The translations under genes were made by a program, and so were the position numbers. Below the pieces are notes generated by a model. The model had not been told where the DNA came from. It saw nothing but the letters and a program-made list of their open reading frames with translations, and searched no databases. Shown one piece after another: positions 1-38,219 of a DNA stretch of 38,219 nucleotides; position 1 is the first letter of the stretch; each line of letters begins with the position of its first letter. Origin of the DNA: Silicimonas sp. (lineage in GTDB: Bacteria; Pseudomonadota; Alphaproteobacteria; Rhodobacterales; Rhodobacteraceae); assembly GCA_022820365.1 (NCBI GenBank), contig JAJEFO010000037.1:1-38219 (forward strand), in the 5' to 3' direction.

Positions 1-41
1 GGCCGGGTAGGAGGGGTCGTTGCCGAGCCCCTCCCCCCACA

Positions 42-74
42 GACCCGAGCGTGCGCGACTGACGCACTCGGTTC
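42..74 (-). other. Group II intron domain V hairpin
   Basis: The minus strand folds as a 33-nt hairpin: GAACCGAGTGCG, a TCAG-type loop region, then CGCACGCTCGGGTC. This is the size and shape of the catalytic domain V. It is followed directly by a second GC-rich hairpin of domain VI type (GGGGGGAGGGG ... CCCCTCCTACCC). The stem keeps its pairing, so the RNA core may still be able to fold. Confidence 0.65.
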
Positions 75-128
75 CTCACCTGACAGTTTCGCTCATGACG
101 GCGTCCATGAGCGCACGATCTTTGTCGA

Positions 129-257
129 TCATGCACCTTGCGACGCCGTCCGTGATCCGCAGGTCGAGGAACGTCCGCGATCCGGATGCTCCCTCGCCTG
201 TTCGGCTATCCACTGCTGTTTCGTGTACGTGTTCTTGGAACTCAGTGTTTCCTCCAT
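129..257 (-). pseudogene. Group II intron reverse transcriptase, N-terminal stub
   Basis: Starting at an ATG at 257, just after GGAGG-like sequence, the minus strand encodes about 27 residues of the N-terminal pattern of group II intron proteins (YTKQQWIAEQAREHPDR). The similarity then stops and the frame reaches TGA after 42 codons. The polymerase, maturase and endonuclease parts are absent, and domain V begins less than 60 bases further on. This is what an internal deletion of the protein-coding domain IV insert would leave. Confidence 0.6.
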
Positions 258-1057
258 CGTTTCCCATCAGTGGTTCTGTACAGGTGACGCCCCGCTTCCC
301 TCCGGCGGGTCCCGATGGCCACGGTTCCCCGCCTTCAAAGGTACTATCAGGACGCTACGACTTCCTGCCCCCGCATGTCCTTCGGCTCATTGTTTTCGCC
401 AGCCGGCTCCGCAGGCGCCTGCCGGGTTCGTGTCCGCCATCGGCGCTCCCGCCGTCGTGCAGGCCAGACGACGGGCCGGGGTCTGGATTGTTCTCGCTGG
501 CACTCCCCTTTCCAGCGTTCCTGCCCGCGGGCAGGCGCAGGATCTCCCAGGTTCCCTGGCGATCCATCCCGTGACTCTGCGCCGATCCACGACCCCGGAC
601 GACCCGTTGCGCCTCGCCTGTAGCGGCGCTTCCGGTACTGCCCCCACATGCTTGACAATGAAGGCGTCATCGATTTCCGGATTTCGAGGCTGCACGCCGC
701 TTCGTCACCTGCTGTCTACGCTTCACGACGGACGTTGCCGCACGCCATGCAAGACTCGCTTCCGGCTGGCGGGCTGCGCCTTTGCCGGGCGGGAGTCGAA
801 CCCGCTGGACCGCGACGAAAGGTTTCAGTTCATGGCATCCTCCTTTCCAGGGCTTGGCTTGGCGCAATAAGCGTTCGTTCAAAGAGTGATAATGATGAGG
901 TGCAAGACGATTACAACACCACGTCTTGCCGAGCTTCGGCCGTGCCCGCGCGGTGCCATCGCCGCCTCCATCACTCTAGAACCGAACGCTTTCCGGTGCC
1001 CTGCCGGGCGGATTCCAGCGGCTCGGTTCGGCGCTGCCGAGGCGCCGTGTTGCGATA

Positions 1058-1228
1058 GTGTTGACAAAACGCAAGGAGGCACCGGGGGTCGAACAATATT
1101 GTAATGATTGCAAGCAGTTAAGGTATTGTCAATTCTGTCTTTGCAAGTTCCGCAACGAGCGCAACTTCCGCACCCGCCGCCCGGAAACGGCCCAAGTTGC
1201 CGTGAAACGTGCATGGCACGAAGCCTGA
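1058..1228 (+). CDS. Possible small cysteine-rich protein (56 aa)
   Basis: A GTG-started frame encodes 56 residues with the cysteine pattern YCNDC-x5-YCQFCLC followed by a basic tail ending in AWHEA. The spacing of the first four cysteines (C-x2-C-x6-C-x2-C, then C-x-C) resembles a small zinc-binding knuckle. The local DNA is more AT-rich than its surroundings. No good Shine-Dalgarno sequence precedes the GTG or the following TTG codon; an AAGGAGG lies inside the frame instead. I do not recognise a family. It sits between the intron remnant and a LacI fragment, in a decayed stretch, so it could equally be a chance frame or the tail of a broken gene. Confidence 0.25.
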   Translation: MLTKRKEAPGVEQYCNDCKQLRYCQFCLCKFRNERNFRTRRPETAQVAVKRAWHEA

Positions 1229-1380
1229 CACGCCACCGTCAATCAGCGCGATGATCCGACTTGGATTTCGTCTTTTTCCCGCGCCGCGACATGCATACCC
1301 GAATCACTGGAACAAAGCAAGAATAAATGATCTTGTGAGGTTCTTGCTTGTGGAATGTTGCGTTGGTTGCTTGATCATGA

Positions 1381-1673
1381 TGCAGCCGGACCTACGAGGA
1401 ATCTACATCGCTGGTGGCGGAGTCGAAGGCGCGGTCGACGCACTTCGCGAGAGCGGCCGGGCCCACCGGATCCGCCTCGTCGTGCATCCCCTGACGCGCG
1501 AAACCCGCGCCGCAATCACCGACTGAATCGTCACCATGATCATCGGCACCCCGGTAGTTGCGCTGGCTCGCAGTGTGGATTCAGAAACGGCGGCATCGGT
1601 TTCCGGGCGCAGCAAAGACGCGAGCGAGCAAGTGCTGCTGAGTCCGGAAGTCCTCCTGCCCGAATGCCCCTGA
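1381..1673 (+). pseudogene. LacI-family regulator, C-terminal fragment with in-frame stop
   Basis: The frame from about 1381 encodes the last part of a LacI-type effector-binding domain: LRGIYIAGGGVEGAVDALRE, then a VVHPLTRETRAAITD segment. It is then interrupted by TGA at 1524-1526, where the family has a glycine (GGA to TGA would be one change). Beyond the stop the same frame continues with family-like sequence (IVTMIIGTPVVALA) to the terminal stop at 1671-1673. The DNA-binding domain and most of the sensor domain are missing. The fragment resembles the C-terminal half of the intact LacI regulator at 10993-12021, so it is probably what remains of a second regulator of the neighbouring catabolic genes. 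Confidence 0.7.
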
Positions 1674-1676
1674 GAC

Positions 1677-2129
1677 TTACCAGGTGCTCTCGGTCAATCG
1701 CCGGAACATGGCATCGAGCGCAGCACGATAGCCATCGCACCCCATGCCTTGGATGACCGCATCAGCCAGTTCCGCCGTCGACGAGACGTGGGGGATCTTG
1801 TATTGATTGCGGATATGAACCTCGATGTAGGGCTTGGCGATCGACCGCAGGCAATCGCGAATCGCGGCTCCGCTGCCCATGGACCATGCAGCAGGATTCA
1901 TGACAAGGCCGTCGAATTCATCCGTCTCAACTGCCTGGTAAAGCCGGTCGAGCGCTGCACCCTCAGAATTGCTGTAGAAGATCGTCAGTTCATAGCCGGT
2001 CGCCTTGGCATGTGCCTGGCACATGTCATCCAGTTGGTCTGCCGTCGTCGTGCCATAGATCTCGGGCTGGCGTTTGCCGAGCCAGTTCATGTTGGGGCCT
2101 TGCAGCAGGAATATCCTCGGCTTTTTCAT
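1677..2129 (-). CDS. aroQ: Type II 3-dehydroquinate dehydratase-like protein
   Basis: This 150-residue protein has the length and flavodoxin-like pattern of type II dehydroquinases, which interconvert 3-dehydroquinate and 3-dehydroshikimate. Conserved family positions are N13 in GPNMNW, R20, Y25 in EIYG (the catalytic tyrosine), N78 in MNPAA and H105 in IEVHIRN. Other positions differ: the usual THTS histidine is M84 in AWSMGS, the usual SNHEG is SNSEG, and the HAREEFR arginine segment is replaced by QYKIPH. The start chosen is the ATG at 2129; longer frames upstream run through unrelated sequence. It is the last gene of the catabolic operon, with its start overlapping a truncated ABC ATPase by four bases. 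I infer a catabolic paralogue, possibly acting on a different substrate, rather than the biosynthetic enzyme. Confidence 0.8.
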   Translation of the reverse strand: MKKPRIFLLQGPNMNWLGKRQPEIYGTTTADQLDDMCQAHAKATGYELTIFYSNSEGAALDRLYQAVETDEFDGLVMNPAAWSMGSGAAIRDCLRSIAKPYIEVHIRNQYKIPHVSSTAELADAVIQGMGCDGYRAALDAMFRRLTESTW

Positions 2130-2437
2130 TGGCTGGCGTTCCACGTCAAAAAGCGATGGTGCGGGCGCTTGGCGTGGATAAGCTCGCCATCGAACAGGAT
2201 CTCGCCGCCCCAATCCGGCAAAGTGCCCGAGATGGCTTTCAGGAGTGTCGACTTGCCGGTGCCGGTGCCCCCCAAAAGCGCGACAATGCCCTGCGCATCA
2301 ACTTTCATGTCGATGCCGCGCAGGATCTTCAGCTTGCCGTAGCCGGTTTCGACGCCTCGGATTTCGAACAATGTCCCCCCTTCTCGGAGCACGCTGTCGG
2401 CGCTTCCGACCTTGGGTTCCCAATTCGCCCCGGTCAA
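2126..2437 (-). pseudogene. LivF-type branched-chain amino acid ABC ATPase, truncated
   Basis: The product begins like a LivF-family ATP-binding protein (LFEIRGVETGYGKLKILRGI) and contains a Walker A motif GGTGTGKST. It stops after about 103 codons from a TTG start. A complete LivF has about 235 residues, so the signature motif, Walker B and switch histidine are all missing. Family similarity ends around FDGELIHAKRPHH, and the frame then runs into the start of the aroQ-like gene with an ATGA overlap. No permease or binding-protein gene of such a transporter is present. I interpret it as the 5' stump of a deleted ABC transporter; a short truncated protein could still be translated. Confidence 0.75.
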
Positions 2438-2535
2438 TGAGTTGAATCACGGCTGGCATGGCATTCCCCGGCTTGCGGAGATCATTCCCGTCGATTCTCG
2501 AGTTTGATGCATCAATTGCAGTGACATTCATCAAG

Positions 2536-3366
2536 TCAGACGAATTCCGATGTCCGTTGCACGATCTCGGAGACCACCTCGTCGGGAGATTTTCGCCACC
2601 AGTGCCGCTTCGAGAATATCTCGATCTCGACCGGACCCCGAAACCCGGTGTCCTCGACCGACCGCCGAATGGCCCGGTTGTCGATGAGGCCGTCTCCCGG
2701 CATGCCCCGGTCAAGGCGGAGGTCGGTGGTTTCGGCAAGCCAGTCCGAGACATGGAAATGCCGCAGGCGTGGTGCGGCTCGGCGAATGTCGCGCGAAAGG
2801 TTCAGGTCCCACCAAAGCGCATAAGTGTCGAGAGCCACGCCGGTTGCATCGTCCGCGTCTAGTTCATCGAGGAAGTCGCAAGCCGCCGACAGGGTCGAGA
2901 TCACCGAGCGGAACCCGCAAACCATCGGATGCAGCGGCTCAAGAACGAGGCGAACGCCTGCCGCCCGGGCTTCGGGCAAAACGCTGTCAAATCCTTCCAG
3001 CGCGTTCAGACGGGCGGCCAGGAGATCGGTCTCTCCCGATCCAAGACCACCGGTCAGCATCAGCAAGCTCTCGATCCCCAGTTCCGCGCAGAACTCGATC
3101 CGCCGACGAGTCAACTCGACCTGGGACGCACGCTCCGCCACGTCGCCAATCGCCATGGTTCCGCCAACGCAAAGCGCAACCGCCTCGACCTGCGTGTCCG
3201 CCAGGATCCGTCGCGCTGCTGCCACGCCGGTCTCTTCCAGCTTTTCGTGCCAGATCGCAGTCATGGGCACGCCGTGGCGAGCCAGGCACTCCATACCGGC
3301 CGCAAATCCACATTGCATTAAGGTGACCTGATGAATGCACAATCTCTCGAGCGGAACGCCTGCCAT
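2536..3366 (-). CDS. Sugar phosphate isomerase/epimerase family protein (TIM barrel)
   Basis: This 276-residue protein has the AP-endonuclease-2/xylose-isomerase-like TIM-barrel pattern. Candidate metal ligands at strand ends are the Glu of LVLEPLHP, the Asp of GVALDTYALWWD, the His of HFHVSDW and the Glu of PVEIEIFS. Members of this family act as isomerases, epimerases or dehydratases, including 3-dehydroshikimate dehydratases. Its start overlaps the stop of the upstream SDR gene as ATGA, which implies translational coupling. Together with the AroQ-like protein and the Gfo/Idh/MocA oxidoreductase it could handle a cyclitol- or quinate-like intermediate, but the substrate cannot be read from the sequence. 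Confidence 0.85.
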   Translation of the reverse strand: MAGVPLERLCIHQVTLMQCGFAAGMECLARHGVPMTAIWHEKLEETGVAAARRILADTQVEAVALCVGGTMAIGDVAERASQVELTRRRIEFCAELGIESLLMLTGGLGSGETDLLAARLNALEGFDSVLPEARAAGVRLVLEPLHPMVCGFRSVISTLSAACDFLDELDADDATGVALDTYALWWDLNLSRDIRRAAPRLRHFHVSDWLAETTDLRLDRGMPGDGLIDNRAIRRSVEDTGFRGPVEIEIFSKRHWWRKSPDEVVSEIVQRTSEFV

Positions 3367-4097
3367 CAGTAGGTGGCCCGTCCGCCGGTGACGTCAAACA
3401 CCTGTCCGGTAGTGAACGAACAAAGCGGGCTGGCGATCCAGGCGGTCATGTCGGCGACTTCACGGGGTGTGCAAAGCCTGTCCATGGGAATTCGGCCACG
3501 CTTGTCGGCGATGTAGTCCGAACTCATGCCTTGCAATAGATCGGTTTCCGTCATCACTGGCGCAACGCAATTAACCGTAATGTCCGAGGGAAGCAGCTCC
3601 CGGGCGAGCCCCTTGATGTATCCGATCACGCCGGACTTGGCCGCACCGTACGCGCAGGCGCCCGGGTTGCCCTCTTTCCCGGCCACAGACGAAATTGCGA
3701 TGATCCGCCCGGCTCCACGGTCGCGCATGTGGGGCAGGACCACGCGGGCTGAAAGAAAAACGCCCGTCAGGTCGACGTCGAGCACCGCCTGCCATTCGTC
3801 CAGTGCGTATTCCCAGGCCGGCTTGGTCGGGCCGTTGATGCCCGCATTGGCGACCAGAATGTCGACATGCCCCAGCGCTTCAAGCGAAGCGCTGAATCCC
3901 GACGCGACCGAATCCTCATTCGTCACATCCACGTCCGCCAAATGGGAAAATGCAGGATCACCCCCGGCAGCTGCGCTTTCAATGTCCCATCCGGACACGA
4001 CCGCCCCGAGTTCGCTGAACCTCTGACTTATCGCGAGCCCGATTCCGCGTGCCGCGCCCGTGACGATTGCCGTCTTTCCTGTCAAATCCAGGCTCAT
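3366..4097 (-). CDS. SDR family oxidoreductase (FabG-like)
   Basis: A 243-residue classical short-chain dehydrogenase/reductase. It has the cofactor motif TGAARGIG (residues 13-20), NAG at 84-86, the catalytic serine in ISSVAG (about 136-137) and YGAAK (Tyr150, Lys154). The structural Asn usually found in the VNLTG-like segment is Asp here (LDVDLTG). It is therefore expected to be an active NAD(P)-dependent alcohol/ketone oxidoreductase, probably acting on a hydroxyacyl or cyclic alcohol intermediate. It lies 9 bases after the MaoC gene and overlaps the TIM-barrel gene. Confidence 0.9.
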   Translation of the reverse strand: MSLDLTGKTAIVTGAARGIGLAISQRFSELGAVVSGWDIESAAAGGDPAFSHLADVDVTNEDSVASGFSASLEALGHVDILVANAGINGPTKPAWEYALDEWQAVLDVDLTGVFLSARVVLPHMRDRGAGRIIAISSVAGKEGNPGACAYGAAKSGVIGYIKGLARELLPSDITVNCVAPVMTETDLLQGMSSDYIADKRGRIPMDRLCTPREVADMTAWIASPLCSFTTGQVFDVTGGRATY

Positions 4098-4106
4098 GCC
4101 GGCACC

Positions 4107-4538
4107 TTAGTCATTCGGCACCCACTTCAGAATATGCTGGCCGACGGTGGTCAGGTCGCCGTCCTGATTTGTGATCCGGATATCCGCCGTGGACCGTCTG
4201 CGTTCAATGTCGATGGCGGTGAATTCGTACTCGACCGTTATGGTGTCGCCCAGAAACACGGGCTTGAGGAAACGGATACGGTCGTATCCAAGCGAAACAG
4301 GCGTTTCTTCCGACATGCGGGTGCGCGCGATAGCCATTGTGGACACGGTCGACATGAAGCCCACCATCAGCGCCCCGTGGGCCATCAATCGGCCATAACG
4401 GGACTTTTCCATATAGGCCTTGTTGACATGGTTGGGCGAAAAGTCACCGGTGATCCCGGCAAACATGTAGACGTCGCTTTCCGACACCGTCTTGGAAAAG
4501 CTCACCTTGGCACCGACTTCGACATGAAACTCTGACAT
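4107..4538 (-). CDS. MaoC family (R)-specific enoyl-CoA hydratase-like protein
   Basis: A 143-residue single hot-dog domain protein. It contains the hydratase-2 motif with the catalytic pair Asp32 and His37 (AGITGDFSPNHVN), followed by RLMAHGALMVGF, typical of MaoC-like hydratases that add water to 2-enoyl-CoA. The ATG at 4538 is chosen because the protein begins there like the family; upstream codons belong to the end of the neighbouring gene. It sits 8 bases downstream of the Gfo/Idh/MocA gene. With the acyl-CoA dehydrogenase, SDR and CoA-transferase of the same operon it could form a beta-oxidation-like sequence. Confidence 0.9.
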   Translation of the reverse strand: MSEFHVEVGAKVSFSKTVSESDVYMFAGITGDFSPNHVNKAYMEKSRYGRLMAHGALMVGFMSTVSTMAIARTRMSEETPVSLGYDRIRFLKPVFLGDTITVEYEFTAIDIERRRSTADIRITNQDGDLTTVGQHILKWVPND

Positions 4539-4546
4539 TCTTTCCC

Positions 4547-5599
4547 TCAATTCTTGCGCTCGGGGCCGCAGATGTCGATCCGACTTCCGCACCTCGCGGA
4601 TTCCAGCACCGCAAGCGTGGCTCTCAAGGTTCCGGTGGAGTCAGCAGCCGAAATGATCGGGTTCGCGCGGCCCGCAACGACCTCGGAAAAATGCTCGATC
4701 TGGCGGACAAAGGCATCGCCGAGATCAAGCGAGATGTCGTGGGCCCGTTTGGGAGTGATCCAGCTTTCCGGTTCGCCATCCGATGTCCAGTGTCGCAGGT
4801 TCGGAAACTCCAAGGCACCCCGGGTGCCCGAGAACGTGATGCAGTTCTGTCCGCTGCGCGGAAATGCCGGGTTTTCGCCGGTGGCCATTTCCCAGGCCCA
4901 GGGCGAATCCGCCTGATCGGACATGACAAAGGCACCAAGCGACCCGTTCTCGAACTGAAGCGCGAATGCTGCTGCATCCTCTTTCTCAAAACCCTGCACC
5001 GAATTTCCCGCCAACCCGGTCACCGACCGGATCTCTCCCACAATGTAGCGCAGATAGTCGATTTCATGGATCAGGTTGGTCAACACAGGCCCGGCGGGTG
5101 AGCGCCTCCGCCAATCCGGGGCATAATAGGATTCCGGCTTCCGTACGCTCCACTGGCCGGACACCGTGACAAGTTGACCGAGCGAACCGCCGCGCACCAT
5201 TTCCCGGGCCCTGGCCACGTGCGGATAGTAGCGTCTGTGGTGTCCCACCAAAACGCACAAGCCACGCGCCTCCGATGCGCGAGTCATTTCTTCCGCTTCG
5301 GCAACGGTCGCTGCAATCGGCTTTTCGACCAAGAGATGACAGCCTGCATCAAGCGCGGCCAGCGCCGGTTCGAAGTGATGCTCGGTTGGCGTCGCGATGA
5401 TGACACCAGACGGAGCAACCGCACTCAACATTTCATTGGCGCTCGAATAGTGTGGAACGCCGTACTCGGTCGCAATCTCCGCCGCGCTGGCATGCGGATC
5501 CGCTATTGCTGCCAATTCGACGGACTCGACTTTCGCCATCGCAATCAGGTGCCGTTTGCCAATGACGCCCGCTCCGATCAATGCAATGCGTTCAGGCAT
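4547..5599 (-). CDS. Gfo/Idh/MocA family oxidoreductase
   Basis: A 350-residue NAD(P)-dependent oxidoreductase. The N-terminal Rossmann fold starts with ALIGAGVIGKRHL. The family EKP motif follows in LLVEKPIAAT, then GHHRRYYPHV. The C-terminal alpha/beta domain holds the likely catalytic segment NLIHEIDYLRY, with the His and Asp in the usual places. The family oxidises or reduces sugars, inositols and related cyclic alcohols. The ATG at 5599 directly begins the Rossmann fold and overlaps the end of the CoA-transferase gene by eight bases. I take it as the operon enzyme acting on a cyclic or sugar-like hydroxyl group. Confidence 0.9.
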   Translation of the reverse strand: MPERIALIGAGVIGKRHLIAMAKVESVELAAIADPHASAAEIATEYGVPHYSSANEMLSAVAPSGVIIATPTEHHFEPALAALDAGCHLLVEKPIAATVAEAEEMTRASEARGLCVLVGHHRRYYPHVARAREMVRGGSLGQLVTVSGQWSVRKPESYYAPDWRRRSPAGPVLTNLIHEIDYLRYIVGEIRSVTGLAGNSVQGFEKEDAAAFALQFENGSLGAFVMSDQADSPWAWEMATGENPAFPRSGQNCITFSGTRGALEFPNLRHWTSDGEPESWITPKRAHDISLDLGDAFVRQIEHFSEVVAGRANPIISAADSTGTLRATLAVLESARCGSRIDICGPERKN

Positions 5600-7142
5600 G
5601 GGCGTCCGTCCGCGCGTGATCAAGGAAATAGTCGCTTTTCATCAGCCGTGGGGATTCGCTCATGATCGGCGAGAATCCCATGTTTTCAATTACATCACGT
5701 TCAATATCGACTCCGGGAGCAATCTCGATCAGGTGCAGCCCATCAGGGCAAAGTTCGAAGACGCAGCGCTCTGTAACGTAGAGGATGGCCTGCTCCTGCG
5801 ACAGTGCCTGCGCACCCGAGAAGGTGATCTGTTCTACCAAATTCACCAATTTGCGGACCTCTCCCTGGCGTTCAATCTGCAGCCTGCCGTCGCCGGAGGT
5901 GATCTTTGCACCCTTTGCATCGAAAGTGCCGCAGAATACCACCTTGCGTGCGTTCTGTGCGATGTCGACGAACCCGCCAGGACCTACGGTCAGGCCACCG
6001 AGTTTGGAGACATTGACGTTGCCGGCGGCGTCAACTTCGCCAAATCCCAAAAACGCGATGTCCAGCCCGCCACCCGAATAGAAGTCGAATTGTGCCGGAC
6101 TGTCGATCATGCAGCTCGGGTTGCGGGCATAGCCGAACAGGGTGCCGGTCAGAAGCGTGCCGCCATATGTGCCGTGTTCGATGGTCTGATAGTAACGGTC
6201 CTGCTCGCCGCGGCTGGCGACAATGCTTGCGACCTCATCGGGAATGCCAAATCCGTAGTTGATCACCGCGCCGTCGCGCAATTCTTCATGGGCGCGCCGC
6301 GCAATGATCTGACGGACGGAAAAGGTGGGTGCGGGCGGCGGCGGTTCGTCGGCGCGCCGCTCGCCCGAAATGGCAGGGTCGTAGACAAGATCATAGCCCT
6401 GACGCTGGTCGGGATCGACGACTATGACGTCAACCAACGCTGAAGGTATTCGCACGGAGCGCGCGCCCAAGGTGTTGCGAGGCACTCTTTCGCGCACCTG
6501 GAATATCACCGTGCCGCCAGAACTCCGGGCCGCCGCCGCCATGGCATAGATATCGACGTTTGCCGGTTCCTGGTCGAGGCTGATGTTGCCGTCCTCGTCG
6601 GCGATCGAGCCCTTCAACAGTGCGACATCAATCGGATAAGGCAGGTAGCGCAAGAATGTCTTGCCGTCGATCTCGATCCGCTCGACCAGATCTTCCGTGG
6701 TAACTGAGTTCATCTTGCCGCCATCCAGTCGGGGGTCAACGAAAGTGCCGAGGCCCACGTGTGTTATGAGCCCGGGTCGCTTGGCGGCGATTTCGCGCAT
6801 CAGCTGCATGGTCACGCCGGACGGCATCACATAGGCCTCGATCTGGCCGCTGCGGGCCATCTCTTGCATGCGCGGCGACCAGACCCAATGTCCGCCGATG
6901 ACGCGTTTTGCCATTCCGGGATGGGCGAACCTGTTCAATCCTCTTTCGCCCCGGTCGCCGATGCCCAATGCGTGAACGACTGTCAGGTCGCGGGGGTGGC
7001 CTTCATCCAAAAAGCGCTTTTCGACCGAGGCGTGCAACAGGCTTGCCTCGACCAGCCCGCCGCCGCCGCCGATCAATCCCACGGTGGCGCCATCCGGGAT
7101 CAGGGCAGCGACCTGGGAGATGTCAGCGAACTTGGTCTTCAT
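5592..7142 (-). CDS. Acyl-CoA:carboxylate CoA-transferase (family I, fused subunits)
   Basis: At 516 residues this has the length of single-chain family I CoA-transferases (acetate/propionate CoA-transferase, YdiF type), in which the alpha and beta parts are joined. The alpha part opens with PDGATVGLIGGGGG. The beta part contains the catalytic glutamate Glu322 in QTIEHGTYGG. Late segments such as LGGLTVGPGGFVDIAQNARK are typical of the family. It transfers CoA from one acyl-CoA to a free carboxylate and would activate an acid without ATP. It lies 3 bases downstream of the acyl-CoA dehydrogenase gene, and its end overlaps the Gfo/Idh/MocA start. The acid activated is unknown. Confidence 0.9.
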   Translation of the reverse strand: MKTKFADISQVAALIPDGATVGLIGGGGGLVEASLLHASVEKRFLDEGHPRDLTVVHALGIGDRGERGLNRFAHPGMAKRVIGGHWVWSPRMQEMARSGQIEAYVMPSGVTMQLMREIAAKRPGLITHVGLGTFVDPRLDGGKMNSVTTEDLVERIEIDGKTFLRYLPYPIDVALLKGSIADEDGNISLDQEPANVDIYAMAAAARSSGGTVIFQVRERVPRNTLGARSVRIPSALVDVIVVDPDQRQGYDLVYDPAISGERRADEPPPPAPTFSVRQIIARRAHEELRDGAVINYGFGIPDEVASIVASRGEQDRYYQTIEHGTYGGTLLTGTLFGYARNPSCMIDSPAQFDFYSGGGLDIAFLGFGEVDAAGNVNVSKLGGLTVGPGGFVDIAQNARKVVFCGTFDAKGAKITSGDGRLQIERQGEVRKLVNLVEQITFSGAQALSQEQAILYVTERCVFELCPDGLHLIEIAPGVDIERDVIENMGFSPIMSESPRLMKSDYFLDHARTDAHA

Positions 7143-7145
7143 GGT

Positions 7146-8315
7146 TCACGCCGGGATCTTGTAACCGTCGTCGCCGGCAAGGAGATTGCGCGCGATGACA
7201 TTGCGATGAATTTCCGAGGTGCCGTCGAAGATGCGATAGACCCGGGCGTCGCGGTAATGGCGCTCGACCGCCAATTCCTTGCTGTAGCCAGAGCCACCGA
7301 AGATCTGCAACGCCCGGTCGGCCACGCGGCCGAGCGTTTCGGATGTCTGCAGCTTCACGGCCGAAATCTGCGTTCTGGCCGACTTGCCCTGATCCAGCAT
7401 CCAGGCCGCCTGCCAAAGCGCCAGCCGCGCCGCATTGATCTCGACCGCGCTGTCGGCAAGCATCTGACCGACCGATTGAAAGCCGCCGATTGGCTGCCCG
7501 AACTGGTGACGTGACCGGGCGTGCTCGACGGCCATTTCCAGAAGCATCGCCGCCTTGCCGACGGCCCGTGCACCGACCTGCGCCAAACGAACTCGCCCGA
7601 GCGTGCCGAGCGCCAGTTTCAGGCCGCCACCTTCTTCGCCCAGCAAGTGTTCCGGTCCGAGATGGACGTTCTCGAACGTCAGTTCGGCGTGGGTCGTGCC
7701 ACGCAGCCCCATCATCGGCACGTCCGATCCAAGCGTCACTCCCGGCAAGTCGCGGTCGACAATGAAAGTCGATATGCCCCTTGCTCCAGCACGGGGATCG
7801 GTCACGGCAGTCAACACGTAGAAGTCTGAATGGTGCGCATCCGAGATGAACTGCTTTTGACCCGTCAATGACCAGCCGTAGTCTGTGGGCGTTGCTCGCG
7901 TTCGGATGGCCGCCGCGTCGGACCCGGCTTCCGCTTCCGTAAAGGCAATGGAAAACGTCCGGTCACCGCGGATCGCGGGAATCAGCCAGCGTTCCCTCTG
8001 GGCCTCCGTTCCAGCCAGCAGGATGTCGTAGACATTGCCAAAAGCGCGACGGATCAGGATATCGGTAGTACGCCCGAACTCCTCTTCGACAAGCATCCAG
8101 TCCATCGTCGACAGACCGCCGCCGCCCAGCTCTTCCGGCATGTTCATGGCGTAGAGCCCGATCGTGCGGGACTTTGCCTGGATCGCCTCAGCCAGCTCGG
8201 GCTCCAAATGTCCCGAATCCTCAACCAGCCGTTCCAGCGGGTGCAGTTCGTCATCGACAAATCGCCGGACGGTGCCAATCAGCAGCCGCTGCTCGTCGCT
8301 GAGGCCGAAATCCAT
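7146..8315 (-). CDS. Acyl-CoA dehydrogenase family protein
   Basis: A 389-residue FAD-dependent acyl-CoA dehydrogenase, normal length for the family. Typical segments are MDFGLSDEQRLL at the N terminus, AFTEAEAGSDAAAI in the flavin-binding middle region, and YRIFDGTSEIHRNVIAR near the end. At the position where medium- and short-chain enzymes have the catalytic Glu (YEGT) there is Asp364 (FDGT). Some family members carry Asp here or use a base elsewhere, so activity is not excluded. The start is the ATG at 8315, overlapping the preceding SDR stop as ATGA. It probably introduces a double bond into an acyl-CoA that the MaoC protein could hydrate. Confidence 0.92.
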   Translation of the reverse strand: MDFGLSDEQRLLIGTVRRFVDDELHPLERLVEDSGHLEPELAEAIQAKSRTIGLYAMNMPEELGGGGLSTMDWMLVEEEFGRTTDILIRRAFGNVYDILLAGTEAQRERWLIPAIRGDRTFSIAFTEAEAGSDAAAIRTRATPTDYGWSLTGQKQFISDAHHSDFYVLTAVTDPRAGARGISTFIVDRDLPGVTLGSDVPMMGLRGTTHAELTFENVHLGPEHLLGEEGGGLKLALGTLGRVRLAQVGARAVGKAAMLLEMAVEHARSRHQFGQPIGGFQSVGQMLADSAVEINAARLALWQAAWMLDQGKSARTQISAVKLQTSETLGRVADRALQIFGGSGYSKELAVERHYRDARVYRIFDGTSEIHRNVIARNLLAGDDGYKIPA

Positions 8316-9094
8316 CAATAGTATCCTTTTGCCCCGCCGCCATCGCAGGCAATTCCGGTTCCATGAATATGGCGGGCTGCAGGCGAGCAAAGGAATGCCG
8401 CCAATGCCGCCACATCCGTCGGCTCGCCAAGCCTGCGGATGCCTTCTGAGGCGATCGAATCTGCCTCGACCTGGTCGCGGGTCTTGCCCTGCTGTGCAGC
8501 ACGGTCGGCGAAAATGCCCTCCAGCCTTTCGGTGACCGTCAGACCCGGATGTATCCAGTTCACGTTCACGTCATCCTGCAGCCCCTTGTCCGCCAGCGCC
8601 TTGGAAAAGTTGGCAAGTGCGGCGTTGACCGCACCGCCCACCATGAAATCGGCGGCGGGCGTTCGGGCAAAACCGCCAACGATATTGATCACTGTCCCCT
8701 TCGCCTCCTTTAGCGCGGGCCACAGAGTTCGGCAAAGCCGCACTGCGCCGTGAAACTTGAGCGCGAAGCCGTCCAGCATTTCCTCGTCCGGCTGGTCTGG
8801 AAAGATGCCGCCCTTGGTTGCGCCGGCGGCGTTGACCAGAATGTCGCACCGCCGGAACTTGTCGAGCGCAGCGCGGGCCGCTTCGTTGCACCCCTCAAGC
8901 GTGCGAAGATCCGCGGCACAATATCCAACCTCGCCCCGCCCGGCCTGGGAAAGCCCGTCCGCAGCAACACTCAGCCGGTCGCCATTTGATGCTGCCAGGA
9001 AGACGTTGCAACCGCCCTCGGCGAGATTTCGGGCAATGGCCAGCCCGATCCCTCTTGATCCACCGCTGACAAAGGCGGCCTTTCCGTCAAACAT
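8315..9094 (-). CDS. SDR-fold protein lacking the catalytic Tyr/Lys
   Basis: A 259-residue Rossmann-fold protein of the short-chain dehydrogenase family, with an intact cofactor motif SGGSRGIG (10-17) and NAAG (88-91). The active-site region is altered. Where classical members have Ser-Ser there is INIVGGF, and where YxxxK should stand the sequence is FMVGGAVNAAL, giving Gly and Asn at the Tyr and Lys positions (about 153 and 157). The C-terminal part (GTGIACDGGGAKGYY) is ordinary SDR. It may use another mechanism, bind a nucleotide structurally, or be inactive. The ATG at 9094 overlaps the previous gene by eight bases; a longer start would read unrelated sequence. Confidence 0.88.
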   Translation of the reverse strand: MFDGKAAFVSGGSRGIGLAIARNLAEGGCNVFLAASNGDRLSVAADGLSQAGRGEVGYCAADLRTLEGCNEAARAALDKFRRCDILVNAAGATKGGIFPDQPDEEMLDGFALKFHGAVRLCRTLWPALKEAKGTVINIVGGFARTPAADFMVGGAVNAALANFSKALADKGLQDDVNVNWIHPGLTVTERLEGIFADRAAQQGKTRDQVEADSIASEGIRRLGEPTDVAALAAFLCSPAARHIHGTGIACDGGGAKGYY

Positions 9095-10043
9095 CGTCCA
9101 ACCCTTTCCGATTGCGGGCTTCGAGCCCCTTAACGATCGCCGCCAGCGTTTCGAGCGTGGGCGTTGGAACATCATTCCTGTGCCCCAAATCAATCACAGC
9201 GCCATAGATGAAATCCACCTCGGTTGGCCGGCAGTTCAGAAGATCGACGCATAGCGATGACTTGTTGTCGCCGGTCCCGCCCGGCTCGGTGATCATCTTC
9301 AACCCCCGGACCGTCGCGTCACGGTCAAGCTCGATGCCCACTGCCTCCGCCACGGCCAAGGCTTCATCCAGCGCCCGAAAGGCCGTCGCGTTGAGTTCCG
9401 GGACCGACAGCACTTCGACCGACGTCATGTCGGTCGCACCCGAGGCCGCGCTCATGGCGACATTGCCCAGGAGCTTCTTCCAGATGTCGCGGATTACGTC
9501 CTCCGACACATGGGTCTCAAGGCCGGCTTGGGTCAATGCACGCGCGACTCTTGCCGCCCTTTCGCTTTTGCCGCCTCCGATTTCACCCACATGCGAAGGA
9601 ACCCGGCTGAAATCGCGGATATGGCCAGGTCCCTCCATGACTGCGGCCATGGCCGTCAGCCCGCCAAGGACGTTCTCTGCACCCACGACCCCGCCGATGA
9701 CCTCCTCGTTTCCAAGACCGTTCTGGAAGCTCACGCAAACCGCGCCGTTCCTGACCAGATGCTTGACGCCTTCGGCTCCGGCGCGAGTTCCGTGGGACTT
9801 GCATTGAAAGAGAATGATGTCCGCGTGATCGATTCCTGATGCATCTTCAAATACCTCGACCGACACGGTCCGATCTCCGCCGAAGCCGCTGATCCTCAGA
9901 CCGCCTTCCCGCATCGCCGCCACATGTTCCGCATTGGTGTCAATCATGGTCACGGGCAAGCCGCCTTCCTGCAGGATAGAGCCGAATAGCGCCCCCATGC
10001 CGCCGGCACCCACAACCACGACGCTTGGTTTATTGCCGGTCAT
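9087..10043 (-). CDS. Ketopantoate reductase (PanE/ApbA) family protein
   Basis: A 318-residue NAD(P)-dependent 2-ketoacid-type reductase. The Rossmann motif is VVVGAGGMGALFG at the N terminus. The C-terminal helical domain carries the family lysine in DIWKKLLGNVAMSA and the acidic segment PTEVDFIYGAVIDLG, ending in the typical VPTPTLETL. In pantothenate synthesis this family reduces ketopantoate, but copies inside catabolic operons often act on other 2-keto or 2-hydroxy acids. Here it is second in the operon, 2 bases after the hydratase gene, so I infer a catabolic role rather than vitamin synthesis. Confidence 0.85.
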   Translation of the reverse strand: MTGNKPSVVVVGAGGMGALFGSILQEGGLPVTMIDTNAEHVAAMREGGLRISGFGGDRTVSVEVFEDASGIDHADIILFQCKSHGTRAGAEGVKHLVRNGAVCVSFQNGLGNEEVIGGVVGAENVLGGLTAMAAVMEGPGHIRDFSRVPSHVGEIGGGKSERAARVARALTQAGLETHVSEDVIRDIWKKLLGNVAMSAASGATDMTSVEVLSVPELNATAFRALDEALAVAEAVGIELDRDATVRGLKMITEPGGTGDNKSSLCVDLLNCRPTEVDFIYGAVIDLGHRNDVPTPTLETLAAIVKGLEARNRKGLDDV

Positions 10044-10045
10044 CC

Positions 10046-10921
10046 TCAGTCGAACCTCACATTGATTCTTCCAAGCGTTCCGAAATCCGCTTCAACGCGA
10101 CTGCCCTTGAAAACCGGCTGAGGCACGCAGGCAGCGCCGGTCGAGACAAAATCGCCCGCCAACAGCTGAAATCCCCGCCCGGTCAAGTGGTTTGCCAGAT
10201 CGCAGAGCGCCTGCAGGGGCGGCCCGCGCATGCTGCCAAGAAAATTGTCCGACGGTGTGCCGCCATCCACGCTTACGCGAACTTCATGGTTCAACAGATC
10301 CAGCCCTCGCCAGTTCTCGACCGGTGTGCCGAAAACAAATCCAATGCCACCGCCATTGTCCGCCACGGTCATCAGCGAATACTGTTCGGCATCCAGATCC
10401 TTGGCCAGGAAGCGATTTCCGATAATCTCGACCGCCGGATGCAGCACCGCAATTTCGGCCATTCGATCGGGGTCCTCGATTTCAGCGGGAGTAACGTCTG
10501 CAGTCACGCGAAACGCGAACTCAGCCTCGGCTCGTGCGCCTGGAAATCGCTCGATCGGCAGGGTAACCTCGTCACCTTCCCATGTGACCGATCTGAAGAT
10601 CCGGCCAGGAATGACGTCGCTGTGTCCGTCCAGCTCGCGCATTCGCGCGCTCGTCGCCCCGACTTTCCAGCCAGATATCTCGTCATCGATCCGCCTCGCC
10701 ATTCGGTCGGCCACGAAATAGGCTTCCGTCCGGTTTGTCGGAATTTCCGCATCCCGCAATTCTGCAATCCGCGAACAGCCGAGCCAAGCTTCGCCCAGCC
10801 TGCGTGCAAGCCCGGCAAGCGCAGCTTCGCGATTACTGGTATCGAGCAATCGAATCCCCCTCCCGGCAAAGGCTAGCCGATCTAATGCCACTCTGAACAG
10901 GAATGCACTTGGTGACAGCAT
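10046..10921 (-). CDS. 2-keto-4-pentenoate hydratase / fumarylacetoacetase-like protein
   Basis: A 291-residue protein of the FAH superfamily, MhpD-like. Segments supporting this are ISGWKVGATS, the acidic metal-site region GARAEAEFAFRV, LHPAVEIIGNRF, DNGGGIGFVFG and LLAGDFVSTGAA. The superfamily hydrates or cleaves beta-diketones and 2-oxo-4-enoic acids and decarboxylates oxo-acids with a divalent metal. It is the first gene of the minus-strand operon, and its ATG at 10921 is 71 bases from the divergent LacI regulator, so the operon promoter must lie in that gap. The first ~25 residues are weakly conserved, and a later start cannot be excluded. Confidence 0.85.
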   Translation of the reverse strand: MLSPSAFLFRVALDRLAFAGRGIRLLDTSNREAALAGLARRLGEAWLGCSRIAELRDAEIPTNRTEAYFVADRMARRIDDEISGWKVGATSARMRELDGHSDVIPGRIFRSVTWEGDEVTLPIERFPGARAEAEFAFRVTADVTPAEIEDPDRMAEIAVLHPAVEIIGNRFLAKDLDAEQYSLMTVADNGGGIGFVFGTPVENWRGLDLLNHEVRVSVDGGTPSDNFLGSMRGPPLQALCDLANHLTGRGFQLLAGDFVSTGAACVPQPVFKGSRVEADFGTLGRINVRFD

Positions 10922-10956
10922 GGGATTGCTTCTCTTGGCGGCGGAAAACCAGAAAC

Positions 10957-10974
10957 TTGATTGGTTCGCGTCAA
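10957..10974. promoter_or_regulatory. Candidate LacI operator in the divergent promoter
   Basis: The 71-base gap between the operon's first gene and its LacI regulator contains TTGA-N10-TCAA (10957-10974). This imperfect inverted repeat overlaps a minus-strand TTGACG that could act as the -35 box of the catabolic operon (10969-10974). Only four bases per arm match, so it is a weak candidate chosen mainly for its position. Confidence 0.25.
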
Positions 10975-10992
10975 TGAGGCATCAAAATTCGA

Positions 10993-12021
10993 ATGAGTAC
11001 ATCAGAAAATCAACGAAAACCGCGTGTCATCGACATCGCTTTGCAGGCTGGAGTAAGCACAGCCACGGTGGATCGCGTTCTCAACGGCCGGCCTGGCGTG
11101 CGCGCGAAAACGATCAAGAAGGTGCTCGATGCCATGGATCGCCTTGGCGCATCGACCGCTCGCCCAAGGGTCATTCCATCGGTGCCTGCGGGCCTGACGA
11201 TAGATGTCGTCCTCGCTGAAGGCGCTGGGTTTGCAAACGATGTCCTTTCGTCCGAACTGAAGACCTATTGCGAACGGGTCGGCTTCAGTTACCGTCGAAC
11301 TTTTTCGAAACGAATGGTCCCCGAAGCTCTGCGCCGCACCCTTGACGATTGCCTGGAGCGAGGTACGGACGGCGTGATTGTTCAACCTCTTGACCATCCG
11401 CTGGTGCGCGACGCCATCGCCCGTCTTGCCAACGCGGGAGTGCCTGTCGTCTGCATACTCACCGATCTCCCGGCATCGGACCGGCTGGCCTACGTGGGTC
11501 TCGACAATCGTGCGGCGGGAAGGGCCGCCGGTCTTCTGACGGGACGTCTATGCAGCGATTCAGGCGACCTGGCGTTGTTCGCCGGCGGCGATCTCTATCG
11601 CAGCCACGAGGAACGAGAGGCCGGATTCCGCAGCGTCATACGTGACAGCTTTCGTCACCTCGGGATCCTTGCGACATTCTCCAGCGGTGACGACCCGCAC
11701 CGCATCTACGTCATGGCGCGTGATCTCCTGAAAGACTGCGACAACCTGCGCGGCATTTGCTGCATCGGCGGCGGCAATAGAGGAATTGAGAAGGCTCTCC
11801 TTGAATCAGGGCGGCAGAACCAGATCGTCTACTGTGCCTTCAACCTGACGCCATTGACCCGAAATGGCCTCCTCTCGGGAATATTCGACGTCGTCGTGCA
11901 TCAAGACATGGAGCGCGCGGCGCACACCGCTGTCGATTCACTTGTTCACCACTTCGAAGGCAAGATGCCATCTCCCGGCACGATACCGACCGAATTGATC
12001 ATGGTCGAGAATCTTCGCTGA
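10993..12021 (+). CDS. LacI family transcriptional regulator
   Basis: A 342-residue regulator. The N-terminal helix-turn-helix with hinge region is clear (VIDIALQAGVSTATVDRVLN, then GRPGVRAKTIKKVLDAM). It is followed by a periplasmic-binding-protein-like sensor domain whose late segment IGGGNRGIEKALLESG is typical of the sugar-sensing branch. It is divergent from the ten-part catabolic operon and most likely represses it until an inducer derived from the substrate binds. The fragment at 1381-1673 at the other end of the operon resembles the last third of this protein, which suggests the locus once had two related regulators. Confidence 0.92.
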   Translation: MSTSENQRKPRVIDIALQAGVSTATVDRVLNGRPGVRAKTIKKVLDAMDRLGASTARPRVIPSVPAGLTIDVVLAEGAGFANDVLSSELKTYCERVGFSYRRTFSKRMVPEALRRTLDDCLERGTDGVIVQPLDHPLVRDAIARLANAGVPVVCILTDLPASDRLAYVGLDNRAAGRAAGLLTGRLCSDSGDLALFAGGDLYRSHEEREAGFRSVIRDSFRHLGILATFSSGDDPHRIYVMARDLLKDCDNLRGICCIGGGNRGIEKALLESGRQNQIVYCAFNLTPLTRNGLLSGIFDVVVHQDMERAAHTAVDSLVHHFEGKMPSPGTIPTELIMVENLR

Positions 12022-12039
12022 CAGACGCAGGAGCAGGCC

Positions 12040-12135
12040 ATGGAACAAGTGCAAACGGGCGCTGTCCGCGCGCTTGACGAAGTGCTAGTGGCGGTGGGGG
12101 AGCAAATCACCCGAATTCGTGCATCTGCCGCCTGA
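12040..12135 (+). CDS. Possible 31-residue ORF
   Basis: An ATG 18 bases after the LacI stop, preceded by GCAGGAGCAGG, opens a frame of 31 codons (MEQVQTGAVRALDEVLVAVG, then EQITRIRASAA). It ends 43 bases before the transporter gene. The spacing and Shine-Dalgarno-like sequence make translation possible, but the peptide matches nothing I know. It may be the remnant of a deleted gene or a leader whose translation affects the transporter gene. Confidence 0.25.
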   Translation: MEQVQTGAVRALDEVLVAVGEQITRIRASAA

Positions 12136-12178
12136 CTGGGCCAAATTCGCCATTTCAGAGTGGGAAAGGGAGGGATCG

Positions 12179-12652
12179 ATGGCTGGCATCACACTACTTG
12201 CCGCGGTTACATTTCTTTACGCGGGCTACAACCTGTTCTTGAAGCTGTCGGGGGGGCACGTTCCTTCCGGGGCCACAACAACCATTCTCGCCACGATGTG
12301 CCTTCAAGTCGCGGCGCTTTCCACATCGATCGTGTTTCTTGCGGTACTGGCGGTTCGAGGCGGACAGGTGCTCGCCCTGTCTCCGGGGTCCTATGTCTGG
12401 GCAGCAATTGCCGGGCTATGCATCGGAGGTGCGGAGATAGGCTATCTCTACCTTTTTGGCGGTGTTGGAGGGGTGAAGTCGATGGATGCGAGCATTGCGA
12501 TTCCTACAATTGTGAGCGGTACGATCGTCATCGCGCTACTGTTTTCGTTCCTTTTCCTGAAGGAACAAATTTCGTGGAACCAGGTGCTCGGCAGTTGCCT
12601 GATCCTCACCGGGATTTTCTTCCTGTTCATGCAGCGGCCAGGATCGGCCTAG
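12179..12652 (+). CDS. Half-size EamA/DMT superfamily transporter
   Basis: A 157-residue membrane protein with about five hydrophobic segments. It ends in the typical EamA repeat end LFSFLFLKEQISWNQVLGS, followed by LILTGIFFLFM. Ordinary EamA transporters have two such repeats (about 290 residues); this one has a single repeat and would work as a dimer. The ATG at 12179 follows GGGAGGG at good distance. It lies in the same direction as the LacI regulator and is the only intact transporter gene near the catabolic operon, so import or export of its substrate is a reasonable guess. Confidence 0.8.
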   Translation: MAGITLLAAVTFLYAGYNLFLKLSGGHVPSGATTTILATMCLQVAALSTSIVFLAVLAVRGGQVLALSPGSYVWAAIAGLCIGGAEIGYLYLFGGVGGVKSMDASIAIPTIVSGTIVIALLFSFLFLKEQISWNQVLGSCLILTGIFFLFMQRPGSA

Positions 12653-12864
12653 GGAGTGCACCCATTGCGCCCGCAAATGAACAACCAAATTTGGGCTGAC
12701 CGCATGAGGATTTGCCGCTTGCGGCAAGCGCTGCTCCATTTGTCACATCATTGCTGCAAACACGCGCGATCACGGCAGTTCTCGCTGCATTTCTTCCTAA
12801 ATTCGGCTGTGGATATCCGGCAGAAGATCACGCATCTCCATATTGCCGACAATATTGAGAGAGA

Positions 12865-12941
<77 letters not shown>

Positions 12942-13019
12942 CAATGCGATCTGATAGTACGGTTGCCGCCACTTCGCAAGTGCATCCCTGCGCGAAAGAC
13001 CCTTCCAGAGACGGCTCCG

Positions 13020-14240
13020 TCACCCGAACAGATCCTGGCAGAGTTCCAGTGCGTCAACCAACGCGTCAACCTCGGCCTCGGTGTTGTACAGGCCGAAACT
13101 CGCCCGCGCTGACGCAGTGATCCCGTAACGCTCCATCAGCGGCGCAGCGCAATGGTGACCAGCACGGACCGCAACACCTTTCTTGTCAAGAACCGTGGAG
13201 ATGTCGTGAGCGTGGGCCGCACCGTTGAGCGTGAACGAGAATATTGCGGCCTTGTCTGGTGTCGTCCCCTGTACATTCAACCAGTTGAGCCCGTCGATCC
13301 TCGACCGCACATAGTCGCAAAGCCGGGCCTCATGCCGAGCCACGTTCTCCAGGCCGAGGTCCATGAGATAGTCGAGTGCAACACCAAGGCCGATTTGCTG
13401 AACGATCCCCGGCGTGCCGGCTTCGAACTTCATCGGCGGGTCCGCCCAGGTTATTTCATCCTTTTTCACGTCCCGGATCATGTCGCCGCCGCCCATGAAG
13501 GGCCGCATCTCCGCCTGGCGCTCCTTCCGAATGTAGACCGCTCCGGAGCCGGACGGACCATAAAGCTTGTGCCCCGTGATCGCGTAGAAGTCACACCCGA
13601 TGTCTTGAACGTCTACCGGCATGTGAACCGCGCCCTGGCTCCCATCGACCAGCACCGGGACACCTCTTTCCTGCGCACCGCGACAGATGGACTTCACATC
13701 GACCCTGGTTCCCAAGACGTTCGACAGGTGCGTGACCGCAATCAGCCTCGTCCTTGGCCCGATCGCGTCCAGTACCCTTTCGGGCGGCAATGCACCTGTT
13801 TCGTCCACATCGACCCACTTGAGGACAACCCCCTGCCGCTCGCGCAGGAAGTGCCACGGCACAATGTTGGCATGATGCTCCATAACCGACAGGACGATTT
13901 CATCGCCCGCTTCCATGCGGGGCATCGCCCAGGCATACGCCACCGTGTTTATGCCTTCGGTCGTGCCCGAGTTCATGACTATTTCTTCGGTTTCGCCGGC
14001 ATTCAGAAACCGTGCAATGGTGCCGCGCACCGCCTCGTACTTTTCGGTCGCAAGGTTGGAGAGATAGTGCAGGCCCCTGTGGACGTTGGAGTATTCCTGC
14101 GAGTATGCACGCGTGACCGCATCTATCACGACCTGCGGCTTCTGTGCCGATGCTCCGTTGTCAAGATAGACAAGCGGCTGGCCGTTCACTTCCCGTCCGA
14201 GGATTGGGAAGTCGCGGCGAATTCTCTCGACATCATACAT
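13020..14240 (-). CDS. sufS: SufS-type cysteine desulfurase
   Basis: A 406-residue PLP enzyme that takes sulfur from cysteine to give an enzyme persulfide for Fe-S cluster assembly. Landmarks are [14 protein letters not shown] at the start, [12 protein letters not shown], the PLP lysine in [11 protein letters not shown], and the active-site cysteine Cys364 in [11 protein letters not shown], typical of group II (SufS) enzymes. The ATG at 14240 matches the family start and overlaps the preceding YIP1 gene by eight bases; a second ATG at 14258 would add seven residues. It is the last gene of the suf operon. Confidence 0.95.
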
Positions 14241-14820
14241 TGCCGCGCACTCCGACAAGGCCGATCACAATGGGTGAAACGAGGAACGAGAAGAGAAACA
14301 GTGCGATCCAGGACATCACGAACAGCACAAATGATGTCCAAAGGGACTTGAACCCGTGGGCCTCGGCCATCACCGAAACAAACAGCCAGACCCAGTGAAT
14401 GAAGAACACGATTCCGACCAGTCCTGTCAACGTGAACGAAAACGTTGCCAAAATCGGCAGGAGCACGACACCCGCAGTGAAGTACATCCAGACGAAAACA
14501 AACACCAGGAGCACTTGTTCGAACCTGCCATGCCCTCCAAACACCCCGCCAATCTTCCACAGCACCCAGACCAGGAACAATTCGCTGCAGAGTTCCAAGA
14601 CTGCACGCAACAGAGGTGGCAGAGTCGGCACGGGCATCACCAACGCTTCTGCCATCGGCAGAAACCGTTCGACGGCAATGACGTAGAGCACGATGACCAA
14701 GACGAAAGACATCCACACGGCATCGCGCGGCACGGCAATCCGGAACAGTTCAGCCGCAGACGACCGCGGTTCGCGAAGCATGTTCAGCGCAATGCCTAGA
14801 AGTCGTTCCCCGAGTGTCAC
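14233..14820 (-). CDS. YIP1 family membrane protein in the suf operon
   Basis: A 195-residue integral membrane protein with about five hydrophobic helices (for example FVLVIVLYVIAVERFLPM and ALFLFSFLVSPIVIGLVG), resembling YIP1-domain proteins. I chose the GTG at 14820: it follows GGAGGAAGC, overlaps the stop of the gene before it as GTGA, and begins with the family-like TLGERLLGIALNMLREP. Such genes are regularly found between sufD and sufS in Rhodobacterales. Their role in Fe-S assembly is not known to me. Confidence 0.8.
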   Translation of the reverse strand: MTLGERLLGIALNMLREPRSSAAELFRIAVPRDAVWMSFVLVIVLYVIAVERFLPMAEALVMPVPTLPPLLRAVLELCSELFLVWVLWKIGGVFGGHGRFEQVLLVFVFVWMYFTAGVVLLPILATFSFTLTGLVGIVFFIHWVWLFVSVMAEAHGFKSLWTSFVLFVMSWIALFLFSFLVSPIVIGLVGVRGNV

Positions 14821-15311
14821 GCTTCCTCCACGTGCGCTTGCTTCATAGCCAGCATTCCGGCCCATAGGAATGCGCAGAATAGCGCGAAGGCAACAAGGCT
14901 CATTGCTTCAAACGTCAGCCCAGGGGCAAGGCCCGCGGCAATTCCGGACAGAAGCCAGGCCGGTGTCGAGGCGAGCAGCGCCCAAAACAGCGCAGCCCGG
15001 CACGCATAGCCAGTCGCGGGCCACCGAACCAGGCGCAACACGATGTGTACCAACAGCGCAATTGCGTAGAGAACAAGCGGCATGGCGACCAGCCAGGCAA
15101 AGAAGGCGCCCGCCAGCAGCGCATCAAGCCCGACAGTCGAATCTGACCAACTCTCGTGCGCAAGCCTGGGCAACTGTGCCACGAAAATAAGGCCACAGGC
15201 CGTCAAGGCCATGGCAAGCAAGCTGCCTTCGCTGCGAAATCCCCGCATTCGCCTGACCTGAACGGACCTGGGAGTCCGGTAGGTTCTCAAGATATCCAGA
15301 ACAACGCTCAT
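14817..15311 (-). CDS. Membrane protein in the suf operon
   Basis: A 164-residue protein starting at the ATG at 15311, which overlaps the sufD stop as ATGA; its own stop overlaps the next gene as GTGA. It begins MSVVLDILRTYRTPRSVQVR and then has four to five hydrophobic segments, such as ALLAGAFFAWLVAMPLVLY and AMSLVAFALFCAFLWAGM. It seems related in layout to the YIP1-type protein after it. Four-base overlaps on both sides argue that it is translated with sufD. Function unknown. Confidence 0.75.
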   Translation of the reverse strand: MSVVLDILRTYRTPRSVQVRRMRGFRSEGSLLAMALTACGLIFVAQLPRLAHESWSDSTVGLDALLAGAFFAWLVAMPLVLYAIALLVHIVLRLVRWPATGYACRAALFWALLASTPAWLLSGIAAGLAPGLTFEAMSLVAFALFCAFLWAGMLAMKQAHVEEA

Positions 15312-16594
15312 CTGCGGCGACGCTGCAGCCAACCTTTGAGCCGCCCGGAAATGTCCTCGGCGATGTCTTCGCTTTCGATTTCCTCGATCGCCTCCGCAAG
15401 AAAGGCGAGGACCAGAAGATCCTGCGCGTCGGATCTCGGAATACCGCGTGACTGCAGGTAGAACAGTGCGTCCTCGTCGATCGCCCCCGACGTCGAGCCG
15501 TGGGAACATGCCACGTCGTCAGCATATATTTCGAGTTCGGGCTTCGCCAGAAACTGTGCGTCCTCGTCAAGTAGCAGTGACTGGCTTATCTGGTACCCGT
15601 CGGTCTTCTGCGCTCCCTCCTTCACCAGGATTTTTCCCTGGAAGGCGCCAACAGCACCGTTGCGCAACACCTTCTTGAAGACCTGGCGGCTCTCGCATCC
15701 GACAGCGTCGTGGACGACAAACACGGTGTCGTCGTGATGGAAATCGCCGTCCCCGACGGCCGCGCCCGCGATGTGGGCGACAGCATCGTCGCCAACGAGT
15801 TCGATGAATGACTCGTTGCGGGTCAGGACGCCGTTAGCAGTCAGCGTGAACGACTTGAAGGCGCTTTCCTTGCCTAGGCGCGCGAACATGTGCGTGACCG
15901 CACGACGTTCATGATCGCGACCTTGCGCGCGAACGTGATGGAACGCGCCGCCGTCGGCGACATCGACTTCCATGCACTTGTTGAAGCGCGCCGCCGCCGG
16001 GCCATTTTCGAGGACTGTCAGGTCGGCCCCGCTTTCGACCTTGATCGCGAAATGCAGAATTGCGTCGCTGTCAGGGTTCTCATGCAGGTAGGTCAGGTTG
16101 ACCGGCCTGGAAACCCTTTCAGTGGCCCTGATCACGATGCCGTCGGTGGCGAATGCCGTGTTGAGCGCCGCAAACGGGCGCGCCACGGGCTCCTGGCCTC
16201 GCGCTTCCAGCACTCCGTAGACGTCCTTCAGCCAGTGAATGTCGTGCGACGTCGCTGATTGGAGCCTTTCGACTTCCAGGCCCTCGCACGAAAGGTCGTC
16301 CGACGCCTCGGCATCGAAGACACCGTCCCGGAACACGATTCTCAGTCGATCGACCTCTCCAAATGCCGGTGCTTCCTTGAGGTCGACCACGGCCGCATGA
16401 GGGGCTTGCGGCGTGTTCAGGTCATCCGGTCGCGTGAATCGCCAGTATTCGTCGCGACGCCCGGGAAGCCCCATTGCGAGGTACCTGGAAACGGCCTGCT
16501 TGCGCATCTCTGTCGCCCATGCCGCGCCGTCGGGCACTTCGAGATGGGCAATCCTGGCTTCCGAGTCTTCCTGTCTGCGAGCGGGCAGGCCCAT
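15308..16594 (-). CDS. sufD: Fe-S cluster assembly protein SufD
   Basis: A 428-residue SufD, partner of SufB and SufC in the SufBC2D scaffold that builds Fe-S clusters. Recognisable parts are the N-terminal MGLPGRRDEYWRFTRPDDL, the beta-helix core around DDTVFVVHDAVGCESRQVF, and the late YADDVACSHGSTSGAIDEDA, with the conserved SHG(S/A)T histidine. The sequence continues LFYLQSRGIP as in the family. It overlaps sufC upstream and the membrane-protein gene downstream, each as ATGA. Confidence 0.96.
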   Translation of the reverse strand: MGLPARRQEDSEARIAHLEVPDGAAWATEMRKQAVSRYLAMGLPGRRDEYWRFTRPDDLNTPQAPHAAVVDLKEAPAFGEVDRLRIVFRDGVFDAEASDDLSCEGLEVERLQSATSHDIHWLKDVYGVLEARGQEPVARPFAALNTAFATDGIVIRATERVSRPVNLTYLHENPDSDAILHFAIKVESGADLTVLENGPAAARFNKCMEVDVADGGAFHHVRAQGRDHERRAVTHMFARLGKESAFKSFTLTANGVLTRNESFIELVGDDAVAHIAGAAVGDGDFHHDDTVFVVHDAVGCESRQVFKKVLRNGAVGAFQGKILVKEGAQKTDGYQISQSLLLDEDAQFLAKPELEIYADDVACSHGSTSGAIDEDALFYLQSRGIPRSDAQDLLVLAFLAEAIEEIESEDIAEDISGRLKGWLQRRRR

Positions 16595-17349
16595 CAGGCA
16601 ACCTCCTGAAGAATGTCGGCATACCCGTTCGTCTCGACTTCAAGCGCAAGGTCGGGCCCTCCTGTCTTCACGATCCTGCCGTCTGCCATGATGTGAACCA
16701 CGTCAGGTTCAATGTGGTTCAGCAGGCGCTGGTAGTGCGTGATGACGAGGAATGCACGGCCCTCGCCGCGAAGGGCGTTGACACCGTCAGCCACCAGGCG
16801 CATCGCATCCACGTCAAGACCCGAATCCGTCTCGTCCAGCACGCACATCTTCGGTTCGAGAACTGCCATCTGGAGGATCTCGTTGCGCTTCTTTTCTCCG
16901 CCGGAAAACCCGACATTGACGGGGCGCTTCAGCATTTCCGGGTCGATCTTAAGAGACTTCGCCCTGTCGCGGATGAGCTTGAGGAAATCAGCCGCGCTCA
17001 CTTCATCTTCGCCGCACGCCTTGCGCTGTGCATTGAGCGCGGTTCGGAGAAACGTCATGTTGCCCACTCCGGGAATCTCGACCGGATACTGGAATGCCAG
17101 GAACAGGCCCGCTGCGGCACGTTCCTCGGGTTCGAGTTCGAGCAGGTCCTGGCCCTCAAGCGCAACGCCACCGCGCGTGACCTCGTAGCCTTCCCGTCCG
17201 GACAGGACATAGGCGAGCGTCGACTTTCCCGAGCCGTTCGGGCCCATGATCGCGTGCACGGACCCGGCGGTCACGTCCAGATCAACGCCCATGAGGATCG
17301 CCTTGTCCTCCTCCTCGAGCCTGACGTGAAGATCGTTAATTTTCAGCAT
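16594..17349 (-). CDS. sufC: Fe-S cluster assembly ATPase SufC
   Basis: A 251-residue soluble ABC ATPase that drives conformational change in the SufBCD scaffold. It has Walker A GPNGSGKST, the signature FSGGEKKR and Walker B with CVLDETDSGLDVDAM, where the ETDSGLD form is characteristic of SufC. The ATG at 17349 (MLKINDLHVRLEEEDKAIL) is the family start. The gap of about 90 bases before it contains no gene. Confidence 0.97.
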   Translation of the reverse strand: MLKINDLHVRLEEEDKAILMGVDLDVTAGSVHAIMGPNGSGKSTLAYVLSGREGYEVTRGGVALEGQDLLELEPEERAAAGLFLAFQYPVEIPGVGNMTFLRTALNAQRKACGEDEVSAADFLKLIRDRAKSLKIDPEMLKRPVNVGFSGGEKKRNEILQMAVLEPKMCVLDETDSGLDVDAMRLVADGVNALRGEGRAFLVITHYQRLLNHIEPDVVHIMADGRIVKTGGPDLALEVETNGYADILQEVA

Positions 17350-17442
17350 GTCTTCCTCATGAAACTGACGTGCGGGAACGCTCTCGTGACCTGCACTCAA
17401 ATGATTCTGCGACCCGTGAGCGTTTCGGACGCGTCGGCATCG

Positions 17443-17697
17443 TCATCTATTGACCGCTCCTGCCGAAGTCTTCGGTTTGACAACGCGGGACATCACCGAC
17501 CCCCTTTCCCAGACGCGACCAAGCACGGACTGCGCGAAGAAGCTGCCAAGAAAGCCGCTCGTGAAGCTGACGAGGACCAGGGCGAAGAGCCCCAGTGCAC
17601 TCGTCATGAAATGGACGAACACCGCAAACACCGAACAGAAGAGACCTGTAAGGGCTGCCGTGAGGAGCATTGTGCGGATCACTTTTTCATCCTCCAT
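17443..17697 (-). CDS. Small membrane protein (84 aa) between sufB and sufC
   Basis: From the ATG at 17697 the frame encodes 84 residues. A short charged start (MEDEKVIRTMLL) is followed by two hydrophobic helices, roughly residues 9-30 (AALTGLFCSVFAVFVHFM) and 33-55 (ALGLFALVLVSFTSGFLGSF), and a basic tail. The start overlaps the preceding 64-residue gene by 19 bases. Its place between sufB and sufC suggests cotranscription. I do not recognise a characterised family. Confidence 0.65.
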   Translation of the reverse strand: MEDEKVIRTMLLTAALTGLFCSVFAVFVHFMTSALGLFALVLVSFTSGFLGSFFAQSVLGRVWERGSVMSRVVKPKTSAGAVNR

Positions 17698-17873
17698 GAT
17701 TCCTTCGGCACGAGCAGATGCCAGCAGGTTCCGAAAATCGCGCCCGCCGCCGCGCTCATTGCCAGGACGAGCGGCCAGGAACCGCTCCTGGCCGGCATCC
17801 AGCCACCATGGAAGAGCACGGTAACGAGAGCGAAGCTGAAGACGCCAATGCAAACGAAAAACTGCCAGTTCAT
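17679..17873 (-). CDS. Small membrane protein (64 aa) between sufB and sufC
   Basis: The ATG at 17873 opens a 64-residue frame with two hydrophobic stretches (WQFFVCIGVFSFALVTVLF and PLVLAMSAAAGAIFGTCW) and a charged end ESWRMKK. Its start overlaps the stop of the 34-residue frame before it as ATGA. Two small two-helix proteins in a row suggest a membrane pair whose translation is coupled to sufB. Function unknown. Confidence 0.6.
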   Translation of the reverse strand: MNWQFFVCIGVFSFALVTVLFHGGWMPARSGSWPLVLAMSAAAGAIFGTCWHLLVPKESWRMKK

Positions 17874-17974
17874 GCCCGAAATTCCATCCCGAGCACACTG
17901 CCTTGCCCTGCAATGCACCAACGAGCAAAGTCGGCGCGAAACACACCGGACGTGAACGACAACGAAGCGTTCAT
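17870..17974 (-). CDS. 34-residue ORF coupled to sufB
   Basis: The ATG at 17974 overlaps the sufB stop as ATGA, and its own stop overlaps the next ATG as ATGA. It encodes 34 residues ([19 protein letters not shown], then [15 protein letters not shown]) without a clear membrane helix. The main support is its position as the middle link in an unbroken chain of four-base overlaps. It could be a real small protein or only a translational bridge carrying ribosomes from sufB to the downstream membrane genes. Confidence 0.45.
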
Positions 17975-19497
17975 CCGACGCTTCCTTCCAGCGAAATCGC
18001 CACCAGCTGCTGCGCCTCCATCGCAAACTCCATGGGAAGCGCCTGGAGCACGTCCTTGCAGAAGCCGTTGACTACGAGCGCGACGGCCTCTTCCTCGTCC
18101 ATGCCGCGCTGCCGGCAATAGAAGAGCTGGTCCTCGTCGACCTTCGACGTCGTCGCCTCGTGCTCGACACGGGACGAGTTGTTCTTCACTTCGATATAGG
18201 GAACGGTATGCGCTCCGCACTTGCCGCCGATCAGGAGCGAATCGCACTGGGTGTAGTTCCGGGAATCGCTGGCCCTGGGATGCATCGAAACCAGCCCGCG
18301 ATAGGTGTTCTGCGCCCGCCCGGCACTGATGCCCTTGGAGACGATCCTCGACTTCGTGTTCTTGCCGAGATGCACCATCTTGGTGCCCGTATCGGCCTGC
18401 TGCCGGTTGTTCGTGATGGCGATCGAATAGAATTCGCCCTGGCTTTCGTTGCCCCTGAGAATGCAAGACGGGTACTTCCACGTGACGGCGCTTCCTGTCT
18501 CGACCTGCGTCCACATCACCTTCGAGCGATCTCCCCGGCAATCGGCCCGCTTGGTCACGAAATTGTAGATGCCGCCCTTGCCCTTCTCGTCACCCGGATA
18601 CCAGTTCTGCACCGTGGAATACTTGATCTCGGCATCCTCGAGCGCGACCAGTTCGACCACGGCGGCATGCAGCTGGTTCGTGTCCCGCTGCGGCGCCGTG
18701 CATCCTTCGAGATAGGAAACGTAGGACCCCTTGTCGGCGATGATCAGCGTGCGCTCGAACTGGCCGGTATTCTCGGCATTGATCCGGAAATAGGTGCTGA
18801 GCTCCATCGGGCAGCGAACACCTTCGGGAACGTAGACGAAGGATCCGTCCGAATACACGGCCGAATTGAGCGTCGCGTAAAAGTTGTCCGACTGCGGCAC
18901 GACGCTGCCAAGATATTTCCTGACCAAGTCAGGATGCTTCCTGACGGCTTCCGAAATCGCGCAGAAGATGACGCCCGCCTTCTCGAGTTCAGCCTGGAAG
19001 GTCGTGCCAACCGAAACGCTGTCAAAAACGGCGTCCACGGCGACCTTGCGGCCTTCGTAGGGCGAATTCGCCGCACCATCCACTCCGGCAAGAACCATCT
19101 GCTCTTTCAGCGGAATGCCGAGCTTCTCGTAGGTCTCAAGGAGCTTCGGATCGACCTCGTCGAGCGACTTCGGCTTCTCCGCCATGGATTTCGGCTTGGC
19201 ATAGTAATACTGGTCCTGGAAGTCGATTGCCGGGTAGTCGACCATGGCCCATTCCGGCTCATCCATTTCGAGCCATCTGCGAAAGGCCTCAAGCCGCCAT
19301 TCGGTCATCCATTCCGGCTCGCCGTTCTTTTCCGAGATCAGGCGCACGATGTTCTCGTCGAGACCCTTCGGCGCATAGTCCGTCTCGATCTCGGTCTCCC
19401 AGCCATGCTTGTATGCCCCCGAAAGGGATTGCACGGCATCGACCGTCTCCTGGTCAACGCCGTCTTTTACCTCAGCCACACTTTCCAGAACTGCCAT
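17971..19497 (-). CDS. sufB: Fe-S cluster assembly protein SufB
   Basis: A 508-residue SufB, the scaffold subunit on which clusters are built. Typical segments are [19 protein letters not shown] near the start, [15 protein letters not shown]-type sequence in the middle ([20 protein letters not shown]), and the C-terminal [20 protein letters not shown]. The ATG at 19497 ([19 protein letters not shown]) follows the desulfurase gene by 14 bases; longer frames upstream lie inside that gene. It has the normal length for the family. Confidence 0.97.
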
Positions 19498-19511
19498 CTG
19501 TCGGTTCCCCT

Positions 19512-20603
19512 TCACGCCGCCCGCTGGCGGAGTTTCCCTTCCTGCTTCGTCCACGCGTCTGCGAAGCGCATCACCTCTTTCTCGGTCGTCGTCGGCCCGA
19601 TCGACACTCGGAGCGCGCACTCCGCCTCTTGCGCATCCAGGCCCATGGCGCGGAGCACACGAGATCCCTTCACCTTGCCCGACGAGCACGCTGACCCGCT
19701 GGAGACGGCGAAACCTGCCAGATCCATTTGCATGACCTGCGTTTCCCCCTTCCAGCCCGGAGTGACGAAGCAGGAAGTGTTCGGCAGCCGCCGCGAGTCT
19801 CTGCCGACAAAAATAGTCTCTTTTGCGCTGGCTTCCAGAGCGATTTCCAGATCGTCCCGCAATGCCTCCACTTCGGCCCATCGTCCGGCTGCAAGATCAA
19901 GCGATGCATCCTGAGCAGCGGCGCCGAATCCAGCGATTCCTGCGACGTTCTCCGTGCCGGAGCGACGACCCAGTTCTTGCCCGCCGCCGCAAAGCAACGC
20001 CTCGATTTCCATGCCTTCGCGCACGATCAGGGCACCAACTCCCTTCGGGCCGCCCAGCTTGTGCGCCGATAGAATTGCCAGACCTGCACATGAAGCGCGA
20101 AATTCGAAGTGCACCTTGCCCGCCGACTGGGCGATGTCCAGGAGCAGCCGGTCGCAGCGGACGCCGTTGGCTGACCAGCAGCCATCAACCGGATCCGGCG
20201 GCTCCGTGATCAAGCCGGTTTCCGAATTTGCATGACTCATGGCCAGCACGTGCCCCGGCCCATCCGGTGCGGCACTCGCTGAAGCCATGTCACGATGCAC
20301 CCAGAGGCAGTCATGTGCTAAGGCGTTGACGCAGACGAAATGCTCCGGCGACAGATGTCGAAGCACGGAAGCCGCCTCCGTTGCCCCGGACGTGAACACG
20401 ACTTCCGCAGGACTGCATCCGACCAGTTCCGCCACCTGCACACGGGCACGCTCGACAATGCCACGAACCCTGCGGCCCTCGGCATGCACTGAGGACGGAT
20501 TTCCGGTTTCCTCCAGCGCGGCCATCACGGCGTCCCTGGCGCTCGGTCGCAGCGGCGCCGTCGCGTTCCAATCGAGATATGTGCGATCACCCTTCACGGA
20601 CAT
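19512..20603 (-). CDS. NifS/IscS-type cysteine desulfurase family protein
   Basis: A 363-residue PLP-dependent enzyme of the group I desulfurase type. It starts [18 protein letters not shown] and has [11 protein letters not shown], the PLP lysine in [13 protein letters not shown] and the mobile-loop cysteine Cys306 in [14 protein letters not shown]. It differs from SufS at the other end of the same operon, so the operon carries two cysteine desulfurases of different classes, a layout common in Rhodobacterales. It sits between iscR and sufB. Confidence 0.92.
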
Positions 20604-20658
20604 CCTGGCGCAACTCCTGCACGAGGCTCGGTGCCTCCCTCAATTCCCTTTGCGTTGC

Positions 20659-21120
20659 TCATCCCTCGTCCACCACGTGCAGAAGCGCCGGGACGGCGGG
20701 GCACGGAGCCAGTTCGTTGCCGACCACGTCCGAAAGCCGCGTCTGGTGGAGGAACACGTAGACATGGGCGGACAGCCCTTCCCACAACCTGTTGCTGAGA
20801 CTCTGCGCCTTCGAGCCCGAAACGCCGCCGCTGGCGCCGGCACCCGTGTGCATGGCGCTTACCGTCTCGTCCACTGCACCCAGGATTTCGCTGATCCTGA
20901 CCTGCGAAGCCGGACGGGCAAGACGATACCCGCCGCCGGGTCCGCGAACGGATTCCACCAGCCCCCCGCGCCGCAACTTCACGAAGAGCTGTTCGAGATA
21001 GGGCAACGAAATGTCCTGGCGCTTTGAGATCTCGCTCAGGGACAGCAGCTCGTTCTCCGGTGTCAGCGCCAAGTCCGCCAGCGCGACCACGGCGTAACGC
21101 CCTTTCGTGCTGAGTTTCAT
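20659..21120 (-). CDS. iscR: IscR-like Rrf2 family regulator
   Basis: A 153-residue winged-helix regulator starting MKLSTKGRYAVVALADLAL, with the Rrf2 recognition region DISLPYLEQLFVKLRRGGLV and GPGGGYRL. Classical IscR binds a [2Fe-2S] cluster through three cysteines in the segment before LTHxLW. Here that segment (MHTGAGASGGVSGSKAQSL, then SNRLWEGL) has none, and the only late cysteine is in ELAPCPAVP. Rhodobacter IscR proteins are known to lack the standard triad. It heads the suf operon and presumably regulates it in response to Fe-S or iron status. Confidence 0.92.
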   Translation of the reverse strand: MKLSTKGRYAVVALADLALTPENELLSLSEISKRQDISLPYLEQLFVKLRRGGLVESVRGPGGGYRLARPASQVRISEILGAVDETVSAMHTGAGASGGVSGSKAQSLSNRLWEGLSAHVYVFLHQTRLSDVVGNELAPCPAVPALLHVVDEG

Positions 21121-21204
21121 GGCTGAGTGCCTCGCCTACTTCTCATTGACCTTTCGCGCCGCGCAGCTTACGTCCCGAAAGTCCTTCCGGAGGGCGGAGC
21201 CTGT

Positions 21205-21219
21205 TTAGAACGGTTCTAA
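21205..21219. promoter_or_regulatory. Irr/ICE-like palindrome over the iscR -10 box
   Basis: TTAGAAC-G-GTTCTAA is a perfect 15-base palindrome, close to the iron-control element bound by Irr in alphaproteobacteria. It covers the predicted -10 hexamer of the iscR-suf promoter, where a bound protein would block RNA polymerase. The identification is by pattern only. Confidence 0.65.
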
Positions 21220-21241
21220 GGTAACTTATGAAATTCGTCAA
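21213..21241 (-). promoter_or_regulatory. Predicted iscR-suf operon promoter
   Basis: On the minus strand TTGACG (21241-21236) and TAGAAC (21218-21213) are separated by 17 bases, a good sigma-70-type arrangement. Transcription would begin near 21206, giving an ~85-base leader before the iscR ATG at 21120. Both boxes are overlapped by palindromes, which fits a tightly regulated promoter. Confidence 0.55.
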
Positions 21242-21250
21242 CTATTGACG
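21236..21250. promoter_or_regulatory. Second palindrome over the iscR -35 box
   Basis: CGTCAA-CTA-TTGACG is a perfect inverted repeat with six-base arms. It contains the -35 hexamer of the minus-strand iscR promoter and places a second TTGACG on the plus strand facing the hydrolase gene at 21285. It may be a regulator site, possibly for IscR itself, or simply two opposed -35 boxes. Confidence 0.4.
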
Positions 21251-21284
21251 AAGCTTCGGTAAGTGGAAAGGTGAAACTGAACAG

Positions 21285-21938
21285 ATGCCCGAGGTCATAT
21301 TTCCAGGACCTGAAGGTCGGCTCGAAGGCCGCTACCACCCGCAAAGGAACAGGGACGCACCCATCGCGATCGTGCTGCATCCGCATCCGCAGTTCGGCGG
21401 AACGATGAACAACCGCATCGTCTACAACCTGCACTATGCGTTCCACAACATGGGATTCAGCGTACTTCGCTTCAATTTCCGGGGCGTCGGGCGCAGCCAG
21501 GGCGAATACGACGAGGGCATCGGCGAGTTGTCCGATGCAGCTTCCGCCCTCGACTACCTCCAGTCGATGAACCAGAATGCAAAGCACTGCTGGGTTGCCG
21601 GGTTCTCGTTTGGCGCATGGATCGGGATGCAGCTTCTGATGCGCCGCCCGGAAATCACCGGCTTCATCAGCGTGTCGCCACCGGCCAACAGGTATGATTT
21701 TTCTTTCCTGGCACCCTGCCCCTCATCCGGCTTGATCATCAGCGGCACCGCAGATCGTGTGGCGCCTCCGGAAGACACGCACGAACTGGTGGCACGGCTG
21801 CATGAGCAGAAGGGAATCACGATCACTCATTCCGAGATCAAGGGTGCGGGACATTTCTTCGAAGAGCCGCACATGGACGACATGATTGGCCAGGTCATCG
21901 AGTATGTTAAGCGCCGCCTGACTGAAACCACTCGGTAG
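21285..21938 (+). CDS. Alpha/beta hydrolase
   Basis: A 217-residue alpha/beta hydrolase of the small dienelactone-hydrolase-like type. It contains the oxyanion region LHPHPQFGGTMNN, the nucleophile elbow GFSFGAW (Ser), the acid in SGTADRVAPPED and the histidine in KGAGHFFEEP, so the triad is complete. There is no signal peptide, so it should be cytoplasmic. It is divergent from iscR, an arrangement seen in Rhodobacterales, and may share control by the palindromes between them. Substrate unknown. Confidence 0.88.
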   Translation: MPEVIFPGPEGRLEGRYHPQRNRDAPIAIVLHPHPQFGGTMNNRIVYNLHYAFHNMGFSVLRFNFRGVGRSQGEYDEGIGELSDAASALDYLQSMNQNAKHCWVAGFSFGAWIGMQLLMRRPEITGFISVSPPANRYDFSFLAPCPSSGLIISGTADRVAPPEDTHELVARLHEQKGITITHSEIKGAGHFFEEPHMDDMIGQVIEYVKRRLTETTR

Positions 21939-22258
21939 CGGACAACACCGCTTGCACGCGATGGCTTCTCGATGATCTTCGATGCTCGAGCATATGACTG
22001 AATTTCATGCAGCGGGCGCGTCGATGCCAAGGTCCGAATTTGCACGGTGATGCCAACGTGCAGACTTCCCGATCAGCAACGAAGTGGCTGTTGAGGACGC
22101 TGCTTATTGGCGTTCAAATGTCCAGATATCGCCAGGACCGACGCCGCCGAAATGGTCGTCCAGGAATTTACCTCCCAAGTCCTGCGTATCTGAAGGGTTG
22201 GCTGATCCCGTGATGGCCGGAACCATGGCTGCATCAATCAATTCAACGGCGCAGGGTA
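21939..22258. other. Gap with a possible gene fragment
   Basis: No convincing gene. On the minus strand the frame covering 22104-22319 ends in DTQDLGGKFLDDHFGGVGPG, then DIWTFERQ, which reads like the C-terminus of a protein, but I cannot name it and its upstream part lies inside the SoxYZ gene in another frame. No hairpin followed by a T-run was seen after the hydrolase gene. Confidence 0.3.
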
Positions 22259-23080
22259 CTATGAAACGACGTCCACATGTCCCGAAACCGTATAGACATC
22301 GCCATTCGTGTCCACCCATTCAAAGACCAGATTCGCACTCTCTGAGAGGCGCAGGCTGAATGCAATGTAGGGGTTCGCGGCTACAGCGGGCTCCAGCTTG
22401 ACTCCGAAGACCTCTGTCCCCTCGACAAGGCATCTAAATCGTTCGGCGATACGGACGGGAACAAGAAGGCCTGTCTTGTCGTGGCGCAATCCAGTTTCCA
22501 TCGGATGGTTGATGATGGTGCGCACCGTAAAAACCTCGTCTCTCGCCACACTGTCCGGCAGCGCCACTCGCATGTTCGGTGCCCAACCCGGCGGGAATTG
22601 GTCGTTTGCGATGCTGTCCTCGCAGGCCCCGTATGTGACGTTGACGTGCCGAACGGCCGTGAAGGTTTCGCCGTCGGACATCTCGGCAATAGCCACAACG
22701 TCTTGAAATGCGTCAAGCCGCACGCGGGTGCTCATCCGTGCCTCGCCACAGGCTGGCGTAAAGTAGAGAGCGACAACCCGGGGACGCGGATTGCGAGGCG
22801 CGTAGACGCGGACGACACGCGGGTAGTCGTCCGGAGTCATTTGGCAGGGGACGTACGTATCGATCGGTACGGAGGCACCGGAGTCGGAGAATTCCGGCAT
22901 GGTGATTTCGATCTTGCCCGATTTCAGTGCCGCCGCGCCGAAATCTTCTTCAATCGCGGCAAGCATCTCCGCCTCGTCCGCCTGCAGCGGCAACGCACAG
23001 GTTGCCAGACCAGCCGCCAGCAGCGCGCGGCGTGACAAACTGATCGGCAGTGCGACCGGCGGCCCATTCGGGTCTGACAT
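22259..23080 (-). CDS. SoxYZ fusion sulfur-carrier protein
   Basis: A 273-residue exported protein joining both halves of the SoxYZ thiosulfate-oxidation carrier. The N terminus has a Tat-type signal (LSRRALLAAGLATCALPLQA). Residues about 40-155 match SoxY, ending in HVNVTYGACED, where Cys153 stands where SoxY has its C-terminal GGCGG carrier cysteine. Residues about 165-273 match SoxZ (MRVALPDSVARDEVFTVRTI ... VSGHVDVV). Thus the carrier cysteine is internal, not on a free swinging tail. GGAGGGC lies 7 bases before the ATG at 23080. It is divergent from the cytochrome/SoxAX genes and would carry sulfur groups in the periplasm; fused SoxYZ-like proteins are also known beside quinoprotein dehydrogenases. 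Confidence 0.88.
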   Translation of the reverse strand: MSDPNGPPVALPISLSRRALLAAGLATCALPLQADEAEMLAAIEEDFGAAALKSGKIEITMPEFSDSGASVPIDTYVPCQMTPDDYPRVVRVYAPRNPRPRVVALYFTPACGEARMSTRVRLDAFQDVVAIAEMSDGETFTAVRHVNVTYGACEDSIANDQFPPGWAPNMRVALPDSVARDEVFTVRTIINHPMETGLRHDKTGLLVPVRIAERFRCLVEGTEVFGVKLEPAVAANPYIAFSLRLSESANLVFEWVDTNGDVYTVSGHVDVVS

Positions 23081-23550
23081 GTCCGAAGCCCTCCATGCCC
23101 GTGTCGCCAACAGGTGCGCGCGCAGCCTAGCATTTCCACGCCAACAAAAAAACCTCTGAACAAGCGAAATCTCGCATGGCAGTTCCGCAGCACGGCACAG
23201 TCACAGATCATCGGCATCTTGCGGGAAGAGGCGGCTGTTGCGCGGATGGCCGCGATCCTGCCGCAGCTGCGGTTTGACAGCCGGACCCCCCAGCGCCGCG
23301 GCATCTGCAAGAAGTTCTCGTTGCTCAACACGCCCGGACGTCCCAGGTCTTCCGGTTTCACGACAGCACCGGGCATTCAGTCCGCGGGCGTTTCCGACGT
23401 TGCGCTTCCGCTGCCTGAGGCGCCGGTGGCGAACAACCGGCCCCGTCTCGTCGAAGCGGGACCTGTCAGTTAAAGTGGCTTTTCCTATGTCTTAGATAGG
23501 CTACACTAATGACATTCCCTGCCATCCTCGGCGCAAGCTGTGGAGGGGCC
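23081..23550. other. Divergent intergenic region with a possible IS3 remnant
   Basis: This 470-base gap separates SoxYZ from the oppositely oriented cytochrome genes. In the plus frame around 23200-23235 the translation QSQIIGILREEAAV resembles the start of IS3-family OrfA transposases, but nothing further of such an element follows. The rest shows no recognisable gene. Promoters for both directions should lie here. Confidence 0.35.
23484..23500. promoter_or_regulatory. Inverted repeat upstream of the sulfide dehydrogenase/sox genes
   Basis: CCTAT-N7-ATAGG, about 90 bases before the first cytochrome gene and in a short AT-richer stretch, is a candidate regulator site or part of the promoter. 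The arms are only five bases, so chance is possible. Confidence 0.3.
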
Positions 23551-23586
23551 ATGATTTGCCTGAAGAGGGACCATGACTTGTCCTGA
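23551..23586 (+). CDS. Possible 11-residue leader ORF
   Basis: ATG at 23551 follows TGGAGGGGCC, a stronger Shine-Dalgarno sequence than that of the next gene, and encodes MICLKRDHDLS before TGA. It overlaps the start of the cytochrome gene at 23573 by 14 bases in another frame. It may couple translation into the cytochrome gene or be accidental. Confidence 0.3.
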   Translation: MICLKRDHDLS

Positions 23587-23905
23587 TCCGGATCGTGTCC
23601 ACCATGGAGTCTTCGCGATCATTGCGTCAGTTCTTGCAAGTGCCGGGATTGCCTGGGCGGCAGACGGGCCGCGTTCGGTGACGGTCGAAGCCTGCACAAC
23701 GTGCCATGGCCCTGGCGGCATTAGCCACGGGACGATGCCCACCATCGCCGGCATGGACAGCGAGACCTTGGCCGAAGTCCTGCTTGCTTTCAGGGATGGC
23801 TCGCTCGAATCAACGGTCATGGGCCGCCTCGTTGGGCCTTTGTCCGACGAGGACATTGCCGGAATCGCGGCCTATTTTGCCGCCCTGCCGGGAGCCGACC
23901 AATGA
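23573..23905 (+). CDS. c-type cytochrome subunit, sulfide dehydrogenase-associated
   Basis: A 110-residue exported monoheme cytochrome c. A signal peptide (about residues 10-30, VFAIIASVLASAGIAWAADG) is followed by the heme site ACTTCHGPGG. Candidate axial methionines are in GTMPTIAGM. Its length and its four-base overlap (ATGA) with the flavoprotein gene identify it as the cytochrome partner of a flavocytochrome c sulfide dehydrogenase (FccA/SoxE type). Electrons from the flavin would pass through its heme to other periplasmic cytochromes. Confidence 0.85.
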   Translation: MTCPDPDRVHHGVFAIIASVLASAGIAWAADGPRSVTVEACTTCHGPGGISHGTMPTIAGMDSETLAEVLLAFRDGSLESTVMGRLVGPLSDEDIAGIAAYFAALPGADQ

Positions 23906-25188
23906 CCAGAACCGGGCTGACCCGCCGCCAAGCGCTTGGCCTTGCCGGCGCGGCGCTTACCGCGCCGATCCTCGCAACGCCGGCGCGGGCACAGGCCGGT
24001 GCGCATGTCGTCGTCGTCGGCGGCGGATTCGGCGGGACGGCGGCGGCGCGAGCCATGCGCCGGATCATGCCGGAGGTGGCAGTTACACTTGTCACTGATG
24101 CACCGACCTTCACCACCTGTCCGTTTTCCAACCTCGTGATTGGCGGGCTGCGGGACATGTCCGAGATCCGGTTTTCCTACGATGCCCTGCACAACGATGG
24201 CGTTACAGTGCGGCTCGATCCGGCGGTCGCACTCGATCCTGCCGGCCGCACCGTAACACTGCAGTCTGGCGACAAGCTGTCTTACGACCGGGCCATCATC
24301 TCGCCCGGGGTCGACTTCCGGTACGAAGCGCTCCCCGGGGTCGGGCCCGAGGTCGCGGAAAGGCTGCCTCATGCCTGGAAGGCCGGCGCGCAAACGATCC
24401 TGTTGCGTGACCAGATCCGGTCGATGCCTCATGGCGGGACCGTCATCATCGCCCCGCCAGACAACCCGTTCCGTTGCCCTCCAGGGCCTTACGAGCGTGC
24501 GAGCTTGATCGCAAGTTACCTGAGCCGGCACAATCCGACCGCCAAGATCGTCATCGTCGACGGCAAGGACAAGTTCTCCAAACAGGGCCTGTTCATGGAA
24601 GGCTGGCAGGCGCTCTATTCGGGAATGATTGACTTCGTTCCGTTTTCCGAACACGGGGGACTGAAGGGCATCGACGCCGATGCGCGCCGCATTGAGACCT
24701 TTTTTGGCGATTTCAAGGGTGATGTGATCAACCTGATCCCGCCTCAGCAGGCGGCCGCAATCGCACTGGATGCCGGGCTGGGCGGCAGCGGCTTATGGTG
24801 CGAGATCGACGGATTGACATTCGAGGCAAGAGAGGCCGCACATGTCCACGTCATCGGCGACGCCGCAATCGTCGGCGACATGCCCAAGAGCGGATTCGCG
24901 GCCGCAACTCAGGGCAAGGCATGCGCCCACGCGGTGGCAGCACTCTTGGCGGGGCGCGAGCCTCAGCGCGGAATTCTGATGAACACCTGCTACAGCTTTG
25001 TCGGGCCCGAGTACGGAATCTCGGTTGCCGGCGTATACCGAAGTGCGCCGGACACCAACCGGCTGGCCAGCCTGCCCGGCGCCGGCGGCACCAGCCCCGC
25101 GGGAGATTTGCCGGAGCTGCGCCGCGACGAAGCGAACTACGCCCGTGGCTGGTACGCGAACCTGACGCAGGAACTGTTCGGAGCGTGA
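23902..25188 (+). CDS. fccB: Flavocytochrome c sulfide dehydrogenase flavoprotein (FccB/SoxF-like)
   Basis: A 428-residue FAD enzyme with a Tat signal (TRRQALGLAGAALTAPILA), so it is exported folded. The FAD-binding motif is VVVGGGFGGTAAAR (37-50). The two cysteines forming the redox-active disulfide near the flavin in this family are present as Cys73 (FTTCPFSN) and Cys363 (NTCYSFVGPEYG). The family oxidises sulfide to sulfur or polysulfide and passes electrons to the cytochrome subunit encoded just before. It overlaps soxX downstream as GTGA. Confidence 0.92.
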   Translation: MTRTGLTRRQALGLAGAALTAPILATPARAQAGAHVVVVGGGFGGTAAARAMRRIMPEVAVTLVTDAPTFTTCPFSNLVIGGLRDMSEIRFSYDALHNDGVTVRLDPAVALDPAGRTVTLQSGDKLSYDRAIISPGVDFRYEALPGVGPEVAERLPHAWKAGAQTILLRDQIRSMPHGGTVIIAPPDNPFRCPPGPYERASLIASYLSRHNPTAKIVIVDGKDKFSKQGLFMEGWQALYSGMIDFVPFSEHGGLKGIDADARRIETFFGDFKGDVINLIPPQQAAAIALDAGLGGSGLWCEIDGLTFEAREAAHVHVIGDAAIVGDMPKSGFAAATQGKACAHAVAALLAGREPQRGILMNTCYSFVGPEYGISVAGVYRSAPDTNRLASLPGAGGTSPAGDLPELRRDEANYARGWYANLTQELFGA

Positions 25189-25610
25189 GGCGGGTGCCTG
25201 CTTTAGCCCTGGGCATCTGGCTGCAGGGCTTCGGGACGGCCAACGCAGACGGGCTGGCCCCGCTGACCGGTCAGCCCGGCGACCCGTCGCGCGGCGAAGC
25301 GCTTCTGCTCGACATGCAGCGCGTCAGTTGCCTGATCTGCCATCGAATCTCCTCCCTCGACGAAAGGGACCAGGGCCAAATTGGCCCGGCCCTCGACGGC
25401 GTTGCGTCCCGGCTTGACAACATGGAGTTGCGGCAACGAATCGTCGACGCCCGTGTCTTCAACCCCGACACGATCATGCCGCCCTACTACTCGGTCACAG
25501 GATTGGTCGATGTCGCGGACCTCTATCGCGGACGGACCATCTACGATGCACAGGAGGTCGAAGACGTCGTCGCTTACCTGCTTACCCTGACGGAAGAGGC
25601 AAACCGGTGA
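25185..25610 (+). CDS. soxX: SoxX-like c-type cytochrome
   Basis: A 141-residue exported monoheme cytochrome beginning at a GTG that overlaps the flavoprotein stop. A hydrophobic signal (VPALALGIWLQGFGTANA) precedes the heme motif CLICH (Cys49-His53). Then come QGQIGPALDGVASRL and the likely axial Met98 in TIMPPYYSV, as in SoxX. SoxX pairs with SoxA to join thiosulfate to the carrier cysteine of SoxYZ. It is coupled to soxA by a GTGA overlap. Confidence 0.88.
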   Translation: MRRVPALALGIWLQGFGTANADGLAPLTGQPGDPSRGEALLLDMQRVSCLICHRISSLDERDQGQIGPALDGVASRLDNMELRQRIVDARVFNPDTIMPPYYSVTGLVDVADLYRGRTIYDAQEVEDVVAYLLTLTEEANR

Positions 25611-26365
25611 GGCGGCGTTGCTTGTCGGCGCTGCTGGCGCTAGCCTTCTGCCAGACTGTTGTGGCCGAGGAGCCGCGGTCCGGCTACACTTACATGGAGC
25701 CGGCAACGCAGGCGATGCAGGACGACGATTTCCTGAATCCTGGGTTCTTTCTGGTCGATGAAGGACTTCGGCTATGGCGCCAGCCAATGGGACCTGCCGG
25801 CCAATCCTGTGCCGACTGCCACGGCCCGGTCGAACGGGAAATGAATGGCGTCGCCGCACGATACCCTGTGCTGGACGCGGGAACGGGCAAGCTGGTCAAT
25901 CTGGAGCGGAAGATCCAGTTAGAAACCGCCCGCATGGGCGCGGAGCCACTGGCCTACGAAAGCCCCGAAATCCTGTCACTGACAACCTTGATTTCATACC
26001 AGTCGCGGAACATGCCCATGCAGCCCGAGATCACGCCGCAGTTGCAGCCGTTCCTCGACCGTGGCAGGAAAATTTACGAACAACGGCGGGGGCAACTGAA
26101 CCTGTCGTGCCCGCAATGCCACGTCGATCATGCCGGCGACAAGCTTCGGGGCGATGTGATCAGCCAAGGACAGGTCAATGCCTTTCCCATCTATCGCTTG
26201 CTTTGGGGAGAGCCAGGATCGCGTCACCGAATGTTCGAATGGTGCATGCAATCGATACGCGCGCGGCCATTTGAACGCGGGTCGGACGAGTTCATCGAAC
26301 TTGAACTCTATCTGGTTCAGCGCGGCGCCGGTCTGGTGATTGAAGCGCCCGGCGTGCGGCGATGA
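25607..26365 (+). CDS. soxA: SoxA-like diheme cytochrome
   Basis: A 252-residue exported protein, GTG start overlapping soxX. It has a signal peptide (LSALLALAFCQTVVAEE) and two heme motifs, CADCH (68-72) and CPQCH (168-172). The SoxA signature SQGQVNAFPIYRLLW is followed by FEWCMQSIRARPF, where Cys213 matches the active-site cysteine that ligates heme and carries a persulfide in SoxA. SoxAX forms the S-S bond between thiosulfate and SoxYZ. All catalytic features are visible, so it is probably active even though soxB is not in the window. Confidence 0.92.
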   Translation: MRRRCLSALLALAFCQTVVAEEPRSGYTYMEPATQAMQDDDFLNPGFFLVDEGLRLWRQPMGPAGQSCADCHGPVEREMNGVAARYPVLDAGTGKLVNLERKIQLETARMGAEPLAYESPEILSLTTLISYQSRNMPMQPEITPQLQPFLDRGRKIYEQRRGQLNLSCPQCHVDHAGDKLRGDVISQGQVNAFPIYRLLWGEPGSRHRMFEWCMQSIRARPFERGSDEFIELELYLVQRGAGLVIEAPGVRR

Positions 26366-26404
26366 GCGGCAACTGGGAGTGGCCCGAGGGAGAGGCAAGA
26401 ACAT

Positions 26405-27700
26405 ATGGGACGTGGAATGAAGGTGCTGAGTTCGCTGGTTGTGGCGTTCCTTCTCTTGGTCGGCGCGGCGCTCTTCTGGGTCGCCTATGCCCCGGCACTT
26501 GACCCTTTGGAGCCGGGCAGCCTGGAATTCTCCGACGACGAGGTCGAACGCGGCGAGTTACTGGCACTGGTCGGCGCCTGTTCTGCCTGCCATACGGCCG
26601 AGGGTGGCGCTCCGTTGGCGGGAGGGCTTGGACTTCCGACGCCCTTCGGCACGATCTATTCGACCAACATCACCCCCGATCCTGAAACCGGCATTGGTCG
26701 ATGGAGCCTCGCCGCCTTTGCCCGGGCGATGCGGGAAGGGCTGGACCGCGAAGGCAGGCATCTTTACCCGGCCTTCCCCTACGACAGTTTCACCAAGTCG
26801 ACGGACGAGGACCTGCGCGCGATCTATGCCTGGCTTATGAGCCAGCCTCCGGTCATTGCCGAGAGGACGCCGAACGAGCTGCCGTTCCCGTTTTCCTTCC
26901 GGCCAGTTCTCGCTGGGTGGAAGCTGCTGTTTCTGGATGGAACGCCCTACGTACCTGACCCGGCACTTGACGAGGATCTGAGCCGCGGCGCCTACCTTGC
27001 GATGTCGCTCGGCCACTGCGGGGCCTGCCACACGCCGCGCAACCGCTTCGGCGCAATGATTGGCGACCGCCTGTTCGAAGGGGGCGAGGCAGAGGGCTGG
27101 CTGGCACCGCCGCTTGGCGACCATTCCATCGCCCCGGTTGCCTGGACGCTGAACGACTATGCCGATTACCTGTTCGACGGCTGGAGTGAGGAGCATGGCA
27201 TTGCGGCCGGACCGATGGCCACGGTGGCCGATCAACTCTACGACGCAGACGAAGACGATGTATTCGCAATTGCGGCCTGGCTTGAGTCCATCACCCCTGA
27301 GCAATCGGACGAGGACAGGAACGCCGCCCTGAGGTTCGCCGAGGCACGCGACTGGCCGCCGACCGAAGGAGTGCACTATGATGAGAAGATCACCGATCCG
27401 GTCCTGAGCGCCGGGCGCGACGTCTTCGCGGCTAGGTGCGCGAAGTGCCACAAGGAAAGGATCGCGAAATCGCAGGCCATTTCGTTGGGCCTGACCTATG
27501 CGATCAATGCGCCTTCACCGAAAAACCTGTTCAATGTCGTGCGTGACGGCATCGCGCCGCCGCTCGGAGTGCCGGACCGCAAGATGGAGGCGATCGCGCT
27601 GACAGATGAGGAACTGTCAAATGTCGCGGCCTATGTGCGCTGGCATTTCACCGACCTGCCACCTTGGAGTCATCTCGAGAGAGCGGCGGCCTCGCATTGA
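26405..27700 (+). CDS. Triheme cytochrome c subunit of a membrane-bound dehydrogenase
   Basis: A 431-residue protein with an N-terminal membrane anchor or signal (VLSSLVVAFLLLVGAALFWV) and three heme motifs: CSACH (59-63), CGACH (205-209) and CAKCH (345-349). This is the layout of the cytochrome subunit of alcohol/aldehyde dehydrogenases and of IorAB-type molybdenum hydroxylases, which passes electrons to quinone or an oxidase. It lies 39 bases after soxA in the same direction, and an IorAB pair follows 2 kb downstream. The ATG at 26405 and one four codons later are both possible. Confidence 0.88.
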   Translation: MGRGMKVLSSLVVAFLLLVGAALFWVAYAPALDPLEPGSLEFSDDEVERGELLALVGACSACHTAEGGAPLAGGLGLPTPFGTIYSTNITPDPETGIGRWSLAAFARAMREGLDREGRHLYPAFPYDSFTKSTDEDLRAIYAWLMSQPPVIAERTPNELPFPFSFRPVLAGWKLLFLDGTPYVPDPALDEDLSRGAYLAMSLGHCGACHTPRNRFGAMIGDRLFEGGEAEGWLAPPLGDHSIAPVAWTLNDYADYLFDGWSEEHGIAAGPMATVADQLYDADEDDVFAIAAWLESITPEQSDEDRNAALRFAEARDWPPTEGVHYDEKITDPVLSAGRDVFAARCAKCHKERIAKSQAISLGLTYAINAPSPKNLFNVVRDGIAPPLGVPDRKMEAIALTDEELSNVAAYVRWHFTDLPPWSHLERAAASH

Positions 27701-27705
27701 GCCGC

Positions 27706-27737
27706 AGCGTCAGTCGCAGGGAGCGTCAGTCGCAGGG
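27706..27737. repeat. 16-bp tandem duplication
   Basis: AGCGTCAGTCGCAGGG occurs twice with no spacer, in the gap between the convergent cytochrome and Rap1a-like genes. The second copy holds the stop codon and last codons of the minus-strand gene, so a slip here would duplicate or move that gene's end without changing most of it. Confidence 0.85.
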
Positions 27738-28103
27738 AAAGTGCCTGATGAACATTTCGACCGCAGTTTCGAAGGCGGGCAGATCGTCGATATATCCGGT
27801 ACTGACCACCACGTCGGGACCGGCGAAGACCGCGACCAGATCCTGAAGGGTTACGGTCGCCGGTATGCAGGCCTTATTTCGGATCACTACGAAATCCGCA
27901 TAGCCCTGCACAAGCCCGTTGCAGAAGTCCTGCGATCGCCGTTCGCGTAGAAGGCAGAGTGCGACCGCTTCGCCGGTACGCAGAAACGGCTCTGCCACAA
28001 TCGGCCTGCGTCCTTGGACAACAGGGGAGTCCGAGCTCTCTGCGCCAAATGTCACATGCGGCCAGATCAGCGCCAGGAACAACGCAAGGTTCACTCTTGG
28101 CAT
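27726..28103 (-). CDS. Small secreted Rap1a/Tai-like protein
   Basis: A 125-residue protein with a signal peptide (VNLALFLALIWPHVTFGAES) and four cysteines after it (in ALCLL, DFCNG, KACIP and HFPCD), the pattern of small disulfide-bonded proteins of the Rap1a/Tai family. Within the family some members are immunity proteins against type VI secretion amidases, but many are orphan periplasmic proteins. No effector or secretion gene is nearby, so an immunity role is not supported. It is transcribed against the redox genes. Confidence 0.65.
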   Translation of the reverse strand: MPRVNLALFLALIWPHVTFGAESSDSPVVQGRRPIVAEPFLRTGEAVALCLLRERRSQDFCNGLVQGYADFVVIRNKACIPATVTLQDLVAVFAGPDVVVSTGYIDDLPAFETAVEMFIRHFPCD

Positions 28104-28307
28104 GTCGCTTCGGCCCCTTTCCTATGGGCAGGTGAACACGATCGCAGCCGTCTCGCAAGGCTCTGGCAGTCAATCTTCCGCGGCTGCCGCCGGATCTCAT
28201 GCAAAATGCAAATCAAGATGAGTCTCCTGGATACGGTTCATCCAAATTGGTTTTGCAATTGGTTCGACTTGACTATATTGGTACAGTTGCATCAGGGAAT
28301 GAGGCAA

Positions 28308-28622
28308 ATGGAAGTCTCGCACCACGCCAAGATTGTCGCCTGGTTCGGCATGGTTCTGCTTGGGTCGGTGCACGCCGCAATGGCCGAGAAGATCGAGGCC
28401 AATTGCACCGGCATGATAGATTTCGACATCTATACGATCGACACCGAGGAACCCATTCAGGATATTGCGCTCATCGGAACATCCAATGTGGCAATCGACG
28501 ACGAGTTCATCATTCTGACCGGGGAATTCGGCGAGTACAAATTCGACCTTAACCGCGGGACGCTCTATCGAGATGGCAGCGATACCGGCATCTATTGCAC
28601 ATATTCCCGCAAGCCCGGGTAG
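28308..28622 (+). CDS. Small secreted hypothetical protein
   Basis: From the ATG at 28308 the frame encodes 104 residues. A signal peptide (IVAWFGMVLLGSVHAAMA) is followed by an acidic mature part with two cysteines (EANCTGMIDFD and IYCTYSRKPG) that could form a disulfide. An ATG nine bases earlier is also possible; the one chosen has GAGG before it. I do not recognise the family. It stands alone between the Rap1a-like gene and the molybdenum hydroxylase genes. Confidence 0.6.
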   Translation: MEVSHHAKIVAWFGMVLLGSVHAAMAEKIEANCTGMIDFDIYTIDTEEPIQDIALIGTSNVAIDDEFIILTGEFGEYKFDLNRGTLYRDGSDTGIYCTYSRKPG

Positions 28623-29515
28623 ACCGCGGGTTCCGCACGGGCGCCAGCCGCCGCGCAGTCAATCCATCACACTTGACACCGGCTCTTCTTCTTTCGGTTT
28701 GCTGCTGTCGCGTTCCTGCATGGCTTGGATGGCGATGAAGGCATGGGGCAGGAACCCGATGCCCTGCAACTGACTGGAAAGCCCTGATCTGGCGCAGCGG
28801 ACCGGTCGCACCGGTCCCGACACGCGGGTGATTTCCAACTGCGACCGAGAGAGTGAAATCCGGGAGATGATTGAGGCCGAGGCGCGGGAACCGCGGGCTG
28901 CACATTGGCATTGAGTTTGACTAGGACAGAAATTCCTGCATTCCGCGACCTTCCAAGGTTCATGTCCTGGAGCGTTTCCGTGCTCGCGCTGAAATTGCTC
29001 GCTCGGGCTCATCTCACGGACCGAGCCGGTACATCATGCCATCGGTGCGGCCCGTCCTGCGGAGGGCAGCGACGGTTCCTCGGCTCAGGCACCTCGACAT
29101 TGGTGATACGGCGCAAGGGCTGGGCTGGGCTGACGCCGATCCGAAACCAGTCGGCGGAACGGGATGAGTGGGGCGAGAGTACGTGAACCCGCAATTCTGC
29201 ACTGCACACGGTGTTCTGCCAGACCTCCATGGTGATGCTGAACGGCACGAGGCAGATGAACTGGCCAAGCCCGGGGCGCTCCGCCTGACTGCGAAGCGGG
29301 GCAGGAAGCGCGCCACGACAGCGCTGACCCCGCGCATGGCCGTGGTTTTTCTCCGGACGTGGCTCGACAGTACGAAATTCCGGTTCAGCCGGGATCAGGT
29401 GCCGCCGCCTGATCCGGCATGAGCATGGCTGCGTCATGTCGAACCGACTCCGGCCACGGAGTCGAACGTGCGCCAAAGATAGGCCGCCACGGCAGTCTCC
29501 TTCAGGCGGACAGGT
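28623..29515. other. Gene-poor region
   Basis: About 900 bases without a gene I can support. Two minus-strand stretches read partly like protein: the end of a frame at 28659-29012 (FIAIQAMQERDSSKPKEEEP, then VSSVMD) and the middle of one at 29009-29530 (ITMEVWQNTVCSAELRVHVL). Neither has a credible start or a known family. They may be remnants of decayed genes. Confidence 0.4.
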
Positions 29516-29532
29516 CATTGGTTTTTCCAATG
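29516..29532. promoter_or_regulatory. Palindrome upstream of the molybdenum hydroxylase promoter
   Basis: CATTGG-TTTTT-CCAATG is a perfect inverted repeat with six-base arms about 30 bases before the predicted -35 box at 29560. Its position suits an activator site. No regulator gene lies next to it in the window. Confidence 0.4.
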
Positions 29533-29559
29533 TGACGTATTCGAAAAAACGGCTTCCCT

Positions 29560-29587
29560 TTGTGGTGAGCGTGAGTTTTGGTATAAT
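29560..29587 (+). promoter_or_regulatory. Predicted promoter of the iorAB-like genes
   Basis: TTGTGG (29560-29565) and a perfect TATAAT (29582-29587) are spaced by 16 bases in an AT-richer stretch. Transcription would start near 29594 and leave a leader of about 145 bases before the ATG at 29739. A consensus -10 box is unusual in this GC-rich DNA. Confidence 0.5.
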
Positions 29588-29686
29588 TACACTTCGACTA
29601 GAGCCCCTTGGGCCCGATTTGGACGTGTTCTCTTTTCGTGAAGACTAGAGAATCTTCGTCGGGTTCGGGAAGTCTCAATACGCTTG

Positions 29687-29718
29687 CCGTGTTGGGAGGG
29701 GCGGGCTTCACCCCACGG
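29687..29718 (+). promoter_or_regulatory. Hairpin in the leader of the iorAB-like mRNA
   Basis: CCGTG (29687-29691) pairs with CACGG (29714-29718), with an inner GGG/CCC extension. The stem ends about 20 bases before the start codon and just before the AGGGAGG Shine-Dalgarno sequence. It could affect translation or stability of the message. I cannot match it to a known riboswitch. Confidence 0.35.
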
Positions 29719-29738
29719 CAATCCTAGGGAGGAAATTT

Positions 29739-30200
29739 ATGTCGATAACGCTCAATATCAACGGTCAGGATCACTCGATCGACGTGGATCCACAAATGCC
29801 CCTGCTTTGGGCAATCCGCGAAACGGTCGGCCTGACAGGCACGAAGTTCGGCTGCGGGATCGCCCAGTGCGGCAATTGCACCGTGATCGTCGACGGCAAC
29901 GCCGTGCGGTCCTGCAACACGCCCGTCGCAGCCGCTGCGGGAAAGACGATTCGCACCATCGAAGGCGTCTCGGAGAACAATGACCATCCGGTTCAGCAGG
30001 CATGGCAGGAACTTTCGGCCCCGCAATGCGGGTATTGCCAGTCCGGCCAGATCATGTCGGCGGTCGCCCTGCTGGAGAAAAGTCCCGATCCCACGGACAA
30101 CGAGATCGACAAAGCCATGGCCGGGAACATCTGCCGGTGCGGCACCTACCCGCGAATTCGCGCAGCCATTCATCGCGCTGCCGAACTGAGCAAGACCTGA
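29739..30200 (+). CDS. [2Fe-2S] subunit of a molybdenum hydroxylase (IorA-like)
   Basis: A 153-residue iron-sulfur subunit of the xanthine oxidase family. It has the ferredoxin-type cluster ligands Cys39, Cys44, Cys47 and Cys59 ([11 protein letters not shown] ... SC) and the helical-domain cluster ligands Cys97, Cys100, Cys132 and Cys134 ([10 protein letters not shown] ... [11 protein letters not shown]). It passes electrons from the molybdenum centre of the next gene's product to a cytochrome. It has no signal peptide, so it probably leaves the cell bound to the Tat-exported large subunit. A strong AGGGAGG lies before the ATG. Confidence 0.93.
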
Positions 30201-30211
30201 GGGAGAAAGTC

Positions 30212-32407
30212 ATGAAACATATGAATCTCACCAGACGGCGCTTCATGAAGATCACGACCTCGGCCGCGGGCGGTCTGATGGTTGGAATTCATTTCCCGTC
30301 GATAGCCAGGGCCAGCGGTGAAGGTGCCGCGGCGGAAATAAACGCCTGGCTGACCATCGACCCCGACAACATCGTCAGCATCGTGACGCCCCAGACTGAA
30401 ATGGGCCAGGGTGCCTTCACGGCGGTTCCCATGATGGTGGCAGAGGAACTTGACATACCGTGGGAAAACGTCCGGCATGTCTATGCAAGTGCTAACCGCC
30501 ATGTGAACAATGACAATCTCTACACGACGACGTCCACTGGCGGGTCCACAACAGTTTCGCGCCGTCACCCGTACATGATGCAGGCCGGTGCCTCGGCCCG
30601 CGAGCGTCTCCGGGTGGCCGCAGCGAATCGCTGGCAAGTGCCGGTGGACAAGGTGACCGCGAAGCAAGGCTGGCTCACGACCGAGCACGCGGAGCAGGGC
30701 ACGATTCAGGGCACTTACGGCGAATTCGCGGCCGAAGCCGCAGCCGTAACGCTCGATGAAGAGCCGACGATCAAGGCCTACGGCGACTGGTGGCTTCTTG
30801 GCAGGGACATCCCGCGTTTGGACGTGCCGCTCAAGACCAACGGGACCGCAACCTACCCAATCGACGTGGTCGTTCCCGGCATGGTCCATGCCGCAGCGAT
30901 GGCTTGTCCTGTGCCCGAAGGTCGGCTGGTGAGCTACGATTTCGACGCGGTCAAGGACATGCCTGGCGTCATTGCGGCGGTTGAGCTCGAGCAGGTCAAG
31001 GAAGTGCCGGCCTTCACCGACCTGCGCAGCGGCGTCGCGATCGTGGCCGACAGCTGGTATCAGGCACAGAACGCCTTGGCGGTCATGCCCATTGTATGGG
31101 ACTATGGCCGGGGCGCTTCAATCAGCACCGAAAGCCAGATGGCCGAGGCGATGCAGCTGATATCGCAACCTGGGGCACTTGTACTCAACGAGGACGGCAA
31201 TGTCGGCCGCAGGTTGGACCGTGGCGTGAATCACGATGCGGCGCACGGGATCATTGAGGCTTCTGCCAATCAGGTAATCGGCGAAGTCTACTACCGGCCG
31301 TTCGAAACTCACGCGACAATGATGCCGCCCTGTGCCGTAGCTGACGTGAAGGACGACAGGGTCGACGTCTGGACCTTTACCCAAGACATCGCTCGTTCGC
31401 TGAACGAGGTTGCCGACCAACTTGGGCGCGACACCGAGAACGTGTTTCTGAACCAGACCTATCTGGGCGGCGGCTTCGGTGGCGGCTACAACATGGATGT
31501 GCACCGGCAAGCAGCCGCCATTTCGGCGGCGGTTGGACTACCGGTCAAGGTAATCCGTTCGCGCGAGGAAGACGTCGCGCAGGACAGCCAGCGCCCACCT
31601 GTCTGGGGGACCTACAAGGCCGCGCTTGGCGAGGATGGTCTTCCCGAAGCTCTCGTAACCCATTTCGTGGGCGACGAGAAGTTTCCCGCCTTCTCGCAGC
31701 GCGGTGTGGCCAACATGCCCTACCTGGTGCCGAGCCGCCGCCACGAATACAGCGCGGTCCAGAACCATATCCCGATCGGCTATCACAGGGCACCGGGCGC
31801 CAACTCCACCGGGTTCATAGTCGAGCAAATGGTCGATGAGTTGGCCCAAGCCGGCGGCTGGGACCCGCTGGATTGGCGGATCAAGATGACCGAGGGCAAC
31901 GAGCCGTGGCAGCGCGTATTGCTGGCGATGAAGGAAAAGTCCGGCTGGACGACCGATTTGGGTCGGGGTGAAGGCATGGGAATTGGGGTGGTCGAATCGC
32001 ACGGCACCGTTGCCGGTTGCGTCGCCACCGTGGCGATTAGCCGCCGCGGCCAGATCTTCATCGACAAGTTGGACTTCTACCTCAACAGCGGCTACGTCAT
32101 CAATCCGCTAGGCGCGCGCGAACAAGCCGAAAGCTCGGCGATCTGGGAACTGTCCCACGCCATGTTCGGTGGCCTCGTCATCCGCGACGGTCGGATCGTG
32201 AACACGAACTTCGACAGCTACCAGGTGATGAAGATGCCGGATACGCCTCCCGAGATCGAGGTGCACATGGAGATGTCGGAGGATCAGTGGTGGGGTGGCC
32301 TGGGGGAGCCGACCGGTCCACCGACCCCGCCCGCGGTTGCCAACGCGATCTACTACGCAACCGGCAAGCGGATCCGCTCCACGCCGCTGGCGAAGGCGGA
32401 ATTGTGA
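30212..32407 (+). CDS. Molybdopterin-binding large subunit of a molybdenum hydroxylase (IorB-like)
   Basis: A 731-residue catalytic subunit with a Tat signal (NLTRRRFMKITTSAAGGLMV). It has the molybdopterin-binding segments QTEMGQGAFTAVPMM, STGGSTTVSRR and YLGGGFGGGYNMD, then GYHRAPGANSTGF. The active-site glutamate is Glu699 in GGLGEPTGPPTPP. The family hydroxylates N-heterocycles or oxidises aldehydes, with periplasmic location and cytochrome c as acceptor. The ATG at 30212 after GAGGGAGAAA begins the signal peptide, 11 bases after iorA. Substrate cannot be told from sequence. The triheme cytochrome at 26405 is the likely electron acceptor. No XdhC-type chaperone gene is present in the window. 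Confidence 0.92.
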   Translation: MKHMNLTRRRFMKITTSAAGGLMVGIHFPSIARASGEGAAAEINAWLTIDPDNIVSIVTPQTEMGQGAFTAVPMMVAEELDIPWENVRHVYASANRHVNNDNLYTTTSTGGSTTVSRRHPYMMQAGASARERLRVAAANRWQVPVDKVTAKQGWLTTEHAEQGTIQGTYGEFAAEAAAVTLDEEPTIKAYGDWWLLGRDIPRLDVPLKTNGTATYPIDVVVPGMVHAAAMACPVPEGRLVSYDFDAVKDMPGVIAAVELEQVKEVPAFTDLRSGVAIVADSWYQAQNALAVMPIVWDYGRGASISTESQMAEAMQLISQPGALVLNEDGNVGRRLDRGVNHDAAHGIIEASANQVIGEVYYRPFETHATMMPPCAVADVKDDRVDVWTFTQDIARSLNEVADQLGRDTENVFLNQTYLGGGFGGGYNMDVHRQAAAISAAVGLPVKVIRSREEDVAQDSQRPPVWGTYKAALGEDGLPEALVTHFVGDEKFPAFSQRGVANMPYLVPSRRHEYSAVQNHIPIGYHRAPGANSTGFIVEQMVDELAQAGGWDPLDWRIKMTEGNEPWQRVLLAMKEKSGWTTDLGRGEGMGIGVVESHGTVAGCVATVAISRRGQIFIDKLDFYLNSGYVINPLGAREQAESSAIWELSHAMFGGLVIRDGRIVNTNFDSYQVMKMPDTPPEIEVHMEMSEDQWWGGLGEPTGPPTPPAVANAIYYATGKRIRSTPLAKAEL

Positions 32408-32465
32408 CGAATTGCGGGGCTCGATGGGCTCCGGGAACGCCCGTCCTCCCTCTAGGGCGAAAATC

Positions 32466-32490
32466 GGAAGGAGCCGCTGCGGCTCCTTCC
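32466..32490 (+). terminator. Hairpin after the iorB-like gene
   Basis: GGAAGGAGCCG-CTG-CGGCTCCTTCC is a perfect 11-bp stem with a three-base loop, 58 bases after the large-subunit stop. The T-run of a classical terminator is missing (CTTAG follows), so it may act as a weak terminator or protect the 3' end of the message. Confidence 0.6.
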
Positions 32491-32585
32491 CTTAGTATCG
32501 GCGCATGCTTTCAAGATGCCGTCATGGCCGGATCCGTCGTCGGTGACCATGAGCCATCTCTTGCATGTTTGAGTGACCGCCTCCC

Positions 32586-33140
32586 TTGAAGGCAGTTCCG
32601 GCAGCGGCGTTTCTTGCAATTTTGCCAATCCTGGCTTGGGCGTGGGATCCGGACGATCTAAACCGGTTTCGCAGCACGCTGACCTGCCTGTCCTGTGACT
32701 TGACCGGCGCGAACCTCGCAAAGGCCGATCTTCGGGCGTCGAACCTTGGCGGAAGTGATCTGACAGATGCCCGGCTATCCTACAGCATTCTGATCGGCGG
32801 AAATCTGTCGGGGGTGACATTGACTGGGGCCGACCTTCGGGGGGCAAACCTCTTCTACAGCCTGCTGGATGGTGCCAGGCTGGACGACGCCGACCTGACC
32901 GGAGCCATATTGACCGGAGCGACGCTGACCGGCGCCGATCTGACCGGGTCGGACCTGGGCGGTGCGAACCTCTTTTCGGCCAACCTCGCGGGTGCAATCA
33001 TGCACCGGACCGACCTTAGGCACGCCTCGCTTGCGCGCGCCAATCTGGGCGGCACCAAAATGGAACATACCGCTCTCGACAACGCGATCTTGTGCAAAAC
33101 CCTGATGCCGGACGGACGCAGTGCAGACAGGGACTGCTAG
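32586..33140 (+). CDS. Exported pentapeptide-repeat protein
   Basis: A 184-residue protein with a signal peptide (VPAAAFLAILPILAWAW) followed by some 20 five-residue repeats of the A(D/N)LxG type, for example TGADLRGANL, DDADLTGAIL and TGADLTGSDL. These should form a right-handed quadrilateral beta helix. One cysteine pair (TCLSCDLTG) precedes the repeats. An in-frame TGA 15 bases upstream and the lack of a nearby ATG force a TTG start at 32586; no strong Shine-Dalgarno is visible. It overlaps the NosR-like gene by 20 bases, so the two are likely cotranslated. The role is unknown. Confidence 0.8.
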   Translation: MKAVPAAAFLAILPILAWAWDPDDLNRFRSTLTCLSCDLTGANLAKADLRASNLGGSDLTDARLSYSILIGGNLSGVTLTGADLRGANLFYSLLDGARLDDADLTGAILTGATLTGADLTGSDLGGANLFSANLAGAIMHRTDLRHASLARANLGGTKMEHTALDNAILCKTLMPDGRSADRDC

Positions 33141-35265
33141 GAATTGGCTGCCGCGCACCTGGCGGCTGCCGGGGTTGTTGGCGCTCGCGCTTGGGGCCTG
33201 GCTAGTCGGCCTGACGCCGATATGGGCACAAAGCGACGCACGCGAGACGCCATCGCTGCTTGATCGACTGACTCCTGAAGTGATGTCCGCGGTCTTTCCC
33301 GGAATCACCCGGCTGGAAATGGTGAAGGACGACGGGCCTGTTGCCGCCGCCGCCTTTCGCAGGGAGGAGATGGCGGGATATGTCTTTTCCACTCTCGATG
33401 TGCTGCGTGCTCCGGGCTATTCGAGCACGCCATTCGACGTCGTAGCGGGTGTCACGATGGACGGCCGGATTACGGGTGCGGTGGTCCTATTCCACCGCGA
33501 ACCCTACCTGATCAACGACGCCCGCCGTTCCGCGCTTCTCGTCACTTTTTTGCAAGCCATCGAGGGCAGCGAGGCGCGGCTCGGAGCGGAAAGCGGACTG
33601 CCGCCGGACTTCGTGGCCGGAGCGACCATATCCGCACGCGCCATGCGAAACGCGGTGCAGGAAGGCGCTCGCATGGTGCAGCGCTATCGCACCGAAGAGA
33701 TCGTGATCACCGAGCCGACCATCGACATGATCAACTTCAAGCCAATGAGCCAAGAGCAGCTTGTCGCTGACGGTGGACTGGCCTTTGCGCATGTAACGAA
33801 CGCAAAGCTGGCCGAGGTGATGGCGCGCGCCGGGGTTGGCGACCTGCTGCCAGAGGTGCCCATGTCAGGCGGACCGGACGACACCTACATCGACTTCGTG
33901 ACCGGCTACGCCAATCCGCCAAAGGTCGGGCGCAACGGCGCCGGGCTGGAACCCTTTGACGAACTGACAAATGGCTGGCCCTCGGGCACCCAAGGCATCT
34001 TCGTTGCCACGCTGGGCGGCGTCTACGACCACCGCGGAACGCGGTACAACAACCTGTCAAACGGTTTCCTGCTGGATAGAGTGAAGGTCACGCAGGGCCA
34101 GCACGACTTCAGATTCACCAAGGCGGACATAATCGTGACGCGTGGCAAGATCGCAGACATCCTGCTGCTGCCACCAAATAGCGGCTTCGATCCGATGCAG
34201 CCGTGGCGCGCTGACCTCTTCGCGACCGCGGTGAGACCTGACGGGAAACTGGAACGGTTCGTGCTGGCCGGCCTCGACTACACTCTGCCCGACTCCATGA
34301 TCCTCATGCCGGAACCGGACCCGCCCCCGGTCTGGGTCGAACCTTGGGCGGAGAGCAGGTACGACATCGCAATCCTCGCCACGGCTCTGGCGCTGCTGAC
34401 CGCGCTCCTGGCGTTTCAGGCGCAGCTGGCCCGGCAGCGCCGGTTGCATCGATGGCTCAGGATCTCGTTCCTGGTGTTCACGCTGGTCTGGATCGGCTGG
34501 ATCGCCAGTGCGCAGCTCTCCATCGTTCACCTGATAAACTATCTCAGGGCACCCTTTGTGAACCTTGACCTTGCTTTCTATCTGGCCGAGCCGCTGATCG
34601 TGATCCTTACGGGATACACCGCGATCTCGCTTGTCCTGCTGGGACGCGGCGTCTTTTGCGGCTGGCTGTGCCCGTTCGGGGCCCTGCAGGAACTGCTGGC
34701 ACAGGCAGCCCGGACCCTGAACCTGCCGCAGTGGACGCCCTCCATGCCCACGCAACGCGTCCTATGGAACGGCAAGTACGTTGCGCTTGGGGTGATTCTG
34801 CTGCTCACCGTCGTGGCCCCGGATGCCGCGACCGTCGCCGAAGAAGTCGAACCCTTCAAGACCGCGATCACGGCCGTATTCGTGCGCGGTCTGCCCTTTG
34901 TCGCCTATGCCGTCGTGCTTCTGGTGATCGGGCTCTTTGTAGAACGTGCCTTTTGCCGTTTCCTCTGCCCGCTCGGGGCGGGGCTTGCACTCCTCGACCG
35001 GCTGCACCTGTTCGAGCTTATCAAGCGTCGCCCGGAATGTGGCAATCCATGTCAGCTGTGCGAACGTTCCTGTCCCGTGAAGGCCATCGAGCCGTCCGGT
35101 GAGGTCGTCACGGCTGAGTGTTTCCAGTGTCTCGACTGCATGGTCGAGTACTACGATGACCGACGGTGCCCGCCCCTAGCGAAGTTGCGAAAGGAACAGG
35201 AACAGGCTGCAGGGCTTCGCCCCGTCCTCAATTCGGCAGGCGCATTTTTGCGGACCCCGGCGTGA
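33121..35265 (+). CDS. NosR-like FMN-binding and 4Fe-4S membrane protein
   Basis: A 714-residue membrane protein with NosR layout. It has an N-terminal signal or anchor (LLALALGAWLVGLTPIWA), then a periplasmic FMN-binding domain with DFVAGATIS (163-171), where Ser171 or Thr169 could be flavinylated. About five transmembrane helices follow, carrying CGWLCPFGA and CRFLCPLGA. The C-terminal cytoplasmic part has two cluster motifs (CGNPCQLCERSCPVKA and CFQCLDCM ... RRCPP). NosR supplies electrons to nitrous oxide reductase, but no nos genes are here, so I infer electron transfer to another periplasmic enzyme, perhaps the neighbours. A GTG start overlaps the pentapeptide gene, and ApbE overlaps its end. 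Confidence 0.9.
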   Translation: MQTGTARNWLPRTWRLPGLLALALGAWLVGLTPIWAQSDARETPSLLDRLTPEVMSAVFPGITRLEMVKDDGPVAAAAFRREEMAGYVFSTLDVLRAPGYSSTPFDVVAGVTMDGRITGAVVLFHREPYLINDARRSALLVTFLQAIEGSEARLGAESGLPPDFVAGATISARAMRNAVQEGARMVQRYRTEEIVITEPTIDMINFKPMSQEQLVADGGLAFAHVTNAKLAEVMARAGVGDLLPEVPMSGGPDDTYIDFVTGYANPPKVGRNGAGLEPFDELTNGWPSGTQGIFVATLGGVYDHRGTRYNNLSNGFLLDRVKVTQGQHDFRFTKADIIVTRGKIADILLLPPNSGFDPMQPWRADLFATAVRPDGKLERFVLAGLDYTLPDSMILMPEPDPPPVWVEPWAESRYDIAILATALALLTALLAFQAQLARQRRLHRWLRISFLVFTLVWIGWIASAQLSIVHLINYLRAPFVNLDLAFYLAEPLIVILTGYTAISLVLLGRGVFCGWLCPFGALQELLAQAARTLNLPQWTPSMPTQRVLWNGKYVALGVILLLTVVAPDAATVAEEVEPFKTAITAVFVRGLPFVAYAVVLLVIGLFVERAFCRFLCPLGAGLALLDRLHLFELIKRRPECGNPCQLCERSCPVKAIEPSGEVVTAECFQCLDCMVEYYDDRRCPPLAKLRKEQEQAAGLRPVLNSAGAFLRTPA

Positions 35266-36224
35266 CCCTTTCGCGGCGCCGGACCTTGCGTATACTCGCC
35301 GCCGGCTTGGCGGTGCCGCTGGGCGTTCTCGGGCTGCAGTCGACCCAAGGCCTTCCGCGGCCCGTGCGCTGGCAGGGAGAGGCGCTGGGTGCGCTGTCGG
35401 CCATGACGCTTTGGAGCGTCGACCCGGCACGCGCCAGCCGCGCCCTTCGACGCATGCAGTTCGAGATCGCGCGGCTGGAGGCCATCTTCAGCCTCTTTCG
35501 ACCGGACAGCGAATTGTCGCGTTTGAACCGGGAAGGACGGATCGAACGCCCTTCGAGAGACATGATCGAAGTTCTCGATCTGAGCCGCCGGATCGCCGAG
35601 GCAAGTCGGGGGATGTTCGACCCTACAATTCAGCCGCTCTGGGCCCTTCACGCCGGCAGCAGGGCACCTGATCCGAGATTGATCGAACGCGTATTGCCTC
35701 TCGTCGACTACACATGCCTGACCGCACGTCGCAGTGCCATTCAATTTGGGCGCCCAAACATGGCCGCAAGCCTGAACGGAATTGCGCAAGGGTATGTCAC
35801 CGACCGGATCACTGAATTGCTGGGCAATGAAGGTTTCGAAAGCGCGGTGGTCGAACTGGGAGAAACCCGTGTTCTCGGCCAGGCGCCGGATGACCAACCT
35901 TTTTCCATCGGGCTTGTGAATCCGAGTTTCCCCGGCCGCATTTCGGGCCAGGTGGCACTTGCCAACGCAGCGCTATCGGTTTCCGGCGGCTATGGTCAGG
36001 CACTGCCGGACGGCACCGGCAACCACCTATTCGACCCCCGCAGCGGTCTGAGCGCAGGGAGCTTGTCACAGGTTGCCGTGATCGCGCCGAAGTCGGCGCT
36101 GGCCGACGCACTGTCGACAGCAATTTGCGTCGCCGGTGAAGGGGCGGCGCTGGCAATCCTGTCCACCGTACCATCCGCTCGGGCGATCTTGACGCGACCG
36201 GACGGGACCAGCGTCGAGGTCTAG
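35262..36224 (+). CDS. apbE: FAD:protein FMN transferase ApbE
   Basis: A 320-residue exported flavin transferase that attaches FMN covalently to Thr/Ser of target proteins. It has a Tat-type signal (LSRRRTLRILAAGLAVPLG), the FAD-binding region FSLFRPDSELSRLN, NGIAQGYVTDRI, the GNHLFDPRSG motif and the late DALSTAICVAG with the metal aspartate. The GTG at 35262 overlaps the NosR-like stop as GTGA. Coupling to a gene whose product has a GAT-type flavin site strongly suggests that product is its substrate. The final stop overlaps the convergent gene's stop. Confidence 0.92.
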   Translation: MTLSRRRTLRILAAGLAVPLGVLGLQSTQGLPRPVRWQGEALGALSAMTLWSVDPARASRALRRMQFEIARLEAIFSLFRPDSELSRLNREGRIERPSRDMIEVLDLSRRIAEASRGMFDPTIQPLWALHAGSRAPDPRLIERVLPLVDYTCLTARRSAIQFGRPNMAASLNGIAQGYVTDRITELLGNEGFESAVVELGETRVLGQAPDDQPFSIGLVNPSFPGRISGQVALANAALSVSGGYGQALPDGTGNHLFDPRSGLSAGSLSQVAVIAPKSALADALSTAICVAGEGAALAILSTVPSARAILTRPDGTSVEV

Positions 36225-37594
36225 CGCGCGAGAGCCGCCAGCCCGGCCAGCGCGATGGCGCGAAACATCGGGTCGTCCAGGGTTTCGGCTATCGCGACGG
36301 CTGCGTCCAAGTCGCCGGCACGCGCCTGCGCCAGGACCACGGCCGTCACCAGTTCCTCGGCGTCGGCGCGCCCTGCGAATTCCGTCACCAAGTCCAGTGC
36401 CTGATCTGTCTTGCCTTCCGTTGCCAATATCACCGCGATGTTACGAACTGCATCGAACCGCTTGTTTCGATTGGAAATACTGGCCACCATATCGAGCGCC
36501 GCACTCGATCGGCCGATCCTGACATACTCGCGGGCGACGATCGCACGGGCACGGTCGAGATCCTCGATCACCGCGATCTCGGAAAGTGTCTCAACGCTGT
36601 CATCATAGGCGCCCATCATGGCCTGCCGTTCGGCAAGCGCGGTCAGCGCGGAACCATCGCCATAGGCTTCTTGAATGGCGCGTGCCATCTCCAGCGCGCC
36701 TCCGAAATCCCCAGCGGCCGCCATGCCATCGGCAATTGCAACCATCGCCTCGTGATCACCGTAGGACGCCTCGATTCGCCGCGCCGTGGTCAGGGCCGCC
36801 TCGATGTTCCCCTGCGCCACCTGCGCCGTCGCGATTCCAGCCATGGCGCGCGCCCGCCCGGCAAGATCGGGGATTGCGAGCGCGGTCTGCAATCCGGCTT
36901 CAATATCCCCGCTCCGCGATTGAATCACGGCAATTTCCGCCAGCGCTTCGTAAAACCAGTAATGGTCGAACTGTTCGCTGCGCGCGACCAGCCCGCTGGC
37001 AATCTTGAAACGGTTCTGTTCCGCGGTGAACCAATAATCCATGCCAATCCGCGCCGCCGCGTGCATCGCGGAGGGGATGTCGCCCGACCGCGCCACCGAG
37101 ACCGCGATCGCCGCCTGCGCCTCTGATCTGCGGAACGGATTGTTGATCGCAATTACGGTGTCGAATGCCTCGTCGATCAGGCCCCGGGCCGCCTGTTCGA
37201 CCGCCAGCGTTTCAAGCGCAAGATCCTTGGTCGAATGGTTGCGTGCGTCGCCAATCTCCATTGCAATCTCAAAGGCCGTTTCGAATGCCCCCTGCCGCGC
37301 GGCCGCCCGGACGAATTCGGCTTCGGCCTCGGCCATCGTTATGGGGCTTTCGATCAGCCCGGCCTCTTGAGCGGCCTCTGCCAGACGCCCCAATTCGGCC
37401 AGCGCCGCTGCAATCGCGAAATGCGCTTCGTCGCGCTGCAGTTTCCGGCCCAGACCCTCGGCCGCAACCCGGGCGGCGTGCAACAGACAATCCGCTGTCG
37501 CGGGCGAACACTCGATCGGAGAACCGTGCGTGACCATCCCACCGAACCCGATGGAAAGCATGCCCAGCACCAAAGCTTGTCGGAGTGGCCTCAT
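36221..37594 (-). CDS. Exported helical-repeat (TPR-like) protein
   Basis: A 457-residue protein with a signal peptide (LRQALVLGMLSIGFGGMVT) followed by about twelve helical repeats of some 32 residues rich in alanine. Examples are ALAEIAVIQSRSGDIEAGL, AMAGIATAQVAQGNIEAAL and ALTALAERQAMMGAYDDSV, giving a TPR- or HEAT-like superhelix for protein binding. The ATG at 37594 begins the signal. It is convergent with apbE, the two stop codons sharing CTAG at 36221-36224. Partner and function are unknown; it may be unrelated to the redox island. Confidence 0.75.
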   Translation of the reverse strand: MRPLRQALVLGMLSIGFGGMVTHGSPIECSPATADCLLHAARVAAEGLGRKLQRDEAHFAIAAALAELGRLAEAAQEAGLIESPITMAEAEAEFVRAAARQGAFETAFEIAMEIGDARNHSTKDLALETLAVEQAARGLIDEAFDTVIAINNPFRRSEAQAAIAVSVARSGDIPSAMHAAARIGMDYWFTAEQNRFKIASGLVARSEQFDHYWFYEALAEIAVIQSRSGDIEAGLQTALAIPDLAGRARAMAGIATAQVAQGNIEAALTTARRIEASYGDHEAMVAIADGMAAAGDFGGALEMARAIQEAYGDGSALTALAERQAMMGAYDDSVETLSEIAVIEDLDRARAIVAREYVRIGRSSAALDMVASISNRNKRFDAVRNIAVILATEGKTDQALDLVTEFAGRADAEELVTAVVLAQARAGDLDAAVAIAETLDDPMFRAIALAGLAALAR

Positions 37595-37870
37595 TCCAGC
37601 TACACCTGCCTTCGATTCCACCGGGTTGACAATAGTCCGAATTCGCGGCTGGCACACAGATGACTGCAATCGGCAAGACTATCGAAATTGAAGGGGGTCC
37701 CCTTGGCGTGTCCGTGACTGCCGCACGATCGAGCAACCAACGCAACATTCAGGCTTGAACAATCCGGGAACATCGCGCAGGCTCCGTCACGTGGATGGCA
37801 ACGACGCGTCTGTCGGGACGCGTGATGGCCACGACGCAATCCATGCCGCACCGGATGCAAGGAGGACGCC
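37595..37870. other. Intergenic region at the right edge
   Basis: About 275 bases between divergent genes. I see a TTGACA at 37626-37631 on the plus strand without a convincing -10 box, and no gene or strong hairpin. Confidence 0.4.
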
Positions 37871-38219
37871 ATGAACGACATGAGCGGATGCCCGGAGGGC
37901 TTTGCAGGGCCGGGGTTCCCCTCGAACCCGGCACCGGCCGCCGTTGCCGGGTCTGCGGCACGAGACGCGAATCCTCGCCCGGCTCCCGAGAACGAGCGCC
38001 GCTTCGACGGCCTTCGGACGGGCGTGCTGTCCGTGACGGTGGATCCGGAGTCGATTTCAGGCGACGAGGCCCTGTCGCAGTACTGGAACGCGCGCTGCGC
38101 GGAGAGGCAGTCCATGTGGTGGCTGCCGCACCGTACAGTGTCACGAGGCGAGGCTGGCCGTCCGTCGGACGCGTCGTCGAACTTTCGGGAGGAATCGTCA
38201 AGCTTCTGGAAGAGGACGA
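37871..38219 (+). CDS. Unrecognised ORF, truncated by the window end
   Basis: An ATG eight bases after the start of a GGAGG sequence (GGAGGACGCC) opens a frame that stays open to the window edge (116 codons). It begins MNDMSGCPEGFAGPGFPSNP and contains VLSVTVDPESISGDEALSQY, then WNARCAERQSMWWLPHRTV. The composition is polar with low hydrophobicity. I do not recognise the family. A second plus-strand frame is also open over the last ~100 bases (VTRRGWPSVGRVVELSGGIV), so the true frame is not certain. Confidence 0.4.
   Translation, partial: MNDMSGCPEGFAGPGFPSNPAPAAVAGSAARDANPRPAPENERRFDGLRTGVLSVTVDPESISGDEALSQYWNARCAERQSMWWLPHRTVSRGEAGRPSDASSNFREESSSFWKRT

What the first reader, a model, noticed from the sequence alone, without database searches (positions are those of the whole stretch)
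22259..36224. Partial Sox system joined to a molybdenum hydroxylase, NosR-like protein and ApbE
Seen directly: SoxYZ fusion, cytochrome plus FccB-like flavoprotein, SoxX and SoxA with active-site cysteine, a triheme cytochrome, IorA/IorB-type hydroxylase, exported pentapeptide protein, NosR-like FMN/4Fe-4S protein and ApbE, almost all in one direction. The window lacks SoxB (sulfate release) and SoxCD (the sulfane dehydrogenase, also a molybdenum enzyme), and has no nitrous oxide reductase. Inference: this may be a distinct periplasmic pathway in which SoxAX loads a sulfur group onto SoxYZ and the hydroxylase or flavoprotein oxidises it or an organic sulfur compound, with NosR-like/ApbE electron supply or removal. 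The alternative is two unrelated clusters side by side.
Basis: partly seen in the sequence, partly recalled or inferred. Interest (0 to 1): 0.8.

Follow-up and report, generated by a model that had tools for sequence, protein, structure and literature searches.

The report
Sox carrier genes with molybdenum hydroxylase
A set of sulfur-carrier genes that lacks the usual sulfate-releasing enzyme is joined to a molybdenum hydroxylase and a flavin electron relay, and the same core gene set recurs in many other bacteria, which points to a little-studied kind of sulfur oxidation pathway.

Summary
In detail: all named genes are present, open and under purifying selection in the genus, and neither the window's genome nor 7 congeners has SoxB or SoxC over cut-off. 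In the loci I read, SoxY proteins ending in an (A/G/P/S)AC arm instead of GGCGG have an IorAB-type hydroxylase within 10 kb in 44 of 48 cases and SoxB in 0 of 48; those ending in GGCGG have SoxB in 28 of 31 and IorAB in 0 of 31. The window has the first kind of arm (VTYGACED) and SoxXA, FccAB and IorAB: the parts list of this SoxB-less module. It differs: SoxY and SoxZ are fused; a triheme cytochrome and a pentapeptide/NosR-like/ApbE unit are added; SoxA has Met where 76 of 76 other SoxA have an Arg tied to thiosulfate binding. Its proteins lie on long branches, so common descent with the module is unproven, and NosR/ApbE is seen only in this genus. One cluster of this kind is in print (Starkeya novella); its function is unknown. 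I think it oxidises a carrier-bound sulfur compound, perhaps an organic thiol, without SoxB.

The parts
22259..23110 (-). SoxYZ fusion carrier; arm VTYGACED with Cys163 in the linker between the SoxY and SoxZ domains
   Evidence: Pfam SoxY 3.8e-26 and SoxZ 8.3e-23; Cys163 invariant in 28 aligned rows; one open frame in the window and 5 congener loci; 162-178 predicted with pLDDT under 50
23573..23905 (+). FccA-like monoheme cytochrome c
   Evidence: Cytochrome_CBB3 5.5e-6; one CxxCH
23902..25188 (+). FccB / SoxF-like flavoprotein (FCSD) with both conserved Cys
   Evidence: FCSD_central 5.6e-44, FCSD-flav_bind 1.1e-24; CPPGPYER and NTCYS motifs
25185..25610 (+). SoxX, likely GTG start overlapping the fccB stop
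   Evidence: TIGR04485 73 bits, cut-off 61; start candidates
25607..26365 (+). SoxA, diheme, active-site Cys kept, Arg at Cys-4 replaced by Met209
   Evidence: TIGR04484 196 bits, cut-off 110
26405..27700 (+). triheme cytochrome c, 39 bp after soxA
   Evidence: three CxxCH; Cytochrom_C 2.6e-18
29739..30200 (+). IorA-type 2Fe-2S subunit
   Evidence: Fer2_2 1.3e-31
30209..32407 (+). IorB-type molybdopterin subunit, Tat-type start, WGGLGEP active-site motif
   Evidence: MoCoBD_1 1.5e-30; TRRRF; motif; best solved match 8gy3_C, aldehyde dehydrogenase large subunit, 177 bits
32586..33140 (+). pentapeptide-repeat protein, overlaps the NosR-like gene by 20 bp
   Evidence: Pentapeptide 5e-33; spacing
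33121..35265 (+). NosR-like FMN-binding, NapH-type 4Fe-4S membrane protein
   Evidence: NF046105 451 bits, under the cut-off of 1000; the 12 Cys and Thr169 that are conserved in 29 of 29 NosR/NirI-type hits are kept
35262..36224 (+). ApbE flavin transferase, 4 bp overlap with the NosR-like gene
   Evidence: Pfam ApbE 3.7e-54; spacing

Best explanation
The locus encodes a SoxB-independent, carrier-bound periplasmic oxidation pathway, the genus's divergent version of a module found across Alphaproteobacteria. SHOWN: gene set, intact motifs, conservation in the genus, no SoxB or SoxC over cut-off, and the tight link, elsewhere, of non-GGCGG SoxY with IorAB and against SoxB. INFERRED: SoxXA joins a sulfur substrate oxidatively to the carrier Cys163; the IorAB hydroxylase oxidises the bound group in place of the SoxCD/SoxB steps; the FCSD flavocytochrome takes off or oxidises the sulfane sulfur left on the Cys. 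MOST SPECULATIVE (about 0.3): the substrate is an organic thiol rather than thiosulfate, the hydroxylase attacking the carbon next to sulfur so that an aldehyde leaves and a carrier persulfide remains. Electrons pass to the triheme cytochrome and, in this genus only, perhaps through the ApbE-flavinylated NosR-like protein to or from the membrane pool.
For: 44 of 48 xAC-arm SoxY loci have IorB within 10 kb, on the SoxA strand in 44 of 44, and 0 of 48 have SoxB or SoxC; 31 GGCGG loci: IorB 0, SoxB 28, SoxC 15 (the SoxC query, labelled SoxD in my scripts, scores 588 of 420 bits for SoxC). 44 of the 48 were found by SoxY alone; 40 of those have IorB. In 22 of the 27 class genomes with such a locus no SoxB match at 1e-60 was found (some of these assemblies are 74-89% complete), so it is usually not a spare copy. 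Same order in congener loci L037, L039, L040, L041 (L038 ends after the triheme cytochrome); SoxA and NosR-like in the same 6 of 8 genomes. dN/dS 0.08-0.37 for the 11 cluster genes against L039-L041. Window IorB shares WGG[VLI]GEP with every sox-linked IorB whose C-terminus was read; 1 of 29 best-scoring Rhodobacterales IorBs has it. SoxA Met209: Arg in 76 of 76 others; by its spacing this is TsdA Arg119, reported invariant in TsdA and SoxA, whose change to Ala raised the thiosulfate Km of TsdA about 20-80 fold (PMC4423706, passages and section 19; TsdA itself was not aligned here).
Against: Window SoxA, FccB and IorB lie outside the main xAC clades on long branches. IorB: the sox-linked IorBs plus L161 and L121 form one side of a branch (100) that leaves the window out; it is their sister at support 64 only; its best score is to a sox-less IorAB (L161, 388 bits; sox-linked ones 295-366), Rhodobacterales IorBs reach 348, so scores do not set it apart; it differs at GGGFGGG (for GGGFGRR) and GYHRAPG (for GFWRGVN). 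The carrier misses the TIGR04487 cut-off (95.5 of 172 bits) and fits TIGR04557 better (107.5). A 2 kb gap with an opposite-strand gene splits the cluster. IorAB pairs also occur without sox (L161, L279). TsdA R119A kept appreciable activity. In S. novella SoxAX and SoxYZ of the related cluster were not detected and expression was very low (PMC3797975, passages), which fits another substrate but also no function. No substrate evidence at all.
Confidence: 0.55

Rival explanations
1. Inorganic version: IorAB replaces SoxCD as a sulfane dehydrogenase and an unknown hydrolase replaces SoxB, so the pathway still oxidises thiosulfate or sulfide to sulfate.
For: SoxX, SoxA, carrier and FCSD are all inorganic-sulfur proteins; SoxCD is also a Mo enzyme (established knowledge); a SorA-like sulfite dehydrogenase (235 of 600 bits) is in the genome.
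Against: IorAB belongs to the xanthine oxidase family, which typically works on C-H bonds (established knowledge); SoxA lost the conserved Arg in this genus. The operons were not searched for other hydrolases, so this point is open.
Confidence: 0.2
2. Two unrelated clusters side by side: a Sox/FCSD set and an aldehyde-oxidising IorAB-cytochrome set with a NosR-like relay.
For: 2 kb gap with a minus-strand gene; IorAB sets exist alone (L161, L279); window IorB not inside the sox-linked clade; NosR/ApbE/pentapeptide not beside the xAC loci read outside the genus.
Against: IorAB and SoxXYZA recur together in loci of 17 family codes; SoxA and the NosR-like protein are present or absent together in 8 of 8 genus genomes.
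Confidence: 0.15
3. Decaying remnant of canonical thiosulfate oxidation after loss of SoxB and SoxCD, the FCSD doing plain sulfide oxidation.
For: SoxB and SoxC absent; SoxA Arg lost; separate soxYZ-FCSD locus C72 without soxB.
Against: All 11 cluster genes under purifying selection; window SoxA does not fall among the GGCGG rows; active-site Cys, hemes and carrier Cys kept in the aligned genus copies.
Confidence: 0.08
4. Helper of alcohol or aldehyde oxidation, like the quinoprotein-associated SoxYZ-like carriers: the carrier thiol holds an aldehyde or other carbon group.
For: Best NCBIfam hit of the fusion is TIGR04557 (107.5 bits); SoxYZ fusions S2/S4 of lucinid symbionts lie beside PQQ-ADH, xoxF and fdh (PMC11237559, passages); best solved match of IorB is an aldehyde dehydrogenase; NapH-like flavoproteins also lie beside an ethanol oxidase (PMC8238504, passages).
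Against: Under the TIGR04557 cut-off of 140; no PQQ dehydrogenase domain among the window proteins scanned; SoxXA and FCSD would have no clear task.
Confidence: 0.12

Closest known systems
Second sox cluster of Starkeya novella (soxX2Y2Z2A2F2 + xanthine oxidase family Mo enzyme Snov_1975/1976; PMC3797975, passages)
   Same: SoxXA, SoxYZ, flavocytochrome and a xanthine-oxidase-family Mo enzyme, no SoxB or SoxCD in the cluster
   Different: Window has a fused carrier, triheme cytochrome, pentapeptide/NosR-like/ApbE and SoxA Met209, and no full sox cluster elsewhere; the S. novella genes were not fetched here
NCBIfam TIGR04487 SoxY-related AACIE arm protein
   Same: Arm Cys in an xAC motif instead of GGCGG; window SoxY half scores higher to it (95.5) than to true SoxY (78.3)
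   Different: Window is under the cut-off of 172 and fused to SoxZ
Canonical Sox thiosulfate oxidation (SoxXA, YZ, B, CD)
   Same: SoxX and SoxA over curated cut-offs; SoxY and SoxZ folds
   Different: No SoxB or SoxC over cut-off, no GGCGG arm, SoxA lacks the conserved Arg
TIGR04557 quinoprotein dehydrogenase-associated SoxYZ-like carrier; SoxYZ-S2/S4 fusions (PMC11237559, passages)
   Same: SoxY-SoxZ fusion with one arm Cys
   Different: Under cut-off; no PQQ dehydrogenase among the neighbours scanned
NosR/NirI and flavinylated NapH-like electron relays (PMC8238504, passages)
   Same: FMN_bind + Fer4_5 architecture, the 12 Cys and the FMN Thr, ApbE partner
   Different: At most 41% identity to listed hits in 389 other genomes of the order; under half the NosR cut-off; sits with an oxidase set

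Membership tests
Canonical Sox thiosulfate-oxidising system | SoxB thiosulfohydrolase in the genome | tested here: not met
   0 of 8 genus genomes over cut-off; positive control 118 of 196 genomes of the order
Canonical Sox thiosulfate-oxidising system | SoxC sulfane dehydrogenase (full pathway) | tested here: not met
   0 of 8 over cut-off, own best 188.6 of 420 bits; that protein is closest to SorA
Canonical Sox thiosulfate-oxidising system | SoxY C-terminal GGCGG swinging arm | tested here: not met
   VTYGACED, internal to a fusion, in the window and 5 congener loci
Canonical Sox thiosulfate-oxidising system | SoxXA over curated cut-offs | tested here: met
   73/61 and 196/110 bits
Canonical Sox thiosulfate-oxidising system | Conserved Arg four residues before the SoxA Cys | tested here: not met
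   Met in 6 of 6 genus copies; Arg in 76 of 76 others
SoxB-less xAC-arm Sox + IorAB module (S. novella second cluster type) | Non-GGCGG xAC carrier arm | tested here: met
   GAC arm
SoxB-less xAC-arm Sox + IorAB module (S. novella second cluster type) | TIGR04487 cut-off | tested here: not met
   95.5 of 172 bits; 11 of the 44 xAC loci found by SoxY are also under it, 10 of them beside IorB, but at 146-171 bits or so
SoxB-less xAC-arm Sox + IorAB module (S. novella second cluster type) | IorAB beside soxXA, no soxB | tested here: met
SoxB-less xAC-arm Sox + IorAB module (S. novella second cluster type) | Common descent of IorB, SoxA and FccB with the module | tested here: inconclusive
   Long stems next to or between clades
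TIGR04557 quinoprotein-associated SoxYZ-like carrier | Curated cut-off | tested here: not met
   107.5 of 140 bits
NosR | NF046105 cut-off | tested here: not met
   450.8 of 1000 bits
NosR | nosZ in the genome | not tested
   only NosD was searched, no match
Xanthine oxidase family, IorAB type | 2Fe-2S subunit + Tat-type Mo subunit with active-site Glu motif | tested here: met

The most novel reading that the evidence does not exclude
There is a second, widespread kind of Sox pathway that does not use SoxB: SoxXA couples an organic thiol to an xAC-arm carrier, a xanthine-oxidase-family hydroxylase oxidises the carbon next to the sulfur and so cuts the C-S bond, and flavocytochrome c clears the persulfide. 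In this genus it is the only SoxXA system found, its SoxA has given up thiosulfate binding, and it is wired to the membrane by a flavinylated NosR-like protein.
Probability: 0.25. Interest if true: 0.88.

Novelty: new variant of a known kind. Interest (0 to 1): 0.74.

Why it matters
sox genes are read as markers of thiosulfate oxidation. SoxX, SoxA, SoxY and SoxZ in genomes of 20 family codes, mostly Alphaproteobacteria, seem to mark another reaction, so genome-based sulfur budgets may misread them. A carrier-bound route joining a Mo hydroxylase to SoxXA would be a new way to handle sulfur compounds in the periplasm. The clean split GGCGG/SoxB versus xAC/IorAB makes it directly testable in cultured genera such as Methylobacterium, Neorhizobium, Roseomonas and Starkeya.

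Tried and rejected
I first read the hits in other genomes, and C72 in the own genome, as SoxYZ fusions; one search showed that L002-L030 are separate soxY and soxZ with a stop between them, next to soxX and soxA, and one search showed the same for C72 (without soxXA in the 19 kb read). The 558-aa SoxB-like hit of the own genome (C40) is a 5'-nucleotidase-type protein. The 450-aa SoxC-like hit (C76) is closest to SorA. A scan of viral contigs found nothing. An orthologous cluster outside the genus was sought with NosR (390 genomes), IorB (196), SoxYZ (196) and SoxA (a collection of 84,980 species, by peptide patterns) and not found; the highest identities among listed hits outside the genus were 41% (NosR, partial; 39% at greater length), 36%, 41% (over both SoxYZ domains; single SoxZ up to 44%) and 51%. 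The SoxA scan can miss relatives without any of six exact peptides, and the genome samples are partial.

The first IorB tree held wrong-frame rows and was replaced, which used 24 of the 41 xAC IorBs over 550 aa. Five close copies were left out of the FccB tree and ten from the tree; the SoxA tree held 24 of the 31 GGCGG loci. In the FccB tree the side of the window also holds 4 of 10 FccBs from GGCGG loci, and one xAC FccB (L212) falls on the SoxF side. Three GGCGG loci lack SoxB: L061 and L063 (loci end just after soxA) and L082, the window's own C72. Four xAC loci lack IorB: L169, L196 and L220 lie near contig ends, L210 does not. In L216 IorB is split over two frames. L229 could not be typed by its tail. 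Loci without a SoxY over 60 bits (for example L046, L051, L058, L059, L062) are in neither count. Fisher values of 6e-18 and 2e-18 do not correct for kinship. 'AACIE' and 'SoxY-related' have no paper in the held library; some searches were the other literature searches; bioRxiv and most subscription papers are not held.
Full report
WHAT IS THERE. The window lies on contig C121 of a 4.7 Mb, 135-contig genome, 98% complete. The nearest named genomes are MAGs labelled Silicimonas and Boseongicola. Between an alpha/beta hydrolase (21285-21938), with iscR and suf genes further left, and a minus-strand protein (36221-37669) lie: the SoxYZ fusion (minus), then on the plus strand fccA, fccB, soxX, soxA (4 bp overlaps, taking GTG 25185 as soxX start), a triheme cytochrome 39 bp on, a 2 kb gap, iorA and iorB (8 bp apart), and after 178 bp pentapeptide-nosR-apbE with overlaps of 20 and 4 bp. 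The gap holds a minus-strand protein with a weak Rap1a match and a small ORF.

IT IS A UNIT IN ITS GENUS. Four congener loci carry the whole order (L037, L039, L040, L041) and a fifth (L038) up to the end of its contig. SoxA and the NosR-like protein are found in the same 6 of 8 genomes and missing in the same two. The 11 cluster genes show dN/dS of 0.08 to 0.37 against L039-L041. The cluster looks younger than its flanks: against L038, dS is 0.02-0.14 for the six cluster genes reached but 0.32 and 0.54 for the flanking hydrolase and iscR genes; against L041 it is 0.19-0.36 versus 0.51 and 0.43. I read this as transfer of the cluster between lineages of the genus; codon usage could also play a part.

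NO SoxB, NO SoxC. None of 8 genus genomes has a SoxB or SoxC match over the curated cut-off. The same SoxB model finds 118 of 196 genomes of the order, the window's genome not among them. The genome has a second carrier locus, soxY(GGCGG)-soxZ-diheme cytochrome-FCSD, on C72, with no soxB in the 19 kb read.

THE SAME PARTS ELSEWHERE. Among the 23 SoxA relatives outside the genus, one, L057, had IorAB with its stop overlapping the soxX start, then soxY, soxZ, soxA and an XdhC-family gene (under its cut-offs), and no soxB in 20.7 kb. Its SoxY is over cut-off for TIGR04487, the 'AACIE arm' family (194 of 172 bits). tblastn on plasmids then gave Methylobacterium sp. NMS14P, Neorhizobium galegae and Roseomonas marmotae with IorA, IorB, a cytochrome, an FCSD flavoprotein, SoxX, SoxY, SoxZ and SoxA and no soxB in the stretches read.

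TEST. TIGR04487 is over cut-off in 20 of 385 genomes of the class and 14 of 398 of the phylum sample (one genome is shared). I read the 40 best-ranked places, 20 of them over cut-off, then the 17 best-ranked new ones. With the four loci above and the loci fetched earlier (chosen by SoxA or as canonical examples), SoxY tails of the form (A/G/P/S)AC-x occur in 48 loci: IorB within 10 kb in 44, SoxB in 0, SoxC in 0, SoxX and SoxA in 48, FccB in 31. GGCGG tails occur in 31: IorB 0, SoxB 28, SoxC 15, FccB 9. Among the 20 places ranked just below cut-off, 11 have GGCGG tails: SoxB 11 of 11, IorB 0 of 11. 44 of the 48 were found by SoxY alone, and 40 of these have IorB. At genome level a SoxB match was found in 5 of the 27 class genomes with an xAC locus; both GGCGG controls in that call were positive. 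So the module is usually the only Sox system found, though some of these assemblies are incomplete. Four of the loci belong to one genus outside the class (f216).

IS THE WINDOW A MEMBER? In favour: the parts list, the xAC arm, no SoxB; its SoxY half fits TIGR04487 better than true SoxY (95.5 against 78.3 bits), though the whole fusion fits TIGR04557 best (107.5 of 140); FccB falls on the side of 24 of 25 xAC FccBs (and of 4 of 10 from GGCGG loci), away from the group with the genome's own C72 copy (99); IorB carries WGGLGEP, shared with the sox-linked IorBs read and with 1 of 29 Rhodobacterales IorBs. Against: every protein is on a long stem. SoxA lies between the GGCGG side (99) and a clade of 47 of the 48 xAC rows (96; L216 falls outside it). 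The sox-linked IorBs with L161 and L121 form one side of a branch (100) without the window, which is their sister at support 64; scores do not separate sox-linked from other IorBs, and two active-site stretches differ. I call it a divergent relative or a parallel assembly of the same system; the data do not decide.

CLUES TO FUNCTION. The carrier Cys aligns with the SoxY arm Cys in all 28 rows. AlphaFold (mean pLDDT 74.5, the other four models 61-66; SoxY rows only as outside relatives) gives a SoxY and a SoxZ domain joined by a low-confidence stretch 162-178 that holds it; 203-207 and 215-217 in the SoxZ half are weak too. The 20 best PDB matches are SoxY or SoxZ chains. The arm is thus probably a tethered loop, not a free end. 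SoxA keeps hemes and Cys, but the residue four before the Cys is Met in 6 of 6 genus copies and Arg in 76 of 76 others; a near-invariant Cys (77 of 78) is deleted and the next Arg (73 of 78) is Glu. By spacing the Arg matches TsdA Arg119, which is reported invariant in TsdA and SoxA and in contact with thiosulfate; R119A raised the Km from 0.22 to 17 mM or 2.2 to 47 mM but kept appreciable activity (PMC4423706, passages and section 19 read). I infer that thiosulfate is probably not the natural substrate in this genus. Xanthine-oxidase-family enzymes typically hydroxylate carbon (established knowledge), hence the organic thiol hypothesis; it has no direct evidence. The NosR-like protein keeps the 12 Cys and the FMN Thr found in 29 of 29 NosR/NirI-type hits; flavinylated NapH-like proteins are reported next to both reductases and an ethanol oxidase (PMC8238504, passages), so a relay for an oxidase is plausible. 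No outside locus in the tally has ApbE, the pentapeptide gene or the triheme cytochrome over 25 bits, and one has a 30-bit NosR match.

PRIOR KNOWLEDGE. Kappler and colleagues described a second sox cluster in Starkeya novella with SoxX2Y2Z2A2F2, a xanthine-oxidase-family Mo enzyme and no SoxB or SoxCD; its SoxAX and SoxYZ were not detected and gene expression was very low under the conditions tested (PMC3797975, passages). NCBI has the arm family by name. I found no paper on the general pattern in the library. SoxYZ fusions next to alcohol and methanol dehydrogenases are known in lucinid symbionts (PMC11237559, passages). The kind is therefore known as an orphan; its breadth, its exclusion of SoxB and this fused, NosR-linked form are new as far as these searches show.

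Noticed in passing
L082:9440-12518 (G000:C72): Own genome carries a separate soxY(GGCGG)-soxZ-diheme cytochrome-FCSD locus with no soxXA or soxB in the 19 kb read; L225 in another genome (tail GGCGAG, soxYZ + FCSD) is alike.
   Followed up: partly
27726-28103 (-) and 28320-28622 (+): Small protein with a weak Rap1a match (21.6 bits, cut-off 27.7) and a small ORF in the gap of the cluster; both found in the congener loci, dN/dS of the first 0.20-0.54.
   Followed up: partly
20659-27700 against L038 and L041: Synonymous divergence of the cluster is well below that of the flanking iscR and hydrolase genes, suggesting recent spread of the cluster within the genus.
   Followed up: partly
L081:9962-11314 (G000:C76): SorA-like sulfite dehydrogenase (235 bits, cut-off 600) in the genome; similar SoxC-model hits in several congeners.
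   Followed up: no
L266, L268, L269, L272 (f216): IorAB-SoxXYZA module without FccB in one genus of about 2 Mb genomes outside the class.
   Followed up: no
L279:8311-11167: Rhodobacterales IorAB that falls in the sox-linked IorB clade but has no sox genes in the 18 kb read.
   Followed up: yes
L085:10530-11033: A second pentapeptide-type protein (63 bits) about 2.7 kb after apbE in one congener.
   Followed up: no
12865-12941: tRNA-Arg (ccg) on the minus strand.
   Followed up: no
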